The translations under genes and the position numbers were made by a program. The notes below the pieces were generated by a model that was not told the origin of the DNA, searched no databases, and saw nothing but the letters and a program-made list of their open reading frames with translations. A stretch of 41,061 bases of DNA, taken from NCBI GenBank assembly GCA_020832345.1, contig JAFIEY010000025.1, positions 1-41,061 of the forward strand. Direction: 5' to 3'. Origin of the DNA: Cryomorphaceae bacterium (GTDB taxonomy: Bacteria; Bacteroidota; Bacteroidia; Flavobacteriales; Schleiferiaceae). How positions within the stretch are numbered: position 1 is the first letter of the stretch; the number at the start of each line of letters is the position of its first letter. This document shows, in pieces, positions 1 to 41,061 of this stretch.

Positions 1-178
1 AAATACCACCCCACCAACCGAGGTTCGCGCCCGGGATAGCAGTGGAAAGCCCGCAGTGGACACCGCCAGCCGGGACGCGAGCGGCGGAGGCTGGTGAGGA
101 TACGAGCCAGACCCCGCACGCCGCTGACCCGGCGGGGGTGGGCACGAGGACTTGGAACGGATAGCCCGAATTTGGCGC
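1..178. repeat. GC-rich structured extragenic repeat (left edge of window)
   Basis: This stretch is much richer in GC than the rest of the window and contains several nested inverted repeats: ACCCCGC (about 112-118) against GCGGGGGT (about 132-139), CCAGCC (67-72) against GGCTGG (90-95), and flanking segments ending in AGCCCG (near 48-53 and 164-169). No gene is credible here. The pattern resembles GC-rich extragenic palindromic elements that I associate with Bacteroidota intergenic regions, but I cannot name the family. It may continue left of the window. Confidence 0.4.
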
Positions 179-222
179 CCTTCTACTTTCGAGACAAGCT
201 TTTGTCAAATTTTCAAAACTTA

Positions 223-289
223 AGGTATGAGTCTGCTCCAAAAAGTCCCTTTCTGCTAAAATCTTCTTTTTTGGTGTGGACTCAGGTAT
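223..289. mobile_element. MITE-like element copy 1 (55-bp minimal form) with target duplication
   Basis: The element proper is 229-283, flanked on both sides by the perfect 6-bp direct repeat AGGTAT (223-228 and 284-289). Its left end GAGTCTGCTCCAAAAAG and right end GGTGTGGACTC match the ends of the longer copies at 8723, 14428, 34225 and 35018. The whole middle is missing, so this is an internally deleted derivative with intact termini that still carries a target duplication. Confidence 0.85.
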
Positions 290-355
290 TGTGGCATAAT
301 TTTAGAATTACGTATATCAGGTAAAAATACCGATAACCAAATACGTATCTCTACT

Positions 356-1144
356 ATGAATCCCTCTTTCTACATATCACATTTTATGCAGAAAGGGGGA
401 TTTATCTTTTCCCAAATCTCCAGATTTTTGTTTATTGTTGCAATGGTCTTCATTTCTTTTGGCCAAATCCATGCACAAAAAAACACTTTTTCTGCGAGTG
501 TGGCTTTGGATTATTACAATCAAAATGAAATGTCGGATATGCCTACCGTTTTGGCAAGACAAGCAGAATTCGGATACATTCCCAGCAGGAGATTACCTAT
601 TGCTTTTACCGTGAACTACTCGTTTTCAGACTATCAGACCATCAATGGTCACAACCACATTGAAGACAGAAACATTTACGAAACCATACGTTTGTCCAAC
701 AGTGCCAATCGTTACGGCGTAGGCATACGTTTGGCTAAAAACCGTCCGAGTGGTTTTAGTCCGTATTTTAATGCCGGAATTGGTTATACAAGATTTTCGA
801 CCAATTTAATGACGGATCAACAAGACATTTTAGGAAATGGGAATGAGAGAAGTTTGAGAATATCCGACAGCACAACTGGATACATTAGCTATGGTTTCGG
901 TATCGAATATGGCGCCAGAAGCCGAAATAAAAACTCCATTCGCTTTTTCTTTGGCGCACAATTTTTCAACGGAAACGGAAACATTTCCAGGTATTCACTT
1001 GACAACTTCACGGGCATTGACGCTGCCATTCAAGAGGGGAATAGCCGTCACACCATTCCAAATGCATTGCGTCAAAACAGAGCCCCCATCACGACCCCAT
1101 TGGGGATGATGAGCTTGCAAGCCGGCTTAATATTTCGATTTTAA
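356..1144 (+). CDS. Predicted outer-membrane beta-barrel protein, function unknown
   Basis: This 262-residue protein has a hydrophobic signal peptide around residues 15-40, with likely cleavage after GQIHA. The mature part alternates polar and aromatic residues and is rich in Gly, Asn, Tyr and Phe, with beta-strand-like stretches such as YFNAGIGYTRF and SYGFGIEYGA. It ends in FRF, the aromatic C-terminus usual for outer-membrane barrels. I infer an 8-10 strand barrel in the outer membrane; I do not recognise a named family. An internal ATG at 386 (252 residues) gives a more typical signal-peptide length and may be the true start. It converges with the MFS gene with only 8 bases between stop codons, so no separate terminator fits there. 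Confidence 0.7.
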   Translation: MNPSFYISHFMQKGGFIFSQISRFLFIVAMVFISFGQIHAQKNTFSASVALDYYNQNEMSDMPTVLARQAEFGYIPSRRLPIAFTVNYSFSDYQTINGHNHIEDRNIYETIRLSNSANRYGVGIRLAKNRPSGFSPYFNAGIGYTRFSTNLMTDQQDILGNGNERSLRISDSTTGYISYGFGIEYGARSRNKNSIRFFFGAQFFNGNGNISRYSLDNFTGIDAAIQEGNSRHTIPNALRQNRAPITTPLGMMSLQAGLIFRF

Positions 1145-1152
1145 CTAGCGGA

Positions 1153-2352
1153 TCATCGTCGCCATCGCAGTAGCGTCCGTAGTCGCTGATGCTTCGGAAT
1201 TGTGAATAAATACAAGAACGCCATCAACGCAAAACCACCCGACACCAAAAACACCTTGGTGAAATTGGCCGAGCTTCCGCCGTACAACCATCCGGAAGTA
1301 AGGGCGCCAATACCGATTCCCGCTTCCAAAGCGATATACATGGTGGCCAAAGCCCTTCCGCGATAATTGTCCAGCGACAAATCAATGGTCCAGGCCGCTG
1401 CAGTTGGCGAACCCATTCCCGTGGCCATTCCAAATAAAATACCGCCCATCATGAGCGATACCATGCCTTGGGAAAATGCAATGACCATCATCGCAAAAAA
1501 CATACACAGTGATGCGGCTTGCAAAACCGGGACTCTGCCGAAGCGATCGGAGACCCTGCCGGCCAAAAATCGGATTCCCAAGGAACTGAAAGTGAAAACG
1601 GCGAAAAAAAGCCCTTTGTTTTTCACCCCTAAAAACCCTGAAAAATCCGGGATAATGGTTAGCACCGTTCCAAAACTAAAAACGATGAGAAACAAAACAA
1701 CGGACGGATTGGCCACGCGTTTTTCAATCAATTCATCCTTGCGAAGTCGGAGGTGGCTTAAGCGCATACGATCCGGGTTTTCCACCGTTTCTTTTAGTTT
1801 AAACAACAACAATGCTGAAACCATTGAAACTGCCGCGGCAGAATAAAACAAAGCATTGAGATTAAAAGTTGCGGCAATCCAACCGCCCAACGCAGGCCCG
1901 GCGGCCATACCGAGTGAAGCAAACAAAGAGTGAAACCCCAGGGCTTCACCTCTTCTGTTGAACGGCACAATATCCGCCACATAAGCAGAGGTGCCGGTTG
2001 GGGTAAATCCGGTAGAAAATCCGTGAAAAAACCGAAGCAGTAAAAAACCGGCAACGGTAGTGACCATGGGATACAACAAACATATAATTAAGCAAACAAC
2101 GACCCCAAAAACCATCACCGGAATTCGGCCAATCTTATCGGCGAGTTTGCCGCTAAACGGTCGGGAAAGTCCTGCCGTAAGTGTAAATAGCGAAATGATT
2201 AACCCCACGTATTGCTCTCCTCCTAGTTTGGCCAAATAGGCCGGTAATTCTGGGATTAACATGTTAAAACTAGAAAAAAAGAAAAATGAACTCGCCGCCA
2301 GCAAAATAAAATCGGTGGAAGCGTACGGAGGTAATTTTAATCTTTTGGACAC
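1153..2352 (-). CDS. Major facilitator superfamily transporter (DHA1-like efflux)
   Basis: A 399-residue membrane protein with about 12 hydrophobic segments, the usual MFS length. The MFS signature (motif A) is visible as GKLADKIGRIPVM near residue 68 and, in the second half, as GRVSDRFGRVPVL, which is the internal duplication expected of the family. It probably exports small molecules or drugs by proton antiport across the inner membrane; the substrate cannot be read from sequence. The start is GTG at 2352: an in-frame TAA lies four codons upstream, and a -7 box (TACCTTTG) at 2370-2377 places the transcript start just ahead. It is divergent from the metal-related unit at 2454. Confidence 0.85.
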   Translation of the reverse strand: MSKRLKLPPYASTDFILLAASSFFFFSSFNMLIPELPAYLAKLGGEQYVGLIISLFTLTAGLSRPFSGKLADKIGRIPVMVFGVVVCLIICLLYPMVTTVAGFLLLRFFHGFSTGFTPTGTSAYVADIVPFNRRGEALGFHSLFASLGMAAGPALGGWIAATFNLNALFYSAAAVSMVSALLLFKLKETVENPDRMRLSHLRLRKDELIEKRVANPSVVLFLIVFSFGTVLTIIPDFSGFLGVKNKGLFFAVFTFSSLGIRFLAGRVSDRFGRVPVLQAASLCMFFAMMVIAFSQGMVSLMMGGILFGMATGMGSPTAAAWTIDLSLDNYRGRALATMYIALEAGIGIGALTSGWLYGGSSANFTKVFLVSGGFALMAFLYLFTIPKHQRLRTLLRWRR

Positions 2353-2369
2353 AAATTTGTATTAGCGTG

Positions 2370-2377
2370 CAAAGGTA
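2370..2377 (-). promoter_or_regulatory. Bacteroidota -7 box for MFS gene
   Basis: On the minus strand this reads TACCTTTG, a perfect match to the TAnnTTTG -7 element of the Bacteroidota primary sigma factor. It lies about 18 bases from the GTG start at 2352. I see no clear -33 TTG. Confidence 0.55.
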
Positions 2378-2441
2378 CGCGCTTCATTAATCATAAACAG
2401 ATTTTCCATAAAAGCTAACAAAATGGTTATAAAATTTAATG

Positions 2442-2449
2442 TACTTTTG
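2442..2449 (+). promoter_or_regulatory. Bacteroidota -7 box for Cys/His protein-HMA-TonB receptor unit
   Basis: TACTTTTG matches TAnnTTTG exactly. The implied transcript start coincides with or lies within a few bases of the ATG at 2454, so the mRNA would be leaderless or nearly so. This excludes an upstream in-frame ATG at 2439, which would overlap the promoter. Confidence 0.55.
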
Positions 2450-2453
2450 TAAC

Positions 2454-2858
2454 ATGAAGATAATGCACGGTGTATTGCGGACATTCTTAAGCCTCCTACT
2501 CGTTTTGAGTACGGGTGGTTTTTCCACCTACGCGCACTTCTGCAAGGGAGAAATGGTAGCGGGTTCGGTTATTATTCCCGCTGATCCATGTGAGAAGATG
2601 GCTGAAAAATCTTGCAGTCAAAAAAAACATCAAGAAGGTTTTACGCCAAACTGTTGCGAAAGTGACATTCATTTTTTTCAAACTGCACCCACCAAACACG
2701 AAGAAGTCCAGCCGGATTTCCAAATTCACAACCAACAAGCTCCGGCATTATTTGTCAATATTGTATTAGAAAACCGCAATGCCATTTGCCCCGACCTAAA
2801 AATTTGGGCGCCACCTAAAATCCCTTTATACATTTTATTGGAAAATTTCAGACTATGA
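2454..2858 (+). CDS. Small secreted Cys/His protein, HYC_CC_PP-type family
   Basis: A 134-residue protein with an N-terminal hydrophobic signal segment (residues 7-27). The mature part has the spaced pattern of a small Bacteroidota family I know as HYC_CC_PP: a HFC motif at 28-30, a CC pair at 67-68 (NCCES) and a PP pair near 120 (WAPPKIP). Further Cys at 46, 54 and 112 suggest metal ligands or disulfides in the periplasm. It is followed after 55 bases by an HMA protein and then a TonB-dependent receptor, the context I expect for this family, so a role in heavy-metal (possibly copper) handling is inferred, not shown. I chose ATG 2454 because the -7 box sits directly before it. Confidence 0.65.
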   Translation: MKIMHGVLRTFLSLLLVLSTGGFSTYAHFCKGEMVAGSVIIPADPCEKMAEKSCSQKKHQEGFTPNCCESDIHFFQTAPTKHEEVQPDFQIHNQQAPALFVNIVLENRNAICPDLKIWAPPKIPLYILLENFRL

Positions 2859-2913
2859 TTTTTTCGATTGAACCAGACCTCGTCATTTAATAAACAATCA
2901 AAAAAAAATAGTC

Positions 2914-3324
2914 ATGAATACCAAAATCAAATTTTTAACAGCACTTCTCATCATTATCTCTACCAGTGTATTTGGTCAGAGAAAAATCGAAACCACATTT
3001 AAGGTGGATGGTTTATGTGAAATGTGCAAAAAACGCATTGAAAGGTCACTTGAAGTCAATGGCGTCATTTTTTCCGAATGGAACATAGACACCAAAGAGT
3101 TGTTTGTGGTGTATCGTCCGAAAAAAATCACCATTGAGGAAATCCACCAATTAATCAACCAGGCCGGTCACGACACCGAATCTTCTTCTGCTCCCGACAC
3201 GGTGTACAACCAAATTCACCATTGCTGCCAGTATCGTGGGGACATACGTTCTGAAGAAATGGCCATTCCGCCAGATACTGTTGCGCCTTATTCCCCGGAA
3301 CACATAAAAATGCTTCAAGAGTAA
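2914..3324 (+). CDS. Periplasmic heavy-metal-associated (HMA) domain protein
   Basis: 136 residues: a signal peptide (1-21, ending SVFGQ), then an HMA fold. The metal-binding loop reads GLCEMCKKRIE, giving a CxxC pair at Cys35 and Cys38, as in copper chaperones and the N-terminal domains of P-type ATPases. The C-terminal tail adds a HHCC cluster (IHHCCQYRG), an unusual extra set of potential metal ligands. The signal peptide places it outside the cytoplasm, unlike CopZ-type chaperones. Its stop codon is 2 bases from the TonB-receptor ATG at 3327, so the two are surely co-transcribed. I infer that it passes or senses a soft metal for the receptor next door. Confidence 0.8.
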   Translation: MNTKIKFLTALLIIISTSVFGQRKIETTFKVDGLCEMCKKRIERSLEVNGVIFSEWNIDTKELFVVYRPKKITIEEIHQLINQAGHDTESSSAPDTVYNQIHHCCQYRGDIRSEEMAIPPDTVAPYSPEHIKMLQE

Positions 3325-3326
3325 TC

Positions 3327-5669
3327 ATGAAGCGCTTTATTTTTGGGCTGTTTCTGGCAATGCTTTTCGCTGCCGGAAGCGCACATGGGCAAGGTACGCT
3401 CATTGGGAAAATCGTTTATGAAGAAGATGGCGAACAAAAGCCACTTTATGGAGCAAATATTTGGTGGGAGGATTCGGATGTTGGAACTACCACCTTAGAG
3501 GACGGAACTTTCGAGATTGAATACGTTTCGGAAAGCAACATTTTAAATGTGAGCTTTGTGGGATTTAAGCGAATCCGACAACCCATTGAGGGTCGTCCCA
3601 AAAAAATCCCACCCCTGATAATGGAAGAGGGCGATTTATTACAAGCGGTTGAAGTCAGGGAAGTCATTCGCGCCACCGAAATTAATACCAAGTCGGTTTC
3701 ACTCACCTACGAAATCAACAAAAAAGAACTCCGCAAAGCTGCGTGTTGTAATGTAGCCGAGAGCTTTGAAACCAATCCGGCTGTGGATGTGAGTTTTTCC
3801 GATGCCATTACCGGAACCAAGCGCATTGAAATGCTCGGACTTTCGGGGAAATACGCGCCGGTTCAGATGGAGAATATCCCCTTTGGTCGCGGATTGGCCA
3901 CCATGACGGGTTTGACTTTCCTGCCGGGCCCCTGGGTTGAAAACATCCATTTGAGCAAAGGCGTAGGTTCCGTGGTCAACGGTTTTGAAAGCACCACAGG
4001 ACTCATCGACGTTGAACTTACCGGGCCGGCCATGTCTGAACGTACGCATATCAATGCCTATGTGAATTCCGGGGGGCGAAATGAACTCAACTTTGTCAAT
4101 GTAAAAAAACACAACGACACCTGGTCGTCTGCACATTTACTACACGGAAGTAGTGTGCCCATAAGATGGGATGTCAATGACAATGGCTTTATCGACATGC
4201 CTTTAAGCGCCCAGTTAAACGGTGTCAGTCGATGGCGCTATACGGCGGATAATTGGCAGGGACAATTTGGTGCACATTACATTTATAACCGGAATCGTGG
4301 TGGACAAACGGATTATGATTTTACGGGCGATAAAGATGATGACCATTGGGGGATGGAAGTTGAAAATAAACGGTTTTCGGTTTTTTCCAAAACGGCTTAT
4401 CTTTTCGATGGCGACCGACAAAGCAGTGTCGGACTTATCGCCAATGCCTTTACCCACCGTCAGGACGCCTTTTTTGGTCGGCAAGATCTCTTTGGGCAAC
4501 ACGACGGCGTTTATCTCAACCTGATTTATCAAAATGGAAGTTCATCTAGCGGGGAAAGCGACTGTGATACACCAAAGGATAAATTTATTTTTCAATCGGG
4601 ATTGAGCATGCAATACGACAATGTGGAAACCATTTTGACCGATAACCGTCCCGGACAGTTTTATTCCAACAACTCCTTTATCCCCCGCGAAGAAATCGTA
4701 AGCGGTGTCTTTGGAGAAACACAGTGGAAACCCTCGGATAAGTTTGATGCGGTGGGTGGAATACGGGCGGATTACAGCAATATTTTTGGGACATTTTTCA
4801 CCCCCAGGTTACACCTCCGCTACGAACCTCAGGAAAACTGGATCATTAGAGGTCATGGGGGAGCGAGTCGTCGTGCGCCTTTGCCCATACAGGAAAACCT
4901 AAACGTCTTGGGGTCCAATCGCTTTTTCTCCAGCCAACGAAACTTTGCTTTTTCTCCCGGCGGACGAGATGCGGGGTTATTCCCACTAAACTTTATGGGC
5001 GGTATTTCTCCGGACTTGGAGCAAGAAAGGGCTTGGAATTTTGGACTGAGTTTACAGCACGAGTTTAGACTTTTTTACAGGAAGGGCTCAATCGTTTTGG
5101 ACGGATTTTATACCCACTTCGACAATCAATTGGTGGTTGACATGGACTACCACCCGGAAATGTTTCGTTTGTACTACGGTGAAGGCGGATTTTCTCGCGG
5201 CGCCATGTTCCAAATCGATTACGAAGTTTGGCGTCGGTTTGACGTTCGGATGGCCTATAAATTTTTGGATGTCCGACAACCATTTGAAGAAAGTGGTTTA
5301 CGCGAAAGTCCACTTATATCACCCCATCGGGCCTTTGTCAACTTAGAATACGAGACCCATAGCAAGTGGGGTTTTGACTTAACTGTAAACTGGTTTTCCA
5401 GTCAGCGCTTACCCGACACCCACCTAAGTCCGGAAGTCTTCCAGCTGGATACCCGATCACCATCGTTTTTTATCTTAAACACCCAGGTGCGTAAAGATGT
5501 CAACAACAAACTTTCATTATTTTTAGGGATTGAGAACCTCCTTGATTTCCGTCAGGAGAACCCGATTGTGAACGCGGCCAATCCGGATCGGGCCAATTTT
5601 GACGCGAGCATGATTTGGGGTCCTATTTTTGGGAGAATGGCGTATTTGAGAATGGATTACACCTTTTGA
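3327..5669 (+). CDS. TonB-dependent outer-membrane receptor, metal-unit type
   Basis: 780 residues. Signal peptide 1-21 (ending SAHGQ); a CarboxypepD_reg-like beta-sandwich at about 23-95 (GANIWWEDSDVGTTTLEDGT, then a NVSFVGFK strand); a plug domain at about 120-235; then a long beta-barrel ending in Phe (RMDYTF). The plug starts with ELRKAACCNVAESFETNP, carrying a Cys pair that I associate with receptors sitting next to HMA and HYC_CC_PP genes. TonB-dependent receptors import scarce ligands through the outer membrane using energy from TonB-ExbBD; here the neighbours suggest a metal or metal chelate, possibly copper. It is the last gene of the unit and no clear hairpin terminator follows. Confidence 0.85.
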   Translation: MKRFIFGLFLAMLFAAGSAHGQGTLIGKIVYEEDGEQKPLYGANIWWEDSDVGTTTLEDGTFEIEYVSESNILNVSFVGFKRIRQPIEGRPKKIPPLIMEEGDLLQAVEVREVIRATEINTKSVSLTYEINKKELRKAACCNVAESFETNPAVDVSFSDAITGTKRIEMLGLSGKYAPVQMENIPFGRGLATMTGLTFLPGPWVENIHLSKGVGSVVNGFESTTGLIDVELTGPAMSERTHINAYVNSGGRNELNFVNVKKHNDTWSSAHLLHGSSVPIRWDVNDNGFIDMPLSAQLNGVSRWRYTADNWQGQFGAHYIYNRNRGGQTDYDFTGDKDDDHWGMEVENKRFSVFSKTAYLFDGDRQSSVGLIANAFTHRQDAFFGRQDLFGQHDGVYLNLIYQNGSSSSGESDCDTPKDKFIFQSGLSMQYDNVETILTDNRPGQFYSNNSFIPREEIVSGVFGETQWKPSDKFDAVGGIRADYSNIFGTFFTPRLHLRYEPQENWIIRGHGGASRRAPLPIQENLNVLGSNRFFSSQRNFAFSPGGRDAGLFPLNFMGGISPDLEQERAWNFGLSLQHEFRLFYRKGSIVLDGFYTHFDNQLVVDMDYHPEMFRLYYGEGGFSRGAMFQIDYEVWRRFDVRMAYKFLDVRQPFEESGLRESPLISPHRAFVNLEYETHSKWGFDLTVNWFSSQRLPDTHLSPEVFQLDTRSPSFFILNTQVRKDVNNKLSLFLGIENLLDFRQENPIVNAANPDRANFDASMIWGPIFGRMAYLRMDYTF

Positions 5670-5961
5670 TGGTTAGATGCGCGGTATTCAAAGGATTTTA
5701 TTCATCCGGCAAAACCAGAAATCCAGCTATTAAAAACATCTCAAAGATGAATCATTTATGTCTTGAAGGCGATAAACAGCCTGAAAACTGAATCGTTTTA
5801 TTGGTTTTTGGAAACCGGAAATATCCGCATAAATAACAATTTCAGGGGAAAATCTAAAAGGAATCTTTTTCCACAATGGGTAAAGGTTTTTGGAGTGGAT
5901 TCTTTAATTATTTACAGAATGTCAAACAATCAAAAAACCTGCGTTTTTTTACTTCGGAGAT
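5670..5961. other. Intergenic region, no supported gene
   Basis: Tail-to-tail region between the receptor gene (+) and the small membrane protein gene (-). A 69-codon ORF at 5763-5972 lacks coding character. At about 5887-5901 a TTTTTGGAGTGGATTC-like string resembles the right end of the MITE-like repeat, but no left end is present. No convincing terminator hairpin is seen. Confidence 0.5.
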
Positions 5962-6240
5962 TTAGTCATTAAAACAACCGAAGATCTCAAACTTCCTTTC
6001 AATTTGTTGCATTACAGCGACCATGGCCGCGCCGGACAGAAAACCGGAATACATTTCTGAAAAACCCAATATCCTGAATAGGTGATAAACTGCCCAGGCC
6101 ACTAAAAAGGATTTTACGAATTGAATGGTGCGCAACATGATTTTTGCGACCTTAGAGTCAGATTTTGTTGAATTAGGTTTTTTCGATTCAGAGGCACCTT
6201 TAAATAAGTCTCTCTTGATATTAAAAGCTAATTTAGTCAT
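5962..6240 (-). CDS. Small membrane protein of the EPS locus, unknown function
   Basis: 92 residues. A basic, Ser/Lys-rich cytoplasmic-looking head (1-35) is followed by two hydrophobic stretches, about 36-58 (containing FLVAWAVYHLFRILGF) and about 62-76 (YSGFLSGAAMVAVM), so one membrane hairpin is plausible. I do not recognise a family. It begins 26 bases after the stop of the WecA-like gene and is probably the last gene of the 8572-5962 unit. Its position suggests a linker role in polysaccharide synthesis, but nothing in the sequence proves this. Confidence 0.6.
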   Translation of the reverse strand: MTKLAFNIKRDLFKGASESKKPNSTKSDSKVAKIMLRTIQFVKSFLVAWAVYHLFRILGFSEMYSGFLSGAAMVAVMQQIERKFEIFGCFND

Positions 6241-6266
6241 GATTACAATGTTTAAAAAGATTAAAA

Positions 6267-7352
6267 TTAATTTTTTGGTTGATCCTTCATCTCCATTCCC
6301 TTGATTCTCGCTTTCCAGTTGTGAATATTGCTATTGAGCTGTAAAACAGATGAAATGACGACAAAAAATATTAGCAATCCGGATAAAGCAAGGGTTATGC
6401 CAATCGCGGAGGATGTCCAAATTCCCAGTCCGATGGTCGCTATTGCAACTGCTACGATAAAGACTGTAGCGTAAACATGCTTGATGTTTAATTGCAAAAC
6501 CATGTGATGGAAATGCGTTTTATCGGCCTTGAACGGACTTTTTCCGGCTTTGATGCGCTTGCGATATACCCGTAATGAGTCCAAAACCGGTAAGATCAAA
6601 ACCGCAACTACACCAATTTCAATGGTCGAGGCTGAGGGTGTGTTTCCCGCTAGTTGGATAAGCATGATGCCGGAAACCACCAGAATAAAACCCAACACCA
6701 GGGATCCCGCATCGCCCATAAACACCTTTTTGGTTTTGCTGAAATTAAATCGGAGAAAACCCACCAGCGCACCAATCAGGGCCATGAAAATATACATCAA
6801 TCCCGTGGCCTCAACCAAATAGGCTAAAACCGTAAAGGTGATGAGGGAAACAATGGCCAACCCGGCAGCAAGGCCATCAATGCCGTCCATTAAATTAAAG
6901 GCATTGACTACACCCGTAATAACCAATATGGTAAGGCCGTACTGCGCCAATTCAGGAATTTCGTAAATACCCATAAAACCGATCAGGGATTCTATGCGAA
7001 TGCCTTGTGCGTAAATGTAGTGGGCAATTAGAAGCTGAATGGCCAACTTTAATGATGCCCGGAGATCCATCTTATCGTCGATGATGCCCATGATGAGCAA
7101 TATGGTACTTCCGGCTAAAATGTTTTTATACAACCAAACGTCTTGCCCCATGGTCAGCGATAAGGTCAACGCCAATAGTGCAGAAATAAAAACCGCAATT
7201 CCACCGATCAATGGCACGCTATTTTTGTGCACTTTTCTCGCGTTTGGCTTATCGACCAATTGCATCCGCATGGCCACCAAACGAAAGTATGGTATTAATA
7301 GTAATGAAAGAGCAAATGCGGTAACGGCTGTGATTACAATCATGTAGTTCAT
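6267..7352 (-). CDS. WecA/TagO/MraY-family undecaprenyl-phosphate sugar-1-phosphate transferase
   Basis: 361 residues with about 10-11 membrane segments, the usual size for this family. Signature motifs are present: the DD pair at Asp92-Asp93 (GIIDDKMDL), NAFNLMDGIDGLAAG with Asp156 and Asp159, MGDAGSLVLGF near 215, and the HFHH motif (ADKTHFHHM) near 282-288. The enzyme moves a sugar-1-phosphate (GlcNAc or similar) from UDP-sugar to undecaprenyl phosphate at the inner membrane and thereby starts a lipid-linked glycan. It is the only initiating transferase in this locus, so it probably primes the repeat unit built by the neighbouring glycosyltransferases. It follows the DUF1972 glycosyltransferase by 11 bases. 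MraY is excluded by context (no cell-wall genes nearby). Confidence 0.88.
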   Translation of the reverse strand: MNYMIVITAVTAFALSLLLIPYFRLVAMRMQLVDKPNARKVHKNSVPLIGGIAVFISALLALTLSLTMGQDVWLYKNILAGSTILLIMGIIDDKMDLRASLKLAIQLLIAHYIYAQGIRIESLIGFMGIYEIPELAQYGLTILVITGVVNAFNLMDGIDGLAAGLAIVSLITFTVLAYLVEATGLMYIFMALIGALVGFLRFNFSKTKKVFMGDAGSLVLGFILVVSGIMLIQLAGNTPSASTIEIGVVAVLILPVLDSLRVYRKRIKAGKSPFKADKTHFHHMVLQLNIKHVYATVFIVAVAIATIGLGIWTSSAIGITLALSGLLIFFVVISSVLQLNSNIHNWKARIKGMEMKDQPKN

Positions 7353-7363
7353 GGCAATGCGAA

Positions 7364-8572
7364 TTAAATGTTATTTGATGTTTTGAGGTGAGCAACACCT
7401 TTATCCAACAAGGTTTGGTAGGAAACATTTGCTGCATTGGGTATGACAGACATTTTCTTTTGACCAGTAAGCGCTTCTTGTACCAGAAGATGGTATTTAA
7501 AAGCAACATTTTTCCAAGTATATCTGCGTTTGGCAATGGCTTGTAGATTTTGACTCATTTCCTTTAAAATGGTTGGCCCTAAAGACTCCACTTGCGCAAT
7601 CAAATCTTCGCAGCTATAGAAATACAAAGCACGATTTTCAGTCGTAACTCTGTTATACGATACACCATAAGCAATAATAGGTAACCCCAAATACATGGCT
7701 TCAACCAATGAAGGGTTGGTGCCTCCGGCAGAATGCCCGTGAATATAAACGGATGCATTAGAGCGCAACATGTCGAGTTGCTTTTGATCGTAAATCGGAT
7801 CAAGTATGAATATGTTAGAGTGATTTTGATACTTAGCTTTTAAGTTTTTTCCATATTCGCTTTTTCCCCAATTCCCCACCATCACCAGTGGCATTTTCTC
7901 CATAATGGAAAATGCTTCAAGCACGACATGAACGTTGTTTTCCGGCTCTATCCGACACACCTTAAAGGCATAACCACCTACCAAAAACGGATACTGCTCA
8001 ATGGCTGATTTGGTGATTTTAGGATTCATTGTATGGTCGGCGCCGTATTCGATAATTCTACTCAAGCTGCCGTAGCGAGCAGCTGTGTAATCCTGAATGG
8101 CTTCATTATCGGAAATATCAATGTGGGAATATTTTACTGCAATGGATTCGGCCCAAAACAAATACCATTGGGCGAGAAGATTCCATTTATCGCGCTTCCA
8201 CTCTATCCCATCAATTGAAATGATGATTTTTTTATTGGTAAAGAGCTTGACAAACGGCAGCATCCATGCACCTGCTACACCTAAAATCAGCAACACATCC
8301 GAAGTGAACATGGCGTGAAAAATGGATAAACTATCGTAAAATATACTTTGAATTCCATTGGCTTCAATGGGTAAATACTTCAAATTAGCACCTTTGTATT
8401 CTTTTTTGCGAACTTCTTTGCCATAAGTTTTACCCGAACAATATACGGTGATGTCGTAGGTGTTGCCCAAGTCAGAAATCAAATGCTCCGTTAGCGTTTC
8501 GAAACCACCGTAGTTGGCTGGCACACCCACAGTTCCGATGATGGCAACTCTCTTTTTATCTTTGGCTCGCAT
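7364..8572 (-). CDS. Glycosyltransferase with DUF1972 domain (rhamnosyltransferase-like), GT4 type
   Basis: 402 residues from ATG 8572. The N-terminus has the DUF1972 signature (VAIIGTVGVPANYGGFETL), typical of capsule rhamnosyltransferases such as Cps2T/WchF that add rhamnose early in repeat-unit assembly. The second half has the GT4 GT-B features, including GGTNPSLVEAMYLGLPIIAY, which binds the nucleotide sugar. It is probably a cytoplasmic membrane-associated enzyme that acts just after the initiating transferase encoded downstream. An in-frame GTG/ATG extension to 8665 is open, but it would end 6 bases from the regulatory palindrome and cover the promoter; ATG 8572 places the palindrome 98 bases upstream, as at the other units. 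First gene of its transcription unit. Confidence 0.82.
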   Translation of the reverse strand: MRAKDKKRVAIIGTVGVPANYGGFETLTEHLISDLGNTYDITVYCSGKTYGKEVRKKEYKGANLKYLPIEANGIQSIFYDSLSIFHAMFTSDVLLILGVAGAWMLPFVKLFTNKKIIISIDGIEWKRDKWNLLAQWYLFWAESIAVKYSHIDISDNEAIQDYTAARYGSLSRIIEYGADHTMNPKITKSAIEQYPFLVGGYAFKVCRIEPENNVHVVLEAFSIMEKMPLVMVGNWGKSEYGKNLKAKYQNHSNIFILDPIYDQKQLDMLRSNASVYIHGHSAGGTNPSLVEAMYLGLPIIAYGVSYNRVTTENRALYFYSCEDLIAQVESLGPTILKEMSQNLQAIAKRRYTWKNVAFKYHLLVQEALTGQKKMSVIPNAANVSYQTLLDKGVAHLKTSNNI

Positions 8573-8602
8573 GGCGTTCGTTTTATTGTTGCCATTTTGA
8601 TT

Positions 8603-8616
8603 GCCAAAAAAATGCC
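8603..8616 (-). promoter_or_regulatory. Sigma-54-like promoter (GG-N10-GC) for DUF1972 GT unit
   Basis: Minus strand reads AGGCATTTTTTTGGCAA: GG at 8616-8615 and GC at 8604-8603 with exactly 10 bases between. The implied start near 8592 leaves a leader of about 20 bases before ATG 8572. The pattern GGCAT-N4-TTTGGCAA is also seen before the T9SS gene. The -14 base is G rather than the usual T. Confidence 0.45.
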
Positions 8617-8670
8617 TAATTGCAGAGCCTTTGCAATTCAAATACTTACGAATTTTGCGCAGCAAATTTA

Positions 8671-8685
8671 TTCCAAAAAATGGAA
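8671..8685. promoter_or_regulatory. Palindromic enhancer candidate TTCCA-N5-TGGAA, site 1
   Basis: TTCCAAAAAATGGAA, a perfect inverted repeat with an A-only spacer. A partial second half-site follows (TTTTTTGGAA ending at 8704). It lies 98 bases from ATG 8572 and about 86 bases from the implied transcript start. The same 15-mer pattern recurs at 14331, 21666 and 26561. Confidence 0.65.
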
Positions 8686-8716
8686 AATTTTAGATTTTTT
8701 GGAAAATTATTGATGT

Positions 8717-8853
8717 AAAATTGAGTCTGCTCTAAAAAGTCCCTTTCTGCAAAAATATTCCTTGTCGATAGACTTTTGAATCCTCACTTGCTCCGGTTCA
8801 AAAATCCCCTCGATTTTGATTGAAATCATCTTTTTTAGAGTGGACCCAAAATT
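8717..8853. mobile_element. MITE-like element copy 2 (125 bp) with target duplication
   Basis: Element 8723-8847 flanked by the perfect 6-bp direct repeat AAAATT (8717-8722 and 8848-8853). Terminal inverted repeats are GAGTCTGCTCTAAAAAG at the left and, read on the other strand, a near-identical end at the right (8831-8847). An inner hairpin pairs TTTTGAATCC with GGTTCAAAA. It inserted inside the last codons of the glycosyltransferase gene at 8835-9920 and now supplies its stop codon. It is about 94% identical to copy 6. Confidence 0.88.
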
Positions 8854-9920
8854 TGAACGATCCGAAGAATGAAATTTGATTCCGAAAAAATTTCAACCCG
8901 TTCCAGGGCAGCTTTAGATAAATTTGAATATTGTCGTCCACATATATTCAATAATGCTTGTTGAAGATCGGCAGTTTTTCGGGAATCCACGGCAAAACCC
9001 GTTTTACCTTCTTCAATAACTTCAAGAATACCACCAACCGGTGGCACAATAGCCGGCAATCCATACGCCATACCCTCGATGATGGTCAGGCCAAAAGTTT
9101 CAATCCAACCATCAGAACGGGATAAATTTACAATCACATCGGCCCAGCTGTAAAATGGGTGCAAATCGGATTGCGCACTGTAAACTGTGAGGTTGTCGGA
9201 AAATTTTGTGTCATTAAAAAAAGAATCGATTTCAATTTGATTCGCATTAATGACCAAACGAAAGTTTTTATCGGGATTGTTCTTGGCCAATTTTACAAAT
9301 TCAAAAACGCCCTTGTACTTCTTGAGAGAGCAAACCATCAATATATTTCCACTAAATCCCTCCCTTTTATTTTTCCGTGCCTTTTGCAAAAAAACATCCT
9401 CAATGGCATTATATACCAAATGATTTTTTACACAATTGGTGTGGTGGCTTTCTTCCACAAACCGGGAAACATTAATGATGTCCATGGCGGTAATTTCCAC
9501 CGTGAAAAACAACCACCACTTTAACAATTTGGGTTTTACCGTACTTTCATGGATGTGGTAAATCACCCTACAACCTCTTAATTTTCCAGCCCAGGCAGCA
9601 CCAAAGGGCAACACTGTATTGACGTAAACCACATCGCTTTTCCGCAGAAAAAACAACAACCTAAAAAACAATAATAGTTGGGAAATGGTAAAGTTGACCA
9701 ATCTAATCCACGGATTGTTAGCAAAGACATACCAATGCCCATGGGTTTCTATTCCCTCCAAATCGGACAGGAATCCCTTTTGATGGCCCGAGGTAAAAAG
9801 ATGTACCTCAAAACCATGGTGCGGCAAAGCACGCAGCAATTGCGACAGCACTTTTGGACTGCCACTAAAATCATTGAGCAAATGGGCTGCAATGATTCTA
9901 TTTGAATATTTTTTTACCAT
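8835..9920 (-). CDS. GT4-family glycosyltransferase (EPS)
   Basis: 361 residues with the two-Rossmann GT-B layout. The GT4 donor-site motif appears as ETFGLTIIEGMAYGLPAIVP near residues 285-305, with the EX7E glutamates; the N-terminal acceptor domain has a Gly-rich start (NDFSGSPKVLSQLL). It should transfer a sugar from a nucleotide donor to the growing lipid-linked repeat unit; donor and linkage cannot be told. It overlaps the upstream glycosyltransferase by 7 bases, so translation is probably coupled. The last residues after VQIL (GPL, stop) come from the terminal inverted repeat of MITE copy 2. Removing the element and one target copy restores an ending of VQILHQ and stop, so the protein is essentially intact. 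Confidence 0.85.
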   Translation of the reverse strand: MVKKYSNRIIAAHLLNDFSGSPKVLSQLLRALPHHGFEVHLFTSGHQKGFLSDLEGIETHGHWYVFANNPWIRLVNFTISQLLLFFRLLFFLRKSDVVYVNTVLPFGAAWAGKLRGCRVIYHIHESTVKPKLLKWWLFFTVEITAMDIINVSRFVEESHHTNCVKNHLVYNAIEDVFLQKARKNKREGFSGNILMVCSLKKYKGVFEFVKLAKNNPDKNFRLVINANQIEIDSFFNDTKFSDNLTVYSAQSDLHPFYSWADVIVNLSRSDGWIETFGLTIIEGMAYGLPAIVPPVGGILEVIEEGKTGFAVDSRKTADLQQALLNICGRQYSNLSKAALERVEIFSESNFILRIVQILGPL

Positions 9921-11134
9921 TGACTGTATATTTTTTTCAATTGCTCACCGCGGCGATCCCAATGAAACACTTCTTCAAACTGTTTGCGTGCAGCCATTCG
10001 CATGGCGCGATGCTTGTCAGGGTAAGCATATAGCGTGGTCAAAGCGCGGGCTAATTTTAGCACCGTATTGTCGTAATCTTGATGGGGAATGGCAAAACCA
10101 CACTCGGAGTTAATGAATTGCCCCGGACCTTCATTGTCGAGACAAATGACGGGAACGCCAAAGGAAAGCGCTTCCGGCACCACCATCCCGGCACCCTCAT
10201 GGGAGGGAAACAGGAACGCCGAAGCCTGAGAAAAACGCTTCATGAGTTCACTGCGCTCTATCCAGGAAATAAATTTCACGTAGTCCGTTATGCCTTTTTC
10301 TTCAGCAATTTTTCTCAACAATGGCTCCTCCGGCCCACTGCCGACAAGGAGTAATTCACAGCGCAATTTGTCTTCCGCATTGAGATTATTTACAAAATCT
10401 CCAAATGCATGAAGGGTTAGATCAAATCCCTTTAGGGGCACAAATCTACCCGCAGAAATAACGGTAAAAGGCATACCGGAGGCAAGTTCTTTTTCCCAGC
10501 CAAAATCTTGGGTTGCCACAGACGGAATTATAGAATAATTTTTCTTTAGTCTTAAGGTTTTTGGCACTTCCACATTCATACACCATATATGATCTGCTTT
10601 AGTCCTTGTTTTGCGAAGCGCGGGGGAAAGTCGCCAAAAATACTGTTTTACCCACATGGTAATTACATCCTTTACCCGGTGTTTTTTATCGTAATACTTG
10701 AGATATTGAACCGGGATTTGCGGGTGATGCCCCACGGGACCCCACACAAATGGCACTTTTAATTTCCACAAAAAAGACGGCGACCAGTCGTTGTGAAAAT
10801 TGAGGTTATGGGCCAGATCAAATTCAATTTTTTGCTTTTTAATAAAGGATACGACACCGCGCTGCCACATAAGATAATACAACATAGCACCACGACCTCC
10901 GCGTTTCCAAAAGCGCATCCAGTAGGGCGTATCATAATACAGAAAAAGCATGTTGTCGTATTCCTTTTGCGGGTTTTCGGCCATGTACTTTTCAATCGCG
11001 GGTTTGTTATTTTCCCGCGTTATGGCAATGACTTTGTGAAATCGGGCAATCTGAAACACGAAATTCCATCCCATTCCATCCTCGGAACCCTTATAGGGAT
11101 TTACAGCATAAGTAGTGGCAACAACGGTCTTCAT
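9914..11134 (-). CDS. GT4-family glycosyltransferase (EPS)
   Basis: 406 residues, GT-B fold. The C-terminal donor-binding part shows ISAGRFVPLKGFDLTLHAF, the strand LLLVGSGPEEPLLRKIAEE and HEGAGMVVPEALSFGVPVIC, the classic GT4 pattern with both glutamate positions. The N-terminus (TTYAVNPYKGSEDGMGWNF) resembles GT4 enzymes of exopolysaccharide clusters. It probably adds one sugar of the repeat unit at the cytoplasmic face of the inner membrane. It overlaps the acyltransferase gene by 4 bases (ATGA type) and the next glycosyltransferase by 7, so it is a middle gene of a tightly packed operon. Confidence 0.87.
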   Translation of the reverse strand: MKTVVATTYAVNPYKGSEDGMGWNFVFQIARFHKVIAITRENNKPAIEKYMAENPQKEYDNMLFLYYDTPYWMRFWKRGGRGAMLYYLMWQRGVVSFIKKQKIEFDLAHNLNFHNDWSPSFLWKLKVPFVWGPVGHHPQIPVQYLKYYDKKHRVKDVITMWVKQYFWRLSPALRKTRTKADHIWCMNVEVPKTLRLKKNYSIIPSVATQDFGWEKELASGMPFTVISAGRFVPLKGFDLTLHAFGDFVNNLNAEDKLRCELLLVGSGPEEPLLRKIAEEKGITDYVKFISWIERSELMKRFSQASAFLFPSHEGAGMVVPEALSFGVPVICLDNEGPGQFINSECGFAIPHQDYDNTVLKLARALTTLYAYPDKHRAMRMAARKQFEEVFHWDRRGEQLKKIYSQW

Positions 11135-11826
11135 TTGGCACTTCGTGTTTTTAATATTTTGGCGGGAACACCGCCTATGATACTATTGGCCGGAAAGGAT
11201 TTATTGACAACAGCACCTGCAGCAATGATGCATCCATCCCCAATTTGCACGCCATCTAAAATGGTCACTTTACTTCCTATCCAACAATTTTTTCCGATGT
11301 AAATTCCTTTGCGGGTTACGCCTTGAAAACGAATTGGGGTTTCCAGGTCATCGGCTACGTGATTTTCCGGGTGACAACTCAAATACTGACCCACAATACA
11401 ATCGTCATCAATGGTCAATCCGCCAGCACCACCCAAATAAGCATATTCACCAATACCGACGTTATTTCCAATGGTAATATGTTCACCGATATGATTCAGA
11501 GACGTTGAAACCACTACACGGCTATATGCGCCTATACTTACATTATTTCCGAGGGTAATGCCTTTTTTTCCTAGGGCACTCAAATACACCCGATCACCGA
11601 GCTTTAGAAATTTTCCAAAGGTGATTTTGGGGGTGTTAAAAAAGCGAACACCTCTTCCCAGCAAAGCCATTTTTGGGTTTTTTCCCAGAAATAGCAATTT
11701 ACATCCGCGCAACATACTCCACACTTGATCCCAGATAAAGGAAATCAATCCCACTGTATTCAAATTCGGATCAAAGGAAAAATTGGGGTTACGCATGCGG
11801 ATGATTCGCTGTACAAGTCCCTTCAT
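11131..11826 (-). CDS. Left-handed beta-helix acyltransferase (hexapeptide repeat, WcaF/Maa-like)
   Basis: 231 residues with at least eight imperfect hexapeptide turns: ITLGNNVSIGAY, ITIGNNVGIGEY, LTIDDDCIVGQY, IYIGKNCWIGSKVTILDGV, VQIGDGCIIAAGAVV. The end has the family hallmark IIGGVPAKILKTR. The conserved His of this family is probably in the HPENHVAD segment. Such enzymes form trimers and acetylate sugars using acetyl-CoA; here the sugar is likely part of the exopolysaccharide. The gene sits between a kinase fusion and two glycosyltransferases with a 1-base gap and a 4-base overlap. Confidence 0.88.
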   Translation of the reverse strand: MKGLVQRIIRMRNPNFSFDPNLNTVGLISFIWDQVWSMLRGCKLLFLGKNPKMALLGRGVRFFNTPKITFGKFLKLGDRVYLSALGKKGITLGNNVSIGAYSRVVVSTSLNHIGEHITIGNNVGIGEYAYLGGAGGLTIDDDCIVGQYLSCHPENHVADDLETPIRFQGVTRKGIYIGKNCWIGSKVTILDGVQIGDGCIIAAGAVVNKSFPANSIIGGVPAKILKTRSAK

Positions 11827-11827
11827 G

Positions 11828-14212
11828 TTATATGAGTTTCTGGGTTATATTATTTGAAATCAATTGCATGGTAAGCTTGAGTTCGATGTTTTCCACCGGA
11901 ATATATTGCCCGCGGTTGCGACGGCTCAATTTCCCAAAGAGATTGAGATAATCGTGTGTCAATCGAGTAATGGTAACCTCGTCTAATTCTTGTTTGCGCT
12001 TTAGGATAACCTGCGGATCGGCATAAAGGAAAAAGTTGAGGTTGGGTTGCATAAGCAAGGCATAACCTGCGCGAAGAAACCATTTGGGCAAACGGATATT
12101 GCTGCGAACGCTGTCGTTGATAAAATCAAAATAATACCTGTCGTAAAGGACTACATGTCCGCGAAGCACGTGTTTGAAATAGATAACAAACTGCCCAACC
12201 AGATAATCGAGGTAGTAATATCCAAACCGCAAAAGGGAACTGAGAACATTTCGGTTGTTTCCCTGGCGAGGCAAAGTATCTGCAGCTTGTTTTTCCGCTT
12301 GAGCTTTCCCTACCACCATGGCTTTTAGAATAGGCAGCAGTGAAGGACGGTGACGTATGACCACCACCCGACGACGAAGTTTTTTCTCAATTTCGATTTT
12401 GGTGTGTTCGATAATGGTTGATTTTCCGGCACCATCAACTCCGCTAAAGGTTATGATCATGCCTTTTTGCGAAAACATTTGAATCAAAGTATCCCAAATA
12501 TAGGTGATGGTGTTTTTTATTTTGGCCCATCCCATGTTGAAGGATTTTTTTAGCATATATACTTTTAATGATTTTAAGGCTGAAGTGTCGCCCACATAGA
12601 CCCCGTAAATCAGGTCATCCGTTTTTTGTTCGCTTTTACTCATGAGCAATTCAAAAGGCATATATTTGGCGGGCACTTGCTGGCCATTTAATCCGTAAAA
12701 CAATCCGATAAACCTAGCCGTATCAAGCAAACTGGCTTTTTTAACGCGATTCAAATCGCGCTCCGCATGATCGATAATGGTTTGAATATCCATGTAAACC
12801 GTTTGTTTGCGCTTTAACTGGTGGATAAAATCAACGCTGAGTAAACCGTTGTCTTGTGTTATGACAAACAAATTGGTCATCGAGCGTTTGGACACTACTT
12901 TAATGTGATCCACCAATGGGTGATTCCTCAAATATGCAATGGTCTTTTTAGCATCATCTCTGTGAATACACATGTCCAAATCGGAATAAGCACTCAACTT
13001 TTCCGGCGCGTTGTTAGAAAGCTTTAATCCGGCATAGGGTTTTTTGTCAAGGTGGTCGAATAAATCGAGGATGACCAAACCGCGAACATCTTCATTTTTT
13101 TGTAAAACATAACTTAGTGCTTCATTCCACACATCGAGCAACCACTGTACCTGAACGTGCCAATTGGTTTGCAAATTATACACCTCCAAATAGTTGAGGG
13201 TATTGAGCAGCAGATAACCGCGCAACAACTCATCCATGGACTCTTCGTAAAACAATGCTTGATTCTGAAAGCTTTTTAATTCCGCATAAATTTCCTTCCA
13301 ACCTTTGTGCTCCATCAGCACACCTTTCTGAATTCCAAAATGAAAAAAGTCAAAAGCTTTGGGGTAATTATCGGAAGCGAGTTCCCAGTCATACACAAAA
13401 AGGGATCTGTTTTTACCCACATACATATTCCAAGGCGTAAAATCACCGTGGGCAAAGTGGGTAATGATGCGATTGGTTTTAATGGATTCCGTGAGTAATT
13501 CCAGCTTTTTAATAATGCCTGCCGGAATTTTAAAGTTGCGGTTTTTAAGCGCTTCCAATCGTTGGGGGATTTGGTGTAATTCCGCAAATTCCTGCCCGGT
13601 CATTTCGCGGGCCGATTTGGTCGCCATTTCATCAATGGCCTGCACGTGTTCCACCATCAAAGCTTTATGGCGAAGGGTATGATCGTTTGAGGTGGAAAGC
13701 TCTGCCCCGTGATTTCCGGTGGCCAAAACTTTAGGGTAGGTAAAAGTCCGAATGGAAAGTTGATCCAGTATAGAAAGGTTTTCCACTTCGCGGTTGATCA
13801 ACCCGGTGGATTTTTCTGAAATGCTGATTTTGGCAAATGAAGGAATCGCATTTGCCTTGTACAATACGTATTTTTGATTGGGGCCGGTGGTGCCGGTAAA
13901 CAATGACCAGTTTGAAGAAAAGGGATCGACAAAGGCGCCCTCTTGATTTTTAGGAAGGGTAAATACAAATTTGGCAAACACCAAACGCTGCAAACGAAGG
14001 GCAAAAATAAGGCGAATTAAAAAGGCAAACAATCCGGCGCGAAACCCGTCAATATTGTAAAAGCGCAAGAAGGTGGGCTTATTAGCACCGGCGGGCCAAA
14101 TCCAACGAATACTGCCATCCGGATTTTTGATGGCCAAAAAACGAGCTTCCGTCGTTGGCACTCCATCTTGCAATTCGGTGTTTACGTTGAGATTGTTTAG
14201 TATTACTTTCAT
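11828..14212 (-). CDS. Three-domain fusion: APH-like kinase, nucleotidyltransferase-like domain, thymidylate kinase-like P-loop kinase
   Basis: 794 residues from ATG 14212; GTG 14236 would add 8. Region 1 (about 100-370) has the aminoglycoside phosphotransferase/choline kinase catalytic loop HGDFTPWNMYV (255-265) and the metal-binding DWE (275-277). Region 2 (about 375-530) has a nucleotidyltransferase-like strand, SAYSDLDMCIH (about 407-417) with two Asp, followed by SVDFIH. Region 3 (about 583-794) is a P-loop kinase like thymidylate kinase: FSGVDGAGKST (589-599) and the DRYYFDF motif with the DR pair near 690. I infer phosphorylation of a small molecule or sugar linked to EPS or its export; no known enzyme with this exact order comes to mind. 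First gene of the operon running to 8835. Confidence 0.75.
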   Translation of the reverse strand: MKVILNNLNVNTELQDGVPTTEARFLAIKNPDGSIRWIWPAGANKPTFLRFYNIDGFRAGLFAFLIRLIFALRLQRLVFAKFVFTLPKNQEGAFVDPFSSNWSLFTGTTGPNQKYVLYKANAIPSFAKISISEKSTGLINREVENLSILDQLSIRTFTYPKVLATGNHGAELSTSNDHTLRHKALMVEHVQAIDEMATKSAREMTGQEFAELHQIPQRLEALKNRNFKIPAGIIKKLELLTESIKTNRIITHFAHGDFTPWNMYVGKNRSLFVYDWELASDNYPKAFDFFHFGIQKGVLMEHKGWKEIYAELKSFQNQALFYEESMDELLRGYLLLNTLNYLEVYNLQTNWHVQVQWLLDVWNEALSYVLQKNEDVRGLVILDLFDHLDKKPYAGLKLSNNAPEKLSAYSDLDMCIHRDDAKKTIAYLRNHPLVDHIKVVSKRSMTNLFVITQDNGLLSVDFIHQLKRKQTVYMDIQTIIDHAERDLNRVKKASLLDTARFIGLFYGLNGQQVPAKYMPFELLMSKSEQKTDDLIYGVYVGDTSALKSLKVYMLKKSFNMGWAKIKNTITYIWDTLIQMFSQKGMIITFSGVDGAGKSTIIEHTKIEIEKKLRRRVVVIRHRPSLLPILKAMVVGKAQAEKQAADTLPRQGNNRNVLSSLLRFGYYYLDYLVGQFVIYFKHVLRGHVVLYDRYYFDFINDSVRSNIRLPKWFLRAGYALLMQPNLNFFLYADPQVILKRKQELDEVTITRLTHDYLNLFGKLSRRNRGQYIPVENIELKLTMQLISNNITQKLI

Positions 14213-14260
14213 AATTCGGGTTAAAAGGGTTGACACAAAGTGTAGCTTGACCCTAAGAAC

Positions 14261-14275
14261 GCCAATAGTCGTGCC
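14261..14275 (-). promoter_or_regulatory. Sigma-54-like promoter for kinase-fusion/GT operon
   Basis: Minus strand reads GGGCACGACTATTGGC. The -24 part GGCACG and the following TTG match the sigma-54 consensus TGGCACG-N4-TTGC closely, but the GG-to-GC spacing is 11 if the final GC is used. The implied start is near 14250, 38 bases before ATG 14212 or about 14 before GTG 14236. Confidence 0.45.
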
Positions 14276-14330
14276 CGGAGAAAAACCACCTGTTTACCAA
14301 TTACTTGGCAAATAAAATCTCGCTAAAACA

Positions 14331-14345
14331 TTCCAAATTTTGGAA
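14331..14345. promoter_or_regulatory. Palindromic enhancer candidate TTCCA-N5-TGGAA, site 2
   Basis: TTCCAAATTTTGGAA, a perfect inverted repeat 118 bases from ATG 14212 and about 88 from the implied transcript start. Partial half-sites (TTTGGAAAAA near 14358 and TTGGAA near 14377) follow upstream. Confidence 0.65.
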
Positions 14346-14421
14346 AACAAGCGGTAATTTGGAAAAATTACCATTCTTGGAATCTGCGCATCACACGGGC
14401 AATATTATGCCGGGCTATTGC

Positions 14422-14575
14422 AATTTTGAATCTGCTCCGAAAAGTCCCTTTCTGCCAAAATCTTCATTGTCGGTAGATTTTTGAATCGTCACTAACAGTT
14501 AGTTAGCGCCGGCTCTATAATCTCCTCTGCGTCGATTTTGATTGAAATCATCCTTTTTAGAGTGGACTCAACATT
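14422..14575. mobile_element. MITE-like element copy 3 (142 bp)
   Basis: Element 14428-14569, with left end GAATCTGCTCCGAAAAG and right end CTTTTTAGAGTGGACTC. Flanks AATTTT (14422-14427) and AACATT (14570-14575) agree at 4 of 6 positions, so the target duplication has decayed or is uncertain. The middle carries the longer variant with TCACTAACAGTTAGTTAGC, shared in type with copy 5. It overlaps the 3' end of the O-antigen ligase gene and supplies its stop codon. Confidence 0.82.
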
Positions 14576-15852
14576 GGAATCCCTAAACGTTTCAAATGCA
14601 ATTTCTGTCGGAGGGTAAGCAAGGTGTTTTTCTGAAACGAGATATACAATATCACCAATTGATAAAACAGAATACCGTAATTTGATTCCCCAAAGATTCC
14701 AAATTCTGTAAACGAATTAATGATAATGGGAATCAACAAACAAAAGAGCATAAGTTTCTTTTCACTGTCCTCTCTCAAAATCGCCCTAAAGGTAAAGAGC
14801 ATTTGAAAAAACACCACGGTAAGACCGATAAATCCCAAATTCATCAAAACCTGCATAAAAGTATTGTGGGTCATTTTTCCCGGATAGGTATGTGCACCCT
14901 GAAAATACTCCTTGTAGTCGATGCGCATAAAACCAAAACCCAGAAGTGGTTCTCGCGGCAAACCTTCATTAATAAGGGCTTCCCAAAAGGGCAAGCGTCC
15001 GGTAAGGCTCATAACTTCCTCCATGCGCTCAGGATCACCATCTTTTAATACGACCTTATAAATGGCCAAAGGAGCAACCACAATCATCACAGCTATGGCG
15101 CCCAGTGCAAATTTTCGCTTCTCAGATTGCAAAACGTGAAATCCAATAATGAGAAGGGCACCGATGAGCGATGAACGAGAACCCGTGGCCATCAAGCCGT
15201 AAAACAGAACCAACAATTTAAAAATCGTCCACCAGCGATGGTGATTTCTTCGAAGATCAAAAAGCAACCCGGCCACGCCAACCCCTGCCAACATACCCAG
15301 TTCATTAGGATTCATAAGATACCCCCCCAATCGCGCTTCCTCTCCCCCATGGGTTAAACGATAAAACACGTCCGGGGCAATCCACATCCCCAACACAAAA
15401 ACCAGAATCAATGCAAAAGCGCTGTTTCCAACCAAATTATACATTCTTATTTGGTGATCCTTATAATACAAATCCAGCAAATACAGGCTCTTCACAAAGA
15501 AAAAACAAAACACCAAGGTCTGGGAAGTCATAAACCATTGAAGTGCACTGTACCCAACATCGGTGCTCCACATCAGGGATGCAAAACCCAGCAAAAGGTA
15601 CAGACCGTAAAATAAAATGGCCAAGGGATTATTTCCTTTGAGCGAATCCACCGCCCCGTGCTGCACAATACTCTGATATACCCGGTAAGAAGCCAGCAGC
15701 ATACCCATCCGACCGACCACCTTAATGGCGCGGGTTATCATCACATTTTCACTCCAGGTAAAAAAACAAGCAATCATGAGAAGAAGAACAACGAACAATT
15801 GCAAGTTGGTCTTCTTTAAAAAAGTCGCATTATCGATTCGCTGGTTTCTCAT
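14557..15852 (-). CDS. O-antigen ligase/polymerase family membrane protein (Wzy/WaaL, Wzy_C domain)
   Basis: 431 residues, about 10-12 membrane segments. Family landmarks are GGYLMNPNELGMLAG, the short periplasmic-loop motif TGSRSSLIG, TGRLPFWE and the His-containing loop GKMTHNTFMQVLMNLGFIG. Proteins of this family either polymerise lipid-linked repeat units (Wzy) or ligate glycans to an acceptor (WaaL); the presence of a flippase and Wzc/Wza-type genes upstream makes a Wzy polymerase more likely here. It follows a glycosyltransferase by 6 bases and is the last gene of its operon. Its final residues LSPL and stop derive from the right inverted repeat of MITE copy 3; without the insertion the protein would end PMLQ and stop. 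Confidence 0.85.
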   Translation of the reverse strand: MRNQRIDNATFLKKTNLQLFVVLLLMIACFFTWSENVMITRAIKVVGRMGMLLASYRVYQSIVQHGAVDSLKGNNPLAILFYGLYLLLGFASLMWSTDVGYSALQWFMTSQTLVFCFFFVKSLYLLDLYYKDHQIRMYNLVGNSAFALILVFVLGMWIAPDVFYRLTHGGEEARLGGYLMNPNELGMLAGVGVAGLLFDLRRNHHRWWTIFKLLVLFYGLMATGSRSSLIGALLIIGFHVLQSEKRKFALGAIAVMIVVAPLAIYKVVLKDGDPERMEEVMSLTGRLPFWEALINEGLPREPLLGFGFMRIDYKEYFQGAHTYPGKMTHNTFMQVLMNLGFIGLTVVFFQMLFTFRAILREDSEKKLMLFCLLIPIIINSFTEFGIFGESNYGILFYQLVILYISFQKNTLLTLRQKLHLKRLGIPMLSPL

Positions 15853-15858
15853 GGGCCA

Positions 15859-16959
15859 TTAGCGATATAGTTTGTCCATTTGCTCCACAATAATAGGCCA
15901 GGAAAATGCTTTGGCAATCATTTTTTTGCTCTGTTCCCTCAAATCATCACCTTGTCCATCTTCATACATTTGCGCCATCTGTTCAAGACCGAGCACCAAA
16001 TCGGGAACGCGACTATTCGGAACAGAAATCCCCGCATTGTAATCTGTAATATAAGTCCCTACATTTGTCGCTTCGGTTACGAGGGAAGGAACACCCAGTG
16101 CAGCCGCTTCCAAAACGGCGGAGGGCAGCCCCTCATTCCGGGAAGGATGCGCAAAAACGTGCATTTGGGCTATCAACGCATCCTTATCCTCGCCAAACTT
16201 TTTACCAAATAAAATCACGTTTTCCAGCTTCTTTTCCGCAATAAATTTTTCGATAAACTTTCGTCCATCACCATCACCAATTATCCAAAGCTCAGTGTTT
16301 TCACGGGTTTTACAAAAAATATTGAAAGCGTGGAGGAGCATGTCCAAACCTTTGGTGTGAATATCCAACCGACCGACAAACCCGATGGTAAAAGCTTCGT
16401 TTTTGACTACATCAATTTCGTTTTGGGTTGTGGGCGTAAACCCATACGGCAATAGAATTAAATCCTTTTCAACCTTTAGCATTTGCAGTCCGATGATTTC
16501 ACTCGCCCCGATGCAGTGAATGCGATGGGCATTTTTTAGGAGCGCTTTTTCAAAGAGTTGGGCATATAATTTTTTTCGCAACTGACCTCTTTCCATGGCA
16601 ATAACGTTGTACGCACCATGTGGGGTCAGGACATATTTAATGCGATGTTTTGCAAAAAATTTTCCGAGGGTTCCGTACACCGGAATCCAGCCGCCATGCA
16701 GGTGAAATACCGCCCCGGATTTTTGAAGTATGGCCGTCTTTAGCGCAGCATCAATCCCAAATGGATTTCTTTTTTTAGAAAACAACCGGGTGGTAAAATT
16801 CCGATCTGGATAATTGTGTGCAACATCCGCAGTAATGCCCCAAACCTCCACATTCCTTCCGGATGCAGCCTGCTCAGTTGCCAATTGGTAAACGACTTTA
16901 TTGACACCGTTCAGCCGATCGGGGTTGGCTTTCCCTAAAATGAGATGAACGATTTCCAT
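15859..16959 (-). CDS. GT4-family glycosyltransferase (EPS)
   Basis: 366 residues, GT-B fold. The N-terminal domain includes NGVNKVVYQLATEQAASG and VLTPHGAY; the donor domain shows IGFVGRLDIHTKGLDMLLHA, LWIIGDGDGRKFIE and HPSRNEGLPSAVLEAAALGV, with both conserved Glu of GT4 enzymes. It should add a sugar to the lipid-linked unit on the cytoplasmic face of the membrane. Its start overlaps the end of the flippase gene by 25 bases, and the ligase follows after 6 bases, so it is an internal gene of the 21544-14557 operon. Confidence 0.88.
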   Translation of the reverse strand: MEIVHLILGKANPDRLNGVNKVVYQLATEQAASGRNVEVWGITADVAHNYPDRNFTTRLFSKKRNPFGIDAALKTAILQKSGAVFHLHGGWIPVYGTLGKFFAKHRIKYVLTPHGAYNVIAMERGQLRKKLYAQLFEKALLKNAHRIHCIGASEIIGLQMLKVEKDLILLPYGFTPTTQNEIDVVKNEAFTIGFVGRLDIHTKGLDMLLHAFNIFCKTRENTELWIIGDGDGRKFIEKFIAEKKLENVILFGKKFGEDKDALIAQMHVFAHPSRNEGLPSAVLEAAALGVPSLVTEATNVGTYITDYNAGISVPNSRVPDLVLGLEQMAQMYEDGQGDDLREQSKKMIAKAFSWPIIVEQMDKLYR

Positions 16960-18158
16960 AGTTTAAATTTTCTGCGATGTAAAATGATCTGCCAAAATAC
17001 AATCAGTAAAAACTGAGATCCGATTAAACCGATGATGGCTCCGGTGAGTTCGTAATTTGACAATAAATAACGGCCAAAGAGCAATGCAAATGCCAAACTT
17101 ATCAGATAGCCGTAAAAAAAGAATTTATTTAGAATCAGTGCGCGAATGGCGATGCGGATGGGCTGACTGATATAGATGAAAATATACAGCACCGCCAGAC
17201 CGCGCAGGACAAAGGCAAAGGAACGATATTCTTCCCCGCCCGCCAAAGTAAAAATGGTTTCAGGGAACAACAACACGGCAGCAATTACCGGCGCAAAGAG
17301 CAAGCCCGCTTTTCTGCTCACACCACCGAGGTAGTCAGAGGCCGCTTCCATGCTTTGGTTAATTTTTCCTGCGGTTTGGGGCAATACGTAGTTTTCAAAA
17401 GTTTGCAACAGCACATTGAGCACCCCAAATAGCGACTGTGCCAATCGAAGTGCTCCCAAAGCTTTTGCCCCCAAATATACCCCCGAAGCCACTACAAAAA
17501 TATTTCCCGACCACCATTGCACAAGAGCAGTGGACAACAACCATTTACCATCTTTGACGTGAACCTTGGCATGAGTAAGCCAAAGTACAGATTCAAATTG
17601 CAGGGGTTTGGTAAACCAAATGGCCAAAATAAAGGGAAAAAAATAGGCTGCACCTACAAACCAAAACAGTTTTTCCACTGCTGCATTGCCCAGAAAAATA
17701 AAAGTAAGGATGGCGAAAAACTGTGCAAAGGCAGCCACTACATCCAGAATAACCGTTTGCTTGATGCGATCCAATGCCAACAAGGCCTTGCGAAAAAAAT
17801 CGTGAAGAATAAAACCAAAGGCAAAGGGCAAAATAGCAAAGCTCAAATAGGGTGAATCAAAAATAAAATTGGCCAAAATCAATCCGATGACCAACAAGAT
17901 ACCAAAAGTTACTTGTGCCCAAAATGCAAAAGACAAATACACGGATTTGTTTTTTTGTGAAAGTATGTGAACCTGAAAGGGCTGAGACACCAAAGCTCCA
18001 ACTGCACTAAGCACCAAATACAAACCCAAAATAACGCCACTGTAAATTCCAAATGAGCCGACATCCAGGGTACGGGCAACAATGATGGTCAGCAGAAAAC
18101 TGCTCCCACTAAAAACTGCCTGATCAAACAGGATAAGATGTTTTTTGGAAATTTGCAC
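16935..18158 (-). CDS. Polysaccharide flippase (Wzx/MATE-like, MOP superfamily)
   Basis: 407 residues, almost entirely hydrophobic with about 12 membrane segments. The N-terminus (DQAVFSGSSFLLTIIVARTL, then GSFGIYSGVILGLYLVLSAV) has the pattern of the polysaccharide biosynthesis/Wzx family: a short cytoplasmic start, Phe-Gly-containing first loop, and no large soluble domain. Wzx proteins move lipid-linked repeat units across the inner membrane. Slightly shorter than many Wzx (about 420-500). It begins 3 bases after the Wzc-like gene and overlaps the next glycosyltransferase by 25 bases. Confidence 0.82.
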   Translation of the reverse strand: MQISKKHLILFDQAVFSGSSFLLTIIVARTLDVGSFGIYSGVILGLYLVLSAVGALVSQPFQVHILSQKNKSVYLSFAFWAQVTFGILLVIGLILANFIFDSPYLSFAILPFAFGFILHDFFRKALLALDRIKQTVILDVVAAFAQFFAILTFIFLGNAAVEKLFWFVGAAYFFPFILAIWFTKPLQFESVLWLTHAKVHVKDGKWLLSTALVQWWSGNIFVVASGVYLGAKALGALRLAQSLFGVLNVLLQTFENYVLPQTAGKINQSMEAASDYLGGVSRKAGLLFAPVIAAVLLFPETIFTLAGGEEYRSFAFVLRGLAVLYIFIYISQPIRIAIRALILNKFFFYGYLISLAFALLFGRYLLSNYELTGAIIGLIGSQFLLIVFWQIILHRRKFKLWKSFISF

Positions 18159-18161
18159 CCT

Positions 18162-20348
18162 TTAAGCGGTTTTAGCTTTGGTCTTTAGTGGAAATATTTT
18201 GTTTTGCAAAAATCGGAAAACCTCCATGAGAAAGCTCGGATTATATCCGGCACGATTTAAGACAAAATGCACATTAGGCAATTCAAACTCCGATTTAATC
18301 ACCTCCACATCATGGATAAATTTGGCCGGGGTCAATCGCGCATCCAGAACAACAAAATTGCAATCCGCAATGGCCATCACCGCGAGATAACTGTCTTTGT
18401 GAATATAACTATTGACCACAACGGTCATTTCAAAATTTTCCGCCGCCCTGTGAATCGCCGACTGAATTTGATCGGTGGTAAAGGTTCGTATTTGTTGGGT
18501 TGAAATGGCCATTTCATAAATGGAATCAGACTTTTGAACCGGCGTCATAGATTTGTCACCATTGGAATTAAACGAAACCAACAGGGTTTTTCGCCCTTGA
18601 CTTTCCAATACCTTTAGCAAGTTCTTCGCAATAAAGCCCACACCCTCTTTTTCCGAAAACCCGTTAAACACCAGTATATTTCCGGGTTTTACCAATTCTT
18701 TCACTTCCCACTTTGTAAGTATTTGTTTGAAAAATTGAAACTTATTCTCTTGTCCTTGAATTTTGGGAATTAATCCGGATAGCGGAATGGTTGAATTGGA
18801 TTCAATTGTTTCGGAATTATTCACCCTGGCTTTGATGGCATGAACAATGAAAATAAGCAAAAGGGCCGCCATCATTCCAAGGATGGTTGACACAATTTTG
18901 ATGATGGCGTAATTAGGTGACACCGGCTCTGGACTAATGTCAGCCGGCGTAATGACCCGGTGAAAGGCGATGGTTGCCGAGCGCGCAATTTCGGCCTCAA
19001 TTTTCTTTTGGTTTAAAAAATTGTACGATTGCTGAAAAATTTCAAATTCGCGATTGAGAATGGTAATCATGCGTTCCTTTTCCGGCACATCGATAAAAAC
19101 CTGTTCTGCCCGGGCAATATCCTCCGAGAGGTTTTGATACTTTACTTGCAGGTTTTTACGGGTATTACTGATGCTTTCGGTTAAATAGCTGGTGAGGTCA
19201 CGAATTTTTTCATCGACCACTTTTACCCGTTCATCGCGATCGGTAAATTCGATGAGTAAATCCTTTTTTTCCGCTTGTAAGGCTTTGATGTTTTTTACAA
19301 TTTCGGTGGAGAGCAGATCAGTAAAAGCCTCGAAGTTGGGTGCCAAATCGAGGAAATTGTCTTTACCACTGGCGATATAGGTCTCCAATTCGCGGATGGC
19401 ATCCAAACTCATTTTTAAGTTGACTTGCTGAATTTTCAATTGGGAAATTTTACGCAAATCGGTTTCTGTCTCTTGATGGATATTGGTTATGCGCTTTCGG
19501 TTTCGGTAGTCGAGGATGGCGAGTTCCGATTCGCCGAGCTGCTGGGAAATCTCTTTGATGCGCTCGTGTAAAAAACCAACGGTTACGTCTGCTGCGCTAA
19601 ATTTGGTTTGGATATAATCATCGATATAGGCTTCAGCAATGGCGTTTGGCAGCAAGGCGGCTTTTTCAGGGTTGGCCGAGCGATAACTGATGCGTACCAC
19701 CGGGACCTCTTTATCCACCGGGGTTACGTTTAAATCCCCAATTATTTTCTCAATCAACCTTCGCCGACTAAAAATCTTAAACTCGTAATTATCCACCAAA
19801 TTGATGTCGGGACGTATTTTCAGAAGGGCATGATTGATGTCCACAAATATTTTTGACGAACCAACTTGTATGGTGTCCCCCATTTTGCCTTTTACGGTGC
19901 CTACTCCCTCTCCCGAAATGGAAAAAGTTCCGTGGTTGATCATAGAAAGTGAAAACGTTTGATTCCTTTCCACCTCTGTCATTTCTACAGGCAAAATGAA
20001 AATAGGCGAATCATTGTAAAGTTCACTTTTGCGAATTTTCCCTACTCTAAATATTTGCACGTCAAAGGATAAATTATCCAGTGCCTTGGAAATGATGGTA
20101 TGCGACTTAATAACTTCAATTTCCGCGTTGAGTTTTTGGGACGAGGCAAAAATATCGAAATCTTTAAACAAGTTGCTCTCTGGCACACCTTCGTCGGAAT
20201 CGGCCAAACGCAGCTTTGCAGTGCTTTCATAAACAGGCACCACGTAGCTGAGGTATTTTTTAGCCGTGAGAAAAGCCGCGACCATAAACACCAATATGAT
20301 GGGCCACCCTCGCAAATATGGACGTAAAAAATTCAACGATTCAATCAT
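18162..20348 (-). CDS. Wzc/GumC-like polysaccharide co-polymerase with degenerate tyrosine-kinase domain
   Basis: 728 residues. A Wzz-type membrane segment at about 15-35, a long periplasmic part (about 36-480) with coiled-coil-prone helices (about 255-450), a second membrane segment at about 480-505 after the PEPVSPN motif typical of this family, and a cytoplasmic domain at about 510-728. That domain aligns in outline with bacterial tyrosine kinases (Wzc, CapB) but lacks their active-site chemistry. The Walker A position reads FNGFSEKEGVGFIAKN (561-576), with no Lys and no Ser/Thr, and the C-terminus (KTKAKTA) has no Tyr cluster. I infer a non-catalytic co-polymerase that sets chain length and bridges to the OPX protein encoded just upstream (15-base gap). 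Confidence 0.82.
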   Translation of the reverse strand: MIESLNFLRPYLRGWPIILVFMVAAFLTAKKYLSYVVPVYESTAKLRLADSDEGVPESNLFKDFDIFASSQKLNAEIEVIKSHTIISKALDNLSFDVQIFRVGKIRKSELYNDSPIFILPVEMTEVERNQTFSLSMINHGTFSISGEGVGTVKGKMGDTIQVGSSKIFVDINHALLKIRPDINLVDNYEFKIFSRRRLIEKIIGDLNVTPVDKEVPVVRISYRSANPEKAALLPNAIAEAYIDDYIQTKFSAADVTVGFLHERIKEISQQLGESELAILDYRNRKRITNIHQETETDLRKISQLKIQQVNLKMSLDAIRELETYIASGKDNFLDLAPNFEAFTDLLSTEIVKNIKALQAEKKDLLIEFTDRDERVKVVDEKIRDLTSYLTESISNTRKNLQVKYQNLSEDIARAEQVFIDVPEKERMITILNREFEIFQQSYNFLNQKKIEAEIARSATIAFHRVITPADISPEPVSPNYAIIKIVSTILGMMAALLLIFIVHAIKARVNNSETIESNSTIPLSGLIPKIQGQENKFQFFKQILTKWEVKELVKPGNILVFNGFSEKEGVGFIAKNLLKVLESQGRKTLLVSFNSNGDKSMTPVQKSDSIYEMAISTQQIRTFTTDQIQSAIHRAAENFEMTVVVNSYIHKDSYLAVMAIADCNFVVLDARLTPAKFIHDVEVIKSEFELPNVHFVLNRAGYNPSFLMEVFRFLQNKIFPLKTKAKTA

Positions 20349-20363
20349 TATTGCTTGTGTATT

Positions 20364-21113
20364 TTACAAAAGTGCTCCCATAAAAATGGCTGCTGCCGTA
20401 AGGGTCGTGGAAAAAGGAATAACCGTGGCAATCCTCCGATCAAAATTCTTGTGCTTTTTCGAAGGCACAACCACTACGTCACCGGGATGAAGATTAATGT
20501 TTTTTAAATGATAATCCCCGGATTTGGTCAAATCGATATTAGCGACATGCACATTTTCTCCCACTTGTCGGAACACTTTGATGTAACGCATTTCGGCATA
20601 AAACTCAAATCCTTTACACCGTGCAATGATTTCTATTAGTGTGTTTTTTTCCTTATCAACATTGATTACTTGCGGATCCCGAACCTCACCCAGTATGGTA
20701 ATTTCCCGGTTGAGCACTTTTATATCGACAATGGGATTCCGCACCCATTCGCCAAAATGAACCCGTAATTCCTCCTTGAGCTCAATGATGGTCTTGTTTT
20801 CGACTTTTAATGTACCCAACTTCGGCACCTCAATATTTCCGCGTGAATCCACCATCAACCATTTTCCATATACCTCGTTGGAATTATAAATCCCGTAAGA
20901 TGAACCCACGCTCAAATCATCCTGACCCCATACGCTGATGGTAATTTTATCGTCTTTGCGAATGTGGTACTGATAGCCTTCATCATACAAAAAAACACTG
21001 TCGAGATCCTCAACAGTGTTATTTGCATTTTTTTGCCAAAATATATTGTGGGTCTTACAAGAACCCAAACCAAAAAGGGCTATCAACAGAATGAAAGAAA
21101 ATCTTACAGTCAT
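20364..21113 (-). CDS. Polysaccharide export outer-membrane lipoprotein (Wza/OPX family)
   Basis: 249 residues. A lipoprotein signal peptide with lipobox GLGSC puts the lipidated Cys at residue 19. A Poly_export domain follows (about 50-130: YHIRKDDKITISVWGQDDLS, then GNIEVPKLGTLKV) and one SLBB-type domain (about 135-220: ITILGEVRDPQVINV and LHPGDVVVVPSKK). The C-terminal 17 residues (PFSTTLTAAAIFMGALL) are hydrophobic and could form the outer-membrane helix. OPX proteins form the outer-membrane exit pore for polysaccharide together with the co-polymerase. Its ATG overlaps the stop codon of the response-regulator gene by one base (TAATG), so translation is coupled. Confidence 0.9.
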   Translation of the reverse strand: MTVRFSFILLIALFGLGSCKTHNIFWQKNANNTVEDLDSVFLYDEGYQYHIRKDDKITISVWGQDDLSVGSSYGIYNSNEVYGKWLMVDSRGNIEVPKLGTLKVENKTIIELKEELRVHFGEWVRNPIVDIKVLNREITILGEVRDPQVINVDKEKNTLIEIIARCKGFEFYAEMRYIKVFRQVGENVHVANIDLTKSGDYHLKNINLHPGDVVVVPSKKHKNFDRRIATVIPFSTTLTAAAIFMGALL

Positions 21114-21544
21114 TACAATAGGGAAAGGAAGGATTTAAATATCGACTTTTTTCTACTTCTAAGTGCGTCGCGAATATCGTCAATTTTTTCCAAAGTCTTT
21201 CTAATCGTTTCTTCCAATCCAGATTCTTTTCTAATATAGTCAAAAGCCCCGTGTTTTAAGGAGTCCACGGCGGTTTGGATGTCTTCCTGAGCTGAGACCA
21301 TCACAACAAATATGTTGGGATTAAAGCGCTTTATCTTCTTTAACACTTCAAATCCGCTATAAACATCCATATTGTGATCGAGAAAAATGATTTCCGGATT
21401 CTGGTGAAGTGCATCCAAACAATCTACGCCACTTTCAAAAATTGTGACGTCTGTTTGCCCCATTCCCTCTAGAATTTGCTTCATCATATTGAGGTGAAAT
21501 GCATCGTCGTCAACCAGAAATATTTTTTTTACCGGGGTATCCAT
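21113..21544 (-). CDS. Single-domain (CheY-like) response regulator at the head of the EPS operon
   Basis: 143 residues from ATG 21544. A receiver domain covers almost the whole protein: acidic pair in FLVDDDAF (9-16), phospho-acceptor Asp56 in IIFLDHNMD, a switch Ser in MVSAQED and the conserved Lys in DYIRKES. There is no output domain, only a short basic tail rich in Arg/Lys and Leu. It may act through protein contact, for example on the co-polymerase, or drain phosphate from the kinase at 26599. In-frame ATGs at 21556 and 21616 also exist; 21616 would overlap the promoter region. It is first in the operon running to 14557 and is preceded by two palindromes. Confidence 0.85.
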   Translation of the reverse strand: MDTPVKKIFLVDDDAFHLNMMKQILEGMGQTDVTIFESGVDCLDALHQNPEIIFLDHNMDVYSGFEVLKKIKRFNPNIFVVMVSAQEDIQTAVDSLKHGAFDYIRKESGLEETIRKTLEKIDDIRDALRSRKKSIFKSFLSLL

Positions 21545-21577
21545 GTGTAAAAGCATTAATTTGTTTGAATTGCTATT

Positions 21578-21591
21578 GCCAAATTTAAACC
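21578..21591 (-). promoter_or_regulatory. Sigma-54-like promoter (GG-N10-GC) for response-regulator/OPX/Wzc operon
   Basis: Minus strand reads CGGTTTAAATTTGGCAA: GG and GC separated by exactly 10 bases, with the TTTGGCAA end shared with the promoters at 8603 and 26481. The implied start near 21567 leaves about 23 bases of leader before ATG 21544. A second GG-N10-GC string (GGGGTGTAATTTGC) at 21624-21637 is an alternative. Confidence 0.42.
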
Positions 21592-21646
21592 GAAAATTCA
21601 AGTTGCTACAAAACATTACTTTAGCAAATTACACCCCGCTTATTTT

Positions 21647-21680
21647 TTCCAAAAAATGGCAATATTTCCAAAAAATGGAA
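21647..21680. promoter_or_regulatory. Tandem palindromic enhancer candidates TTCCA-N5-TGGAA, site 3
   Basis: Two sites 19 bases apart: TTCCAAAAAATGGCA (21647-21661, one mismatch) and TTCCAAAAAATGGAA (21666-21680, perfect). Their centres are about 87 and 106 bases upstream of the implied transcript start. A spacing of nearly two helical turns would place two regulator dimers on the same DNA face. Confidence 0.65.
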
Positions 21681-21723
21681 AATTAGCGCAGCAAAACAAA
21701 TGATATGACGACAAACCCTTTAC

Positions 21724-21766
21724 AAAAAAACAACGCCCAATCCGATGAAATTCAGAATGGGCGTTG
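21724..21766 (-). terminator. Rho-independent terminator after the T9SS surface-protein gene
   Basis: On the minus strand CAACGCCCA (21766-21758) pairs with TGGGCGTTG (21739-21731) around an 18-base loop, followed at once by a T run (TTTTTTT opposite the A run at 21724-21730). It lies 25 bases past the stop at 21792 and separates this gene from the EPS operon promoter. Confidence 0.8.
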
Positions 21767-21791
21767 CGTTATTATTCCATTTGTGATGTGT

Positions 21792-24700
21792 TTATTTTTT
21801 CACTACTCTACCTGTGTGCAGGTCACCGTTCATGTCAATGACCATTATGATGTACAATCCGGGCTTTAGTCTGGCCAAATTCAAATCCAGGGTTGGATTG
21901 CGATTGGCGTCTCCCTCAAATACCGTCCGACCATCGGCGGTAACAACTTGCCATCTGTCCATTTTAACCGGATCACTTACACTAAAGTATTTGCGATCTA
22001 GGGTTACAGTGACATCACCTACGGTAGGATTGGGATATACAGTTAGGTTTTTCACTTCATTGCTGCCCTTGTGCTTGATGGTGTGACGGATGGTGTTGGT
22101 TACAATTGGCTCTTCAAAGTCGAAGATGATGTTGGCGCGATTGCGAAGGATGGCTCCACCCGCTGCATCTTTTTTGGGTTTCACGCGATACTTAAAGTAT
22201 CCATGTGCACCTATTGAATCCTCAACAGATGGTGGCAAACCAATATGGATATAAGATACATCCAATTTTCCTTGTGGGCTCAAGGTATAGGTATATGGGT
22301 GGCTGGATGCAATAATCTCAAAAGAAGCAGGATCCATATCAGTCGGCAACTGGTTTTCGAGAAATACGTAGGTGGCTTCAAATGTACCGACATTCTCGAA
22401 GCGAATGGTATAGGTCACCCACTGGTCGCGGTTGATATACCCTTCTTCACCTTCACCTCTTGGTGTGGCCAACATATCGTTGGGGTCAATGGCACCTACA
22501 ATTTCAATTTCCTCTTCTACGTGGTTGTTGGTTGTGTCCAAATCGTTTCCACTGGCCATGGCAGATGCACTGAGAATTTTTAATTGTCCAATGTAAGCAT
22601 CAAGACCAACGCTATCAATAAGTGAAAGGGATATGACCTCGCCTACACCCAACTCGGGGAATGTCCACTCAAAGGTTCTTCCAAACTGGTAGGATGGTAC
22701 ACTGTCTGAGGATACCAGGTACAGGTGCTCGGGATAGGTGATTGACATGGTTACGTTTTCGGCTTTTTGGGTACCTTCATTTTTCACCATTAATACGGTT
22801 TCGTTGGTAAACCCTCTTCTCCAGGCAGTAGTGGCAACGTTTACACTTAAGTCGTAACCCATGGCCAGTGCCGTGACTGGAATTTCAATACTTACCGTAT
22901 CAGAAGATGCTCCGATGAAATAGCTGACTTGGTTGCCCGTCCAGTGATTGCTTTTGATTTGCGGCTCCACAAAATCTTCCAGGGTACGGATGAAAAACAC
23001 ACCTCGGTTGTTGGAGCTAAAACGGGTGGTTCCTTCGTGGATGGCCAGACCGAGATTGGGCACGATGGCCTCGCCGGAATCGCGAACCCCATTATCGTTT
23101 TCGTCGTGATAGACAACACCAGTTACAACCCGGCCACCGACTTCCATTACTGAATTGTACTTGTTGATCTGACAGGTTGTAACCAACTGCTGAATACCCG
23201 AAGGCCAAAGGACAACCACGCTATCGACGTTGAAATTACTTCCAAGTCCAATGTGGATCTTATCGGTTTGTTGGCTGCCAAATCCGTTTACGGGCATCAA
23301 CTGACGGTGTTGCCACACGCCACCTGCTTTTACCGAAACTCTGGCACCAATGGCCATGCGGTTGCTATTGGATCCTTGCAGTGAAAAACCAATCCAGTTG
23401 TTGCCGTTTCCATTGTTACAGAAAAGACGGGTTGGCCCTTCGGTGTGGGTTGAAACCGCCATATCCAACTGTCCGTTGCGGTTGTAGTCCGCGATGGCTA
23501 TTCCGTAGGCTTTACCGATATTGGCGGAAACCAACTCGTCGTTTTTGCGCTCTAAGTTTCCTGTGCCATCATTGATGTAAAGGAAAGAAGGACTTTGGTC
23601 GTTGGTCACATAAGCGTCGAGGTAACCGTCATTATTTGCGTCAAAGAAAACCGCGCCGTGACCATCACCACCATCGGTTACGATAGCACCGGAAGTTTGT
23701 TTTTGGAAAGTTCCGTCACCATTATTGATGTACAAGTCGTTGTTTTGTCCGGAGGCATTTACCACGAGTAAGTCAAGGAAACCATCGTTATTGATATCAC
23801 CCCAGGCAGCACCTACACTATTTTTCTCATCGCTTACAATATCGCCTTCGGTCACTTTTTCAAATTGGAAGTTTCCGAGGTTTTTAAATAAGGTGTTGGG
23901 TTTGTTGTCGCCATTGGGGATGAAAATATCCACCAGACCATCGTTGTTGTAGTCTGCAAGGATGGGCGCCATAGCACGCTCACTCACAGTGCTAACGGGC
24001 GTGTTGGTGATTCTGGTAAAGGTATTGTTTCCGTTATTGCGATACAGATGGTGGAATCTGGTGGAGAAAAAGTTGGTTATAACTAAATCCACATATCCGT
24101 CATTGTCAAAATCTGCAAAGGCAGCCCCGTGGAAATATTGAGGATGAATATCCAAACCGGAGTTATTCACTTTAGAGAAGTTTCCCTGACCGTTGTTGAT
24201 GTACAACTGACTTTTGTGTTGTGTAGCGTTGACCAAAACCACGTCTTTGCGACCGTTGTTGTTGATATCGGCCCAAACGGCAGCAACAGTAGTACCCTTT
24301 GCCTCGGCGATGGGGTTATTATAAATCCTGGTAAAAGTTCCGTCGCCATTGTTTTTGTACAATTCGTTTTTGGCATTGGGGTCTTTGGTAACCACAAAAA
24401 GGTCTTCCCATCCGTCGTTGTCGTAATCTACCCAGCTCAAGTTCCAGCTATCGTTGGAAAGGGTGTCCATTATAGAAGGTGTGCAAGTGTCAAAAATGAG
24501 GTTGGCCACATCATTGGTATTGTTTTGAACGCCGCGACTAAATCTGGACTGATGTACACGGTTGTTGATTTTCCCTCTTACATTTACCGAAATACTCATT
24601 ACCGTTCCGTGTGGAATTTGCGAACCGTTGGCTCTGGAAGCGGAAACGAGCGCTTTTACCTCACAGGTATAGTTATCGCCGCTATTTACCGCACCTTGAT

Positions 24701-26456
24701 TGGCAAAAGTGATTCTGGTTTCACGGTTGTTGATATTCACCTGACCGGAATCTACAAGCACACCATTTTTGAAAAGTTTGGCAGAAACGGGAATCAATCC
24801 TGAAGCCAACTCAATTTCAAATTCTGTGTCGTCAATATTTACATTATTGTTAAGGCTGCAAGCCAATTCAACCTGATCTCCCGGCTTGGCATCAGTTCTA
24901 TTGATGCTTCCGGTTTGTCTAAACTCGTGCGCCAAGGAAGATCCAAAATGGGTCATCCAGTTGTCGTTGAAATTGGTCGATAAAACCGCGATGTTTTCCG
25001 TTGCCTCTATGATTACGTATGGGCAATTAGAGTTGTTGCTGTTGTTTAATGGTCCTCCTCCGCGATTATTTCTTCTATTGCCTGAATTTCCGGGACCACT
25101 ACTATTTGGCAAAGCATTTTTCACGGCCTGCCACTGGTTCACACGGTAATTTGCATCTGCATACCGTCCAGCATCAATGTTGAAAGTTTCGCTATAAACC
25201 TGACCATTGGTTTTAGCATCCTTAACGGTAACCGTGGTATTTTTATCTCCGGCAAAAAGGTAAAAATGTCCGGTTGGCCCGTTAAATGTTTGTCCGGTAA
25301 AAGGATTGACCACATTGCTCTGCACGCTTGGCGGCAACATATAGGCCATGAAATTTTTTCCCGAAGAAGTACCGTTGTTGGCAGAAACCATGGTGGCCAT
25401 ATCGGAAGACGAGTGAGAACCGGTTTCCATATAATTAGCTTCCATTACAGCTACGCGCTTTCCGTTGTCGCAGGTCACTCTAAAAACGGTAGGATAAGTG
25501 GCATTTCCATGATCTTTTCCAACCCAGTCAGCCGTAGTTTGCTCATCCATCTGCCAAGAATCTACCAGCTTCCACTGGCCGTTTTCAAAACGGGTAAGCT
25601 CTACGGTATTGCTATCATCCATTGAAGCAATTCTCACCTCCTGCTCACCGGATTGCTGATAAGGCACGGCAAAATAAAATAATTCGCCCACTCCACTACC
25701 ATTAGCAGATGGCACATACGCACCACCATCGCGGGCATTTCCCCACAAGGCACCAGACTGAACACTTACATCCTTGTTGGTTTCTACCAGATAGGTTCCA
25801 CCAGTCTCCATCAAATCGCGACCGTCGCTGTGGTAATAAATTAAATCCTCACCCGGGCTGATGGTTCTTTGCACCACCAATTGCTTATTTTCAAGATTAA
25901 CGTTGGTGTATCCGGTTTGTGTAGTTGAAGAAGTTGAAATGCGATAAATGGAAACTGAAGTGTTTGGCTCATACGCAAACACATTTATGTCACGGGGTGA
26001 GATTGCAACTTCAGAGGCGTAAACAAAAAACTGTTGTCCTATAGATGACTTATTGGTGGCGGGAACAAAATCGTGCTGCCAATCACTATCAGCTGACATG
26101 GAAGCGTAAACCAACTTATCACTTTCGATGGTGTAATAATCTCCGTTGCGTCTTAAAATACCATTGGAGGCAAAAGTTGCATCGTCATTTACGCCATTGT
26201 CTTTAATATATAAAACATAAGATTGTCCGGCCATCAAAACACCGGTATGACTATCGTCATCATCACCGTCCATATCATCATCAATAATACTGAAGTTGGT
26301 GCTGTCTTCAATGGCGGTAACGATAAGCGCGACATCTTTATTTACCGCGTTATTATTGGGCGGCACAAAAATATTGAAATAGGTAGAGGGAGCACTTTGC
26401 GCCCAAACGCCTAAAAGAGAAAAAACCAATACGATTGTGAGGACTATTTTTTTCAT
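21792..26456 (-). CDS. Giant T9SS-secreted surface protein with FG-GAP/VCBS repeats, UnbV/ASPIC domain and C-terminal sorting domain
   Basis: 1554 residues. Signal peptide 1-20 (ending GVWAQ). The N-terminal third resembles the IgGFc-binding N-terminal domain (ALWGNARDGGAYVPSANGSG, PFTGQTFNGPTGHFYLFAGD), with an Asp-rich stretch near 55-70. The middle has seven FG-GAP/VCBS-like blocks, each with a calcium-binding DxDxDG-type loop (DYDNDGWEDLFV, DFDNDGYVDLVI, DYNNDGLVDIFI, DINNDGFLDLLV, DANNDGYLDAYV and two more). An ASPIC/UnbV domain follows, then an SdrD_B-like unit (YHDENDNGVRDSGEAI), a DUF7619-like domain and a type A sorting domain (TVYPNPTVGDVTV to the C-terminal KK). I infer a calcium-stabilised, cell-surface or released adhesin/matrix protein. 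It shares the palindrome with the EPS operons and has its own terminator. Confidence 0.88.
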   Translation of the reverse strand: MKKIVLTIVLVFSLLGVWAQSAPSTYFNIFVPPNNNAVNKDVALIVTAIEDSTNFSIIDDDMDGDDDDSHTGVLMAGQSYVLYIKDNGVNDDATFASNGILRRNGDYYTIESDKLVYASMSADSDWQHDFVPATNKSSIGQQFFVYASEVAISPRDINVFAYEPNTSVSIYRISTSSTTQTGYTNVNLENKQLVVQRTISPGEDLIYYHSDGRDLMETGGTYLVETNKDVSVQSGALWGNARDGGAYVPSANGSGVGELFYFAVPYQQSGEQEVRIASMDDSNTVELTRFENGQWKLVDSWQMDEQTTADWVGKDHGNATYPTVFRVTCDNGKRVAVMEANYMETGSHSSSDMATMVSANNGTSSGKNFMAYMLPPSVQSNVVNPFTGQTFNGPTGHFYLFAGDKNTTVTVKDAKTNGQVYSETFNIDAGRYADANYRVNQWQAVKNALPNSSGPGNSGNRRNNRGGGPLNNSNNSNCPYVIIEATENIAVLSTNFNDNWMTHFGSSLAHEFRQTGSINRTDAKPGDQVELACSLNNNVNIDDTEFEIELASGLIPVSAKLFKNGVLVDSGQVNINNRETRITFANQGAVNSGDNYTCEVKALVSASRANGSQIPHGTVMSISVNVRGKINNRVHQSRFSRGVQNNTNDVANLIFDTCTPSIMDTLSNDSWNLSWVDYDNDGWEDLFVVTKDPNAKNELYKNNGDGTFTRIYNNPIAEAKGTTVAAVWADINNNGRKDVVLVNATQHKSQLYINNGQGNFSKVNNSGLDIHPQYFHGAAFADFDNDGYVDLVITNFFSTRFHHLYRNNGNNTFTRITNTPVSTVSERAMAPILADYNNDGLVDIFIPNGDNKPNTLFKNLGNFQFEKVTEGDIVSDEKNSVGAAWGDINNDGFLDLLVVNASGQNNDLYINNGDGTFQKQTSGAIVTDGGDGHGAVFFDANNDGYLDAYVTNDQSPSFLYINDGTGNLERKNDELVSANIGKAYGIAIADYNRNGQLDMAVSTHTEGPTRLFCNNGNGNNWIGFSLQGSNSNRMAIGARVSVKAGGVWQHRQLMPVNGFGSQQTDKIHIGLGSNFNVDSVVVLWPSGIQQLVTTCQINKYNSVMEVGGRVVTGVVYHDENDNGVRDSGEAIVPNLGLAIHEGTTRFSSNNRGVFFIRTLEDFVEPQIKSNHWTGNQVSYFIGASSDTVSIEIPVTALAMGYDLSVNVATTAWRRGFTNETVLMVKNEGTQKAENVTMSITYPEHLYLVSSDSVPSYQFGRTFEWTFPELGVGEVISLSLIDSVGLDAYIGQLKILSASAMASGNDLDTTNNHVEEEIEIVGAIDPNDMLATPRGEGEEGYINRDQWVTYTIRFENVGTFEATYVFLENQLPTDMDPASFEIIASSHPYTYTLSPQGKLDVSYIHIGLPPSVEDSIGAHGYFKYRVKPKKDAAGGAILRNRANIIFDFEEPIVTNTIRHTIKHKGSNEVKNLTVYPNPTVGDVTVTLDRKYFSVSDPVKMDRWQVVTADGRTVFEGDANRNPTLDLNLARLKPGLYIIMVIDMNGDLHTGRVVKK

Positions 26457-26480
26457 TGTTTAATGTTTTGCTTACCAGTT

Positions 26481-26494
26481 GCCAAACCTATGCC
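26481..26494 (-). promoter_or_regulatory. Sigma-54-like promoter (GG-N10-GC) for T9SS surface-protein gene
   Basis: Minus strand reads GGGCATAGGTTTGGCAA, with GG and GC exactly 10 apart. This is very close to the string before the DUF1972 GT unit (AGGCATTTTTTTGGCAA). The implied start near 26470 leaves about 14 bases before ATG 26456. A second, overlapping register (TTGGCAACTGGTAAGCA) would start only about 2 bases from the ATG and is less likely. Confidence 0.45.
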
Positions 26495-26560
26495 CAATAA
26501 AAATCACAACCTTTTTCATTGATTTTTAGCATTTTAATATTTCACTTTAGGCTTAAAAAT

Positions 26561-26575
26561 TTCCATTTTTTGGAA
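26561..26575. promoter_or_regulatory. Palindromic enhancer candidate TTCCA-N5-TGGAA, site 4
   Basis: TTCCATTTTTTGGAA, a perfect inverted repeat 104 bases from ATG 26456 and about 98 from the implied start. Two more TGGAA half-sites (26578 and 26590 regions) follow towards the histidine-kinase gene. Confidence 0.65.
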
Positions 26576-26598
26576 AATGGAAAGGAAAATGGAAAAAA

Positions 26599-29500
26599 TC
26601 AATCTTCAAAAACTTCGTTTCGAAGATCGGAAATAACCTGTCGCAATGTGCTGATTACATCGTCCACATTTTCTTTAAGTCCGGTATCTTTTTCCTGATC
26701 GTATTTTTCCAAAAACCTGATGACGCCTTTTATTTTTTCAATGCCCATCTGATCGATGCTGGGTTTAATTTTATGCGCGACCTTATTGATGGTGGAAATA
26801 TCCCTGGTGGCCAAAGCCGCCGTCAACTTTTCGATGGTTTCTGTGGCAACCTGCACGAAAATTTCACACATCTTCTTGAGAAATTCTTTGTTTCCCCTAC
26901 TCAAATCCCTGAGATAGTCTAAGCTATAGGTTTTCTTTCCGAAGTAATTATTATTGGAACTTTTATCCAAGATTTGATTTTCCATTTGCAGACTAAGTGC
27001 ATGTTCTATCTTAAAAAATAAGTCGTCTTCATTGTACGGCTTGGTGATAAAATCATTCATCCCCGCCGCCAGATAGGCTTCAATATCGTGCTTAAATGCA
27101 TTGGCTGTGAGGGCCAGAATGGGGGTTTCTAAATTTAAGCTATTGCGAATATGCTCTGTAGCCTGAACCCCGTCCATTACCGGCATTTGAATATCCATGA
27201 GAATCAGGTCAAATTGATTCTTCTCCAAAATATCCAGTGCCACTTTGCCGTTTTCAGCTTCCGTGGTTTCAAATCCTAAATAGTCAAGACTTTGGATGGC
27301 GATAAAGCGGTTCATTTCGTTGTCTTCTACCAGCAACACCTTTTTGCCTTTAAAGCTATCGGGTTTAATCACCTGACTTTTGGTAACCAGTTTATTGGCA
27401 TCTCCATTGGCCAAATCCAACACAAAGGAGAAAGTTGAACCGACGTTCTTTTTACTTTCCACGTTGAGGAATCCACCCATGAGTTTGACCAAATCATTGG
27501 AAATGGCCATACCCAAACCTGTGCCTTCGTATTTTCTGGTAAAATGATTTTGCTCTTGTGAGAACTTTTCAAAAATCCGTCCGAGGAATTCGTTGGACAT
27601 GCCAATGCCCGTATCGCTTACCTCAAACTTCAGGGTTTGCCCGCTTTCATTTTCACTTTCCACCATAACACTCAGCGTAATGCTTCCCTTTTCGGTAAAC
27701 TTTACAGCATTGCCAATGAGATTAATCAGAACTTGTCGTATTCTGGTTTCATCACCGATGAGGGCAGGTTTGATTTTCGGATCGACATTAAGACGAAAAT
27801 CGAGGTTCTTTTCTTTGGTTTGGGAGTGGAGAATACTGTGTACATTGTAGGCCAGGGCGCTCAGGCTAAATTCCTGACTGATAACCTCCAAATCGCCGGA
27901 CTCAATTTTAGCAATATCGAGAATGTTGTTGAGGATCGTCAGCAAATGCTTGGCAGAGGTTTCGGATTGTTTGACGTAGAACATTTGCTTGTCGCTCAAA
28001 CTCTCCTTGTTGAGCTGGCGAATCATACCGATGATCACATTTAGTGGTGTGCGGATTTCGTGGCTCATATTGGCCAGAAATAATTCCTTTGCCTTGGCCG
28101 CTGCTTCGGCAAAATTCTTAGCATTTGCAAGTTCCTGCTCCAACATTTTCTGATCGGTGATATCCAAATGCACACCGATGGAACCAACCATTTCACCTCT
28201 ATCGTTAAAATTGGGTGCCCCACTTACAAACCACCAACGTTCCTCGCCTTTTTTGTTTTTCACCTTAATTTCGTAGCTATCGCCAATACGATTTTGTCTA
28301 AGCTTTCTTCGCTTATTCATTTCAGCTCGTTGCGCTTCGGTGAACGAAAATATATCTTCAATCTTCCTTCCGAGAATTTCACTTAGGTTAAATCCCGATG
28401 CTTGACAGAAACTGTGATTGGCATAAACAATGGCCTCATTTATGTCAACCTCCAACAAACCGAGATTCATATTGGCAATGATATTTCGGTATTTCTCTTC
28501 TTGTAAATACAGTTTCTCCTCCCATTTTCGGCGATTGTGGACATTGACCAGCATTTGACCAAATAATTCGAGCAGTTGTTTTTCCTTTTCTGAATAATCA
28601 TGCTGATGAAGGACGGAGTCAAAACCAACAAAACCCAAAACCTCACCCTGGCTAATCATTGGAATGGCAATTAAACTTTTAACGCCTTGAGGCTCTAGAA
28701 TTTCACGCAAGCCAACTTCATTTTCTCCTAAAAGATCCACATCAGGAATGTGGAAAATCTCACCTTCTTTGTGGCGTTCTACCCATTGAGGAACTGCATC
28801 GAGGGGCAGCTCCTGAAGATTATTTATTTCGGGGCTAATTCCATCCTCACACCATTCATAAATATTTGAAGTCGTATTATTTGAAAAATTATATTGGAAA
28901 ATATACGCCCTATCCGCAGCCACAAATCGACCCATTTTCTCCAATGACGCATTGATGGTATCGTCAATTTCATCAATATCAAGGTTGATATAGGTAGAAG
29001 CAATATCGATGAGTACTTCCTGAAGTTTCAATTCCTGACTCAGTGCTTCTTCCGCTTTATACTGCTGGGTGCGATCCATGATGACACCATCGAGTCGAAT
29101 GGCTACCTTATCCTTATTGTAAATTAATTTACCCTTATGGAGCACTTGCTTGATGACACCGGCGGAATCGATAACTCTGTGTTTTACGCTGAATCGTCCG
29201 GTATTTTCTAGCTGCTCCTTCATTTCATATACCACATCCTTATCCTCGATATAGATGGCCTCATGCCACCACTTTTCTTTTCCAAAGATCTCGTCGAGGC
29301 TTTTTCCGAAAAGGCGCTCAGCTGAAGGCGTACCAAAAATCAATTTAAAATCGGGCAAGCTGGCAGACCACACTACATCTGTCATTTCGTTGAAAATACT
29401 TTCCAACTTCATTTTCGCTTCGATAAGTTGCGAATCCTGAAGCTTTCTTTCGGTAATATCACGAGAATTAGCGATTACAAAAGTTCGATCTCCAATTTTT

Positions 29501-30249
29501 ACAGCCTTTGCCGTGACCTCTACCGGGAACTTCTTGCCGGTGACTAAATTGGTGTTTTCACCTTCTACTATAACCTGATCTACTTGTTTAAGTTCCTTAA
29601 CATGTTTTTTCCATTGAGATTTGTCTTTAAACATCGTTTCAAAATCAGAAACCGAAAATTCAGAAACATCCTTATTACCAACACCCAATCGCTCTCTGGC
29701 AATTTGATTTAAATAATACAAAGTCCCTGATTCTTCAGCAATCTGAATGGAATCAGAAGAATTATCTATAAGGTTTTGCAGCAATTTCATTCGCTCTTCT
29801 TCCTTGGAGTGACAAAGACTTCGTCCAAAATGAAAAACTGATTTTTGCAAAAGGCCATGAATCTCATCGAAAAAAGGGCTTTTTCTACCCAATACCAAAT
29901 ACCCAAATGTGCTCAGGCTATACACGTGGTAAAAAACTTTTTCGGAGGGATAAACAAAGGCATCCTCCTTTCCTTCTATCTGTTTTATAATATCACCAAT
30001 TGCATTTATCCAAATATCTTTGGTTTTAACATTGGCCGGGTATATATGTGAAACCGTATTTTGGGAAATAACTGCGGCCAAAAAACATTCTAATTTTTCT
30101 GTATATAACTGAAGTGCGGTATTGACCATTTCATCCACGCTCACATCAAATTTCTGCTGAAAGGTAATTTCCAGCAGAACACTTAAATCAATTTTCCCTT
30201 GTTCTAAATTCACATCTTCGGTTCTATTACCAACAAATACATTTTCCAT
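26599..30249 (-). CDS. Hybrid sensor histidine kinase (PAS-PAS-GAF-PAS-HisKA-HATPase-REC-HPt)
   Basis: 1216 residues, no membrane segment or signal peptide, so cytoplasmic. Order: unassigned N-terminal domain (1-150); PAS (about 155-270, ending NSRDITERK); PAS (about 280-400); GAF (about 410-570); PAS (about 585-705); HisKA with phospho-acceptor His730 (MSHEIRTPLNV); HATPase with N box (NLIGNAVKF), G1 (SDTGIGMS) and G2 (GTGLGMAI); REC with Asp1019 (ILMDIQMPVMDG); and HPt with His1159 (VAHKIKPS). This is a complete internal phosphorelay that could hand phosphate to a separate receiver. It lies downstream of the NtrC-type regulator on the same strand (123-base gap holding a decayed mobile repeat). 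GAF and multiple PAS domains suggest sensing of a small molecule or redox state. Confidence 0.9.
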   Translation of the reverse strand: MENVFVGNRTEDVNLEQGKIDLSVLLEITFQQKFDVSVDEMVNTALQLYTEKLECFLAAVISQNTVSHIYPANVKTKDIWINAIGDIIKQIEGKEDAFVYPSEKVFYHVYSLSTFGYLVLGRKSPFFDEIHGLLQKSVFHFGRSLCHSKEEERMKLLQNLIDNSSDSIQIAEESGTLYYLNQIARERLGVGNKDVSEFSVSDFETMFKDKSQWKKHVKELKQVDQVIVEGENTNLVTGKKFPVEVTAKAVKIGDRTFVIANSRDITERKLQDSQLIEAKMKLESIFNEMTDVVWSASLPDFKLIFGTPSAERLFGKSLDEIFGKEKWWHEAIYIEDKDVVYEMKEQLENTGRFSVKHRVIDSAGVIKQVLHKGKLIYNKDKVAIRLDGVIMDRTQQYKAEEALSQELKLQEVLIDIASTYINLDIDEIDDTINASLEKMGRFVAADRAYIFQYNFSNNTTSNIYEWCEDGISPEINNLQELPLDAVPQWVERHKEGEIFHIPDVDLLGENEVGLREILEPQGVKSLIAIPMISQGEVLGFVGFDSVLHQHDYSEKEKQLLELFGQMLVNVHNRRKWEEKLYLQEEKYRNIIANMNLGLLEVDINEAIVYANHSFCQASGFNLSEILGRKIEDIFSFTEAQRAEMNKRRKLRQNRIGDSYEIKVKNKKGEERWWFVSGAPNFNDRGEMVGSIGVHLDITDQKMLEQELANAKNFAEAAAKAKELFLANMSHEIRTPLNVIIGMIRQLNKESLSDKQMFYVKQSETSAKHLLTILNNILDIAKIESGDLEVISQEFSLSALAYNVHSILHSQTKEKNLDFRLNVDPKIKPALIGDETRIRQVLINLIGNAVKFTEKGSITLSVMVESENESGQTLKFEVSDTGIGMSNEFLGRIFEKFSQEQNHFTRKYEGTGLGMAISNDLVKLMGGFLNVESKKNVGSTFSFVLDLANGDANKLVTKSQVIKPDSFKGKKVLLVEDNEMNRFIAIQSLDYLGFETTEAENGKVALDILEKNQFDLILMDIQMPVMDGVQATEHIRNSLNLETPILALTANAFKHDIEAYLAAGMNDFITKPYNEDDLFFKIEHALSLQMENQILDKSSNNNYFGKKTYSLDYLRDLSRGNKEFLKKMCEIFVQVATETIEKLTAALATRDISTINKVAHKIKPSIDQMGIEKIKGVIRFLEKYDQEKDTGLKENVDDVISTLRQVISDLRNEVFED

Positions 30250-30299
30250 TTCAATTTGTTTTCAACTTTAAATTCTCCTTGTATGAGAATTACACTTTT

Positions 30300-30367
30300 G
30301 AGTCTGCTCCAAAAAATCCCTTTCTGCCAAAACCTTCCTTGTCGGTAGATTTTTAAAAATTCGTCAT
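30300..30367. repeat. MITE-like element copy 4, right half missing
   Basis: Left end GAGTCTGCTCCAAAAAATCC and the following CTTTCTGCC and CTTCCTTGTCGGTAGATTTTT match copies 2, 3, 5 and 6. Similarity fades by about 30367 and no right terminal repeat is present. It sits between the sigma-54 activator gene (stop at 30373) and the histidine-kinase gene (start at 30249). Confidence 0.7.
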
Positions 30368-30372
30368 TGAAC

Positions 30373-31722
30373 TTAATTTGCCTGAACGACACCATTTTTT
30401 AACAAGTTATAAATCTTAGATTTACCGATGTCGAGTTTTTCGGCGACCGTCATAACATTGCCTTCGTATTTATTCAGGTAATATTCGATGATTTCAGCTT
30501 CGTACTCTTTTAAAGTTTTTTCGGAATTGCTATATACCTTATCGCTTCCCAAATTATGGAAAACCAAATCCTCTGCAAGTATTTCTTCACCATTGCACAT
30601 GACACAGGCCAAATCGATAACCGACTTGAGTTCCCGAACATTTCCCGGAAAGGCATAACCCTTTAACAGTGAAGAAGCTTCATTACTCAGGGTAGGTGGT
30701 TTGGTTTTATTTTGTTTGGCAAATTCACCGATAAAATGCTTTCCAAGAATAACCACATCATTATCGCGATCTCGCAAAGGCGGCAAATGAATGGGCAATC
30801 CAACAATTCTAAAAAACAAGTCTTCACGGAAATTTCCGTTCTTCACCTCGTCTTCCATTTTTTTATGGGTAGCGACAATCAATCTAAAATCGACGGGAAT
30901 GGTTTTACTTCCTCCCACGCGAACCACTTCACGTTCTTGTAGTACACGCAATAGTTTGCTTTGAAGTGCGGGATCCAAATCACCAATTTCATCAAGGAAT
31001 AAGGTGCCGCCTCTGGCCTCTTCAAATTTCCCGGCTTTGGCAGAGATCGCACCGGTAAAGGCGCCCTTTTCGTGACCAAATAATTCGCTTTCCGCAAGAT
31101 CTTTGGGAATGGCGGCCATGTTTACCGCGATAAAAGGCTTTGACCTTCGATCGCTATTGTAATGAATGGCTTTGGCGTAAACCTCTTTTCCTGTACCGGT
31201 TTCTCCGGTTATAGAAACATTAATATTGGAAGTAATGGCTTTTTGTAGCAGACCAAAAGTTTTGCGCAAGGCATTGCTCTGTCCGATAATACTGCGTTCA
31301 AAGGAGAATTTATTTTCTAATTGCTCCTTTAATTCCAAAACTTCTTGCTTGAGATTGAGGTTTTCGCGGATTTGAATGATGGACTTCCACAACATATCCT
31401 TGGTATGCTCATCCTTTATAATGTAGTCCTTTGCTCCCAATTTGAGCAAATCTACCGCTACAGATATCTCTTCCTGACCACTAATTACGACAACAGGAAT
31501 CTGCGCATTACGGTTTTGTATTTCTTTTAACATTCGATGGCCGTCCATATCGGGCAGACCAAAATCCATACAAATGAGATCCGGATTCTTGTATAAATTA
31601 TCCAGTAAATCTTTGGCTTTTCCAAACAAAACAGGCTCATAATCAGGGTTAAGACTCAGGGTGTGAACCAACAATTGTCCATACCATGGATCGTCCTCAA
31701 CTATAAAGATTTTAAAACTCAT
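30373..31722 (-). CDS. NtrC-family sigma-54-dependent response regulator
   Basis: 449 residues. Receiver domain 1-120 with phospho-acceptor Asp53 (ICMDFGLPDMDG); linker helix to about 140; AAA+ central domain (about 143-375) with Walker A GETGTGKE (173-180), the GAFTGA loop that contacts sigma-54 (220-225), Walker B TLFLDEIGDL (240-249) and the FREDLFFRI sensor region; C-terminal helix-turn-helix (MTVAEKLDIGKSKIYNLLK, about 424-442) of Fis type. With GAFTGA intact it should activate sigma-54 promoters from upstream palindromic enhancers. Four such palindromes with sigma-54-like promoters lie in this window, so it is the prime candidate for EPS/T9SS control. A TATATTTG -7 box suggests that it is itself made from a housekeeping promoter. 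Confidence 0.93.
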   Translation of the reverse strand: MSFKIFIVEDDPWYGQLLVHTLSLNPDYEPVLFGKAKDLLDNLYKNPDLICMDFGLPDMDGHRMLKEIQNRNAQIPVVVISGQEEISVAVDLLKLGAKDYIIKDEHTKDMLWKSIIQIRENLNLKQEVLELKEQLENKFSFERSIIGQSNALRKTFGLLQKAITSNINVSITGETGTGKEVYAKAIHYNSDRRSKPFIAVNMAAIPKDLAESELFGHEKGAFTGAISAKAGKFEEARGGTLFLDEIGDLDPALQSKLLRVLQEREVVRVGGSKTIPVDFRLIVATHKKMEDEVKNGNFREDLFFRIVGLPIHLPPLRDRDNDVVILGKHFIGEFAKQNKTKPPTLSNEASSLLKGYAFPGNVRELKSVIDLACVMCNGEEILAEDLVFHNLGSDKVYSNSEKTLKEYEAEIIEYYLNKYEGNVMTVAEKLDIGKSKIYNLLKNGVVQAN

Positions 31723-31764
31723 TTGTGCGCTTTACCAAGGGGTTAACGAATATGTCTTCGGCAG

Positions 31765-31772
31765 CAAATATA
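31765..31772 (-). promoter_or_regulatory. Bacteroidota -7 box for the NtrC-type regulator
   Basis: Minus strand reads TATATTTG, a perfect TAnnTTTG. It lies about 43 bases from ATG 31722. The upstream DNA is very A/T-rich with T and A runs (31790-31850). No TTCCA-N5-TGGAA palindrome is present here, so I see no sign of autoregulation. Confidence 0.5.
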
Positions 31773-31953
31773 ACATTAAAATCCATAAATTGAATTTTTT
31801 CTACAACTTTTTTTTAATTTAACAAAATTCTACAAAATATAAACTACGGCAGAAGGTGTTTATACCCTCGTGTAAAAGTTCAGCGATTCCCAATTGTCAT
31901 TTTCGCAATTTTTTCCGTAATTTCACCGCGTTAAAAAAAAACAGTATTTATCC

Positions 31954-32982
31954 ATGGCCCAACCACTCGACGATATTTTGACCATCGACATTCACACCCA
32001 TATTCTCCCCAAGGACATCCCCGATTTCAAAAGCAGGTTTGGATATGGCGGTTTTATCCATCTGGACCACCACAAGCCCTGTTGCGCGAGAATGATGAAG
32101 GACGACCATTTTTTTCGAGAAATTGAAGACAATTGCTGGGACGCCGAAGCACGCCTCAAGGAATGTGGACACCACCATGTAGATGTTCAGGTTTTAAGCA
32201 CCGTACCCGTTATGTTTTCCTATTGGGCAAAACCCCACCACGCCATGGAAGTGGCCAGATTTATCAACGACCATATCGCGGAAATCGTCGATCGATACCC
32301 CAAGCGTTTTGTGGGATTGGGAACACTCCCCATGCAATCGCCAGAACTCGCCATTGAGGAATTGGAAAGATGTAAGAAAATCGGATTACGCGGGATTGAA
32401 ATTGGCACTCACATCAACGACTGGAACCTCGATGCCCCCGAATTATTCCCCGTATTTGAAGCTTGTCAGGAATTGGACATGGCCGTATTTGTCCATCCCT
32501 GGGACATGATGAGTAAAGAAAAAATGCCAAAATACTGGTTGCCGTGGTTGGTTGGCATGCCGGCTGAAAGTTCACTGGCAATATGCTCCCTAATATTCGG
32601 CGGCGTATTTGAGCGACTGCCCAATCTCCGGGTAGCCATTGCCCACGGCGGCGGATCATTCCCGGCCACCATCGGGCGGATTGGTCACGGATTCGACGTG
32701 CGTCCGGATCTTTGCGCCGTTGACAATCCCGTTCACCCCAAAGAATATTTGGGTAAATTTTGGCTCGATTCGCTGGTACACGACCACGATATGCTCAACT
32801 ACATCGTCAAATTAATGGGTTCCGATAAAGTTGCCTTGGGCACAGACTACCCATTTCCACTTGGAGAACTAAGTCCGGGAAAACTCATCAAAACTGCAGG
32901 ATACGACACCGCAACCACAGAAAATCTGCTTCATGGTGCGGCGCTCAGCTGGCTCAACATGAACAAGTCACAATTTAAATAA
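31954..32982 (+). CDS. ACMSD-like amidohydrolase (2-amino-3-carboxymuconate-6-semialdehyde decarboxylase)
   Basis: 342 residues, close to the roughly 335 of known ACMSD enzymes. Metal-ligand pattern of this amidohydrolase subfamily: HTH at 14-16 (IDIHTHILP), His in VFVHPWDMM, AHGGGSFP and the catalytic-site Asp in LGTDYPFPLG. Other conserved parts are VQVLSTVPVMFSYWA and RFVGLGTLPMQSPELAIEEL. The known reaction decarboxylates ACMS in tryptophan (kynurenine) or 2-nitrobenzoate breakdown and diverts it from NAD synthesis. No other kynurenine gene lies in the window, so the substrate is inferred from similarity. Cytoplasmic. It has a weak TTG-N21-TAATTTCA promoter at 31894-31925. The AI-2E transporter gene follows after 9 bases. 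Confidence 0.82.
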   Translation: MAQPLDDILTIDIHTHILPKDIPDFKSRFGYGGFIHLDHHKPCCARMMKDDHFFREIEDNCWDAEARLKECGHHHVDVQVLSTVPVMFSYWAKPHHAMEVARFINDHIAEIVDRYPKRFVGLGTLPMQSPELAIEELERCKKIGLRGIEIGTHINDWNLDAPELFPVFEACQELDMAVFVHPWDMMSKEKMPKYWLPWLVGMPAESSLAICSLIFGGVFERLPNLRVAIAHGGGSFPATIGRIGHGFDVRPDLCAVDNPVHPKEYLGKFWLDSLVHDHDMLNYIVKLMGSDKVALGTDYPFPLGELSPGKLIKTAGYDTATTENLLHGAALSWLNMNKSQFK

Positions 32983-32991
32983 ACCAAAAAC

Positions 32992-34140
32992 GTGGCATCA
33001 CCAGACAACAAAAATTTTGACGGAAGTTATTCCTCAATGAGCCCCACCACCCGAAAAGTATTGGGCTGGATAGGGTTTACCCTGCTTTTATTGTTGATTT
33101 ACGTTTCGTGGGGAATCGTAAAATACGTGCTTATTTCATTTATATTGAGCATCATTCTCAACCCGCTAATGCGCTTGCTCGACAAATTGCGAATTGGCAA
33201 ACGCCGACTCAACAACAATCTAAAGGCAATTATCGGCTTGGTGGCCATTGTATTGGTTTTCGGGGGCATCATTTCCATTTTCGCCCCGAAAATTCTTCAG
33301 GAATTCAAAACCATTTCCAACATCAAATTGGAAGACATCAACGAGTCGCTGGAGTATCCATTACAAATGATAGACGAATTTGTCATAAAGTACAACCTCA
33401 CAACCGAAGAAGACTTTAACAGCAAAAAATACGTAGAAAAAGAGATTTTTGATTTGGTGGGCGCCGGAAGAGTTACCGCCGTATTCACCAACCTAGCCTC
33501 GGGCATCGGCAACGTATTTATCGCGATATTCTCCACATTCTTCATCACCTTCTTTTTCCTTCGCGAGCGAGATCTATTATCGGACACCATCATTTCCATT
33601 ACCCCGGAAAAACTCATTCCGAAAGTGGAGAGCATCATGAAAAAAACCCGAAACTCGCTCAGTCGTTACTTTATCGGTGTTTTAATTCAAGTAACATTGG
33701 TCGCCACGGTCGTCACTTCGGGTCTGGCCATATTCGGCGTTGAAAACGCCCTTTTAATCGGGGTCTTTGCCGGACTCATAAACATCATTCCCTATTTGGG
33801 ACCAACGCTGGGAGCCATATTTGGAATATTTGTCGCACTTACCACCAATTTGGATATCGACTACTCAACCCAACTCATGCCCTTTATTTTAAAAATAGTA
33901 AGTGTTTTTGCCGTGGTGCAAATGATGGATAATTTTTTGTTCCAACCCTTTATTTTCTCCAATTCGGTCAATGCCCATCCCCTGGAGATATTTTTGGTGA
34001 TCATGGTTTCCGCGAGCATTGCAGGAATCACGGGAATGATTGTAGCGGTGCCGGTTTACGCCTTTTTGCGGATCGTGTTACGGGAATTCTTTTCAGAGTT
34101 TAAAGCCATTCGGGAAATCACCAAAAAGGTGGATCAATGA
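32992..34140 (+). CDS. AI-2E family transporter (PerM/TqsA-like)
   Basis: 382 residues with about 7-8 membrane segments and a soluble insert between them (about 100-165). Family features are the N-terminal hairpin (FILSIILNPLMRLLDKL), the segment ISTFFITFFFLRERDLL, GLINIIPYLGPTLGAIFGIF (the conserved NIIPYLGP core) and the C-terminal IFLVIMVSASIAGITGMIVAVPVYAF region. Members export autoinducer-2-like or other small solutes, or act as sodium/proton antiporters; the substrate cannot be told. The annotated start is GTG 32992; ATG 33040 (17 codons in) is an alternative that still leaves the first membrane segment intact. Probably co-transcribed with the ACMSD-like gene. Confidence 0.87.
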   Translation: MASPDNKNFDGSYSSMSPTTRKVLGWIGFTLLLLLIYVSWGIVKYVLISFILSIILNPLMRLLDKLRIGKRRLNNNLKAIIGLVAIVLVFGGIISIFAPKILQEFKTISNIKLEDINESLEYPLQMIDEFVIKYNLTTEEDFNSKKYVEKEIFDLVGAGRVTAVFTNLASGIGNVFIAIFSTFFITFFFLRERDLLSDTIISITPEKLIPKVESIMKKTRNSLSRYFIGVLIQVTLVATVVTSGLAIFGVENALLIGVFAGLINIIPYLGPTLGAIFGIFVALTTNLDIDYSTQLMPFILKIVSVFAVVQMMDNFLFQPFIFSNSVNAHPLEIFLVIMVSASIAGITGMIVAVPVYAFLRIVLREFFSEFKAIREITKKVDQ

Positions 34141-34218
34141 CACTTCGCACATATTATAATAATCGCGTGTTTACTCCGCTGGTTTAATCGTGTTATTTTA
34201 TGGAATGTCAAAATATCC

Positions 34219-34366
34219 AATAGTGAATCAGCTCCAAAAAGTCCCTTTCTGCCAAAATCTTCCTTTTCGATGTATTTTATAACTCTCACTAACAGCCAAT
34301 TAGCTCCAATTCAAGAATCCCATCGATTTTGATTGAAATCATCCTTTTTGGAGTGGACTCAATAGT
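34219..34366. mobile_element. MITE-like element copy 5 (136 bp) with target duplication
   Basis: Element 34225-34360 flanked by the perfect 6-bp repeat AATAGT (34219-34224 and 34361-34366). Left end GAATCAGCTCCAAAAAG, right end CTTTTTGGAGTGGACTC. The middle has the TCACTAACAGCCAATTAGC variant also seen in copy 3. It lies between two converging genes, 8 bases beyond the stop codon at 34375. Confidence 0.88.
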
Positions 34367-34374
34367 ACATTTCC

Positions 34375-34917
34375 TTAGGAAAACAATTTCTCCATCCGCT
34401 CCATTCTAATGTTTGCGAGGCCGCGCTTGTGGCAAACCACCCCGATAAAAAAAGAGACTAAAGCCATGGCGTAAAACCAAGAATTCAGGGAGATGGCCAT
34501 TGCAATGGCTACGATGGCAAAAAACCAAAAGATAAAGCTCCACGCCAGCCAACTGCTAGCAGAACTAAAAAAAACACCGATCAAATCACCAATAGAATCC
34601 CAAATGGGGTAGGTTTTCAAAATCTTTATCAATTGATTTTTAGAAGCTTCCTCTTCCAGGATTTGCTTTGCCAACCGCTCTTGTTGTTCGATGATTTTCA
34701 AATATTTTTGAGAAAGTGGCTTTCCGCTTTTTTCGCTTGCCAGCAATCGGTCGAGGAAAACGCGTCGATTTCCACTTAAAACCAAATACGCTGCAAGTGC
34801 AGATTCTTGCTGCGCTTCATCGGAAAAAAACAACCGATTGAATTTTTTGTAAACCGTGTATTTTGATGCCGACTTGGCAACATTTAGATTAGCGTAATGA
34901 TTTTGGAAACTGGGCAT
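34375..34917 (-). CDS. Membrane protein with degenerate J-domain-like N-terminus
   Basis: 180 residues. The first 60 follow the spacing of a DnaJ J-domain (NHYANLNVAKSASKYTVYKK, then ESALAAYLVLSGNRRVFLDR, compare the YxxLGV...AYxxLSDxxxRxxYD pattern), but the diagnostic HPD tripeptide is absent. Residues 75-105 form a charged coiled-coil-like helix. Two hydrophobic segments (about 123-142 and 146-162) anchor it in the membrane, and a basic tail follows. I infer a tail-anchored J-like adaptor that cannot stimulate DnaK in the normal way; this is a reading of the pattern, not a proven homology. No close neighbour suggests a pathway. MITE copy 5 lies just downstream. Confidence 0.6.
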   Translation of the reverse strand: MPSFQNHYANLNVAKSASKYTVYKKFNRLFFSDEAQQESALAAYLVLSGNRRVFLDRLLASEKSGKPLSQKYLKIIEQQERLAKQILEEEASKNQLIKILKTYPIWDSIGDLIGVFFSSASSWLAWSFIFWFFAIVAIAMAISLNSWFYAMALVSFFIGVVCHKRGLANIRMERMEKLFS

Positions 34918-35011
34918 ATTTAAAATTTTTTACCATGTATAATTTTGGAAGAGAATCCCAAAAAAATAGATGTTTGCACACTTTATAAGAGCACTATTTT
35001 TAGCATTATTG

Positions 35012-35148
35012 AAGATTGAGTCTGCGCTAAAAAGTCCCTTTCTCCCAAAATCTTCCTTGTCGATAGACTTTTGAATCCTCACTTGCTCCGGTTCAAAAAT
35101 CCCCTCGATTTTGATTGAGATCATTCTTTTTAGAGTGGACTCAAGATT
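35012..35148. mobile_element. MITE-like element copy 6 (125 bp) with target duplication
   Basis: Element 35018-35142 flanked by the perfect 6-bp repeat AAGATT (35012-35017 and 35143-35148). It is nearly identical in length and middle to copy 2, including the TTTTGAATCC/GGTTCAAAA hairpin. It sits 9 bases beyond the stop codon of the DUF4143 ATPase gene. A 64-codon ORF that runs through it is an artefact of the repeat. Confidence 0.9.
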
Positions 35149-35157
35149 GATCCAAAT

Positions 35158-36474
35158 TTACAACTTATGAAAGCGTTTAATCAAATCCCTGGTGTAATCT
35201 ACCATAAAATGAGGAATATTAATTAGCCCATCACTTAAATTGAGGTTTCTCAGGGAAAACCGAATTCTAATCTGCGGGTTAAATTTTTGGTGAAATACCG
35301 CCATGCTTCTGCTTTTTATATTTTCCTCGCTTTTCACCTCTATAGGGAAAATTTCGTTTTCGTGTTGGATCAAAAAATCAATTTCCGCAGTATTCCCGGA
35401 TGTCCAATAACGCGGAGCAACCTCAAATTGCGTAACCAGACTTTGAAGAATAAAATTTTCTGTTAATGCACCTTTATATTCGGTAAACAATCTGTTACCT
35501 TCAGCATACGCGAGCGGTGACAATTTTGACAATCTTCGAATTATTCCAATATCCAATGCATACAATTTAAAAGCCCCGGGATGATCGTATGCAGAAAGTG
35601 GAATCCCTGGTTTGGCGGATAAAACCACCCGATGTACCAAACCGGATTGAATGAGCCATTGAATAGCATCTTTATATTCTCTAGCACGCGCCCCTGAGCG
35701 AACCAATCGAAAGACGAATTTTTTGTTCTCTTTTGAAAGTTGGGCAGGTATTGATTCGAAGACATGTGTGATTTTCGACACATCATGCATTACCGGATGT
35801 TTAGCAAAATCACCTTGGTATGAAAGAATTAAATTTTGAAGGATTTGTTCCGAATTTTCAAAAGTCCTATCCTGAATATAGGATTTTACAACTGCCGGCA
35901 TTCCTCCTGTGACCATATATTTTTTAAAATTGTCCAACAAATCATTATAAAACAATTCCGGTATAGGTTCAAAATCATTAATTTGCTCTAAGTATTTAAA
36001 CGACTTTTCATCAAAATAAGGGATCACTTCACGAAACGTCATTGGGTAAAGAGTCAAAAACTCCACCTTTCCAACCGGAAAAGAAAAACCTGAATGCAGT
36101 AATATTCCCAGAAGAGACCCTGCACAAATAACGGGCAGTTCTGGTTTATTTTCCGAAAAATATTTTAGGGTATTTAAAGCTTTAGGACATTCCTGAATCT
36201 CGTCCAAAATAAGTAGCGTATCAGTGTCGATATCAACACCACTAATAATAGATAACGCATCGAGAATTCGGTTAACATCCTTGTTTTTCTCAAAAAACTC
36301 ATTTAACTCGGGTCGCTCATCAAAGTTGAAATAAGCATACTTAGAGAAATGGTTTTCACCAAACCAACGCATCAGATATGTTTTACCAACCTGCCTCGCA
36401 CCTTTTATAATAAGCGGAAGTCGATTGGGCTTGTCTTTCCAAGCCAACAAATGTGTTTCTATAGCTCTTCTCAT
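35158..36474 (-). CDS. AAA_14/DUF4143 family ATPase
   Basis: 438 residues from ATG 36474. The N-terminal ATPase domain has Walker A GARQVGKT (25-32) and Walker B TLLILDEIQE (86-95), then AGSLLGILL (sensor region). The C-terminal DUF4143 domain (about 195-400) includes YRYWTSGN-like WTSGNTAEIDFLIQ followed by EIFPIEVKSEE, a D...E-V-K pattern like restriction-endonuclease folds. This common bacterial family has no settled role; links to DNA or toxin-like functions are speculative. An in-frame GTG at 36516 would add 14 residues but overlaps the -7 box at 36505-36512, so I prefer 36474. MITE copy 6 lies just past the stop. Confidence 0.85.
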   Translation of the reverse strand: MRRAIETHLLAWKDKPNRLPLIIKGARQVGKTYLMRWFGENHFSKYAYFNFDERPELNEFFEKNKDVNRILDALSIISGVDIDTDTLLILDEIQECPKALNTLKYFSENKPELPVICAGSLLGILLHSGFSFPVGKVEFLTLYPMTFREVIPYFDEKSFKYLEQINDFEPIPELFYNDLLDNFKKYMVTGGMPAVVKSYIQDRTFENSEQILQNLILSYQGDFAKHPVMHDVSKITHVFESIPAQLSKENKKFVFRLVRSGARAREYKDAIQWLIQSGLVHRVVLSAKPGIPLSAYDHPGAFKLYALDIGIIRRLSKLSPLAYAEGNRLFTEYKGALTENFILQSLVTQFEVAPRYWTSGNTAEIDFLIQHENEIFPIEVKSEENIKSRSMAVFHQKFNPQIRIRFSLRNLNLSDGLINIPHFMVDYTRDLIKRFHKL

Positions 36475-36504
36475 AAATAAGTATGGAAAATGTGATTTAA
36501 AACA

Positions 36505-36512
36505 CAAATATA
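36505..36512 (-). promoter_or_regulatory. Bacteroidota -7 box for DUF4143 ATPase gene
   Basis: Minus strand reads TATATTTG, a perfect TAnnTTTG, about 31 bases before ATG 36474. It decides the start codon by excluding the GTG at 36516. Confidence 0.5.
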
Positions 36513-36569
36513 CCACTTATTATGTGATTGACGCGTTTGCTTTTTTAACCGCAAAGGGCGCAGCGCGGT

Positions 36570-36727
36570 TTTCAAAAAATACTTATGTTTTCTATGTGCC
36601 TATGTGGTAAAAAAAGAACCACGAAGTGGATCCCCAACCACATAGACACATAGAGCACATAGATTTTCACATAGTGTTTTTCAAAAAAACTTATGTTTTC
36701 TATGTGGTAAAATAAACCACGAAGTGG
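36570..36727. repeat. Direct and inverted repeat cluster (CTATGTG motifs)
   Basis: Two direct copies of a unit running TTTCAAAAAA, CTTATGTTTTCTATGTG, GTGGTAAAA and ACCACGAAGTGGA (about 36570-36630 and 36677-36727) flank a segment with ACCACATAGACACATAG (36637-36653). That segment is the inverted complement (16 of 17) of CTATGTGCCTATGTGGT (36592-36608). The whole could fold into alternative hairpins. It fills the divergent region between the ATPase and exonuclease genes; no gene is seen in it. Confidence 0.7.
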
Positions 36728-36786
36728 AGAAAAAAAACAAACTTCAAATTTGACTCCCCCTTAAAATATCCGAAAAGGTTTATTCC

Positions 36787-36794
36787 TATATTTG
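36787..36794 (+). promoter_or_regulatory. Bacteroidota -7 box for exonuclease gene
   Basis: TATATTTG, a perfect TAnnTTTG, about 23 bases before ATG 36817. Confidence 0.5.
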
Positions 36795-36816
36795 GAAAAA
36801 AAATTAGAACCCCGAA

Positions 36817-37425
36817 ATGAACTTCATCACCATCGACTTCGAGACCGCAACCTCCGCCAGAGACAGTCCGTGCGAATTGGGACTTACTTTTGTCGAAAAC
36901 AACCGCATCACAGATGTAAAGTCGTATTTAATCAAGCCCCTCTCCTATCCATACTTCGACTATTTCAACATAGGTATTCACGGCATAACCCCCAATGACG
37001 TAAAAGACGCCCCGGAATTTGACGAGTTATGGAGCGAAATAAGACCCATGATAGAAGGCCAATTCCTCATCGCCCACAACGCCGGATTTGACATGAGCGT
37101 ATTGCGAAAAACACTTGAATCCTATTACCTCCCCTTCCCGGAAATCGAATATGCGTGCAGTTACATTTTTTCCAAAAAAATATGGCTTGATTTACCCAGG
37201 TACGACCTCAAAACCCTTTGCACCTACAATCAAATCCCCTTTGTACACCATCGCGCAGGTAGCGACGCAGAAGCAACGGCCAAACTCTGTCTCAAAGCAT
37301 TTGAAGTCGCACAAATTGAATCTAAAGAAGACTTCCCCGCCAAACTCAGAACAACCTTGGGCAGACTTTATGAAGGTGGTTTTAAGCCGTCGAAAACTTT
37401 GCCGAAGAGAAAGAAGAAGGAATAG
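36817..37425 (+). CDS. DEDDh-type 3'-5' exonuclease (DnaQ-like)
   Basis: 202 residues. All acidic and His catalytic positions of the DEDDh group are visible: Asp7 and Glu9 in ITIDFETA (Exo I), Asp92 in AHNAGFDMSVL (Exo II), and His145 with Asp150 in HHRAGSDAEATA (Exo III). These bind two metal ions for 3'-5' hydrolysis of DNA or RNA. It is a stand-alone exonuclease of the size of DNA polymerase III epsilon without polymerase-binding features I can recognise. The C-terminal basic tail (KTLPKRKKKE) may bind nucleic acid. Monocistronic: own -7 box upstream, truncated MITE copy 7 downstream. Confidence 0.9.
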   Translation: MNFITIDFETATSARDSPCELGLTFVENNRITDVKSYLIKPLSYPYFDYFNIGIHGITPNDVKDAPEFDELWSEIRPMIEGQFLIAHNAGFDMSVLRKTLESYYLPFPEIEYACSYIFSKKIWLDLPRYDLKTLCTYNQIPFVHHRAGSDAEATAKLCLKAFEVAQIESKEDFPAKLRTTLGRLYEGGFKPSKTLPKRKKKE

Positions 37426-37450
37426 GAGGTTAAATGTAATTGTAAAACTT

Positions 37451-37503
37451 GAGACTGCTCCAAAAAGTCCCTTTCTGCCAAAATCTTCCTTGTTGGTGGA
37501 TTT
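37451..37503. repeat. MITE-like element copy 7, right part missing
   Basis: Left end GAGACTGCTCCAAAAAGTCC, then CTTTCTGCCAAAATCTTCCT, as in the full copies. Similarity stops soon after TGTTGGTGGATTT and no right terminal repeat is found. It begins 25 bases beyond the stop of the exonuclease gene. Confidence 0.7.
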
Positions 37504-37529
37504 CAGTTCAAATTTTGAATCAATTTGAC

Positions 37530-37835
37530 TTACCATTCCTTTAGGATTCCAACATTTACGATTAGCTCCATGTATTGTCCACTTTGAAGGACAAAATCTA
37601 AATCACTTTTTTCAAAATGAAAAACCGAGGTTATCACGGAGCAACTTCCTTTCTTCAGGTTGACTTTTTACCTTCCATTAATGTCTGTACTCAAGTTGAT
37701 TATCGTATCTACATCATGATTCCCAACTTACACATCTGCAAATGGCATTGTATATTCAATCACGGTTGTATTTGATACTTGTTTGCCAGATTTCATTTCC
37801 AATTCAAGAAGGCGGTTTCTAAACCCGCTACCCAT
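37530..37835 (-). pseudogene. Decayed ORF, one frame with two internal stops, family unknown
   Basis: Translating the minus strand in a single frame from ATG 37835 gives 102 codons interrupted by stops after 35 and 55 codons, ending at a third stop at 37530. The segments on each side look protein-like and alternate hydrophobic and polar residues (for example SNTTVIEYTMPFADV, NHDVDTIINLSTDINGR, SDLDFVLQSGQYMELIVNVG), as in a beta-rich domain. The frame stays open upstream of the ATG towards 37866. I do not recognise the family. It could also be chance open DNA. Confidence 0.35.
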
Positions 37836-37873
37836 GAAATTGAGTGCAGCATAAAACGGGTGAAAAAATAAGC

Positions 37874-39304
37874 TTATTCTGCTTGCATGCGGTAACGCGC
37901 GAATCTGATGGATTCGTGGTTTTGCACTTCACTATCGCGCTCGAGGGGGCGGTGGTATTGTGATATGGTATCGGGAAAGGACTCCAGCCAGCTGTTTTGC
38001 AAGAGGTAAATGGGCTCACCTTGAAAGGCGTCGCGCAATTGGTGCATGTTGTGTTTGGGGCCGGCCTGATGAGAAAAAAACCGCATGGAGGCATCGCCCC
38101 AGGCGCCCAGCACCATCACGTTCCAATAATCACCTATGTAGGTGGCGCCAGGTTCTAGCGGGAATGTTTTGGCTATGCCATTGGACATGCGCCCATGTGG
38201 CACGGTTGTTTTTCCTCCGTGTACCAGAATCAAGGCATCAGCGCTACCGCCCAAAACAGCCGCAATGGTGAGGCCGCCGATGATTTTTTTCCAACGTTGA
38301 TGTTTTTGTTCGGTTGTCCACAAAACAGCAAAAATGACCCCGACGACAAAGAGCATGCTGAAGTAGCGCACGTTGGTATCGTTGAGGTACACCCAAAAAG
38401 AGAGGATTCCGATGAGGAAAAGTCCCCAGAATCCGAAGTATAGTAAGAGGTGGTGAAAGTTTAGGTGGCGTATGGCCTTGGGCAATTCGCGCACGGAAAT
38501 AAACAGGATGAAGAACAGAAGGAGAACCAGACTGAAATTGGAAATGACGATGCTACTGCGCAGCCAAGAAAAACTCAATACTGCGTGGGTGGTATTGTGC
38601 AATACGCGCAGGAGGCTTTCGGAGAGTTGCGTCCACGTTACAAATAGTTTTTCGGAAAACACCGGAATTTTGGCCGAGTTGTTTTTTGCAGCAAGGATGA
38701 GCATGGCGGGTGGAATGGCGCCAAAAAGCGCCGGGAGTAAGCCTTTGGCAAAGTACCCCCTTCTAATCAGCAGTAAACCCATGATGGGGAGAGTGACGAC
38801 GGCGGTTTGCCCCAGCCAAATGGATAAGACGAGCAGGAAGGCCGCGCCAAATACCCGGAGAAAAGAAGGTTCACCTTTCACCAATAAAAAGAAAGCCGCG
38901 CCCCAAAGTAGAAGTTGCACGTGATACGGTTGAGCAAAGATGATGACGGTGCTGAAAGCGATGGGCGGCAGCAAAATGGCACATGCAAGAAGTAGGCGCC
39001 ACCCTTTGTGGGCCACCAGTCGGCTCCAGTAATACCATGCTCCAACACTAACGGCTATTTGCAAAACGGTGAGTACCCAGATGGCCGGAAAAAGTTTGGT
39101 AAATGGTGCCGCCAGCATGGGTAGAAAACTCCCGAGTCGGTCTTGCCCCCAGTAATACAAGCTATTTGAAAAAGTAAAGTGCCGTGCCATCAAGCAATAT
39201 ATTCCTTGGTCTGCATTTAGCAAGGGAAAGAACCCTCCGCCATAGGTGAAGAACGACAGCAGGATTATGATGGTGAGAAGGATTCTGTACACAGTATTGC
39301 TCAT
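37874..39304 (-). CDS. GT-C superfamily-like polytopic membrane glycosyltransferase
   Basis: 476 residues from ATG 39304, with about 10-12 membrane segments and a soluble C-terminal part (about 385-476). The first external loop carries LLNADQGIYCLMARHF with Asp32, the acidic position expected of GT-C enzymes (ArnT/PMT-like), which transfer sugars from polyprenyl-phosphate donors outside the membrane. The family assignment rests on topology and this loop only. A longer reading to 39586 exists, but its first 94 residues are not protein-like and a TAAGTTTG -7 box at 39310-39317 sits directly before ATG 39304, implying a leaderless transcript. The C-terminal region with GDYWNVMVLGAWGD is likely periplasmic. 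Confidence 0.65.
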   Translation of the reverse strand: MSNTVYRILLTIIILLSFFTYGGGFFPLLNADQGIYCLMARHFTFSNSLYYWGQDRLGSFLPMLAAPFTKLFPAIWVLTVLQIAVSVGAWYYWSRLVAHKGWRLLLACAILLPPIAFSTVIIFAQPYHVQLLLWGAAFFLLVKGEPSFLRVFGAAFLLVLSIWLGQTAVVTLPIMGLLLIRRGYFAKGLLPALFGAIPPAMLILAAKNNSAKIPVFSEKLFVTWTQLSESLLRVLHNTTHAVLSFSWLRSSIVISNFSLVLLLFFILFISVRELPKAIRHLNFHHLLLYFGFWGLFLIGILSFWVYLNDTNVRYFSMLFVVGVIFAVLWTTEQKHQRWKKIIGGLTIAAVLGGSADALILVHGGKTTVPHGRMSNGIAKTFPLEPGATYIGDYWNVMVLGAWGDASMRFFSHQAGPKHNMHQLRDAFQGEPIYLLQNSWLESFPDTISQYHRPLERDSEVQNHESIRFARYRMQAE

Positions 39305-39309
39305 AGGGG

Positions 39310-39317
39310 CAAACTTA
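39310..39317 (-). promoter_or_regulatory. Bacteroidota -7 box, probable leaderless transcript
   Basis: Minus strand reads TAAGTTTG, a perfect TAnnTTTG, ending 5 bases before ATG 39304. Transcription would start at or within a base or two of the start codon. Confidence 0.5.
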
Positions 39318-39586
39318 CAAACGGGAGCGGTTGTTTTTATTTGGGAAGTGGTATTTTTAACTGCAAAGGTTATTACAATACATTTGTGCTTGCGCCTATA
39401 AACGCAACGGAAATGATTGAAGGGGATGTGAGGATTGAAAAGGGGGTGGAGGTTGAGTTTAAATTTGAATTGGGCTGGTTTTGGGGGGAGGGTGCAAAAT
39501 CGCTTCGGCACGTTGAGAGGCCCTCCCTGATCGCATTTGCTGGTTGGGTTATTTACGTAATGGACTTTAGTTTTTTGCAAATTCAA

Positions 39587-39661
39587 TTAATGGTTTAATA
39601 TTTCCTTTTCCGCTTCCTCTAACGGTGTTTGACCATCTTCGTAATCGTGTTTTAATCCCAT
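39587..39661 (-). pseudogene. N-terminal remnant of mobile mystery protein B (Fic-domain family)
   Basis: An ATG at 39661 overlaps the stop of the chimeric gene and opens 24 codons that read MGLKHDYEDGQTPLEEAEKE and then ILNH and a stop. The beginning matches, from memory, the start of mobile mystery protein B (DY-xx-GQTPL-xx-xEKEG), a Fic-domain protein always encoded just after mobile mystery protein A. The usual protein is about 200 residues; everything after the first 20 residues, including the Fic motif, is gone. The ATGGGATTAA overlap with the upstream stop is the normal A-B junction, which supports the reading. Confidence 0.65.
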
Positions 39662-40449
39662 AGCGACTTTCTCATTTCATGTTTTATTTCACTGGTAAGT
39701 TCCTTTATGGTTTGGGCCATCTTATCATCGCCAATTCCCTGGCCCTCCAATTTCTTGTTTTGATTGGTCCGTAATACTATATTTTGAGCCAGTTTATTTG
39801 CTTTTTCCTGTATTAAATCGTCAAGCGTTGCAAGAAACTGTGCAATTTGGTCTTGTTCTTGGTTTTCTTTTGTGTTTACATTCAGCCATACTTCGCACCA
39901 TTTGGCGGTATCTGTTGGAATAAGTTGTGGATTATCTGTCCACAAACCTTCCAATAAGGCTATGCTCACATCTTCAATGCTATTTACTAAATCTGCATTA
40001 AGTGGATTTTCGGTGTCTCTAAAGTTTTTAGTTTGATAATCCTGAATTTTTTTTATGAAATGCCCTTCTTTCCCATTTGGAACATATACAAGAGCCTTGG
40101 TCACAACTTGATTTTCTTCTGATAATTGTGATTTAATATTCAAAAGTCTTATCCATTTTTCAGACTTTTTACCTCGCATACTTTCCAGACTTTTCGTAAT
40201 CAAATCGTGATCCGCGGCACTGGTAAATTGAATATAAGTACCTTCTCTCGTGGCAATCTGTTCCGCACTACGTTGTTGTTGCAGTTGCTCTTTTTGTTGC
40301 CAAATTTCATCAAACTGATTTAAAAGTTTTTGGCTTTGGGTTACCCTGTCGCGAACGGGTATTCGTGGTTTCGCTCCCATTGCCGAAGGGGCTCTGTATT
40401 TTTCGCTCCTTACATTTCCTGATATAAAGATGTGTTTATATGATGCCAT
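39652..40449 (-). pseudogene. In-frame chimera: IetS-like S8 peptidase N-terminus fused to C-terminus of mobile mystery protein A
   Basis: The 265-codon frame is open. Residues 1 to about 205 match the N-terminal, pre-catalytic region of the S8 (subtilisin-like) peptidase that pairs with an AAA+ ATPase (IetS of IetAS): PRIPVRDRVTQSQKLLNQF, then REGTYIQFTSA, VVTKALVYVPNGKEGHFIKK and SIEDVSIALLEGLWTDNPQL. From about residue 208 it switches to the end of mobile mystery protein A: LDDLIQEKANKLAQNIVLRT, KLEGQ, ELTSEIKHEMRKSLWD. The peptidase catalytic Asp/His/Ser domain, several hundred residues, is missing, as is the HTH part of protein A. A deletion or recombination near 39830 is the simplest cause. 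It may still be translated but cannot be an active protease. The ATPase gene lies 9 bases upstream. Confidence 0.72.
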
Positions 40450-40458
40450 TCTTTAATC

Positions 40459-41061
40459 TTATTTGTGATATGCTGCATTACGGTCTTTGATTGCTTTTAA
40501 GATTAAATCATTATTCATCTGCTGTTTTTCATTCAACACCGTTTCTTTGATGGCATCAATACAGGCAAGCGATATTTCAGCGTGGCTAAGTCCGTTTATG
40601 TTTGGTAATAAATCATCGAATTTTATTTTTTTACTAAATCGGGATAGCCTGTTTTTTAGTAAATCTCGTTTTTCATCAATACTTGGCAGGTGGTATAAAA
40701 TCACATCATCAAACCTGCGGAAAAGAGCTTGATCTAAAAGTTGTTTATTGTTAGTAATCGCAATAATAAGGCTTTCGGAATTGTCTCGTTCAATGAATTG
40801 AAGAAAGGAGTTTAATACCCTTCGCATTTCTCCCACATCGTTATCTCGGCTGCGTTCGCCACCAATGGCATCAAATTCATCAAACAGATAAACCCCCTGT
40901 TTTTGCTCAATCAAATCAAAAACTTGACGCAATTTAGCACTTGTTTCGCCCATAAATTTTGTTACCATTTTATCCATTAAAATGGTGTAGACTGGTAAGT
41001 TCAGTTCGTTAGCAATGATGGAAGCCGTCAGCGTTTTTCCCGTTCCTGGAGGACCTGAAAG
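40459..41061 (-). CDS. AAA+ ATPase of IetAS type (partial, runs off the window)
   Basis: 200 codons are visible; the N-terminus lies beyond 41061. The frame is open up to the window edge and begins there with Walker A (LSGPPGTGKT), so the ORF should not be started at the internal Met (40977). Further motifs are Walker B GVYLFDEFDAIGGE, sensor 1 LIIAITNNKQLLD and the arginine-finger region QALFRRFDD, as in the classical FtsH/CDC48-like AAA group. Such an ATPase followed directly by an S8 peptidase is the IetAS arrangement, described as a Ti-plasmid stability (toxin-antitoxin-like) module and later as an anti-phage system. Here the partner peptidase is truncated, so the system is probably dead or altered. 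Confidence 0.78.
   Translation of the reverse strand, partial: LSGPPGTGKTLTASIIANELNLPVYTILMDKMVTKFMGETSAKLRQVFDLIEQKQGVYLFDEFDAIGGERSRDNDVGEMRRVLNSFLQFIERDNSESLIIAITNNKQLLDQALFRRFDDVILYHLPSIDEKRDLLKNRLSRFSKKIKFDDLLPNINGLSHAEISLACIDAIKETVLNEKQQMNNDLILKAIKDRNAAYHK

Follow-up and report, generated by a model that had tools for sequence, protein, structure and literature searches.

We describe here a short palindrome, TTCCA-N5-TGGAA, that stands ahead of three exopolysaccharide (EPS) units and of a gene for a T9SS-sorted protein in a 41,061-nucleotide stretch of Cryomorphaceae DNA (contig JAFIEY010000025.1, hereafter the window). Very probably, the two-component activator encoded in the cluster itself docks at this site. 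Our main reading, to which we assign a probability of about 0.88, is that the palindrome serves as upstream activating site (UAS) of the NtrC-family regulator encoded at 30373-31722, which would drive the EPS units and the T9SS FG-GAP unit together via sigma-54. An earlier note on this DNA had proposed one regulator for polysaccharide synthesis, export and a secreted surface protein. Sequence comparison supports this proposal and points to the NtrC-family regulator in the window as the likely reader. Computed results are the occurrence of the sites, the way they are conserved along with the units, their association with one regulator clade, their tandem spacing and the enrichment of -24/-12 and IHF-like sequences.

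Sites and units in the window

The cluster is organized as listed below, in coordinates of the window; (-) denotes the minus strand. The IHF consensus is WATCAANNNNTTR.

6267-8572 (-): unit 1, DUF1972 glycosyltransferase (7364-8572) and Glycos_transf_4 transferase (6267-7352), by domains
8602-8618 (-): unit 1 sigma-54-like -24/-12 element TAGGCATTTTTTTGGCA, score 13/17
8636-8648 (-): unit 1 IHF-like site, one mismatch to the consensus, offset 22 bp from the UAS
8671-8685 (-): unit 1 proposed UAS, perfect palindrome, by sequence match
8690-8704 (-): unit 1 degenerate second copy, 8/10 fixed bases, 19 bp farther upstream
8835-14212 (-): unit 2, APH/thymidylate-kinase-like fusion of 794 aa, hexapeptide transferase and two glycosyltransferases (genes 11828-14212, 11131-11826, 9914-11134, 8835-9920)
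14261-14277 (-): unit 2 sigma-54-like element CGGGCACGACTATTGGC, score 12/17
14295-14307 (-): unit 2 IHF-like site, one mismatch, offset 23 bp from the UAS
14331-14345 (-): unit 2 proposed UAS, perfect palindrome, by sequence match
14350-14364 and 14368-14382 (-): unit 2 degenerate copies at -19 (6/10) and -37 (8/10)
14557-21113 (-): unit 3 EPS export and polymerisation genes, Wza (20364-21113), Wzc (18162-20348), Wzx (16935-18158), glycosyltransferase (15859-16959) and Wzy (14557-15852)
21113-21544 (-): unit 3 first gene, stand-alone receiver domain (REC), by domain search
21566-21582 (-): unit 3 sigma-54-like element TTGGCAATAGCAATTCA, score 12/17
21647-21661 (-): unit 3 tandem copy, one mismatch, 19 bp closer to the promoter
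21666-21680 (-): unit 3 proposed UAS, distal copy, perfect palindrome, by sequence match
21792-26456 (-): unit 4, single gene for an FG-GAP/UnbV_ASPIC/DUF7619 protein with T9SS C-terminal sorting domain
26480-26496 (-): unit 4 sigma-54-like element TGGGCATAGGTTTGGCA, score 13/17
26561-26575 (-): unit 4 proposed UAS, perfect palindrome, by sequence match
26599-30249 (-): proposed sensor, hybrid histidine kinase (PAS, GAF, HisKA, HATPase, REC, Hpt), by domain search
30373-31722 (-): proposed reader, NtrC-family response regulator (REC, sigma-54 AAA+, Fis-like HTH)

A rescan returned, base for base, the four perfect copies and the one-mismatch tandem copy that the earlier note had reported. Their claimed placement was borne out as well: all four perfect sites are intergenic and precede the first gene of a unit, with gaps of 98, 118, 121 and 104 bp to the start codons at 8572, 14212, 21544 and 26456. 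That four copies so placed would be unlikely by chance agrees with dinucleotide shuffles of the window, which contain 0.11 perfect copies on average and never reach four (0/100). When one mismatch is tolerated, 9 matches are found against 3.2 expected and 1/100 shuffles reaches 9; the motif in its loose form would therefore be weak on its own. The sorting domain of the unit 4 protein is recognized barely above the cut-offs (Por_Secre_tail 27.0 bits, cut-off 27; TIGR04183 24.7, cut-off 23). An Rfam search of the window yielded no RNA family at gathering threshold.

The home genome (4.03 Mb) has 19 perfect sites, four of which fall in this 41-kb contig (binomial p 4e-5). Sites with an A/T-only spacer number seven, and four are again in this contig (binomial p 4e-7). 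None of the seven falls within an ORF of 100 aa or longer; of the other 12, whose spacers include G or C, 8 are within such ORFs. Thus, the random scatter that a genome-wide scan might have revealed is not seen for the A/T-spacer motif. The A/T-only spacer itself, noted earlier for all window copies, is confirmed there, but it is no requirement. Two Chryseolinea sites have the spacers CGCCG and CGCGG, and Hymenobacter sites have GATGC and GTAGC; the A/T spacer is therefore not part of the code.

Conservation with the units

A set of 62 loci with the regulator was found, 58 of them from Bacteroidota or Balneolota and four distant (L087-L090). These loci hold 90 palindromes near the regulator versus 3.3 expected, all within the 58, and the four distant loci have none; 81 of the 90 are outside ORFs. 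For the orthologue tests an upstream site was counted with up to one mismatch. Orthologues of the unit 1 glycosyltransferase (7364-8572) are preceded by a site in 8/19 loci overall, namely in 8/8 non-Hymenobacter loci and in 0/11 from Hymenobacter. For the first gene of unit 2 the count is 11/16, and a genome of the same genus (G010) also has the unit 2 site of the same cluster. The receiver gene that opens unit 3 has a site in 25/49 orthologues, among them all nine at 50% identity or above; a further, tenth one has its site (G097:C188:25210) 130 bp ahead of the REC orthologue. The FG-GAP T9SS gene has one in 6/7, the exception being L039, and the regulator's own gene is preceded by a site in 20/58 loci. 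Ten control genes, nine internal to units and the kinase, have an upstream site in 0/84 orthologues. Hence the motif does not occur before these control genes as it does before the units, and its conservation ahead of orthologous EPS units, on which the earlier proposal had been staked, extends to other families and to Balneolota, as does that ahead of the FG-GAP gene. In Aquiflexum and two Cognataquiflexum the cluster is collinear gene for gene and all four sites are kept; where clusters of relatives are reordered or inverted, the sites move with their units.

The candidate activator and its promoters

The regulator at 30373-31722 is assigned Response_reg and Sigma54_activat by Pfam. Its C-terminal Fis-like HTH was read by eye from an alignment, Pfam having reported no Fis/HTH_8 model. 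It carries a GAFTGA loop, exact in 74 of 82 full-length regulator proteins (the window protein included), and GETGTGK as Walker A. The home genome has one rpoN match and three strong sigma-54 activators. Domain order, GAFTGA and Walker A motifs and the genomic rpoN are those of an NtrC-family sigma-54 activator. Among the 15 mapped window genes, regulatory domains were found only in the regulator, the kinase and the REC protein, and a DNA-binding domain in the regulator alone. A kinase homologue comes after the regulator in most mapped relatives.

Promoter architecture was analysed for the class as a whole. From the window, L016, L017, L019 and the relatives, 91 of 98 sites were accepted as intergenic (two L074 sites included), and 83 of these had a gene start within reach. 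Promoter statistics used 57 of the 83, leaving out 22 two-direction sites and four upstream tandem members; IHF statistics used 56, with L045, whose site sits in a terminator-like hairpin, also excluded. Within 60 bp of the 91 sites there are 57 second copies (at least 8/10 bases), 48 of them at 18-21 bp; five, at -29, are off the two-turn rule. A sigma-54-like score of at least 12 was reached by 33/57 site promoters, compared with 3/57 on the reverse strand and 20/175 siteless upstream regions (p 9e-12). The exact IHF consensus is found in 13/56 site promoters versus 3/175 siteless regions (p 9e-7), and the offset of TTGGC is phased near 10 bp (p 0.003). The layout of a sigma-54 enhancer, an activator site upstream of -24/-12, often in tandem and with IHF between, is thus seen statistically for the class and not in every member. 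None of the four window promoters has a perfect -24/-12 match (best scores 13, 12, 12 and 13 of 17 for units 1-4), and an IHF-like site at the usual offset is present at only two of them.

From these features we infer binding by the regulator, sigma-54 dependence, activation as the direction of control, and the signal path. The adjacent hybrid kinase (26599-30249) would sense a signal and lead to phosphorylation of the regulator, which would then bind paired palindromes two helical turns apart, placed mostly 50-85 bp upstream of the -24/-12 promoters. An IHF-like protein may bend the DNA between palindrome and promoter, and the AAA+ domain of the regulator would open sigma-54 RNA polymerase at each unit. 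The making of EPS precursors, their export and polymerisation, and the T9SS-sorted FG-GAP protein would thereby be switched on jointly.

Other explanations of the palindrome

Short-armed palindromes serve many regulator families, and the site could be the operator of another dimeric regulator, such as a sigma-70-type activator or a repressor, with the NtrC-type regulator merely co-located. The E. coli copA promoter, for example, carries ACCTTCC-N7-GGAAGGT, as quoted in the available text of a Haemophilus copper paper (PMC10187127). We consider this unlikely, given that the site tracks this regulator clade over many families and is rare near homologues of the R type, that in the loci counted above the regulator gene is itself preceded by the site, that it lies upstream of sigma-54-like elements with tandem two-turn spacing, and that no second DNA-binding domain is found among the 15 mapped genes. 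It is less probable still that the palindrome is structural, a hairpin or terminator and not a protein-binding site. The L045 site does lie within a terminator-like hairpin. However, a terminator does not account for the constant distance from start codons and promoter-like elements, nor for the spacing of tandem copies, and the same ten arm bases return around spacers that differ, all-G/C ones included.

A dispersed 145-bp repeat adjoins units 1 and 2, and its copies (8716-8853 and 14421-14571) end near two of the palindromes. An origin of the sites by chance or as by-product of this repeat is hardly credible: the palindromes are outside the repeat copies, no copy lies beside the unit 3 or 4 site, and the excess over expectation recurs in loci of other families. 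We regard this origin as already refuted by the locus excess, the difference between unit-first and control genes and the movement of sites with their units.

Regulator clades and sites outside the cluster

Around regulator homologues of the N/K type, 90 sites were counted in 1030 kb (window included), versus one site in 394 kb around R homologues. The latter (n=20) have another recognition helix and were taken, with wider flanks, from the 25 R-type homologues identified in the family. This contrast runs between clades, and the N/K or R residue itself is therefore not singled out. A perfect site is lacking from 12/53 N/K loci, including 10/13 with a full-length Hymenobacteraceae homologue; five Hymenobacter loci (L073, L079, L080, L081, L085) have a one-mismatch site ahead of the unit 2 gene. 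At odds with the clade contrast, four intergenic A/T-spacer sites are present in G060, a genome of the family in which the regulator homologue is of the R type.

Ten relative genomes hold 52 sites, 29 in the regulator's cluster, G097:C188:25210 among them, and 23 elsewhere; 21 of the 23 distal perfect A/T-spacer sites are within ORFs, and the regulon in relatives looks confined to the gene cluster. Across the family, the 26 genomes in which a homologue reaches E <= 1e-120 have 31 A/T-spacer sites (control pattern 14) and the 62 in which none does have 25 (control pattern 8), so that the presence/absence contrast is weak. Of these 56 sites, 20 from seven genomes were inspected: 14 are within ORFs and six are intergenic, one being the unit 2 site of G010, four those of G060 and one in G023.

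In the home genome, the regulon may plausibly extend to one T9SS gene far from the cluster. It is conceivable, though we hold the idea tentatively and below even odds, that a self-contained EPS cluster transfers horizontally among Bacteroidota families and into Balneolota with its own activator and enhancer word, and in a new host recruits resident T9SS adhesin genes that gain the word (here a CotH/LTD protein on contig C154, perhaps also an ice-binding-like adhesin); slime and surface proteins would then be coupled by a single shared DNA address.

With a ten-base address and one identifiable activator and kinase, the regulon becomes readable from sequence in many species, cultured ones included. 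The address predicts targets beyond the cluster and gives experiments a direct way to ask when matrix is produced. Many related bacteria have the word, the regulator and the gene blocks in combination, and the coat and surface-protein switch is therefore directly testable.

Comparison with known systems

Full-text searches, mostly covering non-subscription journals, for Bacteroidota sigma-54, NtrC, EPS and T9SS together with the motif strings did not bring up an account of the operator. As far as these searches show, no operator has been described for the joint control of EPS and T9SS surface proteins in environmental Bacteroidota. EPS and envelope genes, as in the window cluster, are a general sigma-54 theme in the available text of two accounts (PMC3162934; PMC12316311). 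The main text of the former (2011) contains no word starting with Bacteroid- or TTCC; the latter, a 2025 sigma-54 regulon survey, lists chaperones, proteases, TonB and others as Bacteroidota targets and, in its available part, does not name the window cluster. From the same phylum comes the sigma-54 regulon of Flavobacterium psychrophilum, where -24/-12 promoters precede genes for gliding and exported proteins, including the sprB operon with its T9SS-secreted adhesin (PMC9723704). The available text of that account gives no enhancer motif and no activator, and EPS units are not among its described targets.

The closest design is PrsK/PrsR of the PEP-CTERM/EpsH exopolysaccharide systems of Proteobacteria, in which, according to the available text, a 17-nt motif, sometimes repeated, is followed by a spacer of 62.8 nt on average and a sigma-54 motif before genes for sorted surface proteins (Haft et al., 2006; PMC1569441). 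Both systems combine a histidine kinase and an NtrC-type regulator that has a Fis domain, with EPS genes nearby (PMC1569441). Among NCBIfam models, TIGR02915 (PrsR) scores best against the window regulator, although the 368.7 bits are below its cut-off of 502.6. The PrsR motif 1 ends in TTTACA, was reported only from Proteobacteria and serves targets with PEP-CTERM tails (PMC1569441, available text), whereas the conserved word here is TTCCA-N5-TGGAA, the sorted protein bears a T9SS tail and the palindrome also stands ahead of EPS operons. No PEP-CTERM or exosortase families were reported among the subset of window proteins scanned, and the kinase, unlike PrsK, is a PAS/GAF/REC/Hpt hybrid by domain content. 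The window system thus seems to be a counterpart of the PrsK/PrsR design in a different phylum. If this is true, it would suggest that EPS clusters have more than once come to include a sigma-54 switch whose control extends to sorted surface proteins.

The palindrome in the window and the home genome

The EPS cluster of the window runs on the minus strand in the order units 4, 3, 2 and 1, with the palindrome TTCCA-N5-TGGAA ahead of the first gene of each unit.

EPS cluster, its palindromes and neighbouring features in the window
30373-31722, NtrC-family response regulator, directly upstream of the cluster
26599-30249, hybrid histidine kinase (domains PAS, GAF, REC, Hpt), directly upstream of the cluster
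26561-26575, site of unit 4 (minus strand): FG-GAP/UnbV protein with T9SS tail
21666-21680, site of unit 3 (minus strand), with a one-mismatch tandem copy at 21647-21661: stand-alone receiver (REC), Wza, Wzc, Wzx, glycosyltransferase (GT), Wzy
14331-14345, site of unit 2 (minus strand): APH/thymidylate-kinase-like fusion, hexapeptide transferase, two GTs
8671-8685, site of unit 1 (minus strand): DUF1972 GT and Glycos_transf_4
8716-8853, 14421-14571, 30293-30399, 34218-34362 and 35011-35148, copies of a dispersed repeat; partial copies at 223-281 and 37445-37503

All four perfect sites and the tandem near-copy lie where the earlier note had placed them, and its range of 98-121 bp to the start codons holds (98, 118, 121 and 104 bp for units 1 to 4); in shuffled sequence, 0.11 perfect sites are expected per window. 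The genome-wide scan that it had proposed returned 19 perfect sites in the 4.03 Mb of the home genome. An A/T-only spacer is present in seven: four on C153, the contig that the window makes up in full, plus two on C154 and one on C7. All seven lie outside ORFs of at least 100 aa, while 8 of the 12 with other spacers lie inside such ORFs. The response regulator carries Walker A and GAFTGA motifs, and the home genome has one rpoN match and three strong (225-244 bits), one weaker (74 bits) and seven faint (<34 bits) matches to sigma-54 activators. The 794-aa protein heading unit 2 (11828-14212, minus strand) is conserved and present in collinear clusters; its APH-like and thymidylate-kinase-like matches are weak and below Pfam cut-offs, the thymidylate kinase cut-off being passed by one relative.

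Conservation and the regulator clade

A regulator search gave 62 loci, 58 Bacteroidota/Balneolota homologues (50-73% identity) and four distant ones, whose flanks (up to 10 kb per side) hold 90 perfect palindromes compared with 3.3 in shuffles. By mechanical ORF calling 81 of the 90 are outside ORFs, and the four distant loci have none within these flanks. Conservation before orthologous EPS units, which the earlier note had proposed to check, extends to other families and to Balneolota. Allowing one mismatch within about 300 bp upstream, the site precedes 8 of 19 unit-1 GT orthologues (8/8 outside Hymenobacter, 0/11 within it), 11/16 of the unit-2 first genes and 6/7 of the FG-GAP genes. Receivers have it in 25 of 49 cases, a count that includes paralogous receivers and sometimes the regulator's own receiver domain, and in 9/9 at 50% identity or more. 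Ten control genes, nine unit-internal ones and the kinase, have it in 0 of 84 orthologues. Aquiflexum lacus and two Cognataquiflexum species have the full cluster in the same order, gene for gene, and keep all four sites (in C. aquatile the regulator lies beyond the mapped stretch and was found in locus L030). A Saprospiraceae genome has reordered units and an inverted unit 3 and retains the site at 4/4 units, Brumimicrobium lacks the FG-GAP gene together with its site between kinase and REC, and in a Balneolaceae genome the site stands 130 bp ahead of REC. In a same-genus genome, one contig carries the unit-2 site, and a second, which corresponds to L040 by length and match position, carries one-mismatch sites ahead of FG-GAP and REC. 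The site also precedes the regulator gene itself in 20 of 58 loci (up to one mismatch), hence the regulator looks self-controlled there, as judged from its upstream sequence, and not in the window. Such loci (nearly all of L050, L051, L053-L066, L068, L070, L076 and L084) are mostly from Algoriphagus, Belliella and Echinicola.

Homologues with an IYN or IYK recognition helix (53 loci including the window, 1030 kb) have 90 perfect sites, with at least one in 41 loci, whereas 20 IYR homologues from the window genome's family (49-57% identical, 394 kb) have one, with G/C in its spacer. Six further loci, with an unreadable or different residue, have 4 sites. In the tree the R group forms one clade (100/99) separate from the other homologues, so this contrast ties the palindrome to a regulator clade and not to a single residue. 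The starred clade of the window regulator (18 rows) brings together Cyclobacteriaceae, Crocinitomicaceae, Cryomorphaceae, Saprospiraceae and Balneolota, and this regulator type occurs in only 2 of 88 family genomes (matches at E <= 1e-120), which together suggest that cluster, regulator and sites may have been transferred horizontally as one. Four A/T-spacer palindromes (L217-L220) also lie between genes in G060, a genome with an R-type homologue; their neighbours are a histidine kinase, a MutS-like gene, a DUF11/beta-helix protein and an unknown gene.

Site anatomy and downstream elements

Second copies of at least 8/10 bases were found 57 times within 60 bp of 91 intergenic sites, 48 of them at 18-21 bp (20 at -20, 11 at +20, 8 at +19), five at -29 and four elsewhere; pair members are counted twice here and related species are not independent. 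Within the window, unit 1 has a second copy of 8/10 bases, unit 2 copies of 6 and 8, unit 3 one of 9, and the best at unit 4 reaches at most 7/10. The spacer is free in sequence. The A/T-only spacers of the earlier note survive as a usual A/T richness, but not as a strict rule, with CGCCG, CGCGG, GATGC and GTAGC found in relatives of higher G+C.

At 57 sites of clear direction the downstream sequence was scored against the -24/-12 consensus, and at 56 against the IHF consensus. A -24/-12-like match of at least 12/17 follows 33 of the 57, compared with 3 on the reverse strand, 7.6% of shuffles and 20/175 site-free upstream regions of the same loci. The hexamers most enriched with no prior model, TTTGGC (24/56, about 3.5 expected) and TTGGCA (23/56, about 3.4 expected), would fit the core of -24/-12 promoters. 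Exact IHF consensus occurs at 13/56 sites, against 0.7 in shuffles and 3/175 control regions. The first TTGGC (36 sites) clusters at offsets near 52, 63, 71 and 82, with a phasing p of 0.003 that is optimistic given related sequences. Such -24/-12-like, IHF and phased elements are the parts to be expected if an NtrC-type protein activates by looping.

Sites outside the cluster and repeats

Distal A/T-spacer sites lie inside ORFs in 21 of 23 cases in ten relatives' genomes; in the home genome 3/3 are intergenic. One lies 148 bp ahead of a CotH/LTD/T9SS-tail gene and matches the IHF consensus exactly at the usual offset, though its sigma-54 score is only 11/17. A Fib_succ_major gene and a T9SS-tail adhesin gene lie 348 and 366 bp from another, which has a 9/10 copy 20 bp off (by eye), and the third is without a clear gene. 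An additional site, whose spacer contains a single C, stands 200 bp ahead of a T9SS-tail gene. A wider T9SS regulon in the home genome is plausible from these few sites. Two adjacent CotH/LTD/T9SS-tail proteins on C154 (L017:1013-4336 and 4523-7849; 1107 and 1108 aa) have identical domains, and only 1013-4336 is directly preceded by a perfect palindrome.

The dispersed repeat is intergenic, about 145 bp long and MITE-like, with inverted ends (TGAGTC..CTCTAAAAAG, by eye). It has at least 45 matches in the home genome (40 of 573 candidates scored); 12 lie right where a contig starts, thus the repeat probably breaks the assembly. The copy at 35011-35148 adjoins a DUF4143/AAA_14 ATPase gene (35158-36516, minus strand), on whose other side are two direct repeats of 31 nt, 108 bp apart (36568-36706).

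Comparison with known systems

As far as sequence can tell, the palindromes are a real, conserved, enhancer-like code, and we infer with high confidence that they function as enhancers. In design the system resembles PrsK/PrsR of Proteobacteria (PMC1569441); by the curated cut-off the window regulator is not a PrsR, and its word TTCCA-N5-TGGAA differs from the PrsR motif. Related reports describe an RpoN-dependent PEP-CTERM gene (PMC9850573) and PEP-CTERM targets of the Desulfovibrio regulator DVUA0057 by DAP-chip (PMC3333781).
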